Positions 1 to 64,000 of a DNA stretch of 64,000 nucleotides are shown here, in pieces. The position numbers and the translations under genes were made by a program. Positions within the stretch are counted from its first letter, which is position 1. Each line of letters opens with the position of its first letter. The stretch spans positions 1-64,000 of the forward strand of contig JAFGVK010000107.1 of the NCBI GenBank assembly GCA_016938035.1, read 5' to 3'. The stretch is from Deltaproteobacteria bacterium. Its GTDB lineage: Bacteria; Myxococcota_A; UBA796; GCA-2862545. The notes beneath the pieces are model-generated. The model ran no database searches. It was not told where the DNA came from and was given only the letters and a program-made list of their open reading frames with translations.

Positions 1-481
1 CGGGCTCGGGCTCGGGCTCGGGCTCGGCGAGCAGGCCGTGCTCCAGCGCGAACTCCATCCACCTGGCCAGGGAGCTCTCAAACTCACCCAGCTCGGCGTC
101 GATGGTGGCCACCTTCCCGTCCACCTCGGCCACGGCCTCCTTGAGATCCGCCGCAAGGGTCTCGAACTCCTCGGGCTCCAGATCGCCGATGGCCAGCCGG
201 AGCTCCAGCTCCTCCAGCTCGAAGGCGCTGGAAGCGCGGGTCTTCAGCACCGCGTCCTTGTCGGCCGAGAGCTCCAGGATGACCTGGTCCATGTCACCGC
301 TGACGAGCATGATCTCGCCAACGACCTCCTCTCTCTTGGCCTCGTTGTCCGCGATGACCTTCTCCACAACGCGTGAGGAGAACCGTCCTTGTTGAGACTT
401 CGCCTTCTCGATGTAGCCTTGGAACTTGGCGAACAGATCGACCTTGGCGTTGAAATCAGTCAGAAGAGCCTGACGGTCCAT
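1..481 (-). CDS. Helical protein with acidic Glu-Pro tail, cut at left edge
   Basis: I do not recognise a family. The frame reads leftward from an ATG at 481, preceded by AAGGGG about seven bases upstream, and is open to the window edge, giving at least 160 residues. The protein begins MDRQALLTDFNAKVDLF, is rich in Glu, Leu, Ala and Lys, and looks almost wholly alpha-helical with coiled-coil character. It has no signal peptide or membrane segment. The last visible part is a run of Glu-Pro pairs encoded by a 6-base tandem repeat (CGGGCT on the plus strand) at positions 1-27. Such a run usually marks a flexible linker, so another domain may lie beyond the edge. The gene is divergent from dnaB. 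The reading frame is convincing, the function unknown. Confidence 0.7.
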   Translation of the reverse strand, partial: MDRQALLTDFNAKVDLFAKFQGYIEKAKSQQGRFSSRVVEKVIADNEAKREEVVGEIMLVSGDMDQVILELSADKDAVLKTRASSAFELEELELRLAIGDLEPEEFETLAADLKEAVAEVDGKVATIDAELGEFESSLARWMEFALEHGLLAEPEPEPEP

Positions 482-781
482 TGGGTCCCCTTTAGGTTGA
501 TGCAGGGCGGCTCTAGTGGAGCCCTCTCCCCGGGATCGAGTCCTTGCGCGAACCTATGGCTACCGGAAGGCCGCGCTCAGGTCAAGCACAATGGAAGGCT
601 CTGGCAATACCCACCGATGAAGGCCCAATAAGTAGATGACCAAGATCTGCCCCTCAGGGGATCTCCGGTGCGAGAACGCGGCCATTGGCCTCACCAGCGG
701 GACCGTGAAGCCCTGCGACGACAGGCGCCTCCCGCCAAGCTCGGTGGTTGGAAACGGGCTCCAGAGGCGATAGGGGGCCGC
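482..781. other. Divergent spacer between the coiled-coil gene and dnaB
   Basis: This is 300 bases between two divergent starts, so it should hold both promoters. An in-frame upstream extension of dnaB to 668 exists, but the added residues look unlike any DnaB N-terminus. The only structure I see is a small hairpin at 643-664, with CCCC/GGGG and AGAT/ATCT arms. I could not pick out a convincing -35/-10 pair. Confidence 0.3.
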
Positions 782-2158
782 ATGCCACAGCACCCCGATC
801 CACAAGTCGTCCAGGCAGAGCGCGCCCTGCTCGGCGGCCTGCTTCAGAAGCCTATCGCCCTCACCGAGCTGCCCTCGGCGCTGGAGCCAGAGGACTTCTA
901 CGAGCGGGGCCACCAGGCGCTGTTCCGACTGCTCCAGGAAATGAACCGGGCCAACGAGCCCATCGACCTGATCACGGTCGTGGAGCGGATGAACCGGCAG
1001 GGCGGGCCAGAGCGGCCAGGAGACATCCTCTACGTCGCGGATCTCCCCTCCTTCGCCCCCTCGGTGGAGAACCTCCCGCGCTACGCCCAGCTCATCCGCG
1101 ACAAGGCGATGGTGCGGCGGTACATCCAGAAGACTGAGGCGCTGCTGCGAGAGGCTCAGTCGGACCCCGAGGACCTCGCCGACTTCCTGGATCGGGTACA
1201 GAAACAGGCGGTGGAGCTGACCCAGTCGGTCACCGAGTTTGAGTGGGGGCAGCTCTCGTCGGTGATGGACAAGAACCTCGTTCACTACGGCAAGCTCCAG
1301 GAGGAGTTCCTCCGCCGACAGGAGTCCGGCGATCCACACAGCGCCATCACCGGCCTCCCCACGGGCCTGCGGGGCCTCGACGCGCTGCTCGCGGGGCTAC
1401 AGCGCACCGATCTCCTCATCCTCGCCGCGCGTCCCGGGATGGGGAAGACCTCGCTGGCGCTGAACATGGCCATGAGCGCCGCCAAATACAAGCGCTCGGT
1501 GGTGGCGGTCTTTTCGCTGGAGATGGGGAAGGAGCAGCTCGCCACCAGGCTGCTGTGCGCCGAGGCCAGGGTGGACGCCAGCCGGCTCCGCACCGGCGAC
1601 ATCTACCAAGCGGACCTCGACAAGCTCACTCAGAAGGTCGAAGAGCTGCGCGACCTGCGCCTGTTCATCTACGATCGCCCCGGCCTGACCATGAGCGAGG
1701 TGCGGGCGCTCAGCCGCAGGGTGCTCATGGAGCAGGGGCAGATCGACATGGTGGTGATCGACTACCTCCAGCTGATGAGCGGGGATGATCGCAACGCCTC
1801 GCGGGAGCAGCAGATCTCGTCCATCTCCCGCGGGCTGAAGGGGCTGGCGAAGGAGTTGAAGATCCCGGTGCTGGCCCTCTCTCAGCTCAACCGACGGGTG
1901 GATGAGCGCCAGGACAAGCGCCCCAAGCTGTCCGACCTCCGAGAGTCCGGCGCCATCGAACAAGACGCGGACATCATCATGTTCATCTACCGCGACGAGC
2001 AGTACAACGCCGACTCCGAGGCCAAGGGCGACGCCGAGGTCATCGTCGCCAAGCACCGCGCGGGCCCCACGGGGGACATCAAGGTGGCCTTCCTCAAGCA
2101 GCACACCCTGTTCCGCGATCGAGAGGAGCTCGACGACGGGACGGACATCGACGACTGA
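782..2158 (+). CDS. dnaB: Replicative DNA helicase DnaB
   Basis: Hexameric 5'-3' helicase that unwinds DNA at the replication fork and contacts DnaG primase. The 458-residue length is usual for the family. The N-terminal domain starts with the typical VQAERALLGGLL segment (about residues 9-21). The RecA-like C-terminal domain shows Walker A ARPGMGKT (216-223), Walker B VVIDYLQL (324-331, Asp327), the SQLNRRVDER segment (367-376) and the conserved RESGAIEQDAD stretch (387-397). There is no intein. I chose the ATG at 782, with GGGGG just upstream, because homologues begin here. An upstream in-frame start at 668 would add 38 atypical residues. The usual neighbour rplI is absent. The gene is monocistronic and followed by a GC-rich hairpin. 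Confidence 0.97.
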   Translation: MPQHPDPQVVQAERALLGGLLQKPIALTELPSALEPEDFYERGHQALFRLLQEMNRANEPIDLITVVERMNRQGGPERPGDILYVADLPSFAPSVENLPRYAQLIRDKAMVRRYIQKTEALLREAQSDPEDLADFLDRVQKQAVELTQSVTEFEWGQLSSVMDKNLVHYGKLQEEFLRRQESGDPHSAITGLPTGLRGLDALLAGLQRTDLLILAARPGMGKTSLALNMAMSAAKYKRSVVAVFSLEMGKEQLATRLLCAEARVDASRLRTGDIYQADLDKLTQKVEELRDLRLFIYDRPGLTMSEVRALSRRVLMEQGQIDMVVIDYLQLMSGDDRNASREQQISSISRGLKGLAKELKIPVLALSQLNRRVDERQDKRPKLSDLRESGAIEQDADIIMFIYRDEQYNADSEAKGDAEVIVAKHRAGPTGDIKVAFLKQHTLFRDREELDDGTDIDD

Positions 2159-2168
2159 TCCGCGCCGC

Positions 2169-2210
2169 GAGGGCCGCGATCCGCGACTGCCCCCACGGGG
2201 CGCGGCCCTC
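2169..2210 (+). terminator. GC-rich stem-loop after dnaB
   Basis: A perfect 10-bp inverted repeat (GAGGGCCGCG at 2169-2178 and CGCGGCCCTC at 2201-2210) encloses a second small CCCC/GGGG hairpin. It begins 11 bases after the dnaB stop. No T-tract follows, as is common in GC-rich genomes, so terminator function is inferred. Confidence 0.45.
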
Positions 2211-2355
2211 CGGCGGCGCTCCGGGGGGCCCAGCGACCCGAGCAGCCCCCCGTCCCACGGGCTGAGGCCCGCGGCGCCCTCCCAACGGGGGTCGCCCTGG
2301 CCGGGACTGCGACCGCGGAGGGTAGCGCGACGAGCGCTGTGCCCACCGAGCTACC

Positions 2356-2573
2356 GGCACGGGTCCATCAGCCGGAAGGGCTCACAGGAAGCGCTTCATC
2401 CTCCCGTAGGAAAAATCAGATGAGGTTGCTCGTCCAGTCTTCCAGACCGCAGACGGGCGCCGGGAGCGCTAGGCGTGTCGGCGCGCGACCGCCGTTCCAC
2501 GGGAAGGAAGGTTGCTTTGGTGCACGACTAGCGCAGAAACAAGGCGACGCGTCAAGAGGCCAGCGGATCGGTG
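2356..2573 (-). repeat. Dispersed ~217-bp structured intergenic element, copy A (inverted)
   Basis: One of four related intergenic copies in the window, the only one in reverse orientation (218 bp). Read on the minus strand it starts CACCGATCCGCTGGCCTCT and ends GATGGACCCGTGCC. It keeps the blocks shared by all copies: GGCCTCT, GGAACGGCGGTC, CGCCGA, GATGAAGCGCT and CCTGTGAG. Local stems are retained: CGGCG/CGCCG with a six-base loop, GTCT-GGA-AGAC, and the palindrome GAAGCGCTTC. The flanking GGCAC and terminal GTGCC are complementary here. It lies between convergent dnaB and the dehydrogenase gene, five bases from the latter's stop. There is no conserved reading frame. See the finding for the family. 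Confidence 0.85.
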
Positions 2574-2578
2574 CCCAG

Positions 2579-3745
2579 CTACCCCACCAGGGACTCCACC
2601 AGGGGCAGCCCCCGCGCGGCGAGGCGCACCAGGAGCGGCCTCGGCGGCACCGCGACCTCCAGCGGCCGTGCGCCGGGCGCCACCAGGCCCGAGGCCTGCA
2701 TGTGGGTCACCGCCGCCGCGGGGAAGGCGGTGCTCCGCTCCATCGCCGAGAAGCCTGTGGCGCTGTCCCACCTGTCGACCATCTCGAAGCGGATCTCCCC
2801 CTCCCCACCCCCCAGGAGGGTCCCTGCGCAGCTCACCCGGAGCAGCACCAGGTCCCGCACGTCGTCGAAGCGGATCCTGGGCTCTACCACCGCCTCCAGC
2901 AGGCGCCGTGGGACCACCGCCGCCCCGCCCACCTCCACCGGGTCGAGCGAGAGCAGGCCCAGGTCCTGGAGCAGCTTGATGCGGTCCCTGTGGCCCTGGT
3001 AGCGGATGGTCTTGTAGTCGAACCGATCCACCCGCCCCTCGAAGCTGTACGGGGCGGTGGAGGTGCCCCCAGAGGTCACGAAGGCCTCGAGCGGAGGGAA
3101 CCCCTCGAAACGGATCGACTCCAGCTCCTCCAGGCAGGGCACCTCCCCGATCTGCCCATCCCGCAGCACTACCCCCACCCCCTGGTACTCGTTGGTGAGG
3201 CCGGTGATCGAGAACACCAGCTCGTAGCCCAGCGGCCCCCGCGGGTCCTGGGTCAGCCCCCCCACCCGTTGCCGCACCTCCCTCGGGGTCTCCATCGCCT
3301 CGATCCCCGCGGCGGCCAGGGTGTTGACCAGCCCCGGAGCGAGCCCGCAGTCCGGCACCACGCTCACGCCAGCGGCCACAGCGCGGGGGTGCAGCGCCAG
3401 CTCCTGCTGCACGATCGACGTGTTCCCGCCCAGGTCGTTGAAGTGCGCACCCGCTGCCACTGCCGCCTGAGCCAGGCCGAGGTTCAGCCAATAGGCGGAG
3501 GCAGAGAGCACCGCGTCCACCCCCCCCAAGGCCGCGGTCACCGCCGCCACGTCCCGCGCGTCCAGCTGGGCACCCCGCACCACCTCGCCAGCGCCGAGGC
3601 GAGACAGGTGGGCCATGGCGCCCTCCAGCGCCGCCGGATCTAGGTCGAACAGGCGGATCTCGTCGGCCTCACCGTGGGTAAAGAGGTCATAGGCCGCGGC
3701 GCGCCCCGTGCGCCCTGCCCCGATGATCGCGTAGCGGTACCCCAT
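2579..3745 (-). CDS. Saccharopine/lysine dehydrogenase-like oxidoreductase
   Basis: Probable NAD(P)-dependent oxidoreductase of the saccharopine dehydrogenase/lysine 6-dehydrogenase superfamily, cytoplasmic. The N-terminus is a Rossmann fold with IIGAGRTGRAA (residues 7-17) followed by the acidic nucleotide-binding stretch LFDLDP. The central DCGLAPGLVNTLAA segment is characteristic of this superfamily. The length of 388 residues fits lysine dehydrogenases better than the longer saccharopine reductases. The start is well supported by AGGAGT six bases before the ATG. The gene stands alone. The true substrate (lysine, saccharopine or another amino-acid adduct) cannot be told from sequence alone. 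Confidence 0.8.
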   Translation of the reverse strand: MGYRYAIIGAGRTGRAAAYDLFTHGEADEIRLFDLDPAALEGAMAHLSRLGAGEVVRGAQLDARDVAAVTAALGGVDAVLSASAYWLNLGLAQAAVAAGAHFNDLGGNTSIVQQELALHPRAVAAGVSVVPDCGLAPGLVNTLAAAGIEAMETPREVRQRVGGLTQDPRGPLGYELVFSITGLTNEYQGVGVVLRDGQIGEVPCLEELESIRFEGFPPLEAFVTSGGTSTAPYSFEGRVDRFDYKTIRYQGHRDRIKLLQDLGLLSLDPVEVGGAAVVPRRLLEAVVEPRIRFDDVRDLVLLRVSCAGTLLGGGEGEIRFEMVDRWDSATGFSAMERSTAFPAAAVTHMQASGLVAPGARPLEVAVPPRPLLVRLAARGLPLVESLVG

Positions 3746-3840
3746 CTGCGACTCCTTGCGTGTGGTGGAGCCCAGGGTACCTCAGTTCCAGGACGCGTCC
3801 CCCCTCGCGCGGGCCCGATGCCGTAGGCTTGGGGCGGCGA

Positions 3841-4998
3841 TCAGGTCGCGGGGTCCTTCTGTGAGGCGATGATGTGCTCCCAGCGGACGGTGCCCCTGGC
3901 GTGATCCGGGCGCGCGACACTGGCCCTGCCCACCTCGCGGAGGCCGGCGGCCCTCAGGGCGGTGACCGTTGGCTCGACGGTGTCCACCACCCCGGCGGGG
4001 TGCAGCCCGTCGCCGATGACGATGATGGCGTGCCCGCCATCCTCCAGCGCGGCCGCCATCGACCGGGTCCAGGTCTTGGTGTCCTCCGCCCAGACCCTGC
4101 GCGCCTGCTTGGCCCCCTCCTGACGCCAGGAGCGGCGCGAGCCGATCTCCCGGTCGATCGCCTCCGCCTCCACGTCGCCCAGCCAGACCCGGCGGATGTG
4201 CTGCAGCGGCAGGTAGTCGTAGGTGGACGGGTAAGGCGGCGAGGTGACCACCAGGTCCACCTTAGGGCGAACCCGCAGCTGCCGCGCGTCCTGGAGGTCG
4301 AGGCGGGTCTCTGGGGTCCCCTCAGGCACAAGCTCGCGCAGCGCGACCATCCGCCGGGCCAGCTCACGGGCCTTCTTGTGGAACAGCACCGGCGCGGTGC
4401 CCTCGGGCCTGCGGTGCTTCACCCGCTTGGCGGAGGTGTCGGAATTGCGCCAGCTGGTCTTCACCACGATGCTGGAGAAGATCACCTCCAGCCAGGCGCG
4501 CGTCGGCCCCTCCACCTCGGCGATCTGGGTCCGGAGCGCCCACAGCTCCGCCAGGACGAAGTCCGCGTACCACTGCCCCAGGGCCTCGCGGATCCACTCG
4601 GGGGGCTCCTCCAGCTTTCCTCTCGCGGCGGCGGTCATCCTCCTGGCGTGGGAGCGCAGCTCGGTGAGCAGCTCGTCCGATGGGGTGGAGGTGCGCGCCC
4701 TCGCCACCCTCACCGCGACCTGGGACAGGTCCCTGCCCTCTGTCTCCAGCCCGGCGATCCGCCCCTCCACCAGCACGGTGCCACCGCCACAGAAGGGGTC
4801 TAGCAGCCGCCGCGCGGGGAAGAGCCGCACCAGATCTCTGGCCGCGTCCGGGTGCAGCCCCGCGGGGTAGGTGTGGAAGCCGTGGGTCCCCCTCTCCACC
4901 TCGTCGGCGTGGCGCAGGGCGCCTAACAGCGCCTCGGCGATCTTGGGGTCTCCGGTGGTGAGGCGCTCCTGGTGATCCAGCCGGGCTGCCTGTCGCAT
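3841..4998 (-). CDS. Orphan DNA/RNA methyltransferase (TSPPY type)
   Basis: S-adenosylmethionine-dependent methyltransferase of 385 residues. The SAM-binding motif DPFCGGGTVLVEG lies at about residues 67-79 and the catalytic motif TSPPYPSTYDY at about 252-262. The order SAM motif first, catalytic motif second, and the Ser-Pro-Pro-Tyr form point to N4-cytosine or TRM11-like RNA/DNA amino-methyltransferases. The segment VKTSWRNSDTSAKRVKH is unusual and may aid target recognition. I prefer the ATG at 4998, which has AGGAG upstream, over an in-frame GTG at 5031. No restriction endonuclease or specificity gene is adjacent, so it is an orphan enzyme. Whether the target is DNA or RNA is open. Confidence 0.75.
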   Translation of the reverse strand: MRQAARLDHQERLTTGDPKIAEALLGALRHADEVERGTHGFHTYPAGLHPDAARDLVRLFPARRLLDPFCGGGTVLVEGRIAGLETEGRDLSQVAVRVARARTSTPSDELLTELRSHARRMTAAARGKLEEPPEWIREALGQWYADFVLAELWALRTQIAEVEGPTRAWLEVIFSSIVVKTSWRNSDTSAKRVKHRRPEGTAPVLFHKKARELARRMVALRELVPEGTPETRLDLQDARQLRVRPKVDLVVTSPPYPSTYDYLPLQHIRRVWLGDVEAEAIDREIGSRRSWRQEGAKQARRVWAEDTKTWTRSMAAALEDGGHAIIVIGDGLHPAGVVDTVEPTVTALRAAGLREVGRASVARPDHARGTVRWEHIIASQKDPAT

Positions 4999-5244
4999 GT
5001 CGTGAACTCCTGGTGCGGGACCGGCTATCACGCAGCGGCGGGAATTTCCCCCCTCTTCGCCGCCGCCGGTGCGCGGTGCGGCGACGCGCGCCCGGTCCTT
5101 TGACCAACGCCAGCGCGCTGACGGGCCCAGGCGCGGAGAATCCAGGGGTGGACTACCCCGGCCCCACCCCGCTTCGCTCCGGTGTTGACCGGCGCCCGCC
5201 GCTGGTGTCTGCTAGTCCACCGTCCCCCCTGCCCTGGAGCGCCG

Positions 5245-5997
5245 ATGTCCGTCCCCCAACCAGGAGCCCGCCCCAGCCTGGTCCAGCTCGCCAGATACCA
5301 GACCGGCGAGCTCAGCGGCGCCGAGCTGGCGTGGGTGGAGGCGTGGCTCCTGGAGAACGAGGAGGGGCGCGCCTATGTCGAGGAGCTCAGGCGCGCTCAG
5401 GCCGAGAGGTCCCCGCTCGACGCGATGACCCTCCGCGCGCGCGAGGAGGAGGACCGGGGCAGCAACTCCACCTTCTTGTTGCTGATGTCCATCCCGGTGA
5501 TGGTGATGATCCTCTCGTTGGCGGTCTACCTGCTCTTCCCCATAGGGCCTTCCGAGGAGGTCACCGACGAGCCCTCCGTGCAGATGAGGGGCGAGGCGCA
5601 GCTGGAGACGTACTTCCTAGAGGACGAGTACCTCGTCCCCTACCAGGGCGCGGCCCTGGGCGAGGGCGACATCCTCGGCTTCCAGGTCGCTCCTGCCAAC
5701 CAGCGGTCGGTGGTGCTGGTGTCGGTGGACGGCGCCGGCACCATCTCCGTGTTCTACCCAGAGGGCGGAGACGAGCCCTTCGCCATCCCCAGCTCCTACG
5801 AGCTCGCCCCCCTCCCCGGCAGCGTGGAGCTGGACGACGCGCCGGGACCAGAGGTCTTCGTGGCGATCTTCGGGGTGGACGTGCCCACCGCCTCTCAGGC
5901 GGTCCACACCGCCTGGATCAACGGCGAGGCAGACGGCATCATGGCCTGGGCCTCCCACACGGCCTGGGCCGACGCGGAGCTCGTCGCGCGCCGCTGA
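5245..5997 (+). CDS. ActD/anti-sigma-like single-pass membrane protein
   Basis: A 250-residue protein. Residues 10-60 (PSLVQLARYQTGELSGAELA and following) resemble the N-terminal helical anti-sigma/zinc-finger-like module of myxobacterial ActD-type proteins, but lack the His/Cys zinc ligands. One strongly hydrophobic segment follows at about 77-99. The remaining 150 residues are predicted outside the membrane and form a beta-rich domain of the sort seen in DUF4384-like proteins. The ATG at 5245 has TGGAG upstream; an in-frame start at 5182 is less likely. No sigma factor is adjacent, so a role in regulation is inference. A TAGTCC hexamer at 5213-5218 may be the -10 element. Confidence 0.65.
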   Translation: MSVPQPGARPSLVQLARYQTGELSGAELAWVEAWLLENEEGRAYVEELRRAQAERSPLDAMTLRAREEEDRGSNSTFLLLMSIPVMVMILSLAVYLLFPIGPSEEVTDEPSVQMRGEAQLETYFLEDEYLVPYQGAALGEGDILGFQVAPANQRSVVLVSVDGAGTISVFYPEGGDEPFAIPSSYELAPLPGSVELDDAPGPEVFVAIFGVDVPTASQAVHTAWINGEADGIMAWASHTAWADAELVARR

Positions 5998-6084
5998 CCC
6001 CACAGGGGATCGCCCCCCCCGGAGAGGTCCTTCGATCCGAGGAGCGAGCGCGCCGCCCGCGCCCCGCACGCGTGACGAGGCGAG

Positions 6085-6301
6085 CACCGCTCCGCTGGCC
6101 TCTCGACGCGTGTCCTTGTTCCTCCGCTCGTCGCGCACAAAAGCACGCTTCTTCCAAAGGGAACGGCGGTCACACGCCGACATGCGTAGCGACTCGGCGC
6201 CCGTTTACAGTGTGGATCATTCGACGAGCGACTTCATCGGATGATTCCAGTGGAATGATGAAGCGCTTCCTGTGAGACTGTCCGGCTGCTTGACCCGTGC
6301 C
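6085..6301 (+). repeat. Dispersed ~217-bp structured intergenic element, copy B
   Basis: This 217-bp copy starts CACCGCTCCGCTGGCCTCT and ends TTGACCCGTGCC. GGAACGGCGGTC lies at 6160-6171 and GATGAAGCGCT at 6257-6267. The third hairpin is changed here to AGTG-TGGAT-CATT, where the others have AGTCT-GGA-AGACT: the C-G pair has become G-C, a compensatory change. The long hairpin CTTCATC/GATGAAG contains the inner stem ATTCC-AGT-GGAAT. The copy lies between convergent genes, 87 bases after the left stop and 105 before the right one. Confidence 0.85.
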
Positions 6302-6323
6302 ACGAGGCGAAGGGTCGCGGGAG

Positions 6324-6346
6324 CCTGTCGGCCTGGGGCCGGCAGG
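6324..6346. terminator. Bidirectional hairpin downstream of copy B
   Basis: CCTGTCGGCC and GGCCGGCAGG form a continuous 10-bp stem (one G-U pair) with a three-base loop. It sits between two convergent genes and could end transcription from either side. No T-tract is present. Confidence 0.5.
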
Positions 6347-6406
6347 ACACGGGGACCGAGCGCGCTCGCGCGCAGCCAGCACGGCGTCGAGCGAGCCGGT
6401 GCCCGA

Positions 6407-6949
6407 TCAGCCCTCGTTCGAATCCCTGCCCGGCAGGTCATCCACCACCCTCACCCACCGCTGCAGCGCCGGCAGCACCTCCTGGCCCCACTCGGGCGCG
6501 GTGCGCAGGGCGGTGAACTGGCGGAACAGCGCCCCGACCACCAGGTAGGCCTCCTCATAGAGGAACATGCGGTCGTGGATCGCCTCCTCGCCGCCCCCCA
6601 CCACCTGCGGGAGCTTGAGCTGGGTGATGTGCAGCTCGGCCCCCTTGAGGGTGAGCAGGTACTCCCGCTCGTCGCGGCGGAAGCCCAGCCGGACCTCGTG
6701 CAGCACCTTTCCCCCGGCCAGCGCGGCGCGGGCCTCCAGGGTGATGGAGGCGTTCTCGCCCGTCATCACCGCCAGGACCTTGGCCTCGTCGGGGTTGCGG
6801 AACGCCAGCCGCTGATCGACCCACACGTTGACCGTACCGATCGGCTCGCCCAGATCGAAGAGGTTCTCGTGCTGCTCGGAGTGCCACCACAGCCAGGTTG
6901 TGAACTCGACCGCTAGGTGCGGGAGGACAGGGGCTCCTTCTGCAGACAT
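6407..6949 (-). CDS. Partner protein of the RdgC-like gene
   Basis: A 180-residue cytoplasmic protein, MSAEGAPVLPHLAVEFTTWL at its start, with no signal peptide or membrane segment. It has aromatic N-terminal stretches (WLWWHSEQHENLFDLGEP) and a mixed alpha/beta pattern. I do not recognise a named family. Its ATG overlaps the stop of the RdgC-like gene in a TGATG, so the two are translationally coupled and probably act together, perhaps as one split protein in the way RdgC has several domains. The gene ends near a strong hairpin. Function inferred only from coupling. Confidence 0.65.
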   Translation of the reverse strand: MSAEGAPVLPHLAVEFTTWLWWHSEQHENLFDLGEPIGTVNVWVDQRLAFRNPDEAKVLAVMTGENASITLEARAALAGGKVLHEVRLGFRRDEREYLLTLKGAELHITQLKLPQVVGGGEEAIHDRMFLYEEAYLVVGALFRQFTALRTAPEWGQEVLPALQRWVRVVDDLPGRDSNEG

Positions 6950-7560
6950 CAGCGCACCCCGTGGAGGTTTGCGGGAGAACCGGCGAGCAGGGACTCGACC
7001 ACTGCCTCGTCCTCGACCCAGTCGAGGGGAGAGAGCGGCACCAGGGTGAGCCCGAAGGTGTTGCGAAAGCGCTTGCGGAACCTGTCCATCATGGACTCGG
7101 AGAGCGAGTGCAGCAGCAGGTATCCCTGGGGGATGTTCCAGCAGGCCTCAGTGACCGCGACCCTGGGGAGGGTGCGCTTCAGCCACTCTGCCTCCAGCGC
7201 CTCCTTCATCTCGGCCTTCACCGAGCCAGGGCAGCGCTCCTTGTTGCGCTCAGCGGCCCACAGCTCACAGCGCTTGGCGAGGGTCGCGGAGAACAGCTTG
7301 GCGGGAAGCGACTTCTTGTCCACCCGCAGGGCGAAGACCGCGTAGTCGCCAAACAGCCAGCGGTCCACGTCGTTGAATTCCGTGTCGAGGAGGTTCTGGT
7401 AGTTACACCAGCCCTCTACCTCCTCCTTTCCGACCTCGGTGAGAGGCTCCTGGAAGGCGTTGGTAGCGAACAGATCGGGGTAGACGGAGCGGAAGTCAGC
7501 GGGGACCTCCCCCTCGACCCTAAGCCTGCGAACCGTCATCGCACCGCCGGTGATACCCAT
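6949..7560 (-). CDS. RdgC-like recombination-associated protein
   Basis: A 203-residue protein resembling the shortened RdgC-like proteins of deltaproteobacteria. The start MGITGGAMTVRRLRVEG, the DVDRWLFGDYAVFALRVDKKSLP segment (written here only as landmarks DRWLFGDY and LRVDKK), and the RFRKRFRNTFGLTLVPLSP end match the general RdgC plan. RdgC binds DNA and modulates RecA filaments in proteobacteria. This version is shorter than the roughly 300-residue enterobacterial protein. The ATG at 7560 has GGAG five bases upstream. It is the first gene of a coupled pair. Assignment rests on pattern recognition and is moderate. Confidence 0.6.
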   Translation of the reverse strand: MGITGGAMTVRRLRVEGEVPADFRSVYPDLFATNAFQEPLTEVGKEEVEGWCNYQNLLDTEFNDVDRWLFGDYAVFALRVDKKSLPAKLFSATLAKRCELWAAERNKERCPGSVKAEMKEALEAEWLKRTLPRVAVTEACWNIPQGYLLLHSLSESMMDRFRKRFRNTFGLTLVPLSPLDWVEDEAVVESLLAGSPANLHGVR

Positions 7561-7617
7561 GCGTGCTCCAGAGTGACGTAAGAGGTGAAGCGAGCCCTAG
7601 GACCCGACGGGCTCAGA

Positions 7618-8442
7618 TCAGACCGAGCCCATCTCGTGGAGGGCGTGGCGGAAGACCACCACCTCGCCGCCCTTGGTGTTCATGCTGATCTCGAAGCGCG
7701 AGAACCACCCAACGGTGCCCTGGAGACGGTCCCCCGAGACGAGCACCACCTCTACCTCTGCGGCGGTGTCGAGATACCGGAACAGGCGCGACGTAGAGAT
7801 CGTGTAGCGGTCCTTGGGCGTCGGCGGCGGGACCAGGCCCAGCGCCGCGACCTTCTTGTCGCTCTTGATCGCCTTCTTGATCGCCTTCCAGTCCGCGGGG
7901 GGGTGGGCGTAGAGCATCGACAGCTTGTGGATCTCTCGGGCCTCTTGCTCCTTCGCCGGCGCCATCATCACCGCGTAGGGCTCCACCGAGACGATCGTGC
8001 CCTCGACCACCTCGCCTCCGACCAGCGCGACCCGCAGTGGGGCGCCGGAGACCTGGTAGGCGTCGAGCACGGAGCGGGTGGGGTTCTCTGCCGCGTACAC
8101 GGTCTGGCGGCGACGCCGGAGCACGATCTCCTGGTCAACGTGCCCGCGGGCGATTTGAACCGCGAGCGACCAGGGCAGCTCGTGATCCTTCTGAATGCGG
8201 CGCGCCTTCTCTTGCAGCGCCATGCGCTCGAGCGCCTCACTCAGCTCGACCCGTCCCTGCGCGACGCCCATGGCCAGCTGGAAGGGCATGCCCTGCGCGT
8301 GCAGCTCCTCGGCGCGCTCCTTGAGCCTGGGATCCTCACGACGAACCGGACGGGGCGCCGGCTTCCGCGCAGCGGGCCTCGGCTTCGGCTTGGGAGCGGA
8401 AGGAGTGGGGTTAGGATTGATGTATAGGACCTTTCGCACCAC
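7618..8442 (-). CDS. Double LSm (Hfq-like) RNA-binding protein
   Basis: A 274-residue protein. Residues 1-40 are a Pro/Lys/Arg-rich basic tail. Residues 50-110 hold two copies of a helical motif (GMPFQLAMGVAQG and ELPWSLAVQIARG). Residues 127-180 (APLRVALVGGEVVEGTIVSV) and 215-270 (VEVVLVSGDRLQGTVGWFSR, then VVFRHALHEM) look like two LSm folds. The second closely follows Hfq: Hfq has LVNGxxLQGxIxxFD and YKHAI at the corresponding places. The protein may therefore be an RNA chaperone in which two LSm units sit on one chain. I chose the GTG at 8442, which has GGAG six bases upstream, over an ATG at 8499 with no binding site. It is followed by the RdgC-like pair. Confidence 0.6.
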   Translation of the reverse strand: MVRKVLYINPNPTPSAPKPKPRPAARKPAPRPVRREDPRLKERAEELHAQGMPFQLAMGVAQGRVELSEALERMALQEKARRIQKDHELPWSLAVQIARGHVDQEIVLRRRRQTVYAAENPTRSVLDAYQVSGAPLRVALVGGEVVEGTIVSVEPYAVMMAPAKEQEAREIHKLSMLYAHPPADWKAIKKAIKSDKKVAALGLVPPPTPKDRYTISTSRLFRYLDTAAEVEVVLVSGDRLQGTVGWFSRFEISMNTKGGEVVVFRHALHEMGSV

Positions 8443-8503
8443 GGTTGACTCCGGGAAGGGTGGGATACATATGGATAATCCGGCACTCAGGCAAGCCATT
8501 TGT

Positions 8504-9811
8504 TCAGGCCTGAGCGTAGGCCTCTACCGCCAGGACCAGGTCCGTGAGCGTCTCTCCCGCCACAAAAAGGACCGGGAATTGCTCCTCGCTGAGGCGCTGT
8601 GCCTTCTCGCCGCGCAGTGAGGCCCCCCACACAACCAGCACGTCGGCCCACCCCAGCAGCTCGCTCGGCCCCACGTCAGGCGAGACGAACCGAATCTCCA
8701 CTCGGGCGTCAATCCCGGCCCGGAGCAGGCGCTGCCAGAGCCCTCCTCCGCCCATCACCGCGACCCTGCGGTAGCCGAAGAGCAGCCAGATCTCCCCCAC
8801 CCGCTCCACGCGCTTCTCCAGCTCTGTTGCGCTGGGGAGCTCTGCCCGGTCGAGAGACACCTGCACGCCCGCCCACCCGGTCGGCACCTGCTCGGCGGGG
8901 TCGCTTGAGGTGAGCACCAGGGCTTCCCGGAGGGTGGCGCGCCATCCGGCGGCGTCCAGCACCCGAAGCTGCCCGAGGCGGGCCTTGCCTGCTCGCGTCG
9001 TGAAGAGCGCCGAGACCGCCCGCCCATGCTCCTCCAGCCCCGAGAGGCCTCGCTCCTGGAGCAGCGCGTCGAGGGGGGCGCCTCCCTCCTCCTCTAGCCT
9101 CACCCTCGCCGCGGCGATCTCCTCCACGGCGGAGCGCCTCACCCGCTCGATCTCCTCGCGCGCGCCGGCCTGCATCCGCTCGGCGGTCGCGAGCGCCGCC
9201 GCCGCCGCGTCCACTGCGACCCGCTCGGCGGCGCGCGCCTCCTCCAGCTCGGCCCTCATCCGGGCCAGCTCCGCCTGAAGCGCGGCGCGCTCCAGGTCCT
9301 GCCGTGCCAGGGCGCGGGCGAAGTCCTCTCGATCACGGCCCAGACGGCGCTCACGTGCGCTGAGGTCCTGCTCACGGCGCTGGAGCTCCCGGTCGCGCTG
9401 GGTGACCGTGGGAGCCACCGGGGCGGGGGGAGGCGGTGCGTGACTTGACACCGCGGGCGGCGGCGGGGGAGGCGCCGGCGACAGCGCGGGCGCGGTCCCC
9501 TTGGACGGCGCAGGCCTGGGCCTGTGTGGCTCGCGCCCGTGGCGCTGCACCCCTGGCACCAGCTGCGCCATCACATCCACCTCTTGTGGTGGCGCCTCCA
9601 CCTGTCTGGCCTGGGCGGGGACCGCTAGCGGCGCGATCTTCACCGGCTTCACCCCCCGGCGAGACGCCACGCGCACCTTGTCCGCCATCGCCGTGGGGAG
9701 CATGTCCTCCGGTGAGCGATACCGTTCAATGCCGATCGCGTGGAGAATCCCAAGGACCTCTCCCGGCGTGTGCTGCAGCTCCCTGGCCAGCTTGCGCACC
9801 CGTACAGCCAT
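8504..9811 (-). CDS. IF2-N domain protein with coiled coil
   Basis: A 435-residue protein. Residues 1-50 (AVRVRKLARELQHTPGEVLG and onward) match the IF2_N helical module normally found at the N-terminus of translation initiation factor IF-2. It is not followed by a GTPase. Residues 90-140 are Pro-rich, and 140-250 form a charged coiled coil (RDRELQRREQDLSARERR). The C-terminal 130 residues include VAVMGGGGLW and WADVLVVWGAS, weakly like a Rossmann or DUF2325-type fold. The ATG at 9811 has GGGAGG upstream; the open frame runs back to 9901 without a binding site. Possibly RNA- or ribosome-linked, but function is unknown. It lies just upstream of the LSm gene on the same strand. Confidence 0.6.
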   Translation of the reverse strand: MAVRVRKLARELQHTPGEVLGILHAIGIERYRSPEDMLPTAMADKVRVASRRGVKPVKIAPLAVPAQARQVEAPPQEVDVMAQLVPGVQRHGREPHRPRPAPSKGTAPALSPAPPPPPPAVSSHAPPPPAPVAPTVTQRDRELQRREQDLSARERRLGRDREDFARALARQDLERAALQAELARMRAELEEARAAERVAVDAAAAALATAERMQAGAREEIERVRRSAVEEIAAARVRLEEEGGAPLDALLQERGLSGLEEHGRAVSALFTTRAGKARLGQLRVLDAAGWRATLREALVLTSSDPAEQVPTGWAGVQVSLDRAELPSATELEKRVERVGEIWLLFGYRRVAVMGGGGLWQRLLRAGIDARVEIRFVSPDVGPSELLGWADVLVVWGASLRGEKAQRLSEEQFPVLFVAGETLTDLVLAVEAYAQA

Positions 9812-9939
9812 AGCAGCCTCCCAGCACGACCACATAGCGGCTCCTAGGGCCACGTGCCGCACCGCGGTGCGCATATCCATCATCCACGTCGAGGACACCA
9901 CACAGTGCCCAGAGCAGTGGAGCGGACAGGACCTCGCCT

Positions 9940-10161
9940 TCAGCGGTTGATCACACGTACTTGCTCGACAATGAGCGATGGAGCCCCAGTCATGGTGAAG
10001 CTCACCTCAGCGCCGAGCACCCCGTAGAGCTCCACCCTGGCCCCGTCCAGCCCTGGGGGCAGGCTCCCGTGGAGCGCCCACTGCCCACCGGCGTCATCCT
10101 CCAACAGCCAGCCACCCATCCCGAGATCGACGCGCCGCAGCGTCCCCACCTTGCGAATCAT
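9940..10161 (-). CDS. Small beta-rich protein coupled to the subtilase
   Basis: A 73-residue protein, MIRKVGTLRRVDLGMGGWLL at its start. It reads as a small OB-like or DUF5818-like beta barrel (WLLEDDAGGQWALHG, then a LDGARVELYGVLG turn). It has no signal peptide. The ATG overlaps the stop of the upstream subtilase gene (ATGA) with GGAG just before it, so translation is coupled. A role in modulating or binding the protease is possible but only inferred. Confidence 0.65.
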   Translation of the reverse strand: MIRKVGTLRRVDLGMGGWLLEDDAGGQWALHGSLPPGLDGARVELYGVLGAEVSFTMTGAPSLIVEQVRVINR

Positions 10162-11855
10162 CTCTCCTCCCCCCGCTCCAGGCGGTCCGCCCCCATGAGC
10201 GCCATCGCCATCAACAGCGAGAGCGCGCCGTTGACGCCAAGCCAGGCGACACCGATCGACCCGGGCATCAGCCAGGGGCTGAGGGTTCCGGTGGCGGCGC
10301 CGTAGATCAGGTGGGTGCCGATCCCCACCGCGAAGCCCACGGCGAGCGGCCTGCCAGGGCGAAAGGCTCCCAGGACAAACACCGCCAGCAGTGGTCCGAG
10401 CGCCGAGAGCCACAGCGGGAAGCCCGCCCCCCACGCACCCACCCAGGCGGTGGGCCACAGCAGGAGGGCCTGCCGCAGGGTGAGCGTCCAGGGCCCCAGC
10501 GCCGGCAGGAAGAACAAGCCCCCCGCCACCACCGCCGCGACCGCCGCAGACACCGCCCTGGCACCGGATCCCATGCGCGTCAGCCCGGTGAGGAGCAGGG
10601 CCACGATCCCGGCAAGGGCGAAGCGGGTGAGCGGGTCCGAGCCCTGAGAGCGATCCAGGGCCCGCCCCAGATCCATCGCCCCGAACCCGAGCTGAGGCTC
10701 CCAGGTGCGCTGGCCCCCGCTCAGGAGCATGGCGCGCTCCACCTCGTCAGGGGTGAGCCCGGTGGAGAGCAGCACCGCGGCGGCGCCCGCGACGTGGGGG
10801 GTCGCCATCGAGGTGCCCTGCAGCTCCGCGTACTGGCTGCCGCCGGCCCCATCGATGGTGTTCTGCAGGACGCCGCCCCCCGCGATGGACTTGTCTCCAC
10901 CAGGCGCGGCGAGGTCTACCCCCTCGCCCCACGAGGAGTAGGGCGCGAGCGTCCCCTTAGGGCCCACCGCCGCGACACCGATGGTGTCTGCCAGCGCCCC
11001 AGGCCACGAGACCCCCTCCCTGCCAGAATTGCCCGCCGCCGCGATCACCAGCACCCCCTTGGCGCGGGCCTTGTGCACCGCCAGCTCCACCACCCTGGAG
11101 TAGGGCCCCCCCAGCGAGAGGTTGATCACGTCCGCGCCCTGATCGACCGCGTAGTCGATCCCCGCGGCGATCCACGGCGACTCGCCCCCCCCGTAGGCCG
11201 AGAGCACCTTCACCGGGAGGATGGTCGCCTCTGGCGCCACCCCAGCGGTGCCGAGCCCGTTCCCGGTGGTCTGGGCGATGGTCCCGGCGACGTGGGTCCC
11301 GTGCCCGTTTCTGTCTATCGCGTCGGGCTCTGAGGGGACGAAGGAGGCCCCGTCCAGCAGGCGCTCCGGATCCAGATCGGGGACCTTGGCCACCCCGGTG
11401 TCGATGACCGCCACCGTGATCCCCCTGCCCTTGGGCGTCCTGGCCCACCCCTCCGGAGCCCCCACCGCGCCCAGGTGCCACTGCCGCGGGTAGAGGGGGT
11501 CGTTGGGGAAGCTCAGGGCCTGCAGCGTGACGCTCGGCTCCACCGCCTCCACCCCCTCCAGGCCCTCCAGGCGGGCCACCGCCGCGGCGAGATCCTCCAC
11601 CCGCCCCTGCGAGAGCGCCTCGTCCCGCGCCAGCTCGTGGACCCAGTCGAGATCCGCCCCCAGCAGCGCCTCTACCCGCTGAAGGTCCGCCTCGGTGGAC
11701 CCGTCGTCAAGATCCACCACCAGCAGCCCCCCCTGGGAGGACACCGGCGCCGCGACCGGCGCGGGGAGGTGGCGGGCGGGCGCCCCCGGCGTGAGCGCCC
11801 ACATCGCGCCCATCAGGCCGCCCGTCGCGAGAATCGTCCAGTTCGCACGCCTCAT
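10158..11855 (-). CDS. Subtilisin-like serine protease with polytopic membrane tail
   Basis: Secreted or membrane-bound S8 family peptidase of 565 residues. The N-terminus has a signal or anchor segment (about 5-25). A propeptide-like region follows (to about 115). The catalytic domain carries the full triad: Asp152 in VIDTG, His185 in NGHGTHVAG and Ser349 in GTSMATPHVAG, with the oxyanion residue Asn276 in AAGNSG. The C-terminal 150 residues contain about four to five hydrophobic segments, so the protease is tethered to the membrane. This tail is unusual for S8 enzymes. The downstream small gene is coupled. The gene diverges from the caspase-like gene. Confidence 0.9.
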   Translation of the reverse strand: MRRANWTILATGGLMGAMWALTPGAPARHLPAPVAAPVSSQGGLLVVDLDDGSTEADLQRVEALLGADLDWVHELARDEALSQGRVEDLAAAVARLEGLEGVEAVEPSVTLQALSFPNDPLYPRQWHLGAVGAPEGWARTPKGRGITVAVIDTGVAKVPDLDPERLLDGASFVPSEPDAIDRNGHGTHVAGTIAQTTGNGLGTAGVAPEATILPVKVLSAYGGGESPWIAAGIDYAVDQGADVINLSLGGPYSRVVELAVHKARAKGVLVIAAAGNSGREGVSWPGALADTIGVAAVGPKGTLAPYSSWGEGVDLAAPGGDKSIAGGGVLQNTIDGAGGSQYAELQGTSMATPHVAGAAAVLLSTGLTPDEVERAMLLSGGQRTWEPQLGFGAMDLGRALDRSQGSDPLTRFALAGIVALLLTGLTRMGSGARAVSAAVAAVVAGGLFFLPALGPWTLTLRQALLLWPTAWVGAWGAGFPLWLSALGPLLAVFVLGAFRPGRPLAVGFAVGIGTHLIYGAATGTLSPWLMPGSIGVAWLGVNGALSLLMAMALMGADRLERGEER

Positions 11856-12011
11856 GCTGTCTCCCGTCCTGTTCGCTACGGGCCAAAGGAGGACCCTATT
11901 GCACGCGCTGTCCGACCCCTAACGCATCAGCGCGTCTCACCTTACGCCAGCGCCCAACCTCCCACCTTGGGAACAGCGGAGATAGGATAGTCTCTCACCG
12001 GAGGTAGCCTC

Positions 12012-13091
12012 ATGACCCTGGCCCTGCTCACCGCGCTCGCCCTCGCTCAGGGCGCGCCAGAGACCGCGGTGGAGCCGCCACCTGCGGGACGCAACGCCGT
12101 CGCCCTGGTGGTCGGCCTGTCCTCCTATGACGCGCTCCCCGACTCGGTGGAGCTGGATTTCGCGCGCTCCGACGCGGCCACAGTGGCCAAGGCCCTCACG
12201 GAGCAGGCGCACTTCCAGCGGGTGTTCACCCTGCTGGACGGGCAGGCCACCCGCGAGGCCATCCTCAACACCCTGCGGACTGAGGTGGCGCAGCTGGTGG
12301 GTCCCAAGGACGTCTTTGTGCTCTATTTCGTCGGGCACGGGGTGGGCGCGGACCTGGACCTGCCGGTGCTCCTCGCGTACGACTCCTCGCTGGAGAACGG
12401 GCAGGAGGACGGCCTGGAGCTCAACGGGATGGCCCGCGACCTGCTCACCTGGACCAAGGCCGGCACCACCCTGATCGTGACCGACGCGATCCACCGCAAC
12501 CAGCTGGACGGGATCTTCTTCTACGGGCCCAGCGCGGACCAGTGGCCGTCCATGCCGCCTGGCACCGCGATCCTCTCGGCGACGCACCCCTCCGAGGCAG
12601 GCGGGGACGGGGTGTTCGGCCCGGCCTTCGCCCTGGCGATGTCCGGGGCAGCGGACGCCAACCGCGACACCTACGTCACCGCAGCGGAGCTTCACGCCTT
12701 CCTGGTGGAGCGGCTGGCCCCCGAGGGGCAGGTTCCGGTGCTGGCGGGGGACTACAGCCCCAACGCGGTGCTCGCCGCGGGGGTGAACCCCGACATCGCC
12801 CCGGTGACTCAGGAGGACGGCACGATCGTGCTCGCCCCGGTCTACCCCGAGTACCCCATCGACAAGGCCAAATTTGTCTGGACCGAGGGGGCTGCCCACG
12901 CGGTGCGGTGCCGGGAGTCGGAGCTGGTCACCTGCACCCCATCCTGCTACGTCTGGGACTTCACCTCCGGCCCCTGTGAGCTGTCGGCGGTGGTGGACGG
13001 CACCCCCCTCACCGGCGAGGTGGTGGTGCTCCAGCGGGGCAGGTACAGCTGCAAGCGCTACCAAGACAAGCTGGTCTGCAGCGGCCCCTGA
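12012..13091 (+). CDS. Secreted caspase-like (C14) protein lacking the catalytic Cys
   Basis: A 359-residue protein with a short signal peptide (MTLALLTALALAQG) and a caspase/metacaspase p20-like fold. NAVALVVGLSSYD (28-40) is the first strand, and YFVGHG carries the expected catalytic His109. The second dyad site, normally DACHSG, reads VTDAIHRN, with Ile160 where the nucleophilic Cys should be. The enzyme is therefore probably inactive as a cysteine protease. The C-terminal part (about 270-359) contains four to six Cys residues (RCRESELVTCTPSCYVW) and may be a disulfide-linked domain. TAGTCT at 11988-11993 is a possible -10 element. The gene ends at a perfect 12-bp hairpin. Confidence 0.75.
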   Translation: MTLALLTALALAQGAPETAVEPPPAGRNAVALVVGLSSYDALPDSVELDFARSDAATVAKALTEQAHFQRVFTLLDGQATREAILNTLRTEVAQLVGPKDVFVLYFVGHGVGADLDLPVLLAYDSSLENGQEDGLELNGMARDLLTWTKAGTTLIVTDAIHRNQLDGIFFYGPSADQWPSMPPGTAILSATHPSEAGGDGVFGPAFALAMSGAADANRDTYVTAAELHAFLVERLAPEGQVPVLAGDYSPNAVLAAGVNPDIAPVTQEDGTIVLAPVYPEYPIDKAKFVWTEGAAHAVRCRESELVTCTPSCYVWDFTSGPCELSAVVDGTPLTGEVVVLQRGRYSCKRYQDKLVCSGP

Positions 13092-13114
13092 TCCTCGTCG
13101 CCAGGCCGAGACAC

Positions 13115-13152
13115 CCTCCGCTCCGGACAGGCGCCCCCCTCCGGAGCGGAGG
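13115..13152. terminator. Perfect 12-bp stem-loop between caspase-like gene and sppA
   Basis: CCTCCGCTCCGG (13115-13126) and CCGGAGCGGAGG (13141-13152) pair perfectly around a 14-base loop, 23 bases after the stop of the caspase-like gene. A second tight hairpin (CCCGCGG/CCGCGGG) follows directly. The spacer is convergent, so it may serve both genes. Confidence 0.6.
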
Positions 13153-13344
13153 CTGCGCCCCGCGGCTCCCGCGGGCGAACCTGCCTCGCGCTGCTCGGGT
13201 GCCCCACCCGACACGCTAGCGCAGGCAGACACCGCCGCGCGGCGCTCGCTCAGGCCCGCCGCGCGCCAGGAGCGCCCGACAACCCACCCGCCCCGGTCCC
13301 GCGATCTGCACGGCCGCGCCCAGGTCGCGATCCAGCGCCGGCGC

Positions 13345-15204
13345 TCAGCGGGCCACGATCCGCCCGGGGGACCAGGCCGCGACCCCGCCCCTGTCCAGCA
13401 CCGCCTCCATCAGGAGCAGATCACCCACCTGCCCCGCCACCGGCCCGGGCAGCTCCAGGGACACCTTCCCCGCCTCCACCGAGGTGAGGTCTTCCATCAG
13501 CATCTCGACGAAGTCCCGCTGCCTGGGGAGCTTCACCAGGTCGTAGCCGTCGATCTCCGCCAGCTCCGCCGCCTTGGCGATCGCCTTGTCCAGCCCGCCC
13601 AGCTCGTCCACCAGCCCCAGCCGCACCGCCTGCTCGCCGGTCCACACCCTCCCCTGCGCCACCTCGTGCACCGCGTCGCGGCTCATCTCGCGCCCGTCGG
13701 AGACCCTGCCGAGGAAGTGCTCGTAGAAGTCGCCCAGGTAGGCGCGGAACACCTCGCGCCCCGCGGGGCTGTCCTCGCCGGTGGACGTGAGGAAATCGGA
13801 CAGCGCACCGCGCTTGAAGGTGTGCTGGTGCAGGCCAAGCTTCTCGTAAGATCCCGTGAGGGACATCATCCCCCCGAACACCCCGATCGATCCGGTGAGG
13901 GTCCCTGGCTGGGCGTAGATGTAGTCGCCAGGGGCGGAGATGAAGTAGCCCCCCGAGGCGGCGTAGTCCCCCATCGAGACGACCACCGGCCTGCCGCTGG
14001 CCTTGATCCGCTCGATCTCCCGCCACATATTGTCCGAGGCCAGCCCAGAGCCCCCCGGGCTGTTGACCCGGAGCACCACCGCCTGCACGTCGTCATCGGA
14101 GGCGATCTCGTCCATCCAGCCAGCGAACGCCCCGTCCGAGAGGGCGTTGTCGGCGAACAAGCCGCGCTCACCGTCCCCCGTGACAATCGACCCCTCGGCG
14201 AACACCACCGCGATCTTGGCCCCGCCTCCGTTGGAGCTCCCGTCCTGCACGTACCGGCGGATAGAGGTGAACAGCTCGTCGTCCTCCTCCTCCTCTTCGG
14301 GGAGCGGCCCGTCCAGCGAGGTGATCCACTGCTCCGATCCCGCCTCGCGGATGTTGCGCTCCACCGCGTCCTGGAAGGCCACCGCGTCCACCAGCCCCGC
14401 GGACCTGGCCCGCTCCGGGCCCAGGGGCAGGTCGTCGATCGCTGCGCGCACCTCTGCCTCAGACAGGCCCCTCCCCTCGGAGATCCCCGCGATCATCTGC
14501 CCGAAGAGCCCGTCGAGCAGCTCCTCATAGGCGAGGGAGGCGGACTCGGACGGCCCGGTGCGCTCAAAGGGCTCCACCGCGGACTTGAAGTCTCCCACAT
14601 GCTCAAAGCGCGGCTCCACCCCCAGCCAGTCGAGGGTGTCCTTGTAGTAGGTGATCTGCATGGCGAGGCCGTTCACCATGTTGATCCCGCTGGGGTTCAG
14701 CACCACGGTGTCGCAGGCGCTGGCGAGGTAGTAGGAGCCGTTCCCGTAGGACTCCGAGTAGGCCACGCAGGGCTTCCCCGAGGCGGAGAAGCTGACCACC
14801 GCCTCCCGCAGCTCCTGCCACGAGGCCCACCCCCCGGCGGCGCCGTCGAGGTCCAGGTACAGGCCTGAGATCCGCTCGTCGTCCGCGGCGCGGCGGATCC
14901 CACCGGCGATCTCGGCGGTGAGCAGGGGCGCGTCGGCGGTATCCATGAGCAGCCCCCCCTGGACCGGGCCGTCGTGGAGCGGACCGGAGAGGTTCACCCT
15001 GAGGAAGGACCCCTCCGCCACCTCTGCGCTCTCGCCGCGGAACGCGAGGTAGCCGATCACCCCCACGCTCCCGAGGAACACCACCGCGCCCAGGCCGGTG
15101 AGGCCGAGCAGCAGCCCCGTGGCGCTCTTCAGGCCGCCCTTCCGCGCGGGGCTCTTCGGCGCAGGGGGCTCGACGAGCTCCTGTGAGGGGGAATCTTCGG
15201 ACAT
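13345..15204 (-). CDS. sppA: Signal peptide peptidase SppA, long (two-domain) type
   Basis: Membrane-anchored serine/lysine peptidase of 619 residues that degrades cleaved signal peptides in the cell envelope. After a cytoplasmic Pro-rich N-tail, a single membrane segment spans about 28-54. Two tandem crotonase-like domains follow. The catalytic Lys207 lies in DFKSAVEPF of the first domain and the nucleophile Ser417 in DYAASGGYF of the second, matching the arrangement of the E. coli 67-kDa enzyme (Lys209, Ser409). An acidic run of Glu/Asp (about 303-310) links the domains. The ATG has AGAGG upstream. The gene is single and divergent from the lipoprotein gene. Confidence 0.94.
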   Translation of the reverse strand: MSEDSPSQELVEPPAPKSPARKGGLKSATGLLLGLTGLGAVVFLGSVGVIGYLAFRGESAEVAEGSFLRVNLSGPLHDGPVQGGLLMDTADAPLLTAEIAGGIRRAADDERISGLYLDLDGAAGGWASWQELREAVVSFSASGKPCVAYSESYGNGSYYLASACDTVVLNPSGINMVNGLAMQITYYKDTLDWLGVEPRFEHVGDFKSAVEPFERTGPSESASLAYEELLDGLFGQMIAGISEGRGLSEAEVRAAIDDLPLGPERARSAGLVDAVAFQDAVERNIREAGSEQWITSLDGPLPEEEEEDDELFTSIRRYVQDGSSNGGGAKIAVVFAEGSIVTGDGERGLFADNALSDGAFAGWMDEIASDDDVQAVVLRVNSPGGSGLASDNMWREIERIKASGRPVVVSMGDYAASGGYFISAPGDYIYAQPGTLTGSIGVFGGMMSLTGSYEKLGLHQHTFKRGALSDFLTSTGEDSPAGREVFRAYLGDFYEHFLGRVSDGREMSRDAVHEVAQGRVWTGEQAVRLGLVDELGGLDKAIAKAAELAEIDGYDLVKLPRQRDFVEMLMEDLTSVEAGKVSLELPGPVAGQVGDLLLMEAVLDRGGVAAWSPGRIVAR

Positions 15205-15385
15205 CAGGCACCTCTGGTTCGATAGGTGGACAGGTACGTCCCTCGGCGCGCTAGTCCACCCCCCCAGGGCCAGATCCTCTCGCCAGCCTCCGCCGCCGAG
15301 CAGCGAGCGCGAGCGCGGAGGATCGCGGACAAGAGCGGTGTGCGCCGAACGGAGAGGCTATATTCAACGCTACCGAGAGGTGCCC

Positions 15386-16627
15386 GTGCCCCTGTACGCC
15401 CTTCTCCTCCCCGTGCTCCTCGGCTGTAGCGAGCCTGACGAGACCGGGACAGAGGACCCCTCATCCTTCGTCGACTCGACCTACGTTCGCATCACCAACC
15501 CCGCAGAGGGCGCCACGGTCGAAGCGTCCTTCTGGGTCAGCTTCGCGGCGGGCGCCGACGTAGACAAGGTCAGGCTCCAGCTCGACGGAGAGGTGATCAC
15601 CGCCTATCTCGATCCGGCGGAGCGCAAGGTCGAGGTGAGCGCGTCCTCCGGGCGGCACCGCCTCATCGCGAGCGCCTACGACGCGGGCAGGGCGCTGCTC
15701 TCCCAGGACATCGTCAACCTGCGGGTGCTCCCCAGCGACGCGGAGGGGGGGTGGGTGAGCATCCAGACCCCAGTGGACGGGTCGCACCCCGTGGATCCGG
15801 TCCAGGTGGTCGTGGAGACCTCCGACAACCTGGACACAGTGCGCCTCTTCGCCGACGGCTACCTGCTCGGCGAGGTGGGCGAGGGCGGGGTGTTCACCGC
15901 CGACTTCGCGACCGTCGGCTACGCGCGGCAGCTAGAGGCCCGGGGCTACGCCGACGGGGAGCAGCGCTCGGTCGACGCGATCACCATCACCCCGGAGCAG
16001 GGGGAGGACCCTGGCCCCTCCTCCTTCAACCAGCTGGTGCTCGACCTGATCGACACCTACCCCGAGGACGGGACCTACTCGTATTACTGGCCCACCTCGG
16101 GTGGTTGGTCGGGGTCCACACGAGACATCTGGTATCAGGATCGCCTCATCGCCGACGACGGCGGCTACTCCTCCTGCTACTGCTCCGGCATCACCTGGGA
16201 GCTGTTCCTCCGCGCCTGGGGCGAGTGGGACCGCTCCCATGGGGGAGACGGCGAAGATCTCAACGGCCTGAGCGCCGACGAGGTGATGACCATGCGGGGG
16301 GACTGGTATGTGCGCGAGTTGGACGGCCCCGGGCCCAGCACCGCCCTGATCAGCACCGGCACTGGCGACGAGGTGCCCTCCTTCGCGGACTGGCGCCCCG
16401 GCGACTTCGTGCAGCTCTGGCGCCGCTCTGGATCGGGTCACACCGTGGTCTTCGACGGGTGGATCACCGACGCGGCCGGCAACCGGCTGGGGATGGCGTA
16501 TGTGAGTTGCCAGGGGAGCACCGACGGCTTCGGACACCACGACGAGTATTTCGGCACCGGCACCTCGGCCCTCGACCCCTCGAAGCTGTACGCGGGTCGG
16601 GCGCTCATGCCCGCCGACTGGTACTGA
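15386..16627 (+). CDS. Lipoprotein with Ig-like repeats and NlpC/P60-CHAP-like domain
   Basis: A 413-residue lipoprotein. The GTG at 15386 has GAGAGG upstream and gives MPLYALLLPVLLGC, a short signal with lipobox LLGC (lipidated Cys14). Two Ig/bacterial big-domain-like segments (about 30-115 and 120-202) are followed by a papain-like domain. YCSGITWELF (Cys266) resembles the DCSG nucleophile motif of NlpC/P60, and GSGHTVVFDGW (His352) the catalytic His strand of CHAP/NlpC enzymes, with WRPGDFVQLW before it. It may cleave or bind peptidoglycan peptides at the outer membrane. TATATT at 15359-15364 could be the -10 element. Confident as a lipoprotein, moderate for the enzyme class. Confidence 0.75.
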   Translation: MPLYALLLPVLLGCSEPDETGTEDPSSFVDSTYVRITNPAEGATVEASFWVSFAAGADVDKVRLQLDGEVITAYLDPAERKVEVSASSGRHRLIASAYDAGRALLSQDIVNLRVLPSDAEGGWVSIQTPVDGSHPVDPVQVVVETSDNLDTVRLFADGYLLGEVGEGGVFTADFATVGYARQLEARGYADGEQRSVDAITITPEQGEDPGPSSFNQLVLDLIDTYPEDGTYSYYWPTSGGWSGSTRDIWYQDRLIADDGGYSSCYCSGITWELFLRAWGEWDRSHGGDGEDLNGLSADEVMTMRGDWYVRELDGPGPSTALISTGTGDEVPSFADWRPGDFVQLWRRSGSGHTVVFDGWITDAAGNRLGMAYVSCQGSTDGFGHHDEYFGTGTSALDPSKLYAGRALMPADWY

Positions 16628-16944
16628 GATCGACTCCCCCCTGCAGGTTCGGGTCACGCGGGCCGGCCCCCGGAGCGCTCCATCCGTCGGCCATGACGCA
16701 GGAGGGGCTCCCCCCCCCTGATCCCCACCGAGCCTCTTGACCTGGCCCCTGGCGGGACAGCGCCCCTCCGCCCGCCTCTTCGCGACCGAGGCAGGGCGGG
16801 ACCCGCAGACCCTCCCGGCCCGCCTAGCCCGGCTCCCCTCGACCTGTAGCGGCACCCGGCCCCCCCCTGACCCCTTGGGCAGGAGAAGCACCGCGCTGCC
16901 CCCGCCGCCCACCTCCCGGCGACCCCGGTGTGGCCCGGCCCCGG
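16628..16944. other. Convergent spacer without recognisable features
   Basis: This is 317 bases between the 3' ends of the NlpC-like lipoprotein gene and dam. It is extremely C-rich on the plus strand. I see no conserved gene, no copy of the dispersed element and no convincing long stem-loop, only short GGCC/CCGG-type palindromes near 16929-16955. Confidence 0.4.
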
Positions 16945-17787
16945 CTAGGCCGCGGGCCCTATCGCCGCGATCACCTCGGCGACCGCCTCTCTGCTGCCCG
17001 CGTTGCGGGAGATCGCCCGCGCCACACGAGGCCGCGCGACATGCTCAAAGCCGCTGATCTCCGGGTAGATCTCGTTCCGCACCACCGGCAGGTCGTGGTT
17101 GGAGAGCACCACCCTGGCCCCCCGCATCCCCGCCACCCGCGCGTGGTGCGCTAGGCTCTTCTGCTCGGCGAGGCCAAAGGGAGAGGAGTGGTAGCCGGTG
17201 AAGCTGGCGCTGGCGCTGAGCGGTACGTAGGGAGGATCGCAGTAGACCTGATCTCCCTCCCCCGCCCTGCCGATCACCTCGGCGAAGCTCCCCGAGACCA
17301 GCTCAGCCCCCTGCAGGAGCCTCCCTACCTCGCGGATGTGCTCCGGGCTTGGGATCGCGAGGTGGGTGTACCGCCCCACGGGCACGTTGAACTCGCCCTT
17401 ACGGTTCTCCCTATACAGCCCGTTGAAGCCGGCACGGTTGAGCCAGATGAAGCGGGCCGCGTGGAGCGGGCTCCGCCACGGACCGCGGTTGTAGTCATCG
17501 CGGATGTCGTAGTAACGCTCGCGCCAGTCCGAGTCGGGGAGACGGTCCAAGGCCGCGATGACACCGTCCGCGTCATCTCGCACCGCGCGGTGAACCTCGA
17601 CGAGCTTCTCGTTGATGTCCGAGAGCACGGCGCGGCCCACCTCTCCCCGTGCCTTGCGGTACAGGTAGACGGCTGCGGCGCCGAGGAACGGCTCGTAGTA
17701 GGTGCCTTCGCATGTCTGTCCGAACACAGTCGAGATCTGCGGCGCAAGGCGGGCCTTACCCCCGGCCCACTTCAGGATGGGTTTCAT
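16945..17787 (-). CDS. Dam-family adenine-N6 DNA methyltransferase
   Basis: A 280-residue methyltransferase of the Dam/DpnM (D12 class) type, methylating adenine in short DNA sites, typically GATC. It has the N-terminal ILKWAGGK motif (residues 4-11), the SAM-binding YYEPFLGAAAVYL (30-42) and the catalytic DPPYVPLS (184-191), in the order expected for this class, with FNGLYRENRKGEFNVPVG between. I start it at the ATG at 17787, where homologues begin (MKPILKWAGGK). The frame extends to a GTG at 17823. No restriction partner is next to it, so it is probably an orphan regulatory or repair-marking enzyme, or a relic of a restriction system. Confidence 0.9.
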   Translation of the reverse strand: MKPILKWAGGKARLAPQISTVFGQTCEGTYYEPFLGAAAVYLYRKARGEVGRAVLSDINEKLVEVHRAVRDDADGVIAALDRLPDSDWRERYYDIRDDYNRGPWRSPLHAARFIWLNRAGFNGLYRENRKGEFNVPVGRYTHLAIPSPEHIREVGRLLQGAELVSGSFAEVIGRAGEGDQVYCDPPYVPLSASASFTGYHSSPFGLAEQKSLAHHARVAGMRGARVVLSNHDLPVVRNEIYPEISGFEHVARPRVARAISRNAGSREAVAEVIAAIGPAA

Positions 17788-17890
17788 CTCTGCAGCCTTG
17801 TGCCTTCCCAAATTACCCACCACAGTATAGCATCGCTGCGAGAGATCGGCTTGCCTCGCCGATCATCATCGAGCGCAAGGAAAGGCCTCG

Positions 17891-17919
17891 GTGATCCGTT
17901 ATCCCCGTTGAAGGATCAC
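17891..17919 (+). promoter_or_regulatory. Inverted repeat upstream of the 17937 gene
   Basis: GTGATCC (17891-17897) and GGATCAC (17913-17919) form a perfect 7-bp inverted repeat with a 15-base gap, 17 bases before the ATG. It contains two GATC sites and lies beside a dam gene. It could be an operator or a leader hairpin; the sequence cannot decide. Confidence 0.35.
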
Positions 17920-17936
17920 AATCGGAGATCGAAAAA

Positions 17937-18554
17937 ATGCAAAAGACCTGGATCGGCGTAGCCGCAGCGGCGGTGCTCGGGGTGCTCATCGCGGGCGCCG
18001 CCTTCTCCCTCTCCTCACCAGACACAGGGGGCGAGCTGGCTGCCCGCCCGAAGCAGATCCCCCACCTCAAGGGCGCAGACATCCCCCCCGCCCAGCAGGA
18101 GGACTGGCACCCGGATCAGGTCGCCAGGCGCCTCGCGGAGCAGGCGGAGGCAGAGGGCGGCGCCCCCGCCCCAGGGCTGGTGAACGGGAGGTCGTCGGTC
18201 CAGAATGGCGGAAACCCCGTCTCCGCCGGGGTGGAGGAGGCGAGGCAGGCGCCAGAGGTGCGGGCGGTGGGCATGAAGACCGCCTCCTGGACCGAGGTGC
18301 GGCGCTTGCTGATGCAGCACCAGGACGACCAGGACGCAGCCGAGCTCGTGCCCGCCATCAACCAGCTCACCCGCGACATGTTCGACGGGAGGCGCGAGCC
18401 CTGGAACCTCGACTACGCCGACATCGAGCGCAGGGAGGCCGAGCTGGCCGCGAGGCTGCGCGACAGGTACCCCAACGATCCCAGCATCGCCAAGGCCCTC
18501 GCCAGGATCGACGAGGTCCAGTCCCAGTACAGCTCCGGAGCCCTCGCGCAGTAG
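17937..18554 (+). CDS. Membrane-anchored periplasmic protein, unknown
   Basis: A 205-residue protein that I do not recognise. An N-terminal hydrophobic segment (QKTWIGVAAAAVLGVLIAG, about 2-24) acts as a signal or anchor. The rest is hydrophilic. Residues 45-105 are low-complexity and Ala/Glu/Pro-rich. Residues 110-200 look helical (TEVRRLLMQHQDDQDAAEL), ending in a repeat-like KALARIDEVQSQYSSGALAQ. The ATG is preceded by CGGAG nine bases upstream and by an inverted repeat. Possibly an envelope assembly or scaffolding protein, but no function is supported. Confidence 0.6.
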   Translation: MQKTWIGVAAAAVLGVLIAGAAFSLSSPDTGGELAARPKQIPHLKGADIPPAQQEDWHPDQVARRLAEQAEAEGGAPAPGLVNGRSSVQNGGNPVSAGVEEARQAPEVRAVGMKTASWTEVRRLLMQHQDDQDAAELVPAINQLTRDMFDGRREPWNLDYADIERREAELAARLRDRYPNDPSIAKALARIDEVQSQYSSGALAQ

Positions 18555-18615
18555 CCTGCCCCGGGGGGCGGTGCTCCGCGAGGACAGGGAGGCCCCGCGA
18601 GGGGCCAGTCAGCGG

Positions 18616-18660
18616 GCGGGTTCTACCCGCAGCCAGCGGCGCTCGCGGGGCGAACGCCCC
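18616..18660. terminator. Two GC hairpins in convergent spacer
   Basis: GCGGG-TTCTA-CCCGC (18616-18630) and GGGGC-GAAC-GCCCC (about 18647-18660) are adjacent tight hairpins between two convergent genes. They lack T-tracts. A terminator role is inferred from position. Confidence 0.4.
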
Positions 18661-18670
18661 GGTGAGGGCG

Positions 18671-19462
18671 CTACTGCGCGGGCATCGTCATGGTAGAGAC
18701 CGGCGCGAAGACCATCTTGCCGACCATCACCGCAGACAGCACGGTGTTCATCCCGGCCATGCCGGCCGAGTCACCGTTGTTCATCCCCGCGACGCCGACG
18801 GCGTAGACCGCCTCACCCGGGAAGGCCGTGCCGGGGATCTCGATGGTCCCCACCCCTGCGCTGCCGTGGGTGAAGTCATAGTACGCCCGCACGTCCTGCG
18901 GCTCGTTGGAGTACGTGACCTCGCCGCTCGACCCGTCGAGCACCACGACGAGCGCCGAGTCGAAGGCCCCCCCCGAGAGATCCAGCACCAGCGGCTCGCC
19001 CGCGGTGTGCTGCTCGGGGACAGACAGCGCTACGGCCTGCGGCAGGGCGAGCGGCACCGAGGCGTCGGTGTCGCCGATTCCCGCGACGTTCAGGGTCCAC
19101 GCAGCGCCCGGCGCGTAGGTCACCCCAGCCTCGGGGGTCAGGGCGTAGGCGCCGGCGCCCAGCTCGTTCAGGGCGGCGTCGCCCATCACATCACCCATCA
19201 GGCTCACCTGTGCGCCCTCGACGGGGGCCTGGTCGATCTCCTCGACGTTGCTCGCGTCGGCGAGGAAGATCATCGCCAGCGTTCCCTCCTTGAAGTCGGT
19301 CTGGGAGAGATCGATGTACTCCGACTCGGGAGGCTCCACCCCGAGGATCATCCCCTGCACCACCAGCGGGTTGGTGAGGCCCTCAAAGATGTCTTTCCCC
19401 TGATCAAAATACTCGCAGCCAGCCAGGGGCAGCAGCAAACCCATCACGAAATACTTGCGCAT
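18671..19462 (-). CDS. Outer-surface lipoprotein, unknown
   Basis: A 263-residue lipoprotein. The signal MRKYFVMGLLLPLAGC ends in lipobox LAGC (lipidated Cys16). The mature part is acidic and beta-rich, with segments that read like carboxypeptidase-regulatory or Ig-like strands (EGAQVSLMGDVMGDAALNEL). The C-terminal half is rich in Gly, Ala and Met (GVAGMNNGDSAGMAGMN). There is no catalytic motif. GAGGAG lies five bases before the ATG, and a strong hairpin followed by TTTT lies just upstream in the leader. Function unknown. Confidence 0.65.
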   Translation of the reverse strand: MRKYFVMGLLLPLAGCEYFDQGKDIFEGLTNPLVVQGMILGVEPPESEYIDLSQTDFKEGTLAMIFLADASNVEEIDQAPVEGAQVSLMGDVMGDAALNELGAGAYALTPEAGVTYAPGAAWTLNVAGIGDTDASVPLALPQAVALSVPEQHTAGEPLVLDLSGGAFDSALVVVLDGSSGEVTYSNEPQDVRAYYDFTHGSAGVGTIEIPGTAFPGEAVYAVGVAGMNNGDSAGMAGMNTVLSAVMVGKMVFAPVSTMTMPAQ

Positions 19463-19480
19463 TGTGTCTCCTCACTTAAA

Positions 19481-19506
19481 ACGCGCCCTGTGTAGCAGGG
19501 GCGCGT
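19481..19506 (-). promoter_or_regulatory. Leader hairpin with T-tract before the 18671-19462 gene
   Basis: Read on the minus strand, ACGCGCCC and GGGCGCGT form an 8-bp stem followed directly by TTTTAAG and then the GAGGAG ribosome site of the lipoprotein gene. The form is that of an intrinsic terminator, so this may be an attenuator, an mRNA-stabilising leader, or a terminator for read-through transcripts. Confidence 0.4.
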
Positions 19507-19520
19507 GTTCCGTCGCCGTC

Positions 19521-19566
19521 TTGACGCCCGGCTGACTTGTCACTAAGTTGCCGTGCTTTCTATCAT
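19521..19566 (+). promoter_or_regulatory. Candidate sigma-70 promoter for the 19601-20866 genes
   Basis: Two overlapping candidates are visible: TTGACG (19521-19526), 17 bases, TAAGTT (19544-19549); and TTGTCA (19537-19542), 18 bases, TATCAT (19561-19566). Either fits transcription starting shortly before the ATG at 19601. Confidence 0.45.
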
Positions 19567-19600
19567 CCTGCCACCCCGCACAGCTCAACAGGGGAAAATC

Positions 19601-19780
19601 ATGGCCTCCAATACCAAGCAGACGACCTTCCGCCGCAAGCTCCGCGCCAACAAGATGGGCGCATCCCGCAAGGCGTACATCCGCGCCCACGGGACCACCC
19701 CGGTGTTCCCCGTGCACAGCGCCGACGCGGTGGCGAACGCCCCCGCAGCACAGCTCGCGCCGGCCAAGACCGAAGGCTAG
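19601..19780 (+). CDS. Small basic protein upstream of holB
   Basis: A 59-residue protein, MASNTKQTTFRRKLRANKMG at its start. The first 30 residues are strongly basic (RRKLRANKMGASRKAYIRAHG), followed by GTTPVFPVHS and an Ala-rich tail. This pattern resembles small conserved ribosome-associated-like proteins of deltaproteobacteria, but I cannot name a family. AGGGG lies six bases before the ATG, and a good promoter candidate precedes it. It sits 12 bases before holB on the same strand and so probably shares its transcript. Nucleic-acid or ribosome binding is inferred from charge only. Confidence 0.65.
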   Translation: MASNTKQTTFRRKLRANKMGASRKAYIRAHGTTPVFPVHSADAVANAPAAQLAPAKTEG

Positions 19781-19792
19781 CGGCAGCTGGCC

Positions 19793-20866
19793 GTGAGCGC
19801 ACCGGAGCCCTCCCCCCCCGTGAAGGAGGGGGTGATCGGGCAGCAGGTGGCCTTCGCTCGCGTCCGTGAGTGGTTCGCGAGAGACAGGTTCCCCCACTCG
19901 CTCCTCATCGAGGGTCCGGGCGGGGTGGGCAAGCGCGCCATGGCGCTCCAAATCGCCGCGATCGCCAACTGCGAGACGAGCGATGGGTGCGGCACCTGCA
20001 GGTCCTGCAGGCTGATCGCCGCGGGGGAGCACCCCGACGTGATCGCCCTGGAGCCAGACCCCGCCAAGGCCTCGGCGCGGATCTCAGTGGACCAGGTGCG
20101 GGAGGTCATCCGCCGGGCCGGCTACCACAGGTACCTGGGCCGGCACAGGGTGGTGATCATCGACCCTGCGGACGCCATGGGGGTGGAGGCCGCCAACGCG
20201 CTGCTCAAGACCCTGGAGGAGCCTCTGGAGGGCACGCACTTCATCCTGCTCACCAGCAGGCCCCAGGCGCTGCTCCCCACCATCCGCTCCCGCGTCCAGC
20301 GTCTCCGGCTGGGGGCGGTGGATCCCCTGGTGATGAGCGCGTGGCTCGACACCAGGGGGCACGGGCCGGTGGCGGAGCGGGCCGCGCGGCTGGCGGAGGG
20401 CCGCCCTGGCCTGGCGCTATCCCTGGCAGAGGGCGGGCTGGAGCGCAGAGATCAGCTGCTCTCCGAGCTGCACCGAGCGCTGGGCGCTGACCTGAAGGAG
20501 ATGACCGACTGGACCTCCTCCCAGATCAGCGGCTCCAGGGCTCAGTGGACCGGCCGTGTGGAGGAGATCTTGGAGCTGCTGGAGGATCTCGTCCGCGACG
20601 CGACGCTGGTGGGCGCAGGCGCTGCGCTCCCCCTCCGAATGCCCGAGGTGTCCCACCTCTCCGAGGCATGGGCAGAGGTCCTCTGGCCGGGGGGCGTGAC
20701 GCGCTGCGCCCAGGCCATCGCCGAGTGCAGGCAGGCGATGGCGGCGAACGCCAACGGCCGCCTGCTCCTCGACACCCTGCTCGCCCGCCTCGCGACAGAG
20801 CTGGGCAGGGCGCGGCGTGCGCCGCTTCACCCCGATTCTCCCGCCCTCGCGCGGGATCTCCCCTGA
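19793..20866 (+). CDS. holB: DNA polymerase III delta-prime subunit
   Basis: Clamp-loader subunit of the replicative polymerase, 357 residues. The AAA+ domain shows VIGQQ (14-18), the P-loop GPGGVGKR (41-48), in which Arg replaces the usual Thr/Ser after Lys as is common in delta-prime, the zinc-ribbon cysteines 60, 66, 69 and 72, and the sensor region NALLKTLEEP with the SRC-like arginine motif TIRSR. The start is a GTG at 19793. It lies after the small basic gene and before the rpsP operon, which has its own promoter. Confidence 0.92.
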   Translation: MSAPEPSPPVKEGVIGQQVAFARVREWFARDRFPHSLLIEGPGGVGKRAMALQIAAIANCETSDGCGTCRSCRLIAAGEHPDVIALEPDPAKASARISVDQVREVIRRAGYHRYLGRHRVVIIDPADAMGVEAANALLKTLEEPLEGTHFILLTSRPQALLPTIRSRVQRLRLGAVDPLVMSAWLDTRGHGPVAERAARLAEGRPGLALSLAEGGLERRDQLLSELHRALGADLKEMTDWTSSQISGSRAQWTGRVEEILELLEDLVRDATLVGAGAALPLRMPEVSHLSEAWAEVLWPGGVTRCAQAIAECRQAMAANANGRLLLDTLLARLATELGRARRAPLHPDSPALARDLP

Positions 20867-20896
20867 TCCCTTCGCGAGGTTCACGCCTCCTCTCCT

Positions 20897-20925
20897 TTGA
20901 CAATCTCACCCCAGCACAGTAAAAC
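20897..20925 (+). promoter_or_regulatory. Sigma-70 promoter of the rpsP operon
   Basis: A consensus -35 TTGACA (20897-20902) is separated by exactly 17 bases from TAAAAC (20920-20925), a plausible -10. It lies about 40 bases before the rpsP start and is the best sigma-70 promoter I see in the window, as expected for a ribosomal protein operon. Confidence 0.7.
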
Positions 20926-20964
20926 GCGGGGCAACCCTTTCACACAGCAAGGATGGGACAAAGA

Positions 20965-21219
20965 ATGGTCCGAATCCGTCTTACTCGCATGGGCGCCAAG
21001 AAGAAGCCCTTCTACCGTGTCATCGCCGCCGACAGCCGGTCCCCCAGGGACGGGTCGTTCATCGAGCAGCTCGGCTACTACGATCCCATGCAGGATCCGT
21101 ACAAGATCGAGCTGAAGATGGAGCGCGTGAACTACTGGATCGGCCAGGGTGCCCAGCCCTCTGACACCGTCAAGCGCCTGATCAAGAAGTTCGAGAGCAA
21201 CACCGCGGCGAGCGTCTGA
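20965..21219 (+). CDS. rpsP: 30S ribosomal protein S16
   Basis: An 84-residue ribosomal protein, beginning [20 protein letters not shown], which is nearly the family consensus, with [19 protein letters not shown] following. S16 helps 30S assembly. I use the ATG at 20965 because homologues start MV[KR]IRL. An ATG at 20953 would add four residues and has no room for a binding site. It is the first gene of the classic rpsP-khpA-rimM-trmD-rplS order. Confidence 0.97.
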
Positions 21220-21467
21220 TGGAGGCCCTCACCCTCCACCTCGCCCGCCACATCGTCTCTCACCCCGAGGATCTCCGGGTGCAGGAGATCTCTGGCGAGG
21301 CGTCGGTGGTCGTAGAGCTGGTCGTCCACCCAGAGGATGAGGCGCGCGTCCGCGGCGAGAACGACCGCACCCTCCGCGCGATGAGCAACATCCTCTCGGC
21401 TGCCGCCGGTCGTCGCAAGGCCACCCTTGATCTGGTGCCTCCTGATGCCTTCGGAGCCGAAGAGTAG
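21219..21467 (+). CDS. khpA: KH-domain RNA-binding protein KhpA
   Basis: An 82-residue KH-domain protein in the position always held by khpA, after rpsP. It shares one base with the S16 stop (TGATG). KhpA normally binds RNA with partner KhpB and influences cell division and translation. Here the GXXG loop reads GEND (46-49), so the last Gly is Asp, which may weaken RNA binding. The second half (RTLRAMSNILSAAAGRRKAT) still fits the KH helices. Start and identity are supported by order and length. Confidence 0.85.
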   Translation: MEALTLHLARHIVSHPEDLRVQEISGEASVVVELVVHPEDEARVRGENDRTLRAMSNILSAAAGRRKATLDLVPPDAFGAEE

Positions 21468-21987
21468 CGAGGGCCTGATCCGCGAGATCGAGCTGGGGTA
21501 CATCTCCGGTGTGTTCGGTGTTCGCGGTGAGGTCCGACTGCACCTCTACAACGAGGACTCGTTCCTCTTGCAGGGTGTGCACGCGCTGACGCTGCTGTCT
21601 TCCGCCGGTGAGCGCCGCGCGGTCCGGCTGAGCGCGCGCTCCGGCGCGGGCCGCAGGGTGCTTGGGCGCATCGAAGGCGTGGGTGACCGGGACCAGGCCG
21701 CCTCGCTGCAGGGATGGAAGCTCCTCGTCCGAGAGGACGCGCTCCCGCCCCTGGAGGAGGACGAGTTCTGGACCTGGCAGGCGGAGGGTATGGCGGTCTT
21801 TCTCTCCGGCCAGGACGCCCCGATCGGCGTGGTCACCGCGGTGCACTCTACCCCGGCGGGCGAAATCTTCGCGATCCGCACCGAGGGCGGAGAGGCCTTC
21901 GTCCCCTCGCTCGAGGAGTTCGTGCTGGAGATCGACACCGCGCAGGGCAGACTTGTCCTCGCGCCAGACGCCCTGAGCGAGCTCTGA
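21445..21987 (+). CDS. rimM: Ribosome maturation factor RimM
   Basis: A 180-residue 16S rRNA processing factor that binds S19 during 30S assembly. The N-terminal RimM barrel is marked by LGYISGVFGVRGEVRLHLYN (about 18-37), and the PRC-barrel by IGVVTAVHSTPAGEIFAIRT and the AFVPSLEEFVLEID end. The ATG at 21445 lies inside khpA (23-base overlap). Another ATG at 21427 would overlap more. It is two bases from trmD. Confidence 0.93.
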   Translation: MPSEPKSSEGLIREIELGYISGVFGVRGEVRLHLYNEDSFLLQGVHALTLLSSAGERRAVRLSARSGAGRRVLGRIEGVGDRDQAASLQGWKLLVREDALPPLEEDEFWTWQAEGMAVFLSGQDAPIGVVTAVHSTPAGEIFAIRTEGGEAFVPSLEEFVLEIDTAQGRLVLAPDALSEL

Positions 21988-21988
21988 G

Positions 21989-22702
21989 ATGCGCTTCGAC
22001 GTGCTCACCCTCCACCCCGAGCTGGTCCGAGCGCCGCTGGGGCAGTCCATCCTGGGCCGCGCCGCGACCGAGGGCCTGATCGAGGTGGGTATTCACGACA
22101 TCCGAGCGCACGCCACCGACCGGCACCGGACCGTGGACGACGCCCCCTACGGGGGCGGCGCCGGGATGGTCATGAAGGTGGACATCGTGGGCGCGGCCCT
22201 CGACGCCGTCCGCAGGCCAGACAGCCACGTGATCCTCACCTCCGCCGCGGGCAGGCCCTTCACCCAGCGGCGGGCGGAGGAGCTGGCCAAGCTGCCTCAC
22301 CTGATCCTCCTCTGCGGCCACTACGAGGGCATCGACGCGCGCGTCGAGGCGCTGGTCGACGAGGAGATCTCGCTAGGCGACTTCGTGCTCACGGGTGGCG
22401 AGCTCGCCGCGATGGCGATCATTGACGCCACCGCGAGGCTGCTGCCGGGGGTGCTGGGCAACGCCGCGTCCTCGGTGGACGAGTCCCACACCTCGGGGCT
22501 GCTGGAGTATCCGCAGTTCACAAGGCCCAGAGCGTGGCGCGGGCAGGCTGTGCCTGAGGTGTTGCTCTCGGGCCATCACGGGAAGATCCAGGCCTGGCGC
22601 GCGGCGCAGGCCGAGGAGCGCACCCGTTCCCGTCGGCCCGACCTCTGGGCGAGATTCGTTGTAGAGAAGTCGAAGGTTGACGAACCCTCCAGCGAAGAAT
22701 AA
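21989..22702 (+). CDS. trmD: tRNA (guanine-37-N1)-methyltransferase TrmD
   Basis: A 237-residue SPOUT methyltransferase that makes m1G37 in tRNAs and prevents frameshifting. Conserved motifs: FDVLTLHPE near the start, DDAPYGGGAGMVM (about 50-62), LCGHYEGIDARV (about 109-120) and SLGDFVLTGGE (about 128-138), with the trefoil-knot region in between. Length and operon place are typical. The ATG lies two bases after the rimM stop. Confidence 0.97.
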   Translation: MRFDVLTLHPELVRAPLGQSILGRAATEGLIEVGIHDIRAHATDRHRTVDDAPYGGGAGMVMKVDIVGAALDAVRRPDSHVILTSAAGRPFTQRRAEELAKLPHLILLCGHYEGIDARVEALVDEEISLGDFVLTGGELAAMAIIDATARLLPGVLGNAASSVDESHTSGLLEYPQFTRPRAWRGQAVPEVLLSGHHGKIQAWRAAQAEERTRSRRPDLWARFVVEKSKVDEPSSEE

Positions 22703-22774
22703 ACCGCGCTGGATTCACTTTTGATGCGACTGCCCGGACCCTCCGGACCTGGCGCGCAGATCATGGGGGCTTTC

Positions 22775-23200
22775 ATGAACATCGTAGAGACGATCGAGTC
22801 AGAAATCGTCAAGGCGCGGGCTCGCAACGACGTCGACGTGCGTCCCGGCGACACCGTTCGGGTACACGTCCGGATCGTAGAGGGCAACAAGGAGCGCACT
22901 CAGGTCTATGAGGGCACCGTCATCCGCATCAAGCTGGGCGGCCCTCGCACCACCTTCACCGTGCGCAAGATCTCGTCTGGGGTTGGCGTGGAGCGGATCT
23001 TCCCCGCCTCCTCTCCCAACATCATGAAGATCGAGATCACCGCGCGTCACAAGGTGCGGCGCGCCAAGCTCCACTACCTCCGCGATCGCCAGGGCAAGGC
23101 CGCGCGCCTCAAGCCGATGCGCGAGTTTGTGGCGAACGCGAACGAGACCAAGGTGCGTCACCGGAAGCGGGGCAAGCGGAAGCACGTCGCGGCCGAGTAG
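22775..23200 (+). CDS. rplS: 50S ribosomal protein L19
   Basis: A 141-residue ribosomal protein at the 30S-50S interface. It starts [10 protein letters not shown] with GGGGG five bases upstream, followed by the typical FRPGDTVRV-like segment ([17 protein letters not shown]), [10 protein letters not shown] and [14 protein letters not shown]. The C-terminus extends about 25 residues beyond the minimal family in a basic tail ([11 protein letters not shown]). An open frame upstream to 22721 has no homologous residues. Overlaps yraN by one base. Confidence 0.96.
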
Positions 23201-23568
23201 TGACCGCCGCCTCACGGCGGGAAGCCCTCGCCCACGGACAGTGGGCCGAGGGCTTCGTTGCTCAGGACCTCGAGCGGCGAGGCTTCTCGATCCTGGCCCG
23301 CAATTGGCGGGGCGGCGGCGGAGAGCTGGACCTCGTCGCCCTGCGGGAGGAGCACCTCTGCTTCGTCGAGGTCAAGTCGTCGACGCGCAGCGCGGCGGAT
23401 CCCGAGCGCCTGAGCGCCGCGCAGCAGCGGCGGCTCATCTCCGCGGCGGAGGCTTGGCTCGCCAGCGCCCAGGTCTCGCCACGGGAGCTCAGCCTCTCTG
23501 TGGTTCTGGTCTCCGGCGAGGGCGACAGCGCCTCGCTGGAGTGGTACTCCGACGCCTTTGACGGGTGA
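23200..23568 (+). CDS. yraN: YraN family (UPF0102) nuclease-like protein
   Basis: A 122-residue protein of the UPF0102/YraN family, with a restriction-endonuclease-like fold. Landmarks are GQWAEGFVAQDLERRGFSIL, the RGGGGELDLVAL strand with the acidic residues of the PD-(D/E)XK core, and FVEVKSS. The family is widely conserved and its biochemical role in Holliday-junction or DNA processing is not settled. The GTG start overlaps the rplS stop (TAGTGA). Frequently found near rsmI and rplS, as here. Confidence 0.88.
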   Translation: MTAASRREALAHGQWAEGFVAQDLERRGFSILARNWRGGGGELDLVALREEHLCFVEVKSSTRSAADPERLSAAQQRRLISAAEAWLASAQVSPRELSLSVVLVSGEGDSASLEWYSDAFDG

Positions 23569-23571
23569 GTC

Positions 23572-24390
23572 ATGTCTCTCTGGATCCTCGCGACGCCGAT
23601 CGGCACCCTCTCCGACCTCTCTCCCCGCGCCCGCGAGGTGCTGTCCCAGGCTGCGGTCATCGCCGCAGAGGACACGCGCAACACCCGCAAGCTGCTCGGA
23701 GCCCTGGGGATCAATGCGCCCCCCATCGAGGCGCTGCACGCCCACAACGAGGCGCAGCGCGCGCCAGCGCTAGCGCAGCGCGCCCTCACCGAGGAGGTGG
23801 TGCTGGTGAGCGACGCGGGAACCCCCGCCCTCTCAGACCCAGGGAGGCTGCTCGTCGAGGAGGCCCACCGGGCGGGGGTGGAGCTCCGCTCCGTGCCCGG
23901 TCCCAGCGCCATCGCCGCGGCGCTAGCGGCCAGCGGCTTCCCCGCGGCCCCCTCCACCTTCCTCGGCTTCGCGCCGCGGAAGGGCCGGACCGGCTGGTTG
24001 GAGCAGAGCCTGACCTCTCCCCACACGCTGATCCTCTTCGAGGCCACCACGAGGGTCGCGGAGCTGGTGGCCAGGGCCGCAGCCCTCACGCCTACCAGGG
24101 AGGCCGCGCTCTGCAGGGAGATCTCAAAGCACTACGAGGAGATCACCAGGGCACCGCTCGCTGCCCTCGCAGCGGACCTGGGGAGCCGAGAGGCCATCAA
24201 GGGGGAGTGTGCCCTTGTGATCGGTCCTGGAGAGGTCTTCGTCCCGCAGGCCCAGGGGGTGGAGGGGGGGACCCTCAAGGACGTCGCCAGGGTGCTCGCA
24301 GAGCGCTGGGGCACCACCCGCAAGGATGCCTACCAGGCGCTGCTCGAGCTCGAGCGGGACCGGATCAGTGGATCAGGCCACCCACGCTGA
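23572..24390 (+). CDS. rsmI: 16S rRNA 2'-O-ribose C1402 methyltransferase
   Basis: A 272-residue tetrapyrrole-methylase-fold enzyme that methylates C1402 of 16S rRNA. LWILATPIGTLSDLSPRA (3-20), IAAEDTRNTRKLL (30-42), VLVSDAGTPALSDPG and SVPGPSAIAAALAASGF are family hallmarks. The ATG follows the yraN stop by four bases. The last gene of the information operon; its end overlaps the 3' end of the convergent barrel gene by 26 bases. Confidence 0.95.
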   Translation: MSLWILATPIGTLSDLSPRAREVLSQAAVIAAEDTRNTRKLLGALGINAPPIEALHAHNEAQRAPALAQRALTEEVVLVSDAGTPALSDPGRLLVEEAHRAGVELRSVPGPSAIAAALAASGFPAAPSTFLGFAPRKGRTGWLEQSLTSPHTLILFEATTRVAELVARAAALTPTREAALCREISKHYEEITRAPLAALAADLGSREAIKGECALVIGPGEVFVPQAQGVEGGTLKDVARVLAERWGTTRKDAYQALLELERDRISGSGHPR

Positions 24391-25411
24391 CCGTCCACAC
24401 CGCCTCGACGGTGTCGAAGCCCGTGTAGATCGGGTAGGCGGTCTCCAGCCTGTGTGGGCTCACCCCCCGGGCCTCGCCGCCGAGGCGCAGGTGGGCGTAG
24501 TCGTACACCACCGCGTCGAGGGCGAAGCCCGCGCGCCCGCTCAGGTACTCGCCTTGGGTCACGATCTTCCCCGCCGAGAGGTCGAGGACATCGGGGAGGA
24601 AGATCCCCGAGGGCACATCGGCCCAGCTGTGGTAGCCGTAGCCCAGGAACAGATCGAAGACCGCGCGGTTGCCCTGCCCGTCGTCGGCGATCCGGAGCTC
24701 TGCCCCGCCCAGCGCCTCGATCCGGGAGGCAGGCCGCACCGTCACCCCGCTGGCGAGGGTCGCGCCGGTCGCGTCTACCAGGTCCAGCTCCACCGCGCCC
24801 TCCCGCTGCCACTGCACCCGCAGGTAGGGGTCGGACACCCCGCGCCGAGTAGAGAAGGCGGCGGTGAGCCTGGTGGCGTGGCCCCCTGGGGAGACCCCGC
24901 GCCCGTCCAGCCCCTCGGACCACAGGGTGCGCTTCGCCGCGGTGAGCCTGGTGGCCGCCTCAAAGCGCCAGCTCACCAGGCTCTTCTCGTACATGGCCTC
25001 GGAGAACGGCGCCCCAGCCACTCCCAGCCACATCCCCTCGCTCCCGGAGGCGGTGAGGCTCGGTGGATCCGAGAGGACGTCCCCCCCCAGGTACGTGCCC
25101 CCCTCCACCGCCGGATCGTAGCGCATCTCCTGAGCCGCGGACCAGCTCTGGTGCCAGTAGGGGGTGGTGGGGAATTGGAGCAGCAGCGCCACGCCGTCGA
25201 TCGGGGCGAGCTCGGCGCTCATCAGCAGGTCGTGCCGGCTCACCTTGCCGCGCCCCACCACCTCTCCCGCCTCCTCCAGGCTCCGGAAGAGCAGGGAGCC
25301 CTGATAGTCCACGTCGATCGTCCCTCCGAGGCCCGGGGGGAGGTCGGTGACCGTCGCAGCGAGCGACAGCCCGCTCCATGAGCAGAGGGTCAACAGAGAT
25401 AGCAGGCGCAC
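24365..25411 (-). CDS. Putative outer-membrane beta-barrel protein
   Basis: A 348-residue exported protein. It starts with a GTG that has GGAGG six bases upstream and a signal peptide MRLLSLLTLCSWSGLSLA. The mature part is made of alternating hydrophobic strands and Gly/Asp turns (for example YLRVQWQREGAVELDLVDAT), as in outer-membrane barrels. It ends in VWTVSVGGLIH rather than the common terminal Phe. No domain is recognised. It may be a porin-like or surface protein. The 3' end overlaps rsmI. Confidence 0.6.
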   Translation of the reverse strand: MRLLSLLTLCSWSGLSLAATVTDLPPGLGGTIDVDYQGSLLFRSLEEAGEVVGRGKVSRHDLLMSAELAPIDGVALLLQFPTTPYWHQSWSAAQEMRYDPAVEGGTYLGGDVLSDPPSLTASGSEGMWLGVAGAPFSEAMYEKSLVSWRFEAATRLTAAKRTLWSEGLDGRGVSPGGHATRLTAAFSTRRGVSDPYLRVQWQREGAVELDLVDATGATLASGVTVRPASRIEALGGAELRIADDGQGNRAVFDLFLGYGYHSWADVPSGIFLPDVLDLSAGKIVTQGEYLSGRAGFALDAVVYDYAHLRLGGEARGVSPHRLETAYPIYTGFDTVEAVWTVSVGGLIH

Positions 25412-25739
25412 GCTAGTCCTCCGGCGGTATCCAAGACTAGCAGCATGTGGGCCAGAGCGGTAGCGGCGAGGCGGTCCCCGAGGCGATCGGCGCGCGGACC
25501 GCTCCCCTCCCAGGGATCGCGCCTAGCGCGCCAGTCTCCGAGCCGTGAGGCCTGGCGCGCTGGGCGGGGAGGCGCCCGGGCCGGACCGGCCTCACCGGCC
25601 TCACCGGCCTCACCTCACCACCGGGTGCGCGGACGCCGCTCCGGGGCCACCGGGGCGACGCCCCCGCCGCGCGCGACGAGGTAGGCCCCCCGCTGCCTGG
25701 AGCGCGGCGCGGCGCGACCCGGTGCGCTTGAGGTAGGCG
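25412..25739. other. Spacer upstream of the barrel gene with 9-bp triple repeat
   Basis: This is 328 bases that separate the leftward barrel gene from the end of the leftward regulator gene. It contains three tandem copies of CCGGCCTCA (25586-25612) and strongly GC-rich unstructured sequence. I see no gene in it. It should hold the barrel gene's promoter; TAGTCT near 25434-25439 on the minus strand is a possible -10. Confidence 0.35.
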
Positions 25740-27116
25740 TCAGCCCTTGCTGACCTCTCGCAGGCCATAGTCCTTCATCTTGGTCTGGAGGGACTTGCGA
25801 GAGATGCCCAGGCGGCGGGCCGCCCTGGTGACGTTCCCGTCCTCTGCCTCTAGCGCCCGCTCAATGCGGGTGCGCTCCAGCCTGGCGGTGTGGATGCGCA
25901 CGTATTCCTTCAGCCCGAGATCCCCGTGGTCGTCGGCCGTCGGGTGAGTGGCGCCGGGGCCCAGGCCCCGCAGGTCCCCCAGGTCAACCAGCGGCCCATC
26001 GGCGAGCAACACCAGCCGCTCCATCAGGTTCTCCAGCTCCCGGATGTTCCCAGACCACCTGTGGGACTTGAGGTGCTCCAGCACCTCCTCCGAGAGGGGT
26101 AGCACCGCCTTCCCCAGCCGCGTGTTGAAGCGCTCGCGGAAGTGCTCCACCAGCAGCGGGATGTCCTGCACCCGCTCGCGGAGCGGCGGGAGGTGAATCG
26201 GGATGACGTGCAGCCGGTAGTAGAGATCCTCGCGGAACCGCCCCTCCCGCACTGCCTGGAGGAGGTCGCAATTGGTAGCGGCGAGTATGCGAACGTCCAC
26301 ATCCACCGATCGCAGCCCTCCCACCCGCTCGATCTTCCGCTCCTGCAGGACGCGCAGGAGCTTCACCTGCATGTCCTTGGGGAGCTCCACCACCTCGTCG
26401 AGGAACAGCGTACCCCCGTGGGCCAGCTCGAAGCGCCCCGGCTTGGAGCGCACCGCCCCGGTGAAAGCCCCCCGCTCGAAGCCAAACAGCTCCGCCTCGA
26501 ACAGGTGCTCGGGGATCGCCCCGCAGTTGATCTGGATAAACGGGCCGCCAGCGCGGTCCGAACGCTCGTGGAGTGCCCTCGCCACCAGCTCCTTGCCAGT
26601 GCCTGACTCGCCGGTGATCAGGACGGTGGTCGGAGAGGGCGCGACCCTCGCGATGAGGTGGTACACCTCCTGCATCGCCTCGGTGGTGCCCACAATGGGC
26701 AGCGGGTCCCTGCCCCCCCCCGAGAGGTGCGCGGCGTTGCGCGCCTGCGTCGCCAGCGCCTTGCCGATCGTGCCGTACAGCTCGTCCTGCTCGAAGGGCT
26801 TGGTGATGTAGTCGAAGGCGCCCAGTTTGAGCGCCTCCACCGCGTTGTCCACCGTTCCGTGTGCGGTGATGAGGATCACCGGAAGCTCAGGGAGGTTGCG
26901 CCGCACCCAGGCCAGCACCTCCATCCCGTCCATCCCGGGCATCTTCAGATCGGTGACCACCAGATGGAAGGGCGCGGCCTCCAGCGCGCTCACCGCGCCC
27001 TCACCGTCCTCTGCGGTCTCAACCTCGTGCCCCAGCTTGCGCAGGTGTGCGGCGAGCACCTTCCGGATGGAGGGCTCGTCGTCGACGATCAGGACTCGCT
27101 TGCCGCTGGAGATCAT
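25740..27116 (-). CDS. Sigma-54-dependent response regulator, NtrC/AtoC family
   Basis: A 458-residue transcriptional activator. The receiver domain (1-120) has the phosphoacceptor Asp56 in VVTDLKMPG, the acidic pocket VDDE and Lys106 in TKPF. The AAA+ domain (140-370) has Walker A GESGTGKE (169-176), the sigma-54 contact loop GAFTGA (216-221) and Walker B GGTLFLDE (Asp240). The C-terminal Fis-type helix-turn-helix includes GNVTRAARRLGISRKSLQTK split across 430-450. I start it at the ATG at 27116 rather than the GTG at 27131. No sensor kinase lies nearby, so it is an orphan regulator. It could act at the sigma-54 promoter at 37307-37321, which is inference. Confidence 0.93.
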   Translation of the reverse strand: MISSGKRVLIVDDEPSIRKVLAAHLRKLGHEVETAEDGEGAVSALEAAPFHLVVTDLKMPGMDGMEVLAWVRRNLPELPVILITAHGTVDNAVEALKLGAFDYITKPFEQDELYGTIGKALATQARNAAHLSGGGRDPLPIVGTTEAMQEVYHLIARVAPSPTTVLITGESGTGKELVARALHERSDRAGGPFIQINCGAIPEHLFEAELFGFERGAFTGAVRSKPGRFELAHGGTLFLDEVVELPKDMQVKLLRVLQERKIERVGGLRSVDVDVRILAATNCDLLQAVREGRFREDLYYRLHVIPIHLPPLRERVQDIPLLVEHFRERFNTRLGKAVLPLSEEVLEHLKSHRWSGNIRELENLMERLVLLADGPLVDLGDLRGLGPGATHPTADDHGDLGLKEYVRIHTARLERTRIERALEAEDGNVTRAARRLGISRKSLQTKMKDYGLREVSKG

Positions 27117-27263
27117 GAGGTCGCCTAACACGACCGAGGCGCAAGCGCGCCGAGGGAACGCTTCGCCTCCTCGGGTGTTGTTGAACCCTCAGGCACCCAA
27201 GCGGTGGCCACTTGAATGAGATCGGAGTACCGAGCGTCGGTGCTCTCAACAAGGAGATGACTC

Positions 27264-27770
27264 ATGATCCGCATGGCGCTCGCCGCTCTCGTCCTGGTGC
27301 TGGGGATTGCCCTCACCACGCCCGCCCTGGCAGCCCCCGCCACGGACTTCACCCTGCGCGACATCAACGGCGAGAGCGTGCAGCTGGATCAGTACCGCGG
27401 GCAGGTCATCCTCCTGTCCTTCTGGGCCACCTGGTGCGGCCCCTGCAAAGAGGAGATGCCCCACCTGCAGGCGCTGTACGAGGAGCAGAAGGACCAGGGC
27501 TTCGTAGTGCTCTCCGTCTCGTCCGACGACGCCCGGACCGCCTCCAGAGTCAAGCCCTATATCAGGCAGAAGGGCTACACCTTCCCCGTGGTGCTCGACC
27601 GCGACTCCTCGGTCACCGGCACCTACAACCCGTCGAAGACCCTGCCGTACTCCATCCTCATCGGGCGTGACTTCGAGATCGCCCAGATCCACTCGGGGTA
27701 CAACCCCGGTGACGAGGTGAAGATCAAGGCCGAGGTGGTAGAGCTGCTTGCGGCACCCAAGCCCGAGTAG
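27264..27770 (+). CDS. TlpA/ResA-like periplasmic thioredoxin
   Basis: A 168-residue exported thiol-disulfide protein. The signal peptide (MIRMALAALVLVLGIALTTP, ends at ALA-AP about 24) is followed by an AhpC/TSA-Redoxin-like thioredoxin fold. The active site is WATWCGPCKEEMP with Cys58 and Cys61. The LPYSILIGRD segment holds the expected cis-Pro. Probably reduces or isomerises periplasmic disulfides, for example in cytochrome c maturation. AAGGAG lies seven bases before the ATG. It is monocistronic, divergent from the regulator and immediately followed by copy C of the dispersed element. Confidence 0.88.
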   Translation: MIRMALAALVLVLGIALTTPALAAPATDFTLRDINGESVQLDQYRGQVILLSFWATWCGPCKEEMPHLQALYEEQKDQGFVVLSVSSDDARTASRVKPYIRQKGYTFPVVLDRDSSVTGTYNPSKTLPYSILIGRDFEIAQIHSGYNPGDEVKIKAEVVELLAAPKPE

Positions 27771-27780
27771 CTCGCGCTGG

Positions 27781-27993
27781 CACCGATCCGCAGGCCTCTC
27801 GACGCGTGTCCTTGTTCCTACGCTCGTCGCGTACAAAAGAGCGCTTCCTCGCTAGGGAACGGCGGTCGCACGCCGATGCTCCTGGCGACTCGGCGTCCGT
27901 ATACCGTCTGGAAGATTCGACGAGCACTTCATCTGATTCCTGTGGAAGGATGAAGCGCTTCCTGTGAGACTGTCCGGCTGATTGACCAGCGCC
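27781..27993 (+). repeat. Dispersed ~217-bp structured intergenic element, copy C
   Basis: This 213-bp copy fills nearly the whole convergent spacer. It begins 10 bases after the thioredoxin stop with CACCGATCCGCAGGCCTCT and ends with GATTGACCAGCGCC, seven bases before the barrel gene's stop. It keeps GGAACGGCGGTC, CGCCGA, GATGAAGCGCT and CCTGTGAG. Stems: CGGCG-GTCGCA-CGCCG, GTCT-GGA-AGAT (G-U), CTTCATC/GATGAAG with inner TTCC-TGT-GGAA. The first hairpin has the loop enlarged (TTCC, then TCGCTA, then GGGAA). Confidence 0.85.
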
Positions 27994-28000
27994 GCTCGCG

Positions 28001-29656
28001 CTAGAAGCTCGCCACCAGGCTCACCCTCGCGCCATCGAAGCCGGGCAGGGTGCGGCACTGCCCACCTGAGCAGCGGATCCCCGCCTTGTAGGCGCCGTAG
28101 AAGACCTTTGCGGTGAGCGCCGACGAGGGCTTCACCTGCAGCTCCAGCGCCCCGTAGAGGTCATCGGAGAGGTTGCCCGTGGTGTCGACCAGCGGGTTGG
28201 TGGTCCGATCCAGGTAGGCGATGAGGGCCACATCGGAGCCCTTCTGTATCGAGAAGGCGTTCTCCATCTCGAAGTAGTCCGACTGCTGGAGGGGGTTGAC
28301 GCCCCAGGAAAAATGCTCCATCCCCGCGGAGATGTTCCCCAGATAGCCGTGCCCCAGCGGGAACTTGAGGTCCAGGTCGCCGTGCACCTGCCGATCGGCG
28401 CCGTAGTCGGCCTCGCCCTGGTCGCGGCGATCCACCCGCACGCCGGCGTTGAGGAGCACAGCCCAGTGCCCCTGGATCAGCTCCAGCCCGGTAAGCCCGT
28501 GGACGATCGTCTCGGGGGTGCGGTTGAAGTGCAGCCCCCCCAGCTCCTCGTCGCGGAACAGCCCCAGGGAGGCGTAGGGGATGAGGCCGTCCCGAGCCGA
28601 CCAGTCCACCCTGAGGCGGGCCCCCACCAGATCGTTGGAGTTGAGGGCCGCAGCGGAGTCCTCGGAGGTGGACCGCTCGTACTCCAAGGTGGGCGCCACC
28701 GCCACCTCGTACAGCTCGCGCCCCAGGGTGCTGTTCACCCGCTCGGCGTTCTGGTAGTCCTTCGCCTCCAGCAGCCAGACCGTGCTCCCCCAGTAGGCAG
28801 CCGCAGACCCATAGAGCGCGTAGCCAGGCTCGGACGCCTCGCCGCCGAACAGGGTGTTGGTGGGGTAGGAGAAGTGATCCGCCTCCGCGTACCAGTCCAG
28901 GCCCAGGAGCCCCTGCGCCTCGACCGTCAGCCCTCCGATCACCGCGTCCGGTGGCCCCCCCAGCGCCGCAAGCCCCTCGGCCAGGCCCTGCTCGTCCACG
29001 AACTGCCAGGCGACCGCGTGGGCCCCCACGTTGGTCACCCCCAGCCCGAAGCGCTCTGCCCGGAGGCCGACCACGCTGTGGCGCAGGTCCCCAGAGATCC
29101 CCAGGTTGGGGTTGTCGAGCACCACCTGCTGCCGGTTGAGCTGCCCAGCCACCGCGGTGAGGTCCCACGCCCCGGGGTGCGCCACCGCCTTGACCCCCTG
29201 GATCGACGTGTCGACGTCGATGTCCACGTTGCGGTTCAGGTTGAGGGACACGCCCCGTCCAAAGGCGGCGTAAAAGTCACCGAGGTGGATCTGCCCCCAC
29301 CCGGTGTCCCGGCGCAGCGCCACCTTCTCCAGGTTGGCCCACGACGACCGCGGCAGCCAGCTCGTGGTCGAGGGATCCACCAGCTCACGCTCTACGTACA
29401 GCACGTCGTCGAGATAGTAGCGGTTCGCGCCCAGCGCCACCTCGTCGACCTGCGCCCAGACCTGCCACCCGCCACCCTGCCCGTGCACTGAGAGGCGGTT
29501 GACCTCCTCGACGTAGTTGAACACCGGCTGATCCGGGTGAGACGGGAGGCGCTGATCCAGGGTCCAGTAGCGGATCTTCAGCTCCTCGGTCACCGTCACC
29601 GGGAGCCCTCCTCCGTCCTTCCCCACAGCGGCCAAGGCGAACAGCAGCAGCGTCAC
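28001..29656 (-). CDS. Outer-membrane beta-barrel protein, DUF6029-like
   Basis: A 551-residue exported barrel. Short hydrophobic N-terminus MTLLLFALAAVG, then a long series of alternating amphipathic strands with aromatic girdle residues, ending in VSLVASF with a C-terminal Phe as required for barrel insertion. Segments such as LGDFYAAFGRGVSLNLNRN resemble the DUF6029 family found in several Gram-negative groups. Its GTG start overlaps the stop of the upstream DHDPS-fold gene (GTGA), so the pair is coupled. Ligand unknown. Confidence 0.7.
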   Translation of the reverse strand: MTLLLFALAAVGKDGGGLPVTVTEELKIRYWTLDQRLPSHPDQPVFNYVEEVNRLSVHGQGGGWQVWAQVDEVALGANRYYLDDVLYVERELVDPSTTSWLPRSSWANLEKVALRRDTGWGQIHLGDFYAAFGRGVSLNLNRNVDIDVDTSIQGVKAVAHPGAWDLTAVAGQLNRQQVVLDNPNLGISGDLRHSVVGLRAERFGLGVTNVGAHAVAWQFVDEQGLAEGLAALGGPPDAVIGGLTVEAQGLLGLDWYAEADHFSYPTNTLFGGEASEPGYALYGSAAAYWGSTVWLLEAKDYQNAERVNSTLGRELYEVAVAPTLEYERSTSEDSAAALNSNDLVGARLRVDWSARDGLIPYASLGLFRDEELGGLHFNRTPETIVHGLTGLELIQGHWAVLLNAGVRVDRRDQGEADYGADRQVHGDLDLKFPLGHGYLGNISAGMEHFSWGVNPLQQSDYFEMENAFSIQKGSDVALIAYLDRTTNPLVDTTGNLSDDLYGALELQVKPSSALTAKVFYGAYKAGIRCSGGQCRTLPGFDGARVSLVASF

Positions 29657-30468
29657 AGGTCATACTCCGAGGCTGGTAGGTCCATCAGCGCCTCGGGCCC
29701 GGGAAGCAGCAGCGGATCGCGCCCCCGCATCTTCAGCGCGGCCTTCACCGCCCTGAGACCACCCGCGCTCTCGACCGCGGCGACCCTGGCCATCAGCGCG
29801 TGCTCAACGTCCGGATCCCCCTCCCTGAACGCCCGCTGAGTCATCTGCGGCCAGGCGTTTGCCAGGAGCGAGACAACCCCGTAGAGGCCGTCTACACCGC
29901 GCGCATGGTAGAGGAGCTTGTCGCCCGACACGCAGACCCCACCGGGATCCCGACCCGCGAGCCGCGTCACACGCCAGGGATCGAGCAGCCCGTTGTGCAT
30001 CCCCGAGAGCACCCCCTCCTCGCGCAGGGCTAGGTAGGCCTCGTCGCGAAGGCCGTTGTCTCCCCAGCGCTTGCTGATCCCAGCGTAGAGGGGGGTGTCG
30101 ATCCGATCGTGAAACCGCCTGTACCAGGCGATCACCTGGTCCTGACTGAAGTCATAGAACAGCGGTGGAGGGAGCACCAGCCCCTCTACACCCTGCTCCA
30201 CCGCGGCGTCCGCCAGGTAGAACATGGTCCTGGGGGACGGGTCCCACACGAAGCAGCGCACCGTGGCCCCGTGGGTCGCGTCCACCACCGTCCGCAGGAT
30301 GGCCTCTCGCTCGCGATCGCTCAGATACAGAAACTCACCGTCCACCCCTGTCACGAGAAACCCGTCCACCCCCTGGGCGGAGAGCCACAGCACATGGGCC
30401 CGCAGCCGCCCGAGATCCACCCGGCCGGTGCTGTCAAAGGGGGTGATGAGGCTCACGAGGAACTTCAC
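29653..30468 (-). CDS. DHDPS/NAL-superfamily protein with missing Schiff-base Lys
   Basis: A 271-residue TIM-barrel protein related to dihydrodipicolinate synthase and N-acetylneuraminate lyase. FLVSLITPFDSTGRVDLGRL is the usual start. The GTTGE motif reads GVDGE (41-45), so both substrate-binding Thr are lost. Tyr128 in LYAGIS aligns with the catalytic Tyr. The expected GIKE(A/S) loop with the Schiff-base Lys reads LSGMHNGLLD, with His158 in its place. It is therefore unlikely to be an active aldolase. The GTG at 30468 has AGGAG upstream; an in-frame start at 30519 adds nothing like the family. It is coupled to the barrel gene downstream. Confidence 0.75.
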   Translation of the reverse strand: MKFLVSLITPFDSTGRVDLGRLRAHVLWLSAQGVDGFLVTGVDGEFLYLSDREREAILRTVVDATHGATVRCFVWDPSPRTMFYLADAAVEQGVEGLVLPPPLFYDFSQDQVIAWYRRFHDRIDTPLYAGISKRWGDNGLRDEAYLALREEGVLSGMHNGLLDPWRVTRLAGRDPGGVCVSGDKLLYHARGVDGLYGVVSLLANAWPQMTQRAFREGDPDVEHALMARVAAVESAGGLRAVKAALKMRGRDPLLLPGPEALMDLPASEYDL

Positions 30469-30606
30469 GGAGTGTTCTTCTCCTGCGCGGTGTTGCACGC
30501 TCAGCCGGTGGACGTGCAATTTGACATCCTCGGGCCCGTTCTACAAGATGCTCCTCTATCGCCTGTATCGGCTCCCGGCTCTCCCCCCGTCCTCCGAGGT
30601 CCAATC

Positions 30607-31536
30607 ATGTCGCGTGTCGCGCTCTCCGCTGCCCTGCTCGCCCTCCCCCTCGCCGCCGCGGGGGGACAGCTCAAGGTCGCTTCGATCTCGTCCTCGTCCA
30701 CCTACCCGGCGGATGACAGCGTCCGCTACGACGCCTCTCAGCTGATCGACGGAAAGGCCTCCACCTCCTGGGTGGAGGGCGAAGAGGGGAGCGGGCTCGG
30801 CTCCTGGGTGGAGCTGGATCTCGGTGGCGAGAGAGAGGTCGAGGCGCTGCAGGTGTGGGGCGGCCTGTGGTACTCGCAGAGCTACTACACCCGCGCCAAC
30901 CGTCCCCGCGAGCTGGAGGTGCTGTTCTCGGACGGGAGCACCGCGTCGTTCCCCCTCAGCGACGAGATGAAGGTGCAGCGCCTGGACCTTCCCAAGCCGG
31001 TGAGGACCTCCACCGTCCGCTTCAAGATCAAGGGGATCCACTCCGGGAGCACCTGGATGGACACCGCGATGTCCGAGATCCAGGTCTTCGACACCACCCC
31101 GGAGGCGCGCATCTCTCCCCGCGCCCTCACCGCCTCCAGCGTGGCGGCCGACGACGAGGACGGCTCCTACCAGCCGCTGCAGGTGAACGACGGCCTGAAC
31201 GACACCATGTGGTGTGAGGGGAGCAAGGACGGGGATGGCACCGGCGAGTGGCTGGAATTCGACCTGGGCGGCGCGCGCACCGTGGGCGAGCTGCACCTGG
31301 TGAACGGCATCGGCACCTCACTCCCGTTCTGGATGAAGGGCAACCGGGCCACCGCCGCCACCCTGAGCTTCTCGGACGGGTCCACCGAGCAGGTGACCCT
31401 CAAGAACACCATGATGCCCCAGACCATCTCCTTCACCTCACACCAGAGCAGCAAGGTCAAGATGACCTTCACCACGGTGGTGCAGGGGAAGGAGTTCAAC
31501 GACCTCTGCATCTCCGAGGCCTGGTTCGCCGAGTAG
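30607..31536 (+). CDS. Secreted protein with two discoidin (F5/8-type) domains
   Basis: A 309-residue exported protein with signal MSRVALSAALLALPLAAAG. Two domains of about 140 residues follow: the first (about 22-160) with YDASQLIDGKASTSWVEGEE, the second (about 170-309) with YQPLQVNDGLNDTMWCEGSK. Both show the DG-x(3-6)-SW/W entry strand and WVELDLG/WLEFDLGG of discoidin or NADase-type glycan-binding beta-sandwiches. Probably binds carbohydrate at or outside the cell surface. GAGG lies seven bases before the ATG at 30607. Monocistronic. Confidence 0.8.
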   Translation: MSRVALSAALLALPLAAAGGQLKVASISSSSTYPADDSVRYDASQLIDGKASTSWVEGEEGSGLGSWVELDLGGEREVEALQVWGGLWYSQSYYTRANRPRELEVLFSDGSTASFPLSDEMKVQRLDLPKPVRTSTVRFKIKGIHSGSTWMDTAMSEIQVFDTTPEARISPRALTASSVAADDEDGSYQPLQVNDGLNDTMWCEGSKDGDGTGEWLEFDLGGARTVGELHLVNGIGTSLPFWMKGNRATAATLSFSDGSTEQVTLKNTMMPQTISFTSHQSSKVKMTFTTVVQGKEFNDLCISEAWFAE

Positions 31537-31604
31537 CCTGGGGGGCGCCGGTGGGAGCGCGGTGTTCCCCACCATGCGTCGCGGCGGTCCCGGGTGGACG
31601 CGGC

Positions 31605-31629
31605 GAGCAGGGGCACAGGGCCCCTGCTC
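31605..31629. terminator. Perfect 10-bp hairpin after the discoidin gene
   Basis: GAGCAGGGGC (31605-31614) and GCCCCTGCTC (31620-31629) pair around the loop ACAGG between two convergent genes. A second hairpin (GGTGGG/CCCACC, near 31549-31573) precedes it. Likely bidirectional terminator. Confidence 0.55.
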
Positions 31630-31644
31630 CGCGGGGTGTGGCCG

Positions 31645-32721
31645 CTAGGCGATGACCGTCGCGGGCGAGGGCGGCAGGAAGCGCGCCAGCAGGGTGAGCC
31701 CCCGCAGATCGCGCACCTCTTCCCCAAGGTCCGGGATCATCCAGACCGGCACCTGCCCGTGGCTCCGCACCAGCGCAGCGGCCTCCTCCCCCTCGCGTCG
31801 GGCCTCCCTCCGCTGCGCCGCGGCAGAGGCCACCAGCCCGTCGAGGGCGCGCCCCCAGACCACCCCCTCCACCCCCGCGGGGGGCTGAAGCTCCGCGATG
31901 GGCTCGACAAGACCGGGATCTCTGGTGGTACGGTTCACAAAGAAGCCCGCCAGACGCATCTGGCGCCCCTCCAGCACCCCGAGGAATTCGCGCACGTCGT
32001 GGGACTGCGTGTTTCGGGCGGCGGTGACCAGGTAGTAGCCGGTCCGCTCCCGGTCGTGCAGCCACTCGTGCACCGCCCTGTGCCGCTCCCGGAAGCCCGC
32101 GGACAGGCCGGTGGTGAGCGAGAAGAACTCGGCGATGTCTCCCAGGACGTGGTCGCCAGCGATCCGGCGCAGCAGCCCGGTGACCCTGCGGCCGGCCATC
32201 GCCAGCAGGCCCTTGCTCGGCCGCAGCAGCCCCTCCAGCACCCGCTGGTCAAACACGCCGCGCATCCGCTCCGGCGCCCTGAAGAACTCGACCGTCTGCC
32301 GGGCGGGGGGCGTGTCGAGCACCACCACGTCCCAGGCCCCGCTCTGCACCAGCTGGTACAGCTTCTCGTTGGCCATGTACTCTTGAGAGCCGCCCAGGCG
32401 GGTCGAGACCTGCTCATAGTAGCGGTTGCCGAGGAGGCGATCGCGGATCTCGTCGCTGGGCGCGTAGCGGCGGATCACCTCGTCCCAGGTGGCCTTGCGA
32501 TCGAGCATCAGCGCGTGGAGGGTCCCAGGCGCGTCCAGTGGTACCGGCACCGGCTCGTTGCCGAGCCGCTCCACCCCCAGCGCGTCCGCGAGGCGGCGAG
32601 CGGGGTCGATGGTGAGCACCACCACCCGGTCTCCCTCCTGCGCGCAGCGCAGGGCCAGGGCCGCCGAGGTGGTGGTCTTCCCGACCCCACCCAGGCCGGC
32701 GCACACCAGCAGCCTGGTCAT
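31645..32721 (-). CDS. ArsA/Get3-family ATPase, second of pair
   Basis: A 358-residue P-loop ATPase of the ArsA/Get3 (anion-transporting) family. The N-terminal deviant Walker A is GLGGVGKTT (9-17), with TIDPARRLADALG and VVLDTPPARQTVEF as the switch regions. The start ATG at 32721 overlaps the upstream ATPase stop (ATGA), so both are coupled. The family normally shuttles tail-anchored proteins or arsenite. Paired ArsA-like ATPases also occur in actinobacteria (mycobacterial Rv3679/Rv3680), a precedent for a two-subunit complex. Confidence 0.85.
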   Translation of the reverse strand: MTRLLVCAGLGGVGKTTTSAALALRCAQEGDRVVVLTIDPARRLADALGVERLGNEPVPVPLDAPGTLHALMLDRKATWDEVIRRYAPSDEIRDRLLGNRYYEQVSTRLGGSQEYMANEKLYQLVQSGAWDVVVLDTPPARQTVEFFRAPERMRGVFDQRVLEGLLRPSKGLLAMAGRRVTGLLRRIAGDHVLGDIAEFFSLTTGLSAGFRERHRAVHEWLHDRERTGYYLVTAARNTQSHDVREFLGVLEGRQMRLAGFFVNRTTRDPGLVEPIAELQPPAGVEGVVWGRALDGLVASAAAQRREARREGEEAAALVRSHGQVPVWMIPDLGEEVRDLRGLTLLARFLPPSPATVIA

Positions 32722-33641
32722 GACACCTCCAGCGACGCGGCGATGCGCGCGGCGAACTCGGCGATGGCCGCTGGTCCGAGCGGCCCTCGGTGCAGGCGGG
32801 GCAGCTCGATCACCGGCACCCCCTCCAGCCCCCGCGCCAGCAGCGACCGCCACTCGGACTGGTCGATCACCCGGCGCATCACCTGATCCCCGTGCGCGAC
32901 GAGGTGGGGCGCAGCCCCTACCAGGGCGGCCCGGGCCAGCCCCCAGGGGACGTCCTCCCCGGTGGGGGGCGGCTCCACCTGGTTGAGCAGCACCGCGGCG
33001 ACCTGGGCCCGCCTGGGCCCCAGCGCCTCGACCAGCTCCAGCGTCTCGCGCGCGGGCAGCTCCTCTGGCAGGCTGACCAGGGCCAGCGCCGTCTGATCAG
33101 GGTCGCGGAGCAGGGTGTCGATCTCGGAGGCCAGCTCGTACAGCGGCCCCATCCTGGTCATCTCCATCATCGTGGCGGAGGTGTCCAAAAAGGAGAGCCC
33201 GTGCCCCGTGGCCGGCGCGTCGAGCACCACCAGGTCGTAGTGGACCTCGTCCTGGTCGGGCGCGTCGATCATGTGGAGCAGCTTCCCGAGCTGCACCAGG
33301 TCGTGCAGCCCGGGCACCGCGTCCAGGAAGGCCCCCACCACCCGATTGGAGAGGAAGAGGCGGGCCAGCGCGGCCACCTTGAGGGTGCGCAGCCCGTACT
33401 CGTCCAGGCACTCCCACGGGGTGAGCGAGACCGCGTCCACCCCCTCAGCGACGCGCTGCGCCGCGTAGCTGCGATTTGAGAGGCCCATCATCGCCGGGAC
33501 GCTCCCCGCCCCATACAGCTCGACCACCGCCGCTCTGCGCCCTCTCTGAGCCGCTGCCAGCGCGATCGCGGAGGCCGTCGCCGTCTTGCCGACGCCTCCC
33601 TTGCCGGTCACCACCACCACGCGGGCGTCCAACAGGCGCAC
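32718..33641 (-). CDS. ArsA/Get3-family ATPase, first of pair
   Basis: A 307-residue ATPase related to the downstream one. The deviant Walker A is GKGGVGKTA (13-21). Switch I/II segments include VVELYGAGSVPAMMG and VVLDAPATGHGLSFL. A 33641 GTG start is chosen because AGGAGG lies five bases before it; the frame stays open to 33713 without a second good site. It is the first gene of the coupled pair, which probably forms a heterodimer. It diverges from fmdB. There is no arsenite-resistance gene nearby, so arsenic export is unlikely. Confidence 0.85.
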   Translation of the reverse strand: MRLLDARVVVVTGKGGVGKTATASAIALAAAQRGRRAAVVELYGAGSVPAMMGLSNRSYAAQRVAEGVDAVSLTPWECLDEYGLRTLKVAALARLFLSNRVVGAFLDAVPGLHDLVQLGKLLHMIDAPDQDEVHYDLVVLDAPATGHGLSFLDTSATMMEMTRMGPLYELASEIDTLLRDPDQTALALVSLPEELPARETLELVEALGPRRAQVAAVLLNQVEPPPTGEDVPWGLARAALVGAAPHLVAHGDQVMRRVIDQSEWRSLLARGLEGVPVIELPRLHRGPLGPAAIAEFAARIAASLEVS

Positions 33642-33705
33642 AGGACCTCCTTGCCGAGTCGAGGCTCGGTCCCTATATCCGGGTCCGCGACTGTGAGGTT
33701 CTCCT

Positions 33706-33918
33706 ATGCCCATCTACGAATACGCCTGTGAGTCCTGCGGACACCGCTTTGAGCGCCTCGTCCGCCACGACGCCCTGCCCCCAGAGTGCCCCGAGTGCGG
33801 GGAGCCCACCCGCAAGCTGGTGAGCGCCGCCTCCTTTCAGCTCAAGGGATCTGGCTGGTACAAAGACCACTATGGTCTGAAGTCGGGTGGCAGCGCGGCC
33901 AAGGCCGGGGGCGAGTGA
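33706..33918 (+). CDS. FmdB-type zinc-ribbon protein
   Basis: A 70-residue protein of the FmdB/CxxC_CxxC_SSSS family. It starts MPIYEYACESCGHRFERLVR, with the first CxxC at 8-11 and the second CPEC at 28-31, and a C-terminal low-complexity tail (SGGSAAKAGGE). The family is common near metabolic genes and its role is uncertain. The ATG is preceded by a TATATC hexamer (33674-33679). The folD GTG follows directly after its stop. Confidence 0.85.
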   Translation: MPIYEYACESCGHRFERLVRHDALPPECPECGEPTRKLVSAASFQLKGSGWYKDHYGLKSGGSAAKAGGE

Positions 33919-33919
33919 G

Positions 33920-34774
33920 GTGAGCGTCACCCTCCTCGACGGCCGCGCCCTCTCCCGCGAAATAAACCAAGCGGTCAAGCGTCAGGTCGCGACCCTGAGC
34001 CGCCCGCCGGGCCTGGGGGTGATCCTCGTGGGTGAGGATCCCGCCTCGCAGGTCTATGTGGGGCGCAAGCAGCGCGTGGCGGAGGCCCTCGGCCTGCTCC
34101 ACGTCCAGCGCACCCTGCCCGCGGACATCACCCAGGAGGCCCTGCTCGCCGAGCTGGACGCGCTCCAGGGGAGGGACGACATCGACGGGGTGCTGGTGCA
34201 GCTGCCCCTGCCCGACCACCTCGACGCCGACGCGGTAGCGCTCCGGCTAGACCCGGCCAAAGACGTGGACGGGCTCTCGCCGGTCAACGCGGGGCTGCTA
34301 GCCCTCGGGCGCCCGGCGATGGTGCCCTGCACCCCCGCGGGGGTGATGCGGATGCTCGAGCGCGGCGGGGTGCCGCTCTCGGGGAAGCGCGCGGTGGTGG
34401 TAGGTCGCTCCAACATTGTCGGTCGCCCCATCGCCCACCTGCTGGAGCAGGCGAACGCCACCGTCACCGTGTGCCACTCGCGCACCGCGGATCTGGCCGA
34501 GGAGGTGGGCAGAGCCGACGTGATCATCGCCGCGGTGGGCAGCCCGGAGCTGGTGCGCGGCGCATGGATCCGGCCAGGCGCCGCGGTGATCGACGTGGGG
34601 GTGAACCGGCTGGAGGACGGGTCGCTGGTGGGCGACGTGGAATTCGCGGCTGCCGCGGAGCGCGCCGCGGTGCTGACCCCTGTGCCGGGGGGGGTGGGGC
34701 CCATGACCATCGCGCTGCTGATGGAGAACACCCTGCGCTGCGCCCTCGCCAGAGGGGCCGCAGAAGGCCGCTGA
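33920..34774 (+). CDS. folD: Bifunctional methylene-THF dehydrogenase/cyclohydrolase FolD
   Basis: A 284-residue enzyme that interconverts 5,10-methylene-, methenyl- and 10-formyl-tetrahydrofolate using NADP. VGEDPASQVYVGRKQR carries the catalytic Tyr46 and Lys50. DGVLVQLPLP, the AKDVDGLSPVN loop, VVVGRSNIVGRP (dinucleotide fold) and TPVPGGVGPMT are hallmark motifs. It starts with GTG at 33920, two bases after the fmdB stop. It lies upstream of gcvT-gcvH, fitting supply and use of methylene-THF. Confidence 0.96.
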   Translation: MSVTLLDGRALSREINQAVKRQVATLSRPPGLGVILVGEDPASQVYVGRKQRVAEALGLLHVQRTLPADITQEALLAELDALQGRDDIDGVLVQLPLPDHLDADAVALRLDPAKDVDGLSPVNAGLLALGRPAMVPCTPAGVMRMLERGGVPLSGKRAVVVGRSNIVGRPIAHLLEQANATVTVCHSRTADLAEEVGRADVIIAAVGSPELVRGAWIRPGAAVIDVGVNRLEDGSLVGDVEFAAAAERAAVLTPVPGGVGPMTIALLMENTLRCALARGAAEGR

Positions 34775-34832
34775 GAACAGTGACGCGGACGGCGGGTTCG
34801 GGATAGACAGCACCCCTCCCACAGGAGCCGTC

Positions 34833-35927
34833 ATGGAAGACCGCCGCACCCCGTTCACCTCCCTCCACGAAGCCGCCGGCGCCCGCATGGTGTCCTATGC
34901 CGGCTTCTCCATGCCCATCCAGTACAGCGGGCTGCAGGAGGAGCACCTGCGGGTGCGATCTGCGGTGGGGATCTTCGACGTCTCCCACATGGGCGAGATC
35001 CGGGTCAGCGGCCCCAAGGCCCTGGAGGCGGTGCAGCACCTGGTCACCAACGACGCGGGGCGCCTGGAGGTGGGACACGCCCTCTACGCCTGCATCTGCA
35101 ACGAGCGCGGCGGGGTCGTAGACGACACCATCGTCTACCGCACCGGTGCGTCCGAGTTCATGCTCTGCGTGAACGCTGCGAACCGCGCCAAGGACTGGGC
35201 GTGGCTCACCAGCCACAACCCTCACCCCGACCAGGCCACGATGGTGGACGAGGGCGACGACTGGGCGCAGATCGCCATCCAAGGGCCCAGGGCCGCAGAG
35301 CTGGTGAGCGCCCTGGGCGGAGCCCACCTCGCCGACCTGGGGACGTACCACTTCGCGCTGGACCAGGTCTTCGCGGGCGTCGCCGGCGCGATGGTGGCCC
35401 GCACTGGCTACACGGGCGAGGACGGCTTCGAGGTCTACCTGCCCGCACAGCTCGCGGAGCCGGTCTGGACCGCGCTGCTCGACGCGGGCGCCCCCCTGGG
35501 GGTGCTCCCGATCGGGCTGGGCGCCCGAGACACCCTCCGGCTGGAGGCCCGCTTCTGCCTGTACGGCCACGAGCTGGGCGACGAGATCTCACCACTCCAG
35601 GCTGGCCTGAACTGGACCATCGGCTGGAAGAAGGGCGACTTCATGGGCCGCGACGCGCTGCTGGCGCGGAGGGGCAAGGAGCCGCACCGCCTCGCCGGGC
35701 TGATCATGCAGGACCGCCGCATCCCCCGCGAGGGGATGAAGGTGATGGCGGGCGGGGAGGAGGTCGGCTGGATCACCTCTGGCACCCACTCCCCCTCGAT
35801 GGAGCGAGGGGTGGCGATGGCCTACCTCCGCCCGGACCTGCTCACCGAGGGCACCGAGGTGCAGGTGGACGTCCGCGGGCGCTTGGCCCCGGCCCAGGTC
35901 TTCAAGGGTCCCTTTATCAACCGCTGA
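34833..35927 (+). CDS. gcvT: Aminomethyltransferase (glycine cleavage T protein)
   Basis: A 364-residue T protein that transfers the methylene group from the lipoyl-bound aminomethyl of H protein to tetrahydrofolate. Landmarks: LHEAAGARMVSYAGFSMPIQ, FDVSHMGEI, ARTGYTGEDGFEVYLPA, LGARDTLRLEARFCLYGHEL and the C-terminal IGWKKGDFMGRDAL. AGGAG lies before the ATG. TAGACA at 34804-34809 may be the -10. It is followed after 18 bases by gcvH; gcvP is not in the window. Confidence 0.97.
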   Translation: MEDRRTPFTSLHEAAGARMVSYAGFSMPIQYSGLQEEHLRVRSAVGIFDVSHMGEIRVSGPKALEAVQHLVTNDAGRLEVGHALYACICNERGGVVDDTIVYRTGASEFMLCVNAANRAKDWAWLTSHNPHPDQATMVDEGDDWAQIAIQGPRAAELVSALGGAHLADLGTYHFALDQVFAGVAGAMVARTGYTGEDGFEVYLPAQLAEPVWTALLDAGAPLGVLPIGLGARDTLRLEARFCLYGHELGDEISPLQAGLNWTIGWKKGDFMGRDALLARRGKEPHRLAGLIMQDRRIPREGMKVMAGGEEVGWITSGTHSPSMERGVAMAYLRPDLLTEGTEVQVDVRGRLAPAQVFKGPFINR

Positions 35928-35945
35928 TTCCCACAGGAGCACGCT

Positions 35946-36329
35946 ATGAGCATCCCCGCTGACCGCAAGTACACCTCCCACGACGAGTGGGTCCTCCTCG
36001 ACGGCGACATCGCCACCATCGGGATCACCGACTTCGCCCAGGACGCCCTCGGCGACCTGGTGTTCATCGATCTGCCCGAGGCGGGCGCGACCTTCGCGGC
36101 GGGCGACGCCCTCTGCGAGGTGGAGTCGGTCAAGGCGGTGGCCGAGGTCTACGCCCCGGTCGGCGGCGAGGTCGTCGCAGTGAACGAGGAGCTGGACGGC
36201 AGCGAGGGCACGGTGAACTCCGACCCCTACGGCGCTGGCTGGCTGCTGAAGCTGCGCGTCACGGACGCCGCTGAGTTGGACGCGCTGATGGACGCCGCCG
36301 CCTACGAGGCCAAGGTCTCCGAGAGCTAG
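35946..36329 (+). CDS. gcvH: Glycine cleavage system H protein
   Basis: A 127-residue lipoyl carrier protein of the glycine cleavage complex. The lipoylated Lys63 lies in EVESVKAVAEVYAP. Start MSIPADRKYTSHDEWV is standard, with AGGAG before the ATG. It shares a transcript with gcvT and ends at a long hairpin before the convergent sigma factor gene. Confidence 0.97.
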   Translation: MSIPADRKYTSHDEWVLLDGDIATIGITDFAQDALGDLVFIDLPEAGATFAAGDALCEVESVKAVAEVYAPVGGEVVAVNEELDGSEGTVNSDPYGAGWLLKLRVTDAAELDALMDAAAYEAKVSES

Positions 36330-36350
36330 GCGCCATCCCCCCAGACGCAC

Positions 36351-36383
36351 CGCGCCCCAGAGGTTCATGGCCTCCGGGGCGCG
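36351..36383. terminator. Long hairpin between gcvH and the sigma factor gene
   Basis: CGCGCCCC (36351-36358) and GGGGCGCG (36376-36383) pair, extended by AGAGG/CCTCC with one mismatch around a 7-base loop. Convergent position, so probably a bidirectional terminator. The stem is about 13 bp. Confidence 0.65.
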
Positions 36384-36396
36384 CGGGCTGTGGGGA

Positions 36397-37272
36397 CTAG
36401 GCGGCGACCGAGAAATCCTCCAGCAGGCCGCGACGGCTCTGGTGCCTCAGCTTGCGCAGGGCCTTGATCTCGATCTGCCGAATGCGCTCTCTGGTGAGGG
36501 CGAAGCGGGCACCGATCTCCTCCAGAGAGTAGGCGGTGGGCTCGCCGATGCCGTAGCGCATCCGCACGACCTTCTCCTCGCGGAGGGTGAGCGAGGCCAG
36601 CGCGCGCTCGACCTGGAGGGTGAGCGCAGCCTGCTCCAGGGCCTCGCCGGGCTGCGGGGCGTCGTCATCCGCGACGAAGCTGAGGACCGAAGACTCGGAG
36701 TCCTCGGTGATGGCTGCGTCCAAGCTCAAGGTCTCGGCGGTGATCTTGACCAGGTCCGCCACCTCCTCCTCGTCGATCTCCAGGTGCTCGGCGAGCTCGG
36801 AGATGGTGGCCTCGCGACCCAGCTTCTGGAACATCCACTTGCGGGTCTGGTGGATGCGATTGACCACCTCCAGCTTGTAGATGGGGACCCTGATGGTGCG
36901 GATCTGCGACTCGATAGCCCGGACGATGGCCTGGCGGATCCACCACGAGGCGTAGGTGGAGAACTTGAAGCCCTTGTGGTAGTCGAACTTCTCGACCGCC
37001 CTCATCAGCCCGATGTTGCCCTCCTGGATCAGGTCCGAGAGGGGCATCCCGCGGTAGGCGTACTGCTTGGCGATGGAGACCACCAGCCGCAGATTGGCCA
37101 CGATCAGCTCGGCGCGGGCCCGATCACCGTCGACTCCTCCCGCCTCGATGCGCATCGCGACCGCGACCTCCCGCTCCGCGTTGAGGAGCCGCACCGCCCC
37201 CATGTCGCGGAGGTAGGTGTTGAGGGGGAGGGACGCGTCGTCGGCCTGGGTGCGGGGGGTAGGGCTGGACAT
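36397..37272 (-). CDS. Sigma-70 family (group 2-type) sigma factor
   Basis: A 291-residue sigma factor. It lacks region 1.1. Region 1.2 ([11 protein letters not shown]) is followed by region 2 ([40 protein letters not shown] and [13 protein letters not shown]), region 3 ([14 protein letters not shown]) and region 4 ([20 protein letters not shown]). It is of the RpoD/RpoS type rather than an ECF factor. The chosen ATG at 37272 has AGGAG six bases before it; an upstream frame extends to 37332. Upstream lies an almost perfect sigma-54 promoter (37307-37321) and a palindrome, so this factor is probably under RpoN control. Confidence 0.92.
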
Positions 37273-37306
37273 GAGCTGCTCCTGGAAGGTCGTTGCCCCA
37301 CATAGA

Positions 37307-37321
37307 GCAAGCATCGTGCCA
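37307..37321 (-). promoter_or_regulatory. Sigma-54 (-24/-12) promoter of the sigma factor gene
   Basis: On the minus strand TGGCACGATGCTTGC matches the RpoN consensus TGGCAC-N5-TTGC exactly, with the invariant GG and GC at the right spacing. Transcription would start about 12 bases downstream, leaving a short leader with AGGAG before the ATG at 37272. The strongest promoter-type signal I found for this factor. Confidence 0.75.
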
Positions 37322-37442
37322 CACCTCCCCATGCCTGACCCCCGGCGTGTATTCTGTCACCAGTGGTCGTTTCTCCCTACGCAATCGTCACGAGCTCGGC
37401 AGCGCCCCCCAGCCCGGCAGGGTGCGCCAGGACTGGGACGAC

Positions 37443-37459
37443 GTACAAAAATCTTGTAC
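37443..37459 (-). promoter_or_regulatory. Palindrome GTACAA-N5-TTGTAC, possible activator site
   Basis: A perfect 6-bp inverted repeat (GTACAA, AAATC, TTGTAC on the plus strand) sits about 125 bases upstream of the -24/-12 promoter, a typical place for a sigma-54 activator site. It is AT-rich in a GC-rich surrounding, which makes it stand out. Which regulator binds is unknown. Confidence 0.5.
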
Positions 37460-37624
37460 AACGACCAAGGACTGGACACCGCGGCCAGCGCCGAGGAGCG
37501 CGCGTCCCCGCTGGGGACGGGGCAGCCAGGAGGAGGAGCAGGCCCGTGCCAGGCCGGAGCTCGCGCTGAGGTGCCCTGTCGGCGCCGAGGGGGGAGGCGC
37601 AGCCGCAGCCCGCGCCCTCGCGGC

Positions 37625-38668
37625 CTACTCCCCTAGGGCCCCCAGCGGGTCGTCGGCCTCGCAGAGTGCCTCGGCCCGCGCCAGGAAGCGCCCCCAGTCG
37701 CCCCCCTCCTCGGCAAACATCGCGGCGAAGGCGTCTCCGCCGCGGTTGTAGACCTTGAACTGCGCCAGCCTGGCGTTGTTCCAAGGCTCGCGCTCCGCCC
37801 AGGCCCGCGCCTTGTCTGGACGTTCCAGGGGGAGCGCCTCTAGCCTCGCAGGGAGCCCGGCGTAGAGGGCCTCCTTGCGGAACCTGCGCGCGCCAGGGCT
37901 GAGGGTCTTGTCCTTGTAGACCGCGTCCAGCTCCTCGTACAGGCCGTGCAGGGCCTGGTTGAGGGTGGCGCTGTCCTGCCGCTTCACCAGCGCCTGGACG
38001 TAGGGTTCGCTGTCCGGCCCGTAGGTGTCGGCGAGGTAGGCCAGGGCCGCCTCGCGGCCGGTGAACTGGGCGAGGGACTCGTTGAACTGCACCTGCCCGG
38101 GACACCACACCGTGGCGTGGGTGAGCTCATGGAGCAGGGTCTCTGCCAGGCGGTACTCGGTCCAGTCGAGCATCGCGGGCAGGACAGGATCTCGGAACCA
38201 GCCCAAGGTCGAGTAGGCCCCAGCGGTGCGGACATACACCTCGTAGCCGCTGGCCTCGAGCCTGGCAGCCTCCTCTCTCGCTGCTGTCTCATCGAAGTAG
38301 CCGAGGTAGGGGACGCTCCCCACCACCGGGAACCACCACCTGCGCGGGCGGAAGGCGAGGGGCTCGCAAGCGGAGACGTTCCAGATCTTCTTGTCAAAGC
38401 CGAGCGCCACCGCCTCGTAGTTGTCGATGGGGTTCAGCCCGATCCGGTCTCCGAAGGCCTTGATCCGAGCGATCTGCCGCAGGCGCTCCTCCTGAGGCGC
38501 GGTCAGCGCCCCGCGAGCCAGCACCTCGTCCGTAGACACCCGCGCCTGGAGCAGGGTGAGCTGCCCCACCCCCTGCCGAGCGAGGTAGCCGGGCATGGAT
38601 CTGGGCGAGAGCGCCCAGATCGCGAGTCCCCCCAGCACGAGTCCAGCCACGAGGTGCCGCCTGTCCAT
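37625..38668 (-). CDS. Predicted aminopeptidase (COG4324-like), membrane-anchored
   Basis: A 347-residue zinc metallopeptidase-like protein. A short N-terminal anchor (RRHLVAGLVLGGLAIWAL) is followed by a soluble domain. LLHELTHATVW gives the HExxH site (His180, Glu181, His184), and NESLAQFTGREAA gives a third ligand (Glu197), as in the COG4324 predicted aminopeptidases. The GSVPYLGYFD segment is also typical. I start it at ATG 38668, with GGGAG upstream, rather than at 38704. Its substrates are unknown. The gene diverges from the TolQ-like gene. Confidence 0.8.
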   Translation of the reverse strand: MDRRHLVAGLVLGGLAIWALSPRSMPGYLARQGVGQLTLLQARVSTDEVLARGALTAPQEERLRQIARIKAFGDRIGLNPIDNYEAVALGFDKKIWNVSACEPLAFRPRRWWFPVVGSVPYLGYFDETAAREEAARLEASGYEVYVRTAGAYSTLGWFRDPVLPAMLDWTEYRLAETLLHELTHATVWCPGQVQFNESLAQFTGREAALAYLADTYGPDSEPYVQALVKRQDSATLNQALHGLYEELDAVYKDKTLSPGARRFRKEALYAGLPARLEALPLERPDKARAWAEREPWNNARLAQFKVYNRGGDAFAAMFAEEGGDWGRFLARAEALCEADDPLGALGE

Positions 38669-38757
38669 CCGCGCTCCCGGTAGTGAGGGCCCCCCTCCCC
38701 ACAACCAGTGCGGACAGGCGCCACCGCCCAGGCTACTACGAGCGCTCGGGAGGCGCG

Positions 38758-39375
38758 ATGATCGAGTACGTGATCAGCGGCGGTCCGGTGATGATCCCCA
38801 TAGGGCTGGCCTCGGTAGTGGCCCTGGCGGTGTTCCTGGAGCGGCTGTGGTCCCTGCGGCGGGCCAGGGTGCTGCCCCACGCCCTGCTGATGGAGGTGAT
38901 GGAGCAGCTGCGCCAGGGTCGGCACGACGACGCGCTGGTGCGGTGCCGCAGCGCGGACGTCGCGGTGGCCCGGGTGCTGGAGCAGGCCCTGATCTGCCGT
39001 GACAAACCCCGCGAGCGGGTGCGCGAGCGGCTGGAGGAGATCGGCAGGCGCGAGGCGGCGGAGCTGGAGCGCTACATCCCAGTGCTCGGCACCATCGCGT
39101 CGATCTCGCCGCTGCTCGGCCTGTTGGGGACCGTGGGCGGCATGATCCTCACCTTCCAGATCATCCAGGAGCAGGGGCTAGGGAACGTCGGGAACCTGGC
39201 CGGGGGCATCTCCCAGGCGCTGGTCACGACCTTCGCGGGGCTCTCGGTGGGGATCCCCGCGGTGGTGGGAAACCGCTACCTCCTGGCGAAGGTGGACGCC
39301 CTGCTCCTCGACCTGGAGGAGGCCTCGCTGGGGGCCCTGGACCTGCTCTACGGCGAGCAACGGGAGGAGCCGTGA
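38758..39375 (+). CDS. TolQ/ExbB/MotA-type proton channel subunit
   Basis: A 205-residue inner-membrane protein with three hydrophobic segments (about 8-30, 105-130 and 150-175) and the conserved YIPVLGTIASISPLLGLLGT/VGGMI-type core. Such proteins pair with an ExbD/TolR protein and use proton flow to energise TonB or the Tol-Pal complex. GGGAGG lies before the ATG at 38758, and TACTAC at 38734-38739 may be the -10. The next gene overlaps it by four bases. No TonB or TolA gene is nearby. Confidence 0.92.
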   Translation: MIEYVISGGPVMIPIGLASVVALAVFLERLWSLRRARVLPHALLMEVMEQLRQGRHDDALVRCRSADVAVARVLEQALICRDKPRERVRERLEEIGRREAAELERYIPVLGTIASISPLLGLLGTVGGMILTFQIIQEQGLGNVGNLAGGISQALVTTFAGLSVGIPAVVGNRYLLAKVDALLLDLEEASLGALDLLYGEQREEP

Positions 39376-39818
39376 GGTTCGCGGGCGCGCGCCGGGCCGA
39401 TCCGATCCTGGACATCACCCCCATGATCGACATCGTCTTCCAGCTGGTGCTGTTCTTCATGGTGTCCACCACCTTCATCAACGCCCCTGGGCTCCAGGTG
39501 GACCTCCCCAGATCCTCGTCCCAGGTGGTAATCTCCGACGCCCGGGACGTGTCGATCTGGATGACCTGCGGCACCAAGGCCGCGGACGGCTCGTGCAGCG
39601 AGGGGGCGGTCTACGTGGAGGACAAGCCGGTGAGCGCCGCCGCGCTGAGCGACATCTTCAAGCGGGCAGCGGCCAGAGACCCCGACACCCTGGTGGTGCT
39701 GAAGGCCGACGTGGGCGTGCGCCACGGGCAGGTGGTGGCGGTGATGGACCTGGCCCGCTCGCACGGGCTGACCCGCCTGGCTATCGCCACTGAGGTGCCA
39801 GAGGGGGGCGGACTCTAG
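39372..39818 (+). CDS. ExbD/TolR-type stator protein
   Basis: A 148-residue single-span membrane protein. The N-terminal membrane segment ILDITPMIDIVFQLVLFFMV contains the essential proton-carrying Asp20, followed by a periplasmic domain (about 45-148) with the repeated TLVVLKADVGVRHGQVV pattern of TolR/ExbD. The GTG start overlaps the TolQ-like gene (GTGA). The two should form the proton channel unit. Confidence 0.92.
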   Translation: MRFAGARRADPILDITPMIDIVFQLVLFFMVSTTFINAPGLQVDLPRSSSQVVISDARDVSIWMTCGTKAADGSCSEGAVYVEDKPVSAAALSDIFKRAAARDPDTLVVLKADVGVRHGQVVAVMDLARSHGLTRLAIATEVPEGGGL

Positions 39819-40143
39819 CGCGGCCACCGGGGACGCACGCCCGTCGCCCCTCGGGCGGCTTCGCCGTCGGCGTCCGCCCGTCGTCCGCGACAGACGCCTA
39901 CCCGCGCACGCCTCCCGAACCGGGCTTCGCCCTTCGGCCGCCACGGACGCACCTGCCTCGATGGGCGAGGACCAGCGGAGCCCCTCGGCGCGCCAACGGG
40001 ACTGGATGCACTTCCTACCCTGACTCTGAGGACCTGTGACGCCCTCAACGCCCCACGACACGCTCGCGCGCTTGGCGCGCTCCGCACCCTCAGTTATCCT
40101 GAGCGTACCGCCCTCCCCCTCCCCCTCTCCCGCCTGGTGCTCC
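39819..40143 (+). other. Unexplained spacer with stem-loops
   Basis: This is 325 bases between the ExbD-like gene and ftsB. It holds a hairpin at 39915-39937, with CCGAA/TTCGG and GGGC-TTC-GCCC arms around a CC bulge, and an imperfect direct repeat (CCACCGGGGACGCACGCC near 39824 and CCACGGACGCACCTGCC near 39941). CTCAG-TTATC-CTGAG (40090-40104) is another small hairpin close to the start of ftsB. No known RNA family is recognised. A small RNA or a multi-part terminator/leader is possible. Confidence 0.35.
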
Positions 40144-40458
40144 ATGTCCACCAAGACCCTCCAGCGACTGATCTTTTGGGTGATCCCCGCCCTGCTGTTG
40201 GTGGCGGTAGTCCTCGCGACGGTGTGGGGAGACCACGGGGTGCTCACCAGGGACAGGTACCAGCAGGAGCTCCGACAGGAGCAGGCGGCGCTGGCTGCGC
40301 TGGAGCGCGAGAACCAGCGGCTCTCGCGGGAGATCTCCCTCATGGATCGCGACCCGCGGGTCCTGCGCCGGGTGGTGGCCGACGAGCTTCACTGGGCCAA
40401 GGACGGCGCGGTCATCTACGATTTCTCAGACGAGGAAGCGCCCGCACAGGCGCCCTGA
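40144..40458 (+). CDS. ftsB: Septum formation initiator FtsB/DivIC family
   Basis: A 104-residue bitopic cell-division protein. One membrane segment (about 8-28, LIFWVIPALLLVAVVL) is followed by a periplasmic coiled coil (QELRQEQAALAALERENQRL) and an RVVADELHWAKDGAVIYDF end that is typical of the family. FtsB bridges FtsL and FtsQ in the divisome. The ATG at 40144 is preferred to the upstream GTG-type frame start at 40036, which adds a non-homologous, Ser/Pro-rich leader. It is four bases from the next gene. Confidence 0.85.
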   Translation: MSTKTLQRLIFWVIPALLLVAVVLATVWGDHGVLTRDRYQQELRQEQAALAALERENQRLSREISLMDRDPRVLRRVVADELHWAKDGAVIYDFSDEEAPAQAP

Positions 40459-40462
40459 CCCG

Positions 40463-41038
40463 ATGGACGCCCCCCTGCTCACCGACTGGTCCTCGCTCCT
40501 CGCGGCCTCACCCCTCGCGGTCCGGGGGGCGGTGGGCCTGGCGGGCCTGCTGTTGCTCCTGGCGGGCGCCCGCCTCTACCGGCCGGCCCTGGGGCTCACC
40601 GCCTTCGCCTTTGGGGCCCTGCTGGCGGTGGGTGGGCTCAGGGCCCTCGCCCCCTATCTGCCCGGCGTAGACGCCCCCACCCTGCTGCTTGCGGGCGCGG
40701 TGATCCTGGGGCTGGTGAGCGCCGCGGTGGCCACCTTCGCCCACAGGGTCGGGCTCGCCTCTGCAGGCGCGATCCTCGGCCTTGGGGGCGGCGCTGCGGC
40801 CTGGCAGGCGGCGACCGGCGCCCCAGCACCCCTGTGGGTGCCCCTGGGGGGGGCGGCGCTGGGCGCGCTGGCGCTGCCCTTCGCCTTCGGATCGCTGCTC
40901 CTTGTCCTCACCCCCGCGGTGGGCGCCCTGTGCCTGACCGGGGCGGCCGGCTGGGGGCAGACCCTGCCGGTGATGGGCGGGCTGTGGCTGGGAGGCACCG
41001 CCATCCAGTGGCTGACGCGGAAGCGGAAGCGGGCCTGA
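40463..41038 (+). CDS. Polytopic membrane protein (DUF4203/TMEM198-like)
   Basis: A 191-residue protein consisting almost entirely of about six to seven hydrophobic, Gly/Ala/Leu-rich segments (for example AGLLLLLAGARLYRPALGLT and AFGALLAVGG), ending in a basic tail RKRKRA. It resembles the repeated small-residue pattern of DUF4203/TMEM198-type membrane proteins. It follows ftsB by four bases, so it is probably cotranscribed. Function unknown. Confidence 0.65.
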   Translation: MDAPLLTDWSSLLAASPLAVRGAVGLAGLLLLLAGARLYRPALGLTAFAFGALLAVGGLRALAPYLPGVDAPTLLLAGAVILGLVSAAVATFAHRVGLASAGAILGLGGGAAAWQAATGAPAPLWVPLGGAALGALALPFAFGSLLLVLTPAVGALCLTGAAGWGQTLPVMGGLWLGGTAIQWLTRKRKRA

Positions 41039-41085
41039 GCTCCGAGTCGCGCGTCGCAGGGGGGCCTCCCCCTCGCCCGACCGGG

Positions 41086-41302
41086 CCCCGATCCGCTGGC
41101 CTCTCGACGGGCGTCCTTACCGCTGCGCTAGTCACACAATAAAGTACGTTTTCTCCCAAGGGAACGGCGGTCACACGCCGAGACGCCGAGCGACTCGGCG
41201 CCCGTATACAGTCTGGAAGACTCGACGAGCAACTCCATCGGATGCCTCCTGTGGACTGATGAAGCGCTCCCTGTGAGACTGTCCCGCTGATTGACCCGCG
41301 CC
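41086..41302 (+). repeat. Dispersed ~217-bp structured intergenic element, copy D
   Basis: This 217-bp copy lies between convergent genes, 47 bases after the membrane protein's stop and eight before the stop of the giant synthetase. It starts CCCCGATCCGCTGGCCTCT and ends GATTGACCCGCGCC. GGAACGGCGGTC, CGCCGA and GATGAAGCGCT are present. The hairpin AGTCT-GGA-AGACT is complete, TCCC-AA-GGGA replaces the usual first hairpin, and CGCCGAG/CTCGGCG gives an alternative pairing with the CGGCG stem. Compared with others it has one mismatch in CTCCATC/GATGAAG. Confidence 0.85.
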
Positions 41303-41310
41303 CCCGACCG

Positions 41311-44300
41311 CTACCTGGGCCGCATCGTGACCTCGCGCAGGTCGCAGGCGAGCCCCCCGTGCCTGGCCCCCAGCCGGAAGCCGAGGCGGTAGAAATACTC
41401 GGGCCTGAAGAAGCCCGCCGTCACCCGCTCCACCCCCTGATCGCGCATCCGCATCAGGAATTCGCGCATCAGCGCCTCGCCCACCCCCACCCGGCGGAAG
41501 GCGTCCGCCACCACCAGCTTCTCCAGGTTCACCTCCCCCTCCTCAGGGGGGGTGTGGAACAGGCCACCGATGAGGTAGCCGCGATCCGAGATCGCCACCA
41601 GGAAGCGGTGGTGGGCGTCGAACTCCACCGGCAGGTTGGCCTTGAAGTAGAGCTGATGCAGCGCGGCGACCTCGCGGGCAGACACAGGCCGGCGGACGAA
41701 GAAGGGGCGCCCGTCCGCGTCCTCGAAGCGAACCACCAGATCCGCGGTGCGCGCCCCGTCCGAGAACAGGCGCAGCAGGGTGGCCTCGTCCTGCGGCTGG
41801 ACGTGGGGGTACGAGATCCGGGCGAGGAAGTAGGCGTCGCGATCGCTGAGTGGGTAGCGCTCCTGGATGCCCGACAGCGCGGCGAGCACCTCATCGGCGG
41901 TCAGGCGATCCGCGCGCTGGCGGGCCACAAGCTGCTCCAGCGCCCCCCTCACCTCGGGGGAGGAGTCCGCGAAGACCGTCTCCAGGAAGAACCTGGTCCT
42001 GGTCCCGGGGAAGCGCACCTCCTGCTCCCGCAGGGCGTAGGTCTCGAGCAGCTCCTCCGCCACCTCGGCGTAGTCCTTCAGGGTCGGCCCCTCTGAGCGA
42101 CCCAACCAGCGCTGGTAGCGCCTGCGGGCGAAATACAGCCCCTTGGGGACCGCCCCCATGCCCTCCAGCCCCGCGAGGAAGGCGGCGAGCGCCTCCTGCA
42201 ACGGCGGGACCCCCTCTACAAGCGCGGCGTCATCGCCCTCATCGCGGAGCCTGTGCAGCAGGGCGACCCCCGCCTCCTCCCCCTCCGAGTCGATCACCGC
42301 CGAGAACACGAAGGGCCACATCGAGCCCTGCGCCAGCTCGGGGTACTCCCGCTCCGTCTCTAGGACGAAGCTCCGGTACAGTCCGCAGAAGAAGTGCCCG
42401 TACGCGCGGAAGGGCGTCCGGTCGGAGAGAGACACCACCTTGGTCCCCCCCAGGTAGTCGTGGCGGGGTGACACCAAGTGGCGGGGCGAGGGGCTCGCGA
42501 GCTGCAGCGAGAGCCCGGTTCGGGTGAGCAGGCCCACATAGACCTCCGCCGCGGACCAGACAAAGAAGGGCCACAGGGACCTGAGCCGCTCGGTGACCGC
42601 CGGATCGCGCTTGCGGGACATCCTCCGCAGGAAGCGGGCCACCGACTCCCCGGCGGCGTACTCCTCGGTCCAGATGCGGTGCTCGGGCCACCAGCCCCCC
42701 AGGGCACCCACCAGGGTCCCCCGCCCGTGCGAGGCCCCCGCGGCGATCAACCAGTCCACCTCCTCGTGGATCTCCGAGTCGCTGAGCACCAGGATCAGGT
42801 TGAAGACCAGGTCGAAGGCCCGCCCGTCGCGCGTCTGGGTCCTGACCCGGTACACCGCCCGCTCCGGACCGGACCCCAGGTGGGACACCCACACCCCCCC
42901 CCGCGACAGGTCCGTGAGCTCCACCCTCGCGCCCCCGAAGAGGAGGAAGATCGACTCCGCCAGGGCGCTGCTCTGCTGCAGGGCGGTGAGCAGGCGGAGC
43001 TGGTCCTCCGGGGCGATCCCACCGTCAAAGGCGACCACCTCCTCCCACCCGTAGGCGTCGCCGGTGTCCGAGTCCACCGCCGCGAGGGCCCTCCCAGCGA
43101 ACCAGCCCCTACACCCCGCCTGGAGGCGCGCACCCGCCGCCACAGCGAGCGCCGCCACCGCGTTGGACTCCGCCTGGAGGTGGAAGCGCACCACCGCCTC
43201 GCGCGCCCTGCGGAACAGCTCGGGGTGCTCCAGCCCGCAAGCGACCAGCAGGTCGAAGAGCGCGGGCAGCACCGAGGTCCTCACCTCGTAGGCGGTGCGG
43301 TGCTCCCCCTGGGCCTCGTCGAGCACCGCCTCGATGGCGGCGACGTGGGCCTCAGTGCGGCACACCTCGGCGACCCAGCCCACCCGCTCCTCGTCCAGCA
43401 GCGCCCCGTCCAGGGTCGCGAACACCGACAGCAGCCCCTGAAAGCGCTGCACCGGCACATAGCGCAGGGCGACCCGGAGCATCTCGTGGCGCACCGCCCT
43501 CCGCCGGGTCAGGGCTGGGCGAAACAGGCACTCGAGCGCCAGGTCGCGGTACATGCACTCGCGCCGCCTGGCGATGTTCTCCAGGTAGTGGACCGCCGCG
43601 AGGCCGTGCTGCTGAATGGGCGACTGCAGGTGTAGCATCGCGAGGTGCAGCCCCTGGAGCGAGCGCTCCCCCGCCTGGACGATCGCCGCGAACGCGGTCT
43701 GAAGCGCGGGCGGCACCGGGCGAGGGTCCACCTGGCACGCGAAGCAGACGGTGCTCTTGGGTCGGTTCGGGCGATACCAGCCCTCCAGCGCCCGCTGGGC
43801 GAACGCAAACAGCTCGTAGTTTCCCAGCCAATTGAGGGGATCGGTGAGCAGGCGGTGGAGGTCCACCCGGCCCTGGTGGAGGTTGTAGACGTAGTCACCC
43901 ACCCGAAGCTGGTGGGGGCGGTCCTCTACCGGCTCCAGCCGGAGGCGGCGGTCGAGCTTGGTGATCTCCAGCCCCCCCTCCGAGGCGACGATGTCCCCGC
44001 TCAGGCAGCCGCTCTCGCGGTAGAACCAGTTGGGGATGCGGACCTCTAGCCGGTCCCAGCGGACGGACGAGAAGCCCTGTACGTACATCTCCTCGATAAC
44101 GGCGCTGTAGTTCTCCTCCACCACCCTCCGCTTGAAGGTGCCCTTGGGGGTCAGCTCCCCCCGCTCCACCGAGAGCGGCCGCTCCAGCAGGCGGAAGTCG
44201 AGCACCCGCTCGTGGGGCATGAGGAAGGCGTTGGCGCTCACCACCAGCGACGAGAAATAGGCCCGCCGCTCCTTGTCATCCATCTCTGCCAGCAGCTCCC

Positions 44301-45975
44301 CCTCCACCGCCCAGGCGGGGTAGAGGAGCAGGGTGTTATGGGCGCGGTGATCGCCCACCAGGAAGGCCTGCTCCACCGCGTCGAATTCGGTGAGGATGTG
44401 CTCGACGCGCTGTGGCGAGATGGTCTCGCCCTGGCTGTTCTTGTAGATGTCCTTCTTGCGGTCGACGATCTCGATGAAGCCGTCCTCGTCCTGGCGCATG
44501 ATGTCGCCGGTGGCGTACCACCCGTCGCGGATCGGGCTGTCCTCGTCGCTGACGCCGAAGTAGCCCGAGGTGACGTAGGGGCCGCGGATGAACAGCTCCC
44601 CGTCCTCGCCGAGCCGGAGCTCCACGCCCGGCAGCGCGCCCCCCAGGGAGCGCGGGCGGTAGCGCCCAGGGGGGGTCATGGTGATCCCCCCTGTGGCCTC
44701 GGTCATCCCGAAGCCGCTCATCAGCTCCACCCCGTGCCGCTGGAAGAAGCCAAACACCTCGGGCGACAGGTAGCCCGCCGCGGACAGGCCCCACCGCAGG
44801 GCGCCGCCGGTGAGGAGGCGGAGCTCCATCTGCAGGCTCTCCTCCGAGGCGACGGCTGGGTCGAGCTGAGAGGTGATCAGCTCGTAGAGCTGCTCCCACT
44901 TGCGCGGCACCGAGATGAACACCGTGGGGCGCACCCGGCGCATCCCCGACACGAGCATCTGGATCGACGGGCTCTCGGCGAAGGTGTAGCTGGCGCTCCA
45001 GAACAGGCTGCCCATCAGCTCGAAGAAGCGACCGAAGGTGTGGAAGAGCGGCAGATATGAGAGGAACCTGTCGCCCTCTCCCAGCTCGGGGAGGGCCAGC
45101 GCCCGCGCGTAGCGCTTGAAGATCATGTTGGTGTGCGAGAACAGGATCCCCTTGGGCAGCCCGGTGGTGCCCGAGGTGAACATCGCGGTGGTGACCTGAT
45201 CCGCGCGGATGCCGGCCCTGCGCCCGGCCAGCGCGCCCTCCTCCACCTCCGCGCCGCCCGCGATCAGTTCGTCGAGGGTCATCACGTCGTGGGCAGCGCT
45301 CCTGCCGCGGAAGATCACCAGCTGCTGCAGGGCGCGGGTCCTGCCCTGGACGCTCTTCACCCGCGACAGGACCTGATCGTCCGCCACCAGCATCAGGGGC
45401 GCCTCGGTAGACTCGAGGATCATCGCGATGTGCTCGGCGGGCGCGTTGGCGGGGATGATGACATTGAACAGGCCCGCGCTGAGGCAGGCCAGATCCGCGA
45501 GCGCCATGTCGAGGGAGTTATTGAGCGCGAAGGCGATCTTCCCGTCGGGCTTCCCGAGCCGGTCCAGCGCCGCGATCAGGGCGCGGGCCACCTCATCCAC
45601 CCTGCGTGAGGTCTCGGCCCAGTCCAGGGTCCGCTCCTCAGAGCCCACCAGCACCCGAAACAGCACCTTGTCCGGGTGCAGGGCGACGCGCTGCGCGATG
45701 AGGTTGTGCAGGGTGTAGTCGGAGCGCCGGATCAGCTGCAGGAGGCGATCCTCCCACCGCGTGTCACCCTGCACCGCGCGCAGCACGACGCTGTGTCGCA
45801 GCACCTCCAACAGGGCATGCGCCGCGGGGATCGCCTCCCCTCCGCGCTCCAGGCCCCCCAGGGTGTCGTCACAGGCGCGGGCTAGCGCCTCGATCAGCGC
45901 GGTGACATCGGCGTCCTCTGTGAGGATCGCGGCTCGGAGTCCGTGGACTTGGGAGACGGAGGGGACAGGGGGCAT
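41311..45975 (-). CDS. Giant acyl-CoA synthetase fusion with GNAT C-terminus
   Basis: A 1554-residue protein. Residues 85-640 are an adenylate-forming (long-chain fatty-acyl-CoA synthetase-like) domain: TSGTTGLPKG (267-276), SGFGMTEATGG (420-430), GWYATGD (485-491), DRKKDIYKN (505-513) and the PKGTFKRR end with the A10 Lys. The middle (about 650-1400) is unlike a synthetase; it contains an LGSGPERAVYRVRT segment, possibly kinase-like, and long helical stretches. The last 150 residues resemble a GNAT acetyltransferase (LVVADAFRRVGVGEALMREF, then FYRLGFRLG). The ATG has GGAG seven bases before it. It could activate an acyl group and pass it on within one chain; that is inference. Confidence 0.75.
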   Translation of the reverse strand: MPPVPSVSQVHGLRAAILTEDADVTALIEALARACDDTLGGLERGGEAIPAAHALLEVLRHSVVLRAVQGDTRWEDRLLQLIRRSDYTLHNLIAQRVALHPDKVLFRVLVGSEERTLDWAETSRRVDEVARALIAALDRLGKPDGKIAFALNNSLDMALADLACLSAGLFNVIIPANAPAEHIAMILESTEAPLMLVADDQVLSRVKSVQGRTRALQQLVIFRGRSAAHDVMTLDELIAGGAEVEEGALAGRRAGIRADQVTTAMFTSGTTGLPKGILFSHTNMIFKRYARALALPELGEGDRFLSYLPLFHTFGRFFELMGSLFWSASYTFAESPSIQMLVSGMRRVRPTVFISVPRKWEQLYELITSQLDPAVASEESLQMELRLLTGGALRWGLSAAGYLSPEVFGFFQRHGVELMSGFGMTEATGGITMTPPGRYRPRSLGGALPGVELRLGEDGELFIRGPYVTSGYFGVSDEDSPIRDGWYATGDIMRQDEDGFIEIVDRKKDIYKNSQGETISPQRVEHILTEFDAVEQAFLVGDHRAHNTLLLYPAWAVEGELLAEMDDKERRAYFSSLVVSANAFLMPHERVLDFRLLERPLSVERGELTPKGTFKRRVVEENYSAVIEEMYVQGFSSVRWDRLEVRIPNWFYRESGCLSGDIVASEGGLEITKLDRRLRLEPVEDRPHQLRVGDYVYNLHQGRVDLHRLLTDPLNWLGNYELFAFAQRALEGWYRPNRPKSTVCFACQVDPRPVPPALQTAFAAIVQAGERSLQGLHLAMLHLQSPIQQHGLAAVHYLENIARRRECMYRDLALECLFRPALTRRRAVRHEMLRVALRYVPVQRFQGLLSVFATLDGALLDEERVGWVAEVCRTEAHVAAIEAVLDEAQGEHRTAYEVRTSVLPALFDLLVACGLEHPELFRRAREAVVRFHLQAESNAVAALAVAAGARLQAGCRGWFAGRALAAVDSDTGDAYGWEEVVAFDGGIAPEDQLRLLTALQQSSALAESIFLLFGGARVELTDLSRGGVWVSHLGSGPERAVYRVRTQTRDGRAFDLVFNLILVLSDSEIHEEVDWLIAAGASHGRGTLVGALGGWWPEHRIWTEEYAAGESVARFLRRMSRKRDPAVTERLRSLWPFFVWSAAEVYVGLLTRTGLSLQLASPSPRHLVSPRHDYLGGTKVVSLSDRTPFRAYGHFFCGLYRSFVLETEREYPELAQGSMWPFVFSAVIDSEGEEAGVALLHRLRDEGDDAALVEGVPPLQEALAAFLAGLEGMGAVPKGLYFARRRYQRWLGRSEGPTLKDYAEVAEELLETYALREQEVRFPGTRTRFFLETVFADSSPEVRGALEQLVARQRADRLTADEVLAALSGIQERYPLSDRDAYFLARISYPHVQPQDEATLLRLFSDGARTADLVVRFEDADGRPFFVRRPVSAREVAALHQLYFKANLPVEFDAHHRFLVAISDRGYLIGGLFHTPPEEGEVNLEKLVVADAFRRVGVGEALMREFLMRMRDQGVERVTAGFFRPEYFYRLGFRLGARHGGLACDLREVTMRPR

Positions 45976-46107
45976 GGGGCGCTCCAGAGGGTGGACTCAA
46001 GGTGCCATGAAACACGCGCGGGCGGTATGTCGCATCCGCGTGATGTAGCGGCATCGTGGCGTTTCCCCCTCGCGCTCGGGGCGGTTAGTCCCCGCCCTGG
46101 GGGCACC

Positions 46108-47577
46108 ATGTCCGTCTTCCTGCTAGGCCTCGCCGCCCTGATCGCCGGCTACACCCTCTGGGGCCGCCTCACGGAGGGGGCGGTGCGCCCCGATCCGCGC
46201 AGGGTGCCCCCCGCCTTCGCCCAGCGCGACGGGGTGGATTTCATGCCCCTCCCCACCTGGCGGGTGTACCTGGTGCAGCTCCTCAACATCGCGGGGCTGG
46301 GGCCGGTGTTCGGCCCGATCTTGGGGGCGCTGTGGGGGCCACAGGTCTTCTTGTGGGTGGTGCTGGGCTCCATCCTGGGCGGGGCGGTCCACGACTTCCT
46401 CGCGGGGGCCATGTCGATGCGCCACCAGGGCGAGGGGCTGCCGGAGCTGATCGGTCGCTACCTGGGCGCGCCGGCCCGGCACTTCACCACCTTCTACATC
46501 CTGGGCCTGATGGTGCTGGTGGGGACGGTCTTCGTGAAGGGCCCCGCGATGCTGGTGGTCAAGCTGCTGCCCCCCAGCCTCCTGGACGGCACCCCGCTGG
46601 GGCCGCTGGTTCAGGGGGAGTGGCTGGGGCAGCCGGTGTGGCTCCAGCTGGTGATGGTGGCGATCTTCGCCTACTATATCGCCGCCACCATGCTGCCGAT
46701 CGACAAGCTGATCGGGCGGGTCTACCCCTGGTTCGCGGTGGCGCTCCTGGTGATGGTCGGGGGGATCGGCGGCCACATGGTGCTGCACGGGGTGGACGTG
46801 CCCTCGTGGTCGCTCGCGAACACCCACCCCGAGGGGCTGTCGGCCTGGCCGGTCCTGTTCATCACCGTGAGCTGCGGGGCGGTGAGCGGCTTCCACGCCA
46901 CCCAGTCCCCGATGATGGCCCGCTGCCTCGTCAACGAGCGGCACATGCGGCTGGTTTTCTACGGGGCGATGATCGGAGAGGGGGTGATCGCCCTGGTGTG
47001 GGCCGCCGCGGCCCAGGGCTACTACAGCGGCCCCACCGAGCTCCAAGCGGTGCTCAGCGCTGGCGGACCGGCGGAGGTGGTGTTCGACGTGGCGACCCGT
47101 ACCCTGGGGACCGCGGGGGCCTTCCTTGCGCTGGTGGGGGTGGTGGTGCTCCCGATCACCTCGGGGGACACGGCCTTCCGCGTCGCACGGCTGATCGCCG
47201 CGGAGTACCTGCGCCTCGACCAGCGGGTGCCCCTCAACCGCTACCTGATCGCCGTCCCCCTGTTCGGCGCGGCCCTGGCCCTCAATTTCGCCGATTTCTC
47301 GGTGATCTGGCGCTACTTCGGCTGGATGAACCAGACGCTGTCGGTCTTCGCGCTCTGGACCGGCGCGGTGTTCCTGCGCCGCACCGGGCGGTGGGCGTGG
47401 CTGGCGGTGGGGCCTGCCCTGTTCATGACCGCGGTGACCGTGGCCTTCATCTGCGTGAAGAACTACGTCTACGATCTGGACGTCATCACCGGGACGATCG
47501 CGGGGGTGGTCGCCGCAGGCTTGGCCCTGGCCCTGTTCCTCCGCACCCCCATGGCGCCGGCGCACCGAGGGGCTTGA
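46108..47577 (+). CDS. cstA: Carbon starvation protein CstA-like transporter
   Basis: A 489-residue polytopic inner-membrane protein of the CstA family (pyruvate or peptide transport), with about 12 membrane segments. Conserved stretches are LLNIAGLGPVFGPILGALWG, TVSCGAVSGFHATQSPMMAR and TSGDTAFRVARLIAAEYLRL. It is shorter than E. coli CstA and closer to the bacterial CstA/CstA-like set. The ATG at 46108 has GGGGG before it; TAGTCC at 46086-46091 may be the -10. OsmC follows on the same strand. Confidence 0.9.
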   Translation: MSVFLLGLAALIAGYTLWGRLTEGAVRPDPRRVPPAFAQRDGVDFMPLPTWRVYLVQLLNIAGLGPVFGPILGALWGPQVFLWVVLGSILGGAVHDFLAGAMSMRHQGEGLPELIGRYLGAPARHFTTFYILGLMVLVGTVFVKGPAMLVVKLLPPSLLDGTPLGPLVQGEWLGQPVWLQLVMVAIFAYYIAATMLPIDKLIGRVYPWFAVALLVMVGGIGGHMVLHGVDVPSWSLANTHPEGLSAWPVLFITVSCGAVSGFHATQSPMMARCLVNERHMRLVFYGAMIGEGVIALVWAAAAQGYYSGPTELQAVLSAGGPAEVVFDVATRTLGTAGAFLALVGVVVLPITSGDTAFRVARLIAAEYLRLDQRVPLNRYLIAVPLFGAALALNFADFSVIWRYFGWMNQTLSVFALWTGAVFLRRTGRWAWLAVGPALFMTAVTVAFICVKNYVYDLDVITGTIAGVVAAGLALALFLRTPMAPAHRGA

Positions 47578-47669
47578 CGTCCCCTCCCCCGCGCGTAGCT
47601 TCCCGCCCACGGCGCCGTGTCGGCGCACTCAACACAAGCGGCCCCCACGCGCGGGGCCTGGGAGCCAGC

Positions 47670-48098
47670 ATGGAGAGCAAGGTCGTCTGGAAGGAGGGCA
47701 TGTCCTTCGACGTTCACCTCGATGGGCACGTCTTCACCATCGACGCCGACGAGGCGGTGGGCGGCAAGAACCAGGGCCCCAAGCCCAAGGGCCTGACCCT
47801 CTCCTCCCTCGCGGGCTGCACCGGCATGGACGTGATCTCCATCCTCACCAAGATGCGCATCCCGGTGCAGACCCTCGAGGTCACCGCCAGGGCCGAGCTC
47901 ACCGAGGAGCACCCCAAGCGCTTCAAGAAGATCATCACCCGCTACGAGGTGACCGGCCCCGACGATATCAGCGTCGAGCGCATCCAGCGGGCGGTGGTCC
48001 TGTCCGAGGAGCGCTACTGCGGGGTCTCAGCCACCCTCAAGCCGTCGGTGGAGATGCTCAGCGAGATCGTGGTCAACGGGGTGCAGGTCGAGGCGTGA
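47670..48098 (+). CDS. OsmC/Ohr family peroxide-handling protein
   Basis: A 142-residue protein of the OsmC-like superfamily. The two active-site cysteines are Cys50 in SLAGCTGMDV and Cys117 in RYCGVSATL, with the usual glutamate-rich dimer helix between. The family reduces organic hydroperoxides, with thiol cofactors supplied by lipoyl proteins. ATG 47670 has GGGAG eight bases before it. The upstream spacer carries TAGCTT as a possible -10. Convergent with the epimerase gene. Confidence 0.9.
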   Translation: MESKVVWKEGMSFDVHLDGHVFTIDADEAVGGKNQGPKPKGLTLSSLAGCTGMDVISILTKMRIPVQTLEVTARAELTEEHPKRFKKIITRYEVTGPDDISVERIQRAVVLSEERYCGVSATLKPSVEMLSEIVVNGVQVEA

Positions 48099-48118
48099 TC
48101 CCGTCGCTGGACGCTCCG

Positions 48119-48170
48119 GCTGGAGGGCCCAGCCCTGCGCCTGCGGGGCCGCAGAGCCCTGGCCTCCAGC
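48119..48170. terminator. Stem-loop between osmC and the epimerase gene
   Basis: GCTGGAGG (48119-48126) and CCTCCAGC (48163-48170) are perfectly complementary, with GC-rich inner repeats in the 36-base loop. Convergent genes flank it. Terminator function is inferred. Confidence 0.4.
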
Positions 48171-48234
48171 GGGGCCGAGGCGCTGAGCCGGTGGGCGTCT
48201 CCCTGCGCCCAGGGGTCCCTCTGCGAGGCGCGCC

Positions 48235-49143
48235 CTACCTGAGCACGTCCGCCAAGGCGGCGCCCAACTCCGGGAAGCGGAGGGGCTGATCGTAGCGAGA
48301 GATCACCCGCGCGCCCCCCGAGAGGTAGTTCGCCGCCTCGCCCAGCCCAAGCCGCAGCAGGGGCGTGGGGTAGCGCAGCAGGGCGTGCCGCCCCATCGCG
48401 GCAGCCACCGCGCGGTCGAAGTCCGCGTTGCGCACCGGCGCCTGGCTGACGCCGTTGATGGGCCCGTCCAGCGTCTCGTCATCCAGGGCGCGCAGAAAGA
48501 CGCTCACCAGGTCGTCGAGGTGGATCCAGTTCAGCCAGGGCGCTGGGTCTCCGAAGACCCCGCCCATGCCGAAGCGAAACAAGGGGAGCAGCTCCTTGAG
48601 GGCGCCGCCGCGCTTGCTGAGGGCGATGCCGATGCGGACCGGCGCGACCCGCACCCCCTGCGCGCGGAGGGGGGCGGAGGCTGCCTCCCAGTCCACGCAG
48701 ATCCCGGCGAGGAAGTCGTCCGCGGGGGCGGTGCGCTCGTCGGCGGTCAGCCCGGGGTCGGTGCCGTAGTAGCCCGCGGCGGAGGCGGAGACGAAGACCC
48801 TGGGGCGGTGCTCCCCCAGCGCCCCGACGAGCTGCTCGGTAGACCGCACCCTGGACGCGCGCAGGTCCGCCTTGACCTTCGCGCTCCACCGCTTGGCGAA
48901 CAGGGGGGTCCCAGCGAGGTGCACCACCGCGTCCGCGTCGGCGAGGGCCTGACGCCAGTCCCCCGCGTCAGGTCGGTAGAGGTCCCACTCGGCGGCGCCA
49001 GCGCCCGAGGGCAGGGCGCGCTTCGCGCGCTGAGGATCGCGGGCCAGGGCGGTGACCTTGTCACCTCGCTCGACCAGCCTGGTGGCTAGCGCCCCCCCGA
49101 TGAGTCCGGTCGCGCCAGTCAACACAACGTGACGATCGCTCAT
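48235..49143 (-). CDS. TIGR01777/YfcH-type NAD-dependent epimerase
   Basis: A 302-residue short-chain dehydrogenase/reductase-fold protein. VVLTGATGLIGGALATRLV (6-24) is the Rossmann motif, VVHLAGTPLFAKRWS the NAG-like second motif, and SASAAGYYG carries the Ser/Tyr catalytic candidates. NWIHLDDLVSVFLRAL and NADFDRAVAAAMGR are typical of this family, whose substrate is unknown. The preceding membrane protein gene overlaps by ATGA, so the two are coupled. Confidence 0.88.
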   Translation of the reverse strand: MSDRHVVLTGATGLIGGALATRLVERGDKVTALARDPQRAKRALPSGAGAAEWDLYRPDAGDWRQALADADAVVHLAGTPLFAKRWSAKVKADLRASRVRSTEQLVGALGEHRPRVFVSASAAGYYGTDPGLTADERTAPADDFLAGICVDWEAASAPLRAQGVRVAPVRIGIALSKRGGALKELLPLFRFGMGGVFGDPAPWLNWIHLDDLVSVFLRALDDETLDGPINGVSQAPVRNADFDRAVAAAMGRHALLRYPTPLLRLGLGEAANYLSGGARVISRYDQPLRFPELGAALADVLR

Positions 49144-50243
49144 GATGCCGCCAGTGCGGGCGCGGCCCGCCGCTGCAAGGTTGGACTAAAGACCACGAAG
49201 CCCACCAGCACCGAGTAGGTGAGCACAGAGATCAGGGCGAGCGCCGGGGAGATCGAGCCGAGCGGGGCCAGGATCAGCACCGTGAGCCACTGCAGCGCGA
49301 TGATCGCCCAGGTGTTGAAGCGGGCGGGGAAGCCGTCCTCCCGCAGGATGATGAACAGTCCCGACAGGTTCCACCCGTAGAGCGACACCACCTCGTGCAG
49401 GCGGATCATCGCGTCGCCGGACTGCTTGAGGGCCTCGTTGTAGTAGCCGCCGATGTAGAGCACCCCGGTGATCGCGGTGATCACCAGGAAGCCCAGCCCC
49501 GAGAGGAGAAACGCCTTCTGCTGCGTGAAATGCGCTCGCTTCGCGAACAGGCCGAGCACGGTCAGCACCGACAGCAGCAGGTAGTTGGAGATGGCCAACT
49601 CCAGGCCCCCCAGCTCGAAGATGATGAAGCCGAAGAACACGATCACGCCCAGGTTGATGCTCCAGAAGGCGGCCTCCTGCAGGGGCCGCGCCTCTGTCTC
49701 GTCCAGGCGCTCGAAGATCAGCGAGAGGGTGATCAGGCTGATCGGGAAGGAGTAGCCGAGGAAGAACACGTCCAGCGACAGCTTCTCCATCTCGACCCAG
49801 TGATAGAAGTGGGAGTTGAGGATCGCCACAACCGCCACCCAGAGGCCGATCGACAGACAGAGGACGCTGGCGTGGCGGAACTTCTTCCACACCGGCACCA
49901 CGCGAAAGAAATCCACGGGGAACCACGAGAAAGACCTGACCCTCGCGTTCTCGATCAGGAGCGACAGGGGCACGGTGAGCGCGATGGTGAGGAGGTACTT
50001 CTCGTAGAAGGCCGACAGGGCGTAGGCCACCGCGAAGAGCACCCAGGCCCCGATCTGCCAGTCCCGCTTCTCGCGTCCCCGCGTGACGTACAGGATGAGC
50101 GCCCCACCTGTCACCAGGTTGAACAGGAACACGTGCAGCCGCTCAAACTGCAGCGGGAAGTCGGGCGCCAGGTGATGCGCGAAGCCAAAGCTGAGCGCCA
50201 CGATCAGGAAGACACCGGCCAGGATCTTGTGGAGCAGGGGCAC
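49140..50243 (-). CDS. Polytopic membrane protein coupled to the epimerase
   Basis: A protein of about 367 residues with some ten hydrophobic segments (for example PLLHKILAGVFLIVALSFGF, LLSVLTVLGLFA and WAIIALQWLTVLILAPL). It has no recognised family. The true start is uncertain: a GTG at 50243 has GGAG upstream, whereas an ATG at 50288 has no binding site and adds 15 residues. The stop overlaps the next gene's ATG. A role in lipid or isoprenoid processing would fit a TIGR01777 partner but is only a guess. Confidence 0.6.
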   Translation of the reverse strand: MPLLHKILAGVFLIVALSFGFAHHLAPDFPLQFERLHVFLFNLVTGGALILYVTRGREKRDWQIGAWVLFAVAYALSAFYEKYLLTIALTVPLSLLIENARVRSFSWFPVDFFRVVPVWKKFRHASVLCLSIGLWVAVVAILNSHFYHWVEMEKLSLDVFFLGYSFPISLITLSLIFERLDETEARPLQEAAFWSINLGVIVFFGFIIFELGGLELAISNYLLLSVLTVLGLFAKRAHFTQQKAFLLSGLGFLVITAITGVLYIGGYYNEALKQSGDAMIRLHEVVSLYGWNLSGLFIILREDGFPARFNTWAIIALQWLTVLILAPLGSISPALALISVLTYSVLVGFVVFSPTLQRRAAPALAAS

Positions 50244-50325
50244 GGACAGGACTCCAGGGCAGGGAGCGCCCCACCATCGCGAGCGCATCCCATGCTCTAA
50301 CAGGAACAGGTCGGGCCCCCCACCT

Positions 50326-51015
50326 CTACGGGACGGTGATGAAATCCACGTACTCGCCGTGGTAACGGCAGTGGCCAGTCACCCGCACCACGTCGCCGCT
50401 CTTGGCGCCGTCGGGCAGGTCGACGAGGTACACCGTGTTGCGTCCGCCCTTCTCGGCAATGTCACCGCCACCCAGCACCGCGTACTGCCCGGTGGCGCCC
50501 TCGCCGACAGCGGGCCAGCCGTTGAAGGTGGTGACGGTGGCATCAGGGGCCCCCTCCACCGAGGGACGCACGGTGATCAGGTCGAAGAAGTGGCCATTTT
50601 CGTAGCTCTCGGTGCCCTCGGGCGCGTTGGGGTGCTGCGCGTTTCCCGCGCTGTCGTCCCCGAACATCAGGGCCAGCTTGCCCTCCGGCACCTGGTAGCC
50701 CTCCACCTTGGCGACGTAGGGCAGGTGCTTGCCCAGGTGACCGGTGTCACCGCCCTCAGCGTTGATCTTCTCCATGTACCCGCTGGGGATGGCGCCGGCC
50801 GCGCCGTGCGCCTTGTTGTAGGACATCGCGTCCCAGTCGGCGGGCTTGACGAGGGGCAGCGCGACCTCGGCGGGGGCGGCCACGGGTACCTCCGCAGGCG
50901 CCACGTCCTGCGCGAGGGGAGCCTGTGCGGCCTCCTCCCCTGCGGGGTGGGACGCCTCGGGCTGGCCGCAGGCCTGGAGGACGAGTGAGAGCGCGACGAG
51001 GGAGAGGATCTTCAT
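50326..51015 (-). CDS. Lipoprotein with C-terminal OB-like domain
   Basis: A 229-residue lipoprotein with signal MKILSLVALSLVLQAC (lipidated Cys16) followed by an Ala/Pro-rich linker (residues 20-60). The mature domain has the segments YNKAHGAAGAIPSGYMEKIN, FGDDSAGNAQHPNAPEGTES and a beta-rich end GDVVRVTGHCRYHGEYVDFI. It has no catalytic motif. The ATG at 51015 has GGAG six bases before it; the frame extends further upstream without a good start. Function unknown. Confidence 0.65.
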   Translation of the reverse strand: MKILSLVALSLVLQACGQPEASHPAGEEAAQAPLAQDVAPAEVPVAAPAEVALPLVKPADWDAMSYNKAHGAAGAIPSGYMEKINAEGGDTGHLGKHLPYVAKVEGYQVPEGKLALMFGDDSAGNAQHPNAPEGTESYENGHFFDLITVRPSVEGAPDATVTTFNGWPAVGEGATGQYAVLGGGDIAEKGGRNTVYLVDLPDGAKSGDVVRVTGHCRYHGEYVDFITVP

Positions 51016-51092
51016 GGAGACTCCGAGGAAAGACCTCCACCGGCTATCCCGTTCGCGCGCCTGCACAGCGCCGAGCTCCGCCCGCGGTAGGC

Positions 51093-52403
51093 TCACTCAC
51101 CTGAGCAGAGCTCCTCCTCCACCCGGATCAGGCGGTCGCCTCTCAACACCATATACGCGAGGCGCCTGGCGCTAAGCCAGCTCAGCGAGGCGCCCCCCAG
51201 GGTGAGCAGGGAGCTGCTAGGGGGGCCCGCCTGCTGATCCACCACCACCAGCTGCCTGTCTCCCGCGCGGACACCCCAAGCGAGGTGGGCGCCGTCAGGG
51301 CTAAAGCTCAGCCCGGTGCGCAGCTCGTCCCACAGCGGCCCCGCCTCGCCGTCGACCACGACCCGCACGCCCCCCTCCACCTGCGCCGCCCAGGCCGCGC
51401 GCTCGCCGCCTGGCGAGAGGGTGAGGCTCCCGGGCACCGGCTCGTCGGTGAGTTCCTCCCGCGCCCCGTCGACCACCACCCTCCAGCGGTCCTCGTTGCG
51501 GGCGGTCCACGCGACGTGAGCCCCGTCGGGAGAGAAGACCAGATCGCTGCCGATCGCCTCCCACGGCCCCACCGGCACCCCGTCGACCACCACCCACCAG
51601 CCACCCCTGCCCAGGGCGGGGTAGACGAAGCGCCCCTGGGGCGAGAAGCGAGCCAGGTCGCTGTCCACCTCATCCCAGGCCTGAGAGCGCACCCCCTCCA
51701 CCACCGCGAAGCGCTCCTCGCCCTCCCGCGCGACATAGGCGACGCGATCTCCGGCCGGCGAGAGGAAGGTCGCCTCCACCCCGTCCCAGCCCTCGCTGCG
51801 CTCCCCTCCCCGCACAACCACCCAGCGGTGACCGGCGCGGGCCGCGAAGAACGGGGCGCCGTCCGCACCGAGCAGCAGCGGGGTGGCGATGCGGTCGAAC
51901 AGGTCCTCCAGCGGCTCCACCGGCCCGGAGAGGGAGGCGGGCGTCAGGGGGAGCAGCGGGCCGCCGTCCCGCTCGACCATCGGCATCCACCAGTGCTCGT
52001 GGACCTGCACCCCTACGACCAAGCTGTTGCCATCCGCAGAGAAGGCGAGCGACTGCTCCAAGAAGCCCGGCAGCGGCGGCCCTTCCCTGCCACCGGTCAC
52101 CATGTGCCAGCTCTCGCCGCGCCGCGCTAGGTAGGCGACCTGTCGGGAGTCGGGCGAGAAGATCGGGGTCCCCACCGCCACGTCATCGTACAGGGGCCCG
52201 TAGCGCCCGTTCACCGCCACCCGGACCTGCCCCCCGGTCACCCTGCTCACCCAGGTGACGCTGCGCTGATCCGGGCTGACGCGGAAGGAGTCCGGGATGA
52301 ACCCGCTGTCCACCTGCCCCAGCGACAGCTCCGCGTCGACCTCTCGTCTAGCGAGCGGCCCGGCGGCGAGGGCGATCAGGGCGAGTACGATGAGGACAGG
52401 CAT
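51093..52403 (-). CDS. Exported beta-propeller protein
   Basis: A 436-residue exported protein with signal MPVLIVLALIALAAG. The rest repeats a roughly 45-residue unit (consensus VVDG-GPxWDxVxxxxxFSPDGxxVAWxAR). I count about eight copies, for example IGSDLVFSPDGAHVAWTARN and RTGLSFSPDGAHLAWGVRAG. That pattern is a PD40/WD40-like beta-propeller of the TolB type. It lacks TolB's N-terminal domain. AGGAG lies five bases before the ATG at 52403. Probably a periplasmic binding scaffold. Confidence 0.75.
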   Translation of the reverse strand: MPVLIVLALIALAAGPLARREVDAELSLGQVDSGFIPDSFRVSPDQRSVTWVSRVTGGQVRVAVNGRYGPLYDDVAVGTPIFSPDSRQVAYLARRGESWHMVTGGREGPPLPGFLEQSLAFSADGNSLVVGVQVHEHWWMPMVERDGGPLLPLTPASLSGPVEPLEDLFDRIATPLLLGADGAPFFAARAGHRWVVVRGGERSEGWDGVEATFLSPAGDRVAYVAREGEERFAVVEGVRSQAWDEVDSDLARFSPQGRFVYPALGRGGWWVVVDGVPVGPWEAIGSDLVFSPDGAHVAWTARNEDRWRVVVDGAREELTDEPVPGSLTLSPGGERAAWAAQVEGGVRVVVDGEAGPLWDELRTGLSFSPDGAHLAWGVRAGDRQLVVVDQQAGPPSSSLLTLGGASLSWLSARRLAYMVLRGDRLIRVEEELCSGE

Positions 52404-52577
52404 GGCACTCCTGTCCCCATGTGACCCGCTGCACCGCGAGCGCACAGTCAGGATTTGTCGAGGTGGTTCCCGTAATGCTCACAATCCCGGAGTATCCAGG
52501 CTTCGCCGCCGACCTGCCAGGGCGCGCCGGTGCAGGGCCGCGGAGGCTATACTCGCAACACGTCGGGAGGAGCTGAA

Positions 52578-54083
52578 GTGAGCGCAAGAAGACCTCCGCC
52601 TGCCTGGTGGTGCGTGGCGGCGACCCTCGCGGCGGGCTGCGCCGCGCCGCTCAGCCTCCCTCCTCCCGAGGACCTCCCCGACGAGGTGCTGTTCCGCTCC
52701 GCGACCGAGTCGTTCAACAGCCGCTGGAGCGTGGCGGTGCGGGACGGCAGGATCTGGGTGAAGCCCCGACAGGACGCCGACGGGGAGTGGGAGCTGCTGG
52801 GCGACACCGGGCTGCCCGCGGGGAGAGGCGTCAAGCGCTTCGCTCCCCCCCAGCAGATCGCGGAGATCTCAGCAGACGGCTGCCACCTGATCGCCCTCTC
52901 GGAGCAGGGGGTCTACTACCGGGGAACAGACCTGAGGCGGGACGTCCACCGCGCCTTCCACTGGACCGATCGCTGGGGTCACCCTGCCGCAAGGGGGCCA
53001 GGGCTCACCGCGGCCTGGCCCAGCGGCGCCCTGTGGGACGTGTCCGACGCGCACCCCTTCGACGTGGACCACTACGAGGACCGGCTGGGGCGCGAACACA
53101 GCGTGGGGATGGGGGTGGCCCACCTCTACGCGGTGGGGCCGGATGGGACAGACCTCCGCTACAACGACTGGTGGCTGCCCGCGGACTGGAGCCGGAGGGT
53201 GTGCGGCCCTGAGCGTGGCACCACCCCGATCGCTGCCCTGTCGGCGAGCGCCTCCACCCTGATGGTCCTCAGCGACGAGGGCGAGGTCTTCACCCGCCTG
53301 TGGGACTACGACACCTCGTGCGAGAACAGCCTGCTCACCTGCTCCTACCGGGACGAGATCGAGCGAGACGAGGTGCGCGCCCTCCCCGCGGAGGACTGGC
53401 GGCGACAGCCCCCCCTCCCCGACGGGCGGCTCACCGGGCGGATCGCCATCTACCAGCATGGAGAGGGCAACGCGGCCAGGGGCCTGCGGGTAGAGGCCCT
53501 GCGCGACCAGGGCAGCGGCTACTGGGCCAAGGAGCTGCTGGACCCCGAGTGGTCCTGGATGGCCGCAGAGAGCGGCTGGGAGGGGCCGACGCTGGAGCAG
53601 CGGCCGGCGCGGAGGCCGGTGGCAGGGGCGGATCAGCGCATGGTGGGGACCCTCTCCAGAGACGGCGAGGAGGCGGCCCTGGAGGTGATCGCGGAGGACC
53701 TCAACCCGATCTGCTCCCCCGCGCGCCTCACCCTGTGGTACCAGGGCGATCAGGTCGCTGCGGGGGGGGCGCCCCTGGTCCTCGCCCTGCACCACGTGGA
53801 CGGGGAGGCGCTGGTGACCCGGCCCTCCGAGGACCTGTCCGAACCCAAATGGCTTCGGGGCGCGCTGCTGTGGGAGCAGCGCCTGGAGGACGTGGACGGG
53901 GAGCAGGCGCGCGCCGCGGTGGCGGCGGTGCTGGGCGATCACGCGTTGGTGACGCTGCACGGCGAGGGCGGACCGGACGGCGTGGCGCTCGACGAGGTGC
54001 CCAGGGGCACGCCCTTCCTCTTCCCTCGCGCCGACAAGGGCGCAGCGGGCCAGTCCATCCACCTGAGGCTGGCTCCGCTGTGA
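52578..54083 (+). CDS. Large lipoprotein, unknown
   Basis: A 501-residue lipoprotein. The GTG at 52578 follows GGGAGGAG. The signal VSARRPPPAWWCVAATLAAGC ends in lipobox AAGC. The mature part is Trp-, Asp- and Arg-rich, with repeated aromatic segments (SGALWDVSDAHPFDVDHYED, YNDWWLPADWSRRVCGPERG). It may be a beta-propeller-like surface protein, but I do not recognise a family. TATACT at 52548-52553 may be the -10. The next gene overlaps its stop (GTGA). Confidence 0.65.
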   Translation: MSARRPPPAWWCVAATLAAGCAAPLSLPPPEDLPDEVLFRSATESFNSRWSVAVRDGRIWVKPRQDADGEWELLGDTGLPAGRGVKRFAPPQQIAEISADGCHLIALSEQGVYYRGTDLRRDVHRAFHWTDRWGHPAARGPGLTAAWPSGALWDVSDAHPFDVDHYEDRLGREHSVGMGVAHLYAVGPDGTDLRYNDWWLPADWSRRVCGPERGTTPIAALSASASTLMVLSDEGEVFTRLWDYDTSCENSLLTCSYRDEIERDEVRALPAEDWRRQPPLPDGRLTGRIAIYQHGEGNAARGLRVEALRDQGSGYWAKELLDPEWSWMAAESGWEGPTLEQRPARRPVAGADQRMVGTLSRDGEEAALEVIAEDLNPICSPARLTLWYQGDQVAAGGAPLVLALHHVDGEALVTRPSEDLSEPKWLRGALLWEQRLEDVDGEQARAAVAAVLGDHALVTLHGEGGPDGVALDEVPRGTPFLFPRADKGAAGQSIHLRLAPL

Positions 54084-54688
54084 GGTTCGGCCCCTTCGAG
54101 CGCCACCTCCGCGAGGCGATCGCCCACAACCTGGCGCGGCGCGAGGGCTATGCGGCGCAGAGCGGGGGGCGCAGCAGGGTCCTCTCCCTCGCGCTGATCA
54201 CCGCAGAGCGGGGGCTGCTGCCCCTCGCGCGGAGCTTTGACCGGCGGGGCGGGGAGCGGCTGGAGGCCGCCTTCGCGCCGATGCGGGGCCTGCCTGCCCC
54301 AGAGCGCCCCTCCACCCTGCGCGGACGAGGCTCAGACGCGGCCGCGCTGTGGGGAGCTGCGGCGGTGCTGGCCCACCTGAGCTGGGGGGTCGCCTGGCGG
54401 CTGCGCGACAGCGCCGCGGTGGTGGACCGCTGCGAGGAAGCCCTCACCGGCCTGAGGACCCTGGAGCAGGCCCACCAGCGCCACCTGGCGATGTGCGCGC
54501 ACCTCACCGAGTCCGTGGCCCGCTGCGCCGCCCTAAGCGACGGCAGCCCGCTGCTGCGCACCCTGGTGGCGGTGCACCTGCTCGGGATGCCGCTGGCACC
54601 GGCAGTGGACCTCCTGGCCTGGCCGGCCCAGACCGCGGGGGTGGGCGCGCGGGTGAATGACCTGCCCCGCGCCTGGCCCCCTCTCTAA
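54080..54688 (+). CDS. Ala/Leu-rich helical protein coupled to the lipoprotein
   Basis: A 202-residue protein, [20 protein letters not shown] at its start (GTG), built of Ala/Leu/Arg-rich helices with no signal peptide. A cytoplasmic or peripheral helical bundle seems likely. Its GTG overlaps the lipoprotein stop, so translation is coupled. The 3' end overlaps the convergent mutase gene by four bases. No family recognised. Confidence 0.6.
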
Positions 54689-56331
54689 AGGATCGGGGTC
54701 TCGCGGTACTCGCCGAAGACCTCGCGCAGCGCGTGCGAGATCTCCCCCATCGTCACGCCCGCCTTAGCGGAGTCGACGATGAGCGGCATGAGGTTCTCGG
54801 TCCCTGCGGCCCCGGTCTGGAGGGCGGCGAGCCTCGCCGAGACGAGGTCGGCGTCGCGCCTGCTCCGCCAGCTCCTGAGGCGAGCCACCTGCTCGATCTC
54901 CACCCTGGGGTCGATCTTCATGATCGGCGGCATGGGCTCGCGCTCAGAGGTGAAGCGGTTCACCCCCACCACGACCTGCTTTCCAGCGTCGATCTCGCGC
55001 TGGGTCGCGTAGGCCGCTGCCTGGATCTCGCGCTGGGGGAAGCCGTCCTCGATGGCGGACACCATCCCGCCCAGCCCGTCGATCTGGGCGATGATCTCCA
55101 TCGCCTCTGCCTCGAGCTCATCGGTGAGGCGCTCGATGGCGTAGGAGCCACCGAGGGGGTCGACGAAGTCCCCGACGCCTGCCTCGTGGGCGATGATCTG
55201 CTGGGTCCTCAGGGCGAGGCGCACGCTGGCCTCGGTCGGGAGAGCCAGCGCCTCGTCGCGGGAGTTGGTGTGGAGGGACTGGGTGCCCCCCAGCACCGCG
55301 GCGAGCGCCTGGAGGGTGACGCGGACGACGTTGTTGTCGATCTGCTGGGCCGCCAGGGTGCTCCCCGCCGTCTGGGTGTGGAAGCGCATCCTCATGCTCG
55401 CGGCCGTCTTGGCCCCGAAGCGCTCCTTCATCAGCTTCGCCCACATCCGCCGCGCGGCGCGGAACTTCGCCACCTCCTCCAGCAGGTTGTTGTGGGCGTT
55501 GAAGAAGAAGGACAGGCGGGGCGCGAAGACGTCCACGTCCAGGCCGGCGGTGAGGGCGGCGTCCACATAGGAGACGCCGTCTGCCAGCGTAAAGGCGATC
55601 TCCTGAGCGGCGGTGCTGCCCGCCTCGCGGATGTGGTAGCCAGAGATCGAGATGGTGTTCCACTGCGGCGCGTTCACCGCGCACCAGCGGAAGATATCGG
55701 TGATGAGCCTCATGGAGGGCCTGGGGGGGAAGATGTAGGTCCCCCGCGCGATGTACTCCTTCAGGATGTCATTCTGGATCGTGCCGCGCAGCTTGCCGGC
55801 GCTCACGCCCTTCTCCTCCGCGACCGCCACATAGAAGGCCAGGAGGGTGGAGGCGGTGGAATTGATGGTCATCGAGGTGGAGACCTTGTCCATCGGGATG
55901 CCGTCGAACAGCACCCTCATGTCCTGGAGGCTGTCCACCGCGACCCCTACCCGCCCCACCTCGCCGAGCGCCATGGGGTCGTCCGAGTCGTAGCCCATCT
56001 GCGTGGGCAGGTCGAAGGCCACCGAGAGGCCGGTGGTGCCCTGGTCGAGCAGGTAGCGGTACCGCTCATTCGACTCAGCGGCGGTGCCGAAGCCGGCGTA
56101 CTGGCGCATGGTCCAGTAGGAGGCCCGGTACATGGTGGGCTGCACCCCTCGGGTGTAGGGGTACTCACCGGGGAGCCCCAGGGCGGCGTCATCTCCCGCG
56201 AGGTCCGCGTCGGTGTAGACGTCCTGGATGCGGTGCCCGCCGCTGCGCACCAGGCGCTCCCGCTCAGGGAAGCGCGCGGTGGCGCGGCCGTGGACCTTCT
56301 CTCGCCAGCGTTGCAGATCGTCAGGGGTCAC
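54685..56331 (-). CDS. Methylmalonyl-CoA mutase-family catalytic subunit
   Basis: A 548-residue protein, the TIM-barrel domain of a B12-dependent acyl-CoA mutase. It lacks the C-terminal B12-binding domain, as in two-subunit (large plus small) mutases; the small subunit is not in the window. Family landmarks: [13 protein letters not shown] (58-69) with the MCM-type Tyr, [28 protein letters not shown] and [22 protein letters not shown] at 56331 has GGAG six bases upstream. It probably converts methylmalonyl-CoA to succinyl-CoA, or acts on a close relative. It lies next to lon. Confidence 0.9.
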
Positions 56332-56380
56332 GGGTCACTCCTTGCCAAGGACAAGGACTAACCCATCGGCCCCCTCCCGA

Positions 56381-58774
56381 TCACGCCTCGTTGGCCGCGG
56401 CGTTCTCTTCGCGCAGGCGGGCGATGTTCTCGGCCCCGAGGGTGTGCCCGAGGACCTCCTCCATCCGGGAACAGAACACGAACTCCATCTCGTCCTGGAT
56501 GTCCTTCGGGATCTCCACCAGGTCCTTCCGGTTCTGGGCCGGGAGCAGCACCTTGGTAATGCCAGCGCGGTGCGCCGCCAGCACCTTCTCCTTGACGCCC
56601 CCTACCGGCAGCACGGCGCCGCGGAGGGTGATCTCACCGGTCATCGCCACGTGCGGGTCCACCTTTAGACCCGTCAGAAGCGAGGTGATCGCGGTGATCA
56701 TCGTGACGCCCGCGGAGGGGCCGTCCTTGGGGATGGACCCCGAGGGGACGTGGATGTGGATGTCGAGGGTGTCGAACAGCTCGTCCTTGATACCCAGGTT
56801 CACCGACTCGGACTTGATGAACGAGCGGGCCACCGAGACCGACTCCTTCATCACATCACCCAGGGAGCCGGTGAGGGTCAGGGTACCCTTGCCGCGCATC
56901 CTTGCGGCCTCGATGAACAGGATCTCACCGCCCACCGCGGTCCAGGCCAGCCCCGTGGCCACCCCGGGGATCGCGGTGCGCTCTGCCACCTCGCTGAAGA
57001 AGTGGATCGGCCCGCGGATCTCCTCGACCAACTCCGGGGTGATGACCGCCTTGCCCTCCTGCTTCTCGCTGGCGATCTGCCTGGCGATCCAGCGACACAC
57101 GGCGGCCAGCTCGCGCTTCAGGTTGCGGACGCCGGCCTCGCGCGTGTAGCCGTTGATCACCATGTCGAGCCCCTCTGAGGTGAACTCGATGTCCTTCTCA
57201 GAGAGGCCGTGCTCGTCGAGGGTCTGGGGGATCAGGTAGCGCCACGCGATCTGCCGCTTCTCCTCGTGGGTGTAGCCGGGGATGCGGATGACCTCCATCC
57301 GGTCCCGCAGGGGCCCAGGGATGGTGTCAGGCACATTGGCGGTGGCGATGAACATCACCTTAGAGAGATCGAAGGCCACGTCGAGGTAGTGGTCCACGAA
57401 GGTGTCGTTCTGCTCAGGGTCGAGCACCTCGAGCAGCGCCGAAGACGGATCGCCCCGGTGATCCGACCCGAGCTTGTCGATCTCGTCGAGGACGAACACC
57501 GGGTTGTTGGTGCCCGCCTTCTTGAGGCCCTTCACGATCTTGCCGGGCATCGACCCGATGTAGGTGCGGCGGTGGCCGCGGATCTCCGCCTCGTCCCTCA
57601 CGCCACCGAGCGAAATGCGGTGGAGCTTGCGGTCCAGCGCCCGCGCGACGCTCTTGGCGAGGGAGGTCTTGCCCACGCCGGGAGGACCGACCAAGCAGAG
57701 GATGGGGCCCTTGTTGTCCGCCTTGAGCTTCCTCACCGAGAGGAACTCGAGGATACGCTGCTTCACCTTCTCCAGGCCGTAGTGGTCCTCGTCCAGGAAG
57801 CGCTCCGCCTCGTTGACGTCGATGCGATCGTCAGAGGCCTTGGCCCACGGCAGCTCAGAGATCCAGTCGAGGTAGGTGCGCGACACGGTATACTCGGCGG
57901 AACCCGGGTTCATCCGGGCCATTCGCTTGAGCTCCTTGAGCGCGACCTTCTCGACATCCTTGGGCATACGGGCCTGCTTCAGGGCGCGCCGGACCTCTTG
58001 GAACTCCTCCTGCCGCTCATCGTCCTCGCCGAGCTCCTTCTGGATGGCCTTGAGCTGCTCGCGGAGGAAATACTCCCGCTGAGCCTTGTCCATCTCGCCC
58101 TTCACCTCGGTCTGGATCTTGTTGGAGAGCTCCAGGACCTGGATCTCCTTGTTGATCAGCGCGATCACCTTCTCCATCCGCTCGACCGTGGGGATGGTGT
58201 CGAGGAGGTCCTGCTTCTCCTCCAGCGCGATGGTCAGGTTGGAGGCCATAATGTCTGCCAGGACGCCCGGCTCCTCGATGGACCGGACCAGGAAGGAGGC
58301 CTCCGCAGGGATCATCGGGGAGATGTCGATGACCTTCTGCGAGAGCTGCGAGAGGGTCTGCATCAGACTCTCGACCTCGGGGGTCAGGGACTCGTCGACG
58401 GGGATGACCTCGACCTTGGCGCGCAGGATATCGTCTACCTCGACCCACTCCTTCACCCTGATACGGGCCATCCCATGGATGATCACGTTGACCTTGTTGC
58501 CAGGCACCTTGACCGACTTGAGGATCTTGACCACCGTGCCGGTGGTGAACAGGTCGGCGGGACCGGGGCGGTCGGTGCCGGGATCGCGCTGAGCGAAGAT
58601 CCCTAGCAGCTTCTCAGTGGTGTCGTTGGCCTCGTCCACCGCCTGGATGGAGCGGGGACGCCCGACGTTGATGGGGACCGCGAGCACGGGAAAGATCACC
58701 GTGTTGCGGATCGCGAGTACCGGAAGCTCCAGCTCACGTGGGAGCTCCATCTGCTCGGTCTTGTCCATAGCCAT
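56381..58774 (-). CDS. lon: ATP-dependent protease Lon
   Basis: A 797-residue Lon protease. N-domain [15 protein letters not shown], coiled helical region, AAA+ module with Walker A GPPGVGKT (363-370), [11 protein letters not shown] Walker B, and the protease domain with catalytic Ser687 in [10 protein letters not shown] and Lys728 in GGVKEKVLA. Full length, with all motifs. It degrades misfolded and regulatory proteins. The ATG at 58774 has AGGAG before it. TTGTCT, 16 bases, TAGGCT in the leader is a weak sigma-70-like promoter, and no heat-shock box was found. Confidence 0.97.
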
Positions 58775-58971
58775 GCGTCTTCTCCTGATCTGTGGAAGGC
58801 GGTGAAGTATGAGCCTAGCCACCTTCGCGTGTCAGACAAGAGAGCGCGCGAAGATGTGGGCCGGAGGGGGAGACGGTACACCATTCGGCCGGCGGACACA
58901 GCGGCAAGTTGCCGGTATTTGATCGTCAACGCCGGCGACCTTGGGGTAGACTGCCCCATCAGGAGGTGCGC

Positions 58972-59559
58972 ATGCGGTACTCATGGATGATGGCCCTGGC
59001 CCTGGTGGCCTGCGACAAGACGACGGACACCCACGACCCGAACACCTCGGACGTGGACTACACCATGCCCGACCTGCCGTCGGGGCTCGTGGCGGACGAG
59101 GGCTGCAACGGCGCCAACGACTCGGACGGCAACTACCACGATATCGCTGGAGCCACGACCTACTGGGTGGGCAACTTCGCCTTCAACGCGGAAGGGGACG
59201 TGGAGGGCACCGAGCGCTGGGTGCAGTACGCGAACCCCACCTGGATCGCGGAGGAGGAGGATCTGCCAGGCGAGGTCTGCGTGATCACCTGGGACGCCTT
59301 TGGGGTCAAGGGTGATCCCGTAGCCTGTGGGACCTGCGACTACTCCCTCACCATCGACGCCTACATCAACCGCGCCGACAGCGACTGCCCCGACGGCCTA
59401 TGGGCCGACGAGGAGAACTATTCGGTGGTGTACGACGTGCGGGTCGTGGGCGACCAGTCCACCTTCTACTTCGCTAGCTCCGGAAACGAGCTGGCGGTGG
59501 GAGACGCGTCGGATGACACCGCCTCCTACGTCACAGAAGGCGCCTGTAAGTGGTACTGA
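58972..59559 (+). CDS. Cys-rich lipoprotein, first of a paralogous pair
   Basis: A 195-residue lipoprotein with signal MRYSWMMALALVAC (lipidated Cys14). The mature part has six Cys residues in the same order as the next gene: a CN near the start, a CVITWD segment, CGTCDYS, DCPDGLW and a final ACKWY. The shared YFASSG and AGATTYW/AGGTSYF segments identify a duplication. AGGAGG lies before the ATG, and TAGACT at 58947-58952 is a good -10 candidate. Function unknown; probably on the outer-membrane surface. Confidence 0.75.
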   Translation: MRYSWMMALALVACDKTTDTHDPNTSDVDYTMPDLPSGLVADEGCNGANDSDGNYHDIAGATTYWVGNFAFNAEGDVEGTERWVQYANPTWIAEEEDLPGEVCVITWDAFGVKGDPVACGTCDYSLTIDAYINRADSDCPDGLWADEENYSVVYDVRVVGDQSTFYFASSGNELAVGDASDDTASYVTEGACKWY

Positions 59560-59561
59560 CC

Positions 59562-60182
<621 letters not shown>

Positions 60183-60196
60183 ATCCGCGACACAAC

Positions 60197-60226
60197 AGAG
60201 CCCCCGGCCACTGGGCAGGGGGCTCT
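60197..60226. terminator. Perfect 9-bp hairpin after the lipoprotein pair
   Basis: AGAGCCCCC (60197-60205) and GGGGGCTCT (60218-60226) pair around a 12-base loop between two convergent genes. It starts 15 bases after the lipoprotein stop and is one of the best terminator-like structures in the window. Confidence 0.65.
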
Positions 60227-60245
60227 CGCTTGGGGAGGGCGGGGG

Positions 60246-61346
60246 CTAGAGCCGGCCCGAGATGTCCGTGACGTGCAGGAAGCGCCAGTCGGAGTTCGCG
60301 GCGGGAAGCGCCGTGTAGGCGAGGAGCAGCTGGCCAGCGCTGTTGAGCGTCAGCGCGGGCTCTCCGCAGGCCTTGAACTCAGTGGTGATCTCCACCGTAG
60401 AGGCGCCGTCGGTCGAGGAAATCCAGACGCTGTCCGACTTGGAGGGATCGTCGAAGGCATAGGCTACCCAACGGCCATCCGGGCTGATCGCGGGACGCGC
60501 CCGGTGGGGGAGCCTGATCCCCTTGGCGAGCACGCGCTTCCCGGAGCCGTCCTGGTTGATCACCGCGAGATCCCAGTTTCCCTGCCCACGCTCGTTGGTG
60601 AAGTAGACGATCTTGTCGTCCGCCGCGAAGTTGGGTCGGGTCTGATCCCCGTTTCCGCTCGCGACCACCGTCTCCACACCCGAGGACAGGTTGGAGAGGT
60701 AGATGGCCTCCACGTCATTCTTCTTACGGGTGAAGAGGATGTTCTGGGAGTCCGCAGAGAACTGCGGGAACATCTCGGAGCCAGGCGTGGAGGTGATCTG
60801 CTGGAACTTGTCGGTGTTCCGGTTCCAGCTCATCACGTCGCCACTGCCGGTGCTGTCGGTGACAAAGGCGAGCAGGTTCCCGTCCTGGGAGATCGAGGGG
60901 AAGGTGAGATCCCCAGGAGCCTTGGTGGAGGGGAGCATCTCGGCCGCGGCAGCGCCGCCGGGCGAGGCGTAGTAGAGGCGGAACGCGCCGCTCTGGTTGG
61001 ACCCCTCAAAGACCATGATGCCCTGAGGGTGCCAGATCGGGTTCACCACCACCTGGCCGCCGCCCCCAAAGGCGCTGGCGCCTCCTGGGAGCTTGACCTC
61101 GGAAGCGGGAGACGCGACCGCGCCGGCCTTGACCTCAGAGACGTAGAGCTTGATGTCACCGGCGAAGCGGTTCACCTCGAAGGCCACGTACTTCCCGTCC
61201 AGCGACCAGACAGGGTGCTGCGCGTGCCCCTCACTGGAGAAGCGAACATCACCCGCGAGCGCGACGGAGGACAGCATCAGCGCCGCGGCGATGACGGAGG
61301 CGCTGCGAGCAAAGCCGCGAAGCCAGCGGTGGTGCGAATTCATCAT
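60246..61346 (-). CDS. TolB-like beta-propeller exported protein
   Basis: A 366-residue periplasmic protein. Signal peptide MMNSHHRWLRGFARSASVIA with a long basic n-region; cleavage probably after VALA. The mature part has repeated PD40-like strands (HPVWSLDGKYVAFEVNRF, PSISQDGNLLAFVTD, FPQFSADSQNILFTRKKN, RPAISPDGRWVAYAFDD) as in TolB-type propellers. GGAG lies six bases before the ATG at 61346. It lies 37 bases after the end of the preceding leftward gene and may be cotranscribed with it. No TolB N-domain. Confidence 0.75.
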   Translation of the reverse strand: MMNSHHRWLRGFARSASVIAAALMLSSVALAGDVRFSSEGHAQHPVWSLDGKYVAFEVNRFAGDIKLYVSEVKAGAVASPASEVKLPGGASAFGGGGQVVVNPIWHPQGIMVFEGSNQSGAFRLYYASPGGAAAAEMLPSTKAPGDLTFPSISQDGNLLAFVTDSTGSGDVMSWNRNTDKFQQITSTPGSEMFPQFSADSQNILFTRKKNDVEAIYLSNLSSGVETVVASGNGDQTRPNFAADDKIVYFTNERGQGNWDLAVINQDGSGKRVLAKGIRLPHRARPAISPDGRWVAYAFDDPSKSDSVWISSTDGASTVEITTEFKACGEPALTLNSAGQLLLAYTALPAANSDWRFLHVTDISGRL

Positions 61347-61383
61347 CTGAGTCTCCTTAAAACATTCCAATCAAGCGAGAGGC

Positions 61384-62571
61384 CTAGCCTTCAAACCGCG
61401 GAACCTTGGGGACCAGCCCCACCCGGATCCCGACGCCGGTGTAGCTCCGGGTGGTGTCCGTCTGCCAGGAACCACCCACCTCCACAACACCCTGAAGCTT
61501 GCCAAAGTCCATCACACCGTATCCGGCGGAAAATTGCAGACCCCCAGCGAGGGCATAGCCCGAGTAACCGATGCTAGACCTGGGGTACTGGGTCGTGTCG
61601 AGGATCGGCTCGTTGGAAGTCCCCTCGACGATCCCATCATAGAAGTGGTCATAGACGCCGCTCCCCGAGGCGGCGATGAAGCCCCAGGTGGGGCCAAAGG
61701 CGACACGCACGTCGCCAGGGCGGTAGGCTGCGGACAGCGTACCGGTGATGTCATGGACCGAGTGGCCTCCGAAGAGCCCGGTATACCCCACTGTCGCGGC
61801 GACGGCGAAGGTCTGAGTGAAGCCCACCTCGCCCCCCATGACCGCGGTCACACCCGCCTCGGAGATGCTCGCAGGCTGGGCCTGCTCCAGATCCCCCTCG
61901 ACCCGATCGGATGGCGCGCCGGAGGAGCCAAAGCCCGGCCCTAGGACAAAGAGCGGCCCGGCGTACACGATGAGCTCTGCCTCACCGCCGCACTTCTTCG
62001 GGACAACCACGTCCTGCCACTCCTCCCCGCGCTGCACCTCGAACTCGAAGCACCCCTCGATCTCATAGGTCCCCTCAGGGAGCATCCCGTCGAAGGACCC
62101 GGTCTCGCTCACCACGGTCTTGGCCCACTCGATGGCGAGGCGCTGGTCGGTGGCGAAGGGCATGGACGGCCGATTCAGCACGGGCCGCTTGCGCGCGTCA
62201 CCCTTGATGTGGACCCGCCCGTACGAGGCGTCGATGTCAGCCATCGAGCTGACGATCTCCTCGGTAGCATCGATGGCACGCGCACGCTGGAGCCGCTCGT
62301 ACACCTCCCAGGTCTTGCCCAGGTATCGAGCGGACTGGGCACCGATGTAGTGGACGTCGAACGACACGTCGACCCCAAGGTCCATCAGGCCCATATAGGA
62401 ACGCTCGACACCGGCCCAGGCGTTCTTCGAAGCGAGCTTGTTGAGCTCTTCGATCAACCGCATCTTCTCTGCGATCTTCTCCTCCTCGCTGAGCGCGTAG
62501 GCGGTGGAGGGGAGCACGATCGGCGCAGCTGTGGCAGCAACGAGGAGAGCGAGCAGGCTGAAGCGCTTCAT
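61384..62571 (-). CDS. Exported protein with helical N-domain and barrel C-domain
   Basis: A 395-residue exported protein. Signal MKRFSLLALLVAATAAP, then a helical region (about 28-110, SEEEKIAEKMRLIEELNKLA) and a beta-rich region (130-230). The last 165 residues look like outer-membrane strands with turns rich in Gly, Asp and Ser (FGPTWGFIAASGSGVYDHFY). GGAG lies seven bases before the ATG at 62571. It directly follows the ABC ATPase gene, so it may be the surface part of the same system. Family not recognised. Confidence 0.65.
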   Translation of the reverse strand: MKRFSLLALLVAATAAPIVLPSTAYALSEEEKIAEKMRLIEELNKLASKNAWAGVERSYMGLMDLGVDVSFDVHYIGAQSARYLGKTWEVYERLQRARAIDATEEIVSSMADIDASYGRVHIKGDARKRPVLNRPSMPFATDQRLAIEWAKTVVSETGSFDGMLPEGTYEIEGCFEFEVQRGEEWQDVVVPKKCGGEAELIVYAGPLFVLGPGFGSSGAPSDRVEGDLEQAQPASISEAGVTAVMGGEVGFTQTFAVAATVGYTGLFGGHSVHDITGTLSAAYRPGDVRVAFGPTWGFIAASGSGVYDHFYDGIVEGTSNEPILDTTQYPRSSIGYSGYALAGGLQFSAGYGVMDFGKLQGVVEVGGSWQTDTTRSYTGVGIRVGLVPKVPRFEG

Positions 62572-62582
62572 GACGAACTCCA

Positions 62583-63416
62583 TTAATTGGCGGCATACCG
62601 ACCGATATCGGCGTGCTCTCCCCACGGGTCGAAGAGAACTCTGGCGTACGGATGCGTGGGCTCTTGATCGGGCAACTCTAGCTCTTCTACCACTTCTCCC
62701 TTCAACATCACCAGCGCACGATGACACCAATTTCGAGCCTGCGCCATATCGTGGGTGACGAGGACACAGGCGGCGCCTGCCGGGAGGTTGTTGATCAGGT
62801 CTTCCAGGACCGTGTCCTGGCGGTCGGGATCGAGCCCGCTGGTGGGCTCATCCGCCACCACCAGCTTAGGCTCCAGCGCAAACACCCTGGCCAGGGTGAC
62901 GCGCCGCTGCTCACCACCCGACATCTGACGGGGGAGGGCGTTGAGCCGGTGCCCCAGCCCAAGGCGCTCCAACATCGCGATCGCCTTGACCTTTGCGTCC
63001 GCCCTGTCCATACCCGCGAGCACGGTCAGAGACTCGACGACGTGCTCCAGCGCAGACTGCTGCGGGTCCAGGGCAGAGAGCGCGTCCTGCGGGATGTACT
63101 GGTACCGCACACGCTTCCGTCTCCGCTCCGCCTCACTCAGAGTAGACCACGCAGCCCCTTCCAGCAGGATGGCCCCCCCGCTGACCTCCTCAAGCCCGAG
63201 GATGAGCCGGGAGAGGGTGGTCTTTCCCGACCCCGACTGCCCCACCAGGGCCAACACCTCCCCCGCCTTGAGGTCGAGGTTGACGTCGATGACCGCCTTG
63301 ACCTGCCGCTTGGGACTCCACGGCCATGGTCCGGACAGCACGAAGGTCTTGTGCACCCCTTGGAGCTGCACCACCGACTCCTCGGTGACGACGCGCTCTG
63401 CAGCATGGTTGCTCAC
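62583..63416 (-). CDS. ABC transporter ATPase, OppF/DppF-like
   Basis: A 277-residue ATPase of a peptide/nickel-type ABC importer. Walker A GQSGSGKTT (about 59-67), the Q-loop YIPQDAL, signature MSGGEQRR (about 165-172) and Walker B KLVVADEP with the D-loop TSGLDP and H-loop THD are all present. The C-terminal HPYARVLFDPW resembles the oligopeptide-transporter tail. The GTG at 63416 overlaps the previous ATPase stop. Permeases and a binding protein must lie beyond the right edge. Confidence 0.93.
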   Translation of the reverse strand: MSNHAAERVVTEESVVQLQGVHKTFVLSGPWPWSPKRQVKAVIDVNLDLKAGEVLALVGQSGSGKTTLSRLILGLEEVSGGAILLEGAAWSTLSEAERRRKRVRYQYIPQDALSALDPQQSALEHVVESLTVLAGMDRADAKVKAIAMLERLGLGHRLNALPRQMSGGEQRRVTLARVFALEPKLVVADEPTSGLDPDRQDTVLEDLINNLPAGAACVLVTHDMAQARNWCHRALVMLKGEVVEELELPDQEPTHPYARVLFDPWGEHADIGRYAAN

Positions 63417-64000
63417 GCCTCACCCCCGATCCGGACCACCACGTCAGCCACCCGCTCTACGGTGTCCATGTTGTGCGTGATCAGCAACAGCCCTACCCCG
63501 TGGGTCTTGGCGACCTCTAGCATGAGCTCAGTGACCACACGACGCAGCACAGGGTCGAGCCCCGTCTCTGGCTCGTCGGCGATCATGACCTTAGGCTGCG
63601 GCGCGATCGCGATCGCGAGCGCCGCTCGCTGCGCCATACCCCCAGACAGCTCGCCTGGTACGGCGAAGGCCGCCCGCGGAGGCAGTCCGACCTCCTGGAG
63701 CACCTCCGCGATGGCCACCCCGAGATCCGCTGGCTGGTTCTCGCGACGGGCAATCGCCTTCTCAAGCTGGTGCCCGATGGTCCGCCCGGGGTTAAGCGCA
63801 GAGCTCGCGGACTGAGGCGAGTAGGTGACGTACCCACCCCGCACCGCCACCGACTCCTTCTGGAGCCGCCGCTGGGCGCTCATCCCCACCCCTCTGACAC
63901 CGTCAAACCAGTCCCGCTTGGGATCGAGCCCGGGATAGCGCAGCTCGCCAGCGACCAAGCCAGGGTTCACGTCGAGCACCCCCATCGCCGCCCTAGCAGA
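63413..64000 (-). CDS. ABC transporter ATPase, OppD/DppD-like, cut at right edge
   Basis: The visible 195 residues hold the C-terminal part of a second ATPase, the partner of the downstream one. The frame is open to the edge and reads SARAAMGVLDVNPGLVAGEL just inside it, the region that follows the Walker A motif in DppD-type ATPases, so Walker A lies outside the window. The signature LSGGMAQRAALA, Walker B KVMIADEP, D-loop TGLDP and H-loop THN are present. The stop overlaps the downstream GTG (GTGA). An annotated start at 63985 would be an internal Met. Confidence 0.9.
   Translation of the reverse strand, partial: SARAAMGVLDVNPGLVAGELRYPGLDPKRDWFDGVRGVGMSAQRRLQKESVAVRGGYVTYSPQSASSALNPGRTIGHQLEKAIARRENQPADLGVAIAEVLQEVGLPPRAAFAVPGELSGGMAQRAALAIAIAPQPKVMIADEPETGLDPVLRRVVTELMLEVAKTHGVGLLLITHNMDTVERVADVVVRIGGEA

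Follow-up and report, generated by a model that had tools for sequence, protein, structure and literature searches.

Miniature non-autonomous DNA transposons (MITEs) of bacteria, such as MITEAba12 (PMC6382973), the Correia element and the Chunjie element (Geobacter uraniireducens, 235 bp; PMC10969869), are short and non-coding, carry terminal inverted repeats, are flanked by target duplications of fixed length, and occur in many intergenic copies together with truncated derivatives. They are usually described as AT-rich, and intergenic placement is general for them (PMC10969869). In Streptococcus pneumoniae, the RUP, BOX and SPRITE repeats are likewise high-copy, intergenic, clustered, nested and enriched between convergent genes (PMC3049150). 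Pneumococcal IS elements share this convergent bias, which has been explained by tolerance of insertions downstream of genes (PMC3049150). Here we describe a repeat family in a deltaproteobacterial draft genome which, in all likelihood, is a MITE family. Apart from base composition, it has every one of the MITE properties listed above and resembles the pneumococcal repeats in each of theirs, although the latter belong to an unrelated host and the likeness is drawn from descriptions rather than from sequence alignment. In contrast to the known MITEs, the element is GC-rich, has a target duplication of 8 bp (9 bp in MITEAba12; PMC6382973), is unlike them in sequence as far as searched, and has no parent IS found for it. 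The family is new, the kind of element is ordinary and no new structured RNA is involved.

The window, a stretch of 64,000 nucleotides of one contig, holds four copies of the repeat (Table 1). The first-pass annotation had described four copies of about 217 bp with common sequence blocks, and the sequence confirms them, with a mean column identity of 84%. Target duplications and terminal repeats were used to reset the borders, giving lengths of 215-220 bp.

Table 1. Element copies and flanking target duplications in the window
Feature	Position	Strand	Sequence or length	Details	Basis
Copy A	2356..2575	-	220 bp	locus L047; match 1-219, 196.7 bits	HMM
Copy A target duplication, 5' side	2576..2583	-	GGTAGCTG	7/8 match to 3' side	sequence
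Copy A target duplication, 3' side	2348..2355	-	GGTAGCTC		sequence
Copy B	6083..6301	+	219 bp	locus L016; match 2-219, 238.7 bits	HMM
Copy B target duplication, left	6075..6082	+	ACGAGGCG	8/8 match	sequence
Copy B target duplication, right	6302..6309	+	ACGAGGCG	8/8 match	sequence
Copy C	27779..27993	+	215 bp	match 1-219, 229.0 bits	HMM
Copy C target duplication, left	27771..27778	+	CTCGCGCT	immediately 3' of TAG stop of gene 27264-27770	sequence, gene call
Copy C target duplication, right	27995..28002	+	CTCGCGCT	preceded by one additional G	sequence, gene call
Copy D	41084..41302	+	219 bp	match 1-218, 212.5 bits	HMM
Copy D target duplication, left	41076..41083	+	CCCGACCG	8/8 match	sequence
Copy D target duplication, right	41303..41310	+	CCCGACCG	8/8 match	sequence, gene call

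Aligning the copies gives a consensus of 219 bp, which is too small to encode a transposase. The alignment starts sharply at GGCACCGATCC... and stops just as sharply, either at ...GACCAGTGCC or at ...GGACCGGTGCC, and this abruptness marks the imperfect inverted repeats found there as the ends of the element (GGCACCG and CGGTGCC, imperfect inwards). Directly outside the copies lie 8-bp direct repeats with 78% identity, compared with 35% (sd 1.9%) in shuffles. This signal is restricted to length 8, since lengths of 3-7 and 9-13 are near the null, and in the extended set, where an offset of 1 bp was allowed, the 8-bp flanks differ at no more than two positions in 83 of 98 copies. Target-site duplications had been named beforehand as what would decide for a mobile element, and those of 8 bp are present. 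Perfect duplications also flank shortened forms of 140 and 157 bp, and a deletion derivative of 67 bp exists.

The element has also inserted into other repeats. Locus L002 is a triple nest, in which an old copy is split by a second MITE with a 6-bp duplication (AACGTT), and this second MITE is in turn split by a young copy. At the occupied site in the second MITE, the two sides read TACGAACC and TAAGGACC, whereas a single TAAGAACC is present in its uninterrupted copies. At L057, an element copy lies within another element copy and CGCTGGCC is duplicated. Both comparisons of occupied with empty sites (L002 and L057) are between repeats of the same genome. We assign the family to the MITEs because of its terminal inverted repeats, its 8-bp target duplications, its insertions into other repeats and the lack of support for an RNA. 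Of the candidate identities originally listed, the non-autonomous mobile element is thus the one borne out by the duplications and the nested insertions.

We propose that a DDE-type transposase acting in trans would recognise the GGCACCG ends and cut the target with an 8-base stagger, so that gap repair would leave the duplication. The 89% complete draft yielded no autonomous element sharing these ends. When ends with matching duplications were paired at other distances, nothing emerged beyond deletion derivatives, composites formed by nesting, and pairs due to chance. The IS6/IS26 family has ends GGCACTGTTGCAAA and an 8-bp duplication. It resembles the element in the length of this duplication and in the first seven bases of the younger right ends (GGCACTG), but the likeness ends after these seven bases and no IS6-type transposase (PF13610) was found in the assembly, which is also without matches to the IS1595, IS256 and ISL3 transposase families. 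The parent may have been lost from the genome, lie in the missing 11% of the draft, or belong to another family.

Mobilisation by an ISAzo13-family transposase was first suggested by a transposase C-terminus lying beside the 3' end of the element. Decayed remnants of this transposase family occur in the genome (L125 on C110, L126 on C129 and L071 on C173) and in one relative (L172 on G004 C63). Among 21 genomes of the host's family, PF07592 matches are found in the host and only one other, and at L071 the last 48 bp of the element begin about 40 bp past the stop codon of an ISAzo13-like C-terminus. However, the remnants seem to terminate in AGGG(G/C)(C/T)C(A/G)CCG rather than GGCACCG, as read by eye from decayed sequence. 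Moreover, element position 172, at which the L071 junction lies, is also the insertion site of an unrelated MITE in several copies. On account of these other ends and this shared junction, ISAzo13 was dropped as parent, a role we regard as very improbable for it, and the simplest reading of L071 would be that an ISAzo13 element has entered a copy.

The first-pass annotation had also offered a structured noncoding RNA or RNA switch with a conserved fold, a reading to which we now attach next to no credence. Short complementary blocks are indeed found in the consensus, and its minus strand folds better than its own shuffles (z -4.9). However, when the helices put forward as conserved (CGGCG/CGCCG, AGTCT/AGACT and CTTCATC/GATGAAG) were followed through 81 copies, one-sided changes broke pairs and no clear covariation rose above background. 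The C-G to G-C double change that had been noted in copy B is real but is seen in only one of these 81 copies. RNAalifold returned essentially no consensus structure for either strand, and on the plus strand individual copies fold barely better than shuffles (mean z -1.6). A comparison with Rfam, including the HEARO/OMEGA RNAs, matched no described family, either over the window at the gathering threshold or for one copy at E<=1. Orientation relative to codirectional neighbouring genes is unbiased (32 same, 21 opposite). With neutral-looking decay in addition, one candidate RNA family is struck off, and what stands in its place is a MITE family of high copy number in a GC-rich, uncultured bacterium.

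This decay can be timed against the flanking duplications. Copies differ from the consensus by 13-14%, compared with the 6-8% per copy implied by decay of the duplications, and since divergence is not below this clock, the copies look neutral after insertion. The surplus may represent divergence among source copies before insertion. The tree of copies is star-like, and terminal branches account for 92% of its length. Sites of the same base vary unequally, so that constraint may have acted at some positions in the source copies, and the existence of several source copies could likewise account for this unevenness. Singleton substitutions had been tried as a test of constraint, but repeated substitutions proved common and the duplication clock replaced them. 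Once inserted, copies of the element would then decay without detectable constraint.

Our gene calls, made with a custom codon-usage gene caller, gave 13 convergent junctions in the window, the number originally reported, with a copy in four of them, and also served to assess placement throughout the genome. Among 126 classifiable copies, 65 are convergent (52%), 53 codirectional (42%), 8 divergent (6%) and none intragenic, whereas intergenic length predicts 23% convergent, 49% codirectional and 28% divergent (convergent excess, p=3e-12; divergent deficit, p=2e-9). Stretches gathered later through the left end instead of the inner motif yielded 13 convergent, 16 codirectional and 1 divergent among 30 classifiable copies. 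The claim that all copies lie between convergent genes accordingly holds for the window but not for the genome, and the four of four reflects a genuine bias without being a rule. Insertions would mostly persist where neither a gene nor a promoter is broken, as downstream of genes, and this would give the excess between convergent genes.

A smaller, provisional effect concerns the stop codons themselves. Of 39 convergent insertions, 5 went into spacers that had measured no more than 20 bp (expected 1.4%, p=2e-4) and 11 are no further than 12 bp from a stop codon (expected 9.9%, p=0.001); these expectations derive from 37 background junctions and our own gene calls, with several thresholds viewed and the effect first seen in these very data. 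Such stop adjacency applies to three of the four copies in the window. The TAG stop codon of gene 2579-3745 is within the 5' target duplication of copy A, the right duplication of copy C shares bases with the stop codon (CTA, 28001-28003) of gene 28001-29656, and that of copy D adjoins the stop codon (CTA, 41311-41313) of gene 41311-45975. Copies against or between facing stop codons were seen at 2576-2583, 27771-28003 and 41303-41313 of the window, and also at loci L269, L077, L075 and L092.

The excess at facing stops is not fully explained by tolerance alone. The family might target, or be selectively kept at, the meeting point of convergent stop codons, where the 8-bp duplication spares both genes, and might thereby separate colliding transcripts genome-wide, but we think this unlikely. 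Similarly doubtful is the proposal that copies in convergent spacers, although mobile by origin, have been recruited to serve as transcription barriers in both directions or as 3'-end elements. Both the genome-wide convergent excess and the enrichment in spacers of at most 20 bp and within 12 bp of stops speak for co-option, and to this extent the bidirectional 3'-end element of the first-pass annotation retains support, though only positional. However, the pneumococcal mobile repeats and IS elements cited above show the same bias, attributed there to tolerance (PMC3049150), and conservation of the convergent copies does not exceed that of the others (p=0.34), which argues against retention for function; they also vary at the same sites. 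Around copy C, the one copy scanned, no intrinsic-terminator-like site (GC stem followed by a T run) was detected on either strand, whereas SPRITE resembles a terminator (PMC3049150). Stop-codon adjacency poses a small testable question, namely whether transposons target the ends of convergent genes or are tolerated there.

The host genome is a 5.19-Mb draft in 246 contigs, for which we estimate roughly 120-200 copies, without an exact count. At least 44 matches to copy C were obtained when 40 of 210 first-look candidates were scored. An inner 20-base pattern matched 122 times and the 18-base left end 121 times, each with 0 matches for its reversed control, and the fetched stretches yielded 177 distinct element matches, 98 of them full-length. 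Contigs of the draft begin or finish within a copy at L019, L022, L030, L044, L045 and L103, and because contigs are broken inside copies the real copy number is probably underestimated. Among 71 genomes of its class, the element was found in the host only: sets of 57 and 70 related genomes gave no full-length match, and just a few of them had short common stretches. It was also absent from named GTDB genomes and viral contigs in an exact pattern search, and from the plasmids and phages searched. Occurrence in a single genome fits the expectation of recent lineage-specific amplification.

Two further repeats of this genome have inserted into copies of the element. The second MITE, of about 140 bp and unrelated to the first, has ends GAGCC...CTCGTAA and an apparent 6-bp duplication (for example AAGGAT or AACGTT). 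It has inserted several times at element position 172 and has 24 distinct matches in the fetched DNA; its loci include L065:1859-1997, L052, L088, L166 and L002 (contigs C97, C4, C76, C132 and C146). The other repeat, which is MITE-like, measures about 270-290 bp, has ends GACAGGA...TCCTGTC and gave 43 distinct matches in the fetched DNA; it has also inserted in element copies, near position 155-160, at L076, L098 and L263 (contigs C200, C202 and C65).

Repeats in three other genera of the host's family contain, with few mismatches, one stretch of the element, approximately CGTCGCGTACAAAAGTACGCTTCC with its GCGTAC/GTACGC hairpin (L142/L146 in G001; L129/L143 in G004; L128/L140 and L130/L144 in G006). 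The repeats that host this motif differ from one another, being palindromic or tandem.

Follow-up and report, generated by a model that had tools for sequence, protein, structure and literature searches.

Hfq (PF17209, TIGR02383) is built on an Sm fold with an N-terminal helix and five strands, and the placement of two such domains in a single chain has been described before. The tandem Hfq of Zymomonas mobilis, present also in six other Sphingomonadales, carries two Sm-like domains in one polypeptide, and the available text of that study raises, as a question, a hexamer assembled from three chains (PMC2877685). The same text gives the protein as 60% identical to Escherichia coli Hfq and, in the portion available, mentions no helical head (PMC2877685). 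Two further relatives consist of a single domain, i.e., the cyanobacterial Hfq-related protein (PF21979, NF047718), a divergent relative of Hfq, and the archaeal Hfq-like protein MJ1435 (2qtx, 5dy9), which is 71 residues long. Myxobacteria use sRNAs, yet no Hfq homolog was detected in their sequenced genomes according to one report, in which an alternative chaperone was suggested for the sRNA Pxr (PMC5568312). The protein described here, which we call double-Hfq, is a concrete single-copy candidate for an RNA chaperone in one order. The tandem Hfq principle is already known, and double-Hfq with its helical head is a recognizable variation on it. Literature searches confined to open-licence papers brought up no recognizable description of the family itself.

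The gene lies in the window, i.e., the whole 64,000-nucleotide stretch of DNA that was analyzed, and its parts are as follows.

7618..8442, minus strand: double-Hfq gene, about 274 aa; open reading frame and start taken from the sequence and from single-copy orthologs
8341..8442, minus strand: N-terminal tail, basic and proline-rich; assigned by net charge, the low-confidence part of the model
8080..8340, minus strand: helical domain of two related repeats with six helices; assigned by hhalign of repeat 1 against repeat 2
7903..8079, minus strand: Hfq domain 1 (helix and five strands); strands at residues 132-176, profile match to 1kq1
7798..7902, minus strand: basic linker between Hfq domains 1 and 2; assigned by alignment A1 and net charge
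7624..7797, minus strand: Hfq domain 2 with the Sm2 motif F-R-H-A-L; assigned by PF17209 score, superposition and invariant residues

Direct reading of the sequence gives GTG as the start at 8442, with GGAG six bases upstream; an ATG at 8499 is a less likely start because the orthologs begin near the GTG. Residue numbers used below refer to a 270-residue construct (window:7621-8430). When compared with Hfq, the protein shares the Sm fold (N-terminal helix followed by five strands), an aromatic residue at the F42 position of both domains and an R-H-A form of the Sm2 motif in domain 2, but it differs in having two diverged domains per chain, a helical head of two repeats and a basic tail, in lacking the rim arginines and in scoring below the TIGR02383 cut-off.

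The preliminary description of this DNA had placed a basic tail and two copies of a helical motif ahead of the Sm-like segments, and both are present. The helical motifs are MPFQLAMGVAQG and LPWSLAVQIARG, with a repeat consensus of G-x-P-x-x-x-A-x-x-(V/I)-A-x-G, and hhalign related repeat 1 to repeat 2 at E 7.7e-9, while two unrelated profile pairs run as controls with the same script gave E 0.49 and 0.65. Neither Pfam nor PDB sequence searches assigned the helical head to a convincing known family; the weak Pfam matches were to Suv3_N, seen in 5 of the 13 members with E 0.0039 at best, and the PDB search returned nothing below E 0.24. The tail has a net charge of +7 in the window protein (counted over a 30-residue part) and is positive in 26/26 members, as is the linker, which contains the motif R-P-Q-D-R-Y in most members and P-K-D-R-Y in the window protein (alignment A1).

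The assignment to Hfq was examined with sequence profiles, applied to the whole protein and to both halves. The whole window protein scored 36.7 bits against Pfam Hfq PF17209 (E 3.2e-9; cut-off 27), and domain 2 alone, which ends in the F-R-H-A-L that had first suggested Hfq for the C-terminal segment, scored 30.3 bits and thus remained above the cut-off. Domain 1 of the window protein alone reached only 13 bits (E 0.081), so that its support as Hfq comes from relatives: a distant homolog from family f40 (P0002) scored 34.1 bits as a whole protein, domain 1 containing the highest-scoring stretch, and profile A3, built from 16 family members and searched against PDB sequences, matched Staphylococcus aureus Hfq 1kq1 over positions 82-146, corresponding to domain 1 (E 2.8e-4). 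Domain 2 of the same profile gave the best PDB sequence matches of the family, to archaeal MJ1435 (5dy9 over positions 192-237, E 1.4e-4; 2qtx over positions 192-236, E 2.2e-4). Glycine G34 of Hfq has its counterparts at residues 144 and 238; the second Sm-like segment, previously judged to lie about 90 residues before the C-terminal one, is spaced from it by 94 residues. More specific models were not reached by the window protein, which gave 41.9 bits in two stretches against the TIGR02383 equivalog cut-off of 61.7 and 23.9 bits against the cut-off of 270 of the tandem Hfq model NF010691/PRK14091, which we take to be the Sphingomonadales type. It also fell below the curated cut-offs of both PF21979 and NF047718, although NF047718 gives matches at E ≤1 in 22 of the 26 members.

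Domain 1 and domain 2 aligned with each other in register by hhalign (E 2.9e-4, probability 40%) at about 22% identity, in contrast to the 60% that the Zymomonas protein shares with E. coli Hfq. In a tree of 32 domain sequences from 16 proteins, calculated from 57 columns and with mostly unresolved inner forks, all first domains and all second domains formed one clade each (100/100). As the tree splits by domain type, domains 1 and 2 diverged before these lineages did. Profiles, fold and tree together show double-Hfq to be a member of the Hfq family that arose by fusion of two Hfq domains, which subsequently diverged. Two other accounts were rejected: a chance likeness of short motifs is ruled out by the Pfam score, the conservation and the model, and a resemblance to Hfq by fold only is ruled out by the sequence profiles, which match Hfq in both domains.

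The AlphaFold2 model based on 26 orthologs (pLDDT 93.4, pTM 0.78) consists of six helices (34-128), five strands (132-176), two helices, a further helix (213-222) and five strands (225-269), and a second alignment that included distant members gave an identical layout (pLDDT 94.5, pTM 0.80). The first 30 residues, i.e., the tail, had pLDDT of 56-78. The top Foldseek matches were Hfq chains (1kq2_H, E 2.7e-4), and among the matches listed, the best 50, only one was not Hfq, an FXR2 Tudor domain. By VIA, domain 2 superposed on 3hfo_A (Z 7.0, 59 residues, 0.8 Å) and on 6gwk_K (Z 7.0, 59 residues, 1.2 Å), and the second model left this picture unchanged. A Z of 7 is decisive for the Hfq fold when taken with the sequence matches and not by itself; together they strongly support the predicted fold. 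Structure prediction thus recovered the five-stranded Sm pattern in both domains in both AlphaFold2 runs, with domain 2 also superposed, and together with the Pfam score, hhalign and the profile A3 matches it bears out the original proposal of two LSm/Hfq-like segments in one polypeptide.

Residue conservation was counted in the 26 orthologs of alignment A1, with equivalences expressed as E. coli Hfq positions (F42, K56, H57, etc.), which we assume as the reference numbering. In domain 2 the F42 equivalent is aromatic, the K56 equivalent is Arg and the H57 equivalent is His, each in 26/26, while the alanine of the Sm2 K-H-A is kept in 25/26 with Arg standing for Lys; positions 38 (Trp) and 41 (Arg) show no variation. 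In construct numbering, W242, R245, R261 and H262 occur in 26/26. Domain 1 has Tyr (Y152) at the F42 position and Lys (K169) at the K56 position, both in 26/26, with Leu at the H57 position in 18/26 and the A58 equivalent kept in 1/26. The pair K-H is present in domain 1 of four of the six f16 and f40 members (L092, L093, L094 and L068), and L095 and L096 have Asp at the H57 position. The equivalents of Q8 and Q41 are mostly replaced, Q8 being Gln in 3/26 first domains and 0/26 second domains. Rim arginines of the E. coli type (R16/R17/R19) were not conserved in either domain among the 26 orthologs; such arginines are not known to be universal in Hfq.

We examined the distribution of the family across related genomes. 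A profile search of the class was positive for 60 of 71 genomes, comprising 59 of the 63 genomes of its order, where the gene is single copy, and one of the eight outside it. A protein search was positive in 54 of 58 relatives; among the 27 with completeness of 90% or more and contamination of 5% or less, it was positive in all. In 95 genomes drawn evenly from the phylum, the family was present in 17/17 from the order, 5/7 from family f16 and 0/71 from the others. The family is conserved across 33 genera; one named relative, the MAG Deltaproteobacteria bacterium isolate M1803, was found in the contig search, and there were no plasmid relatives. The phylum is probably Myxococcota, judging from MYXO-CTERM, a signal typical of myxobacteria, which we observed in 46 of 57 phylum genomes versus 0 of 14 control genomes.

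The absence of a canonical hfq, which had been taken as background to the proposal, was checked as well. No stand-alone Hfq was found by PF17209 in the window's own genome (89% complete) or in 282 phylum genomes, where all five matches belong to the double-Hfq family, including the one at L033, which was checked. In the control set the search matched 5 of 14 genomes, E. coli and Bacillus subtilis included. PF17209 misses most double-Hfq members and is therefore insensitive to divergent Hfq, while a typical Hfq would be seen; and because the 282 phylum genomes give none, an assembly gap hiding a stand-alone hfq in the own genome is unlikely. Among 24 close relatives ProQ was found in none and CsrA in three (G024, G025 and G029, of families f5 and f6), CsrA being absent from f1. 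The idea that this protein replaces a missing Hfq thus held in part: no stand-alone Hfq was found, but a replacement general to myxobacteria did not stand, since the protein was found in 0/71 phylum genomes outside the order and f16 and is absent from seven of the eight class genomes outside the order. Its presence in all myxobacteria is ruled out by these counts, and in many phylum members neither Hfq nor double-Hfq was detected. Double-Hfq is an old family and not a general myxobacterial Hfq replacement.

The reading that we favor, at about even chances of being correct, is that three chains may form a pseudo-hexamer that binds U-rich single-stranded RNA and does Hfq-like chaperone work in the order. 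The fold is strongly supported; the ring and the RNA binding we infer. The three chains would close into a pseudo-hexameric Sm ring with domains 1 and 2 alternating, and the proximal pockets would hold RNA single strands by their U-rich ends through residues that are present in the sequences, with domain 2 keeping the stack of F42 and H57 and having Arg for K56, and with Tyr and Lys taking the places of F42 and K56 in domain 1. Placed around the ring, the helical domains and basic tails might serve as a positively charged annealing surface in place of the rim arginines, and in this order double-Hfq would perform the RNA-chaperone work that Hfq performs elsewhere. The missing Hfq and ProQ and the scarce CsrA in the relatives support such a role. 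Several observations weigh against it: the loss of Q8/Q41 and of the rim arginines, Leu at H57 of domain 1 in 18/26, the score below the TIGR02383 cut-off, the DNA genes in the neighborhood and the phylum members that have neither Hfq nor double-Hfq. The family lends itself to testing whether a two-domain chain with specialized halves can build an Hfq ring.

The gene neighborhood bears on whether the ligand is RNA or DNA. Two genes follow on the same strand.

6949..7560, minus strand: short RdgC-like protein of 203 aa, separated from the double-Hfq gene by 57 bp; PF04381 29.7 bits, cut-off 25
6407..6949, minus strand: 180-aa protein overlapping rdgC by one base; no Pfam match

By tblastn with the window neighbors, rdgC and the gene for the 180-aa protein adjoin the double-Hfq gene in 32 of 33 testable genomes of the order; 34 distinct order genomes were tested, the window included, with L016 ending at a contig edge and L017 being without these neighbors, and order genomes without a fetched locus stand outside this count. 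The rdgC gene was absent within the fetched flanks of all seven loci outside the order. The rdgC family matched PF04381 in 14 of 15 members and showed a weak match to the solved RdgC structure 2owl (E 0.0052), whereas 14 of 15 members of the 180-aa family were without a Pfam match, with one weak unrelated hit. That the 180-aa protein is the missing second half of RdgC was suspected by eye, by comparison with E. coli RdgC, and found no support in Pfam or PDB. Mutations in E. coli rdgC impair the growth of priB mutants and raise the number of double-strand breaks (PMC9713433). In family f16 the double-Hfq gene abuts priA in 4/4 testable genomes, the fifth ending at a contig edge; the copies directly abutting priA at L092, L094, L095 and L096 are divergent.

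No other evidence weighs as heavily against a pure replacement of Hfq as this position beside restart or recombination genes in two separate lineages, and it leads to an alternative that we take seriously though regard as less likely, in which a DNA-side Sm ring would bind nucleoid DNA, single strands or RNA-DNA hybrids at stalled forks and work with RdgC and PriA in replication restart and in the control of recombination. A complex of E. coli Hfq with double-stranded DNA has been solved (5uk7), in keeping with this alternative and with the rdgC (32/33) and priA (4/4) adjacency. However, the neighbors differ in family f9, where a Mur-ligase-type gene lies next to the double-Hfq gene, and in family f40 (L033 / L068, G266), where the homolog lies between a rodA-like gene, named by eye, and ftsY; moreover, it is the residues of the U pocket that are conserved. 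The E. coli hfq operon itself has partners that include DNA-repair genes with no shared function, which likewise speaks against reading function from such neighbors. RNA and DNA roles may both be compatible with the gene context, in which rdgC and priA speak for DNA replication restart no less than for RNA regulation. With rdgC and priA recurring as neighbors, a role of Hfq-like proteins in replication restart becomes testable. A combined scenario, in which a Myxococcota lineage would have replaced Hfq by a specialized pseudo-heterohexamer coupled to RdgC/PriA and acting on RNA or RNA-DNA hybrids at stalled forks, we consider unlikely.

A protein-protein adaptor that kept the Sm fold and lost nucleic-acid binding, like the Sm-like Rho inhibitor Rof/YaeO, and that would bind its partner through the helical head, is quite improbable. 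The loss of the rim and Q8/Q41 equivalents speaks for it, as does the presence of YaeO 6jie in the list of fold matches (Z 6.5, rmsd 2.7 Å, 70 residues). Against it, the YaeO alignment is spread over residues 117-261 and no better than the Hfq matches, the aromatic and basic residues equivalent to those of the pocket do not vary in 26/26, and the tail and linker are basic.

In the f40 homolog (L033 / L068), Hfq domain 1 is closer to the canonical form. Scans for promoters and terminators were negative. A gene on the same strand lies upstream of double-Hfq (window 8504-9901) and encodes a protein with a weak IF2_N-like N-terminus (E 0.18) and a coiled-coil center, and a similar gene is found upstream in many family f1 loci by tblastn.

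Follow-up and report, generated by a model that had tools for sequence, protein, structure and literature searches.

Bacterial protein acetylation is tied to metabolism by GNAT enzymes that are fused to inactive synthetases, to cAMP-binding domains or to amino-acid-binding domains. In the type I enzymes Pat of Salmonella and PatZ of E. coli, a large N-terminal acyl-CoA synthetase module and a C-terminal GNAT share one chain, and the synthetase is inactive and of the NDP-forming kind, which is the synthetase domain carried by type I and type II GNATs (PMC8556138). GNATs also acetylate a conserved lysine of AMP-forming acyl-CoA synthetases, FadDs included, and the mycobacterial cAMP-dependent Pat (MSMEG_5458/Rv0998), in which the GNAT is controlled by a cAMP-binding regulatory domain, acts in this way on separate FadD ligases (PMC6640162). 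The protein described here resembles Pat/PatZ in its overall plan. However, its synthetase is of the AMP-forming (ANL) kind (PF00501), and about 800 residues, including a predicted pseudokinase, lie between synthetase and GNAT; an NDP-forming domain was not detected in the chain by Pfam. It shares the GNAT fold with the mycobacterial enzyme, whereas its ligase and its putative regulatory domain are both present in cis. This arrangement lies outside all five GNAT types of a review, and the open literature that was searched yielded nothing relevant on a ligase-pseudokinase-GNAT architecture. The chain is a new architecture assembled from known kinds of parts, and the protein is real, conserved and, so far as the searches reach, uncharacterised.

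The gene was found in a 64,000-nucleotide stretch of a Deltaproteobacteria bacterium contig (the window), where it occupies positions 41311-45975 of the minus strand as an uninterrupted frame of 1554 codons with no internal stops, an ATG start at 45975 and a stop codon at 41313-41311. The original prediction of an acyl-CoA synthetase, an unassigned middle and a C-terminal GNAT in a single 1554-residue chain agrees with both the open reading frame and Pfam, which assigned AMP-binding to residues 95-473 (E 2.8e-58), AMP-binding_C_3 to residues 513-632 (E 3.2e-12) and Acetyltransf_1 to residues 1447-1533 (E 1e-7). No match in Pfam or NCBIfam was obtained for the approximately 800 residues between ligase and GNAT, so the anticipated lack of a simple family match for the middle was borne out. 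NCBIfam returned acyl-CoA ligase matches alone, all below cut-off, with FadD11 at the top, and the remaining matches within the genome of the window were stand-alone ligases that aligned to the ligase portion only. The first 94 residues (45694-45975, minus strand) form an N-terminal extension that is longer in relatives and has no family match. A pair of genes joined by a sequencing frameshift was not found; the chain of approximately 1500-1700 residues recurs as a single frame in many genomes, and this conservation rules out a frameshift, a chimera or two artificially fused genes.

Relatives were collected in one wider scan of genome contigs by peptide patterns and with a profile of the middle region, and the search for the same architecture elsewhere, as originally advised, located it in three phyla. 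According to the profile, the fusion protein is encoded in 22 of the 40 Calditrichaceae-phylum genomes, in 15 of the 297 from the Melioribacteraceae phylum and in 4 of the 284 from the window's own phylum, the window genome included (four to five overall). A further match in genome G493 was discarded, since the frame there looks like a sugar-nucleotide epimerase, and the Melioribacteraceae count is therefore 15 and not 16. The fusion protein was also met in genome G006, which belongs to the family of the window organism, and in one Melioribacteraceae and one Calditrichaceae MAG. Identity to the protein of a second genome of the window's family is 44% across the final 925 residues. Members are single frames except for copies cut by contig ends and one copy interrupted by a stop, and both ligase and GNAT were present wherever this was checked. 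The interrupted copy belongs to the Calditrichaceae phylum (locus L058, G612:C227), where a TAA separates frames of 840 and 742 codons (6488-9007 and 9038-11263); this split, which may reflect a sequencing error, a pseudogene or a genuine two-gene arrangement, is treated as an exception. In the tree, members group largely by phylum and the window copy is sister to that of G006 (SH-aLRT 99), while the deeper part of the tree has long, uncertain branches. Judged from this grouping, the fusion architecture looks old.

The large ligase subdomain (PF00501, residues 95-473; 44557-45693, minus strand) was recognized by Pfam and by its motifs, and the C-terminal subdomain (PF23562, residues 513-632; 44080-44439, minus strand) by Pfam and alignment. 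Sequence comparison identifies the domain as an AMP-forming ligase of the long-chain FACS/CAR type. Both subdomains and their motifs are shared with stand-alone long-chain fatty-acyl-CoA ligases, one of which is encoded in the window's genome and is 29-32% identical over two segments. The stand-alone enzymes, in contrast, measure only about 600-650 residues, and the fused ligases form a clade of their own (SH-aLRT 100), separate from 23 stand-alone ligases and marked by LTPK-x-T/S at A10. The closest sequence match of solved structure is the adenylation domain of a carboxylic acid reductase (E approximately 1e-28), but membership of that family was rejected, since Pfam detected neither a carrier protein nor a thioester reductase domain after the adenylation domain. 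Among 34 members, the P-loop (TSGTTGLPKG, residues 267-276 in the window), A5 (GFGMTEATGG, residues 421-430), A7 and A8 are strongly conserved. The canonical A10 lysine position is occupied by threonine in 32 members (Thr613 in the window) and by serine in two, and two residues upstream Lys611 is invariant in all 34. The stand-alone ligase of the window's genome has lysine at the canonical position. The substitution means that the fused ligase could be altered or inactive; an LTPKxS-type shift of A10 was nevertheless present in 2 of the 23 stand-alone ligases from related genomes, and we therefore lean towards an active enzyme. The sequence LTPKMS in place of LTPxxK was read at A10 of the stand-alone acyl-CoA ligases L124 and L138.

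The middle region had been described as one unit lying between ligase and GNAT. Its location was confirmed, but an AlphaFold2 model of residues 636-1554 built from a 36-member alignment (mean pLDDT 87) divides it into at least three parts. From the N-terminus, the model predicts a beta-rich domain that could not be assigned to a family and contains the conserved elements WFxRExGCL and WLGN (approximately residues 636-750; 43726-44070, minus strand), an all-helical HEAT-like alpha-solenoid, for which a weak HEAT_2 match was obtained in one relative (approximately residues 756-958; 43102-43710, minus strand), and a two-lobed protein-kinase-like domain (approximately residues 960-1250; 42226-43098, minus strand). 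A helical region with the conserved sequence PGTRTRFFLETVF follows (approximately residues 1251-1397; 41785-42225, minus strand) and leads into the GNAT. Foldseek searches with the entire model returned GNATs (the mycobacterial cAMP-binding acyltransferase and GCN5), kinases, and PI3-kinase chains comprising the helical and kinase domains. A separate model of residues 960-1398 (pLDDT 87) matched kinases in the PDB with E values down to 4.7e-6 and a probability of 1.0 at a TM score of about 0.4, which indicates that the core kinase fold is recognized while much of the C-lobe differs. The similarity to kinases and pseudokinases is below Pfam detection, yet when the family profile was compared by hhalign with that of 15 true kinases from the same genome, hinge and catalytic loop lined up at P 0.005, against P values of 0.64 and 0.17 for two controls. 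A kinase-like fold in the middle, as originally suspected, is thus supported by AlphaFold2 and Foldseek and weakly by hhalign. The two segments on which that suspicion was based fared differently: WTEEYAAGESV (residues 1102-1112) falls on the hinge in the hhalign alignment, but the glycine-rich LGSGPERAVYRV (residues 1033-1044) is not conserved as a kinase loop in the family.

Unlike in active kinases, the catalytic residues are missing from this domain. When positions were assigned from predicted strand order and alignment, the beta3 lysine was absent across the family and the DFG aspartate was replaced by serine in 32 of 34 members (Ser1182 lies near this position in the window). The catalytic-loop aspartate is found in 21 members and the asparagine in 28, and the window copy has Ser1161 and His1166 at the HRD-Asp and catalytic-Asn positions. 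With these two residues lost family-wide, and the catalytic-loop residues lost as well in the window copy, the modelled domain is a predicted pseudokinase, for which phosphotransfer is unlikely. Genome G000 is kinase-rich, with 74 Pkinase Pfam matches.

The C-terminal GNAT N-acetyltransferase domain (residues 1398-1554; 41314-41784, minus strand) was assigned by a Pfam match above cut-off and by profile and structure matches. It contains the R/Q-x-x-G-x-G/A acyl-CoA loop, which in the window reads R1494-RVGV-G1499 and in most relatives ends in serine. The top profile match is GCN5 (E 1.5e-8), and the nearest relative of solved structure by sequence is GCN5 of Tetrahymena. GCN5 is a protein acetyltransferase. 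Foldseek ranked the mycobacterial cAMP-binding acyltransferase first, GCN5 second and PatZ twelfth, and weak matches were obtained to RimI, ArsN2 and amino-acid N-acetyltransferase models. No conserved glutamate aligns with the catalytic glutamate of GCN5; a conserved Glu/Asp1485 is located two positions further along the strand. The acceptor of a GNAT cannot be read from its fold alone.

Gene neighbourhoods were compared at 39 loci. A citrate synthase gene adjoins or lies near the fusion gene at 11 of these, in both gene orders; the Melioribacteraceae phylum accounts for nine of the 11 and the window's phylum for the other two, and the Calditrichaceae-phylum loci have none. Across the 39 loci, it was the only neighbour found to be common to different phyla. 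The neighbouring gene is the sole citrate synthase match of its type in G006 and in G221, and the window's genome carries a citrate synthase of the same type on a different contig.

Taken together, these features suggest, as a tentative reading that we hold to be plausible and not quite probable, a single-chain acyl-CoA-coupled acyltransferase analogous to Pat/PatZ but equipped with an AMP-forming ligase. The ligase would make acyl-CoA from CoA and a carboxylic acid at the expense of ATP, or would sense acyl-CoA, and the GNAT would hand an acetyl or other acyl group to a protein lysine, with pseudokinase and solenoid regulating the enzyme or docking its target. The likeliest targets would be the ligase's own C-terminal lysine region, which would provide feedback, and/or citrate synthase as the recurrent genomic neighbour, so that the fusion would act at the acyl-CoA/citrate synthase node. 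A regulatory role and transfer of the acyl group from ligase to acceptor are equally possible. Several observations weigh against the acyltransferase reading: the threonine at the canonical A10 position, the offset of Glu/Asp1485 from the catalytic glutamate of GCN5, and the missing citrate synthase neighbour in the Calditrichaceae phylum and in the window. A bolder version, in which the ligase makes the donor, the GNAT uses it and the pseudokinase controls a self-contained lysine-acylation machine that regulates how carbon enters the TCA cycle through citrate synthase, would add a sixth type to the architectures of bacterial protein acyltransferases and is considered unlikely. An apparently intact acyl-CoA synthetase, a predicted pseudokinase and a GNAT are combined here in one chain, which lies beside citrate synthase in two phyla; if the acyltransferase reading is true, donor synthesis and protein acylation occur within one molecule, which is directly testable, and the protein represents a case of a bacterial pseudokinase in metabolism.

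A different use of the same chemistry is conceivable but rather doubtful, namely that fatty acyl-CoA from the ligase is passed by the GNAT to an amine such as an amino acid, a polyamine or an amino lipid, yielding an N-acyl metabolite or lipid. The ligase is of the long-chain fatty-acyl-CoA type (with FadD11 as best NCBIfam model, below cut-off), many GNATs use small amines, weak RimI, ArsN2 and amino-acid N-acetyltransferase matches were obtained, and squalene/phytoene-synthase-like genes, named by eye, lie upstream at several Melioribacteraceae-phylum loci. Against this, no lipid or amino-acid gene neighbour is common to the phyla, a plain metabolic enzyme has no obvious need for a pseudokinase and a solenoid, and the best GNAT match is a protein acetyltransferase.

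The state of the ligase and of the kinase-like domain gives rise to further alternatives. A catalytically weak ligase could bind acyl-CoA or ATP as a sensor and gate the GNAT through the pseudokinase, for which the inactive NDP-forming domain of PatZ provides a precedent (PMC8556138) and the universal Thr or Ser at the canonical A10 position an argument; this appears unlikely, as the conserved P-loop, A5, A7, A8 and Lys611, together with LTPKMS-type A10 sequences in stand-alone enzymes, suggest that catalysis is retained. It would be highly improbable for the kinase-like domain to be an active atypical kinase that moves phosphate or AMP with unusual residues. The family-specific and nearly invariant His1172-Asp1173-Tyr1174, with Asp1173 in 34 of 34 members, could furnish such residues, and helix-C Glu1072 (32 of 34) and the catalytic-loop asparagine are largely kept, but the missing beta3 lysine, the serine in place of the DFG aspartate and the Ser and His of the window copy speak against catalysis.

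Returning to the proposed acyltransferase, its gene in the window lies head to head with a CstA-family transporter gene, whose likely Met start is at 46105, and the interval 45976-46104 between the two probably contains a divergent promoter region, as judged from the ORF positions and the inferred start. Other neighbours encode a sigma factor, ExbB/ExbD, a DivIC protein and OsmC, and three nearby ORFs (40463-41038, 49140-50288 and 50326-51096) have no Pfam match. LVIVD-like repeat proteins, named by eye, are neighbours in the Calditrichaceae phylum only. At six loci of the Melioribacteraceae phylum (L009, L077-L080 and L082), two squalene/phytoene-synthase-like genes, an amine-oxidase-like gene (also named by eye) and a citrate synthase gene precede the fusion gene in the same direction. 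Genome G203, which also carries a fusion gene, has two citrate synthase genes close together (G203:C760:6345-10777).
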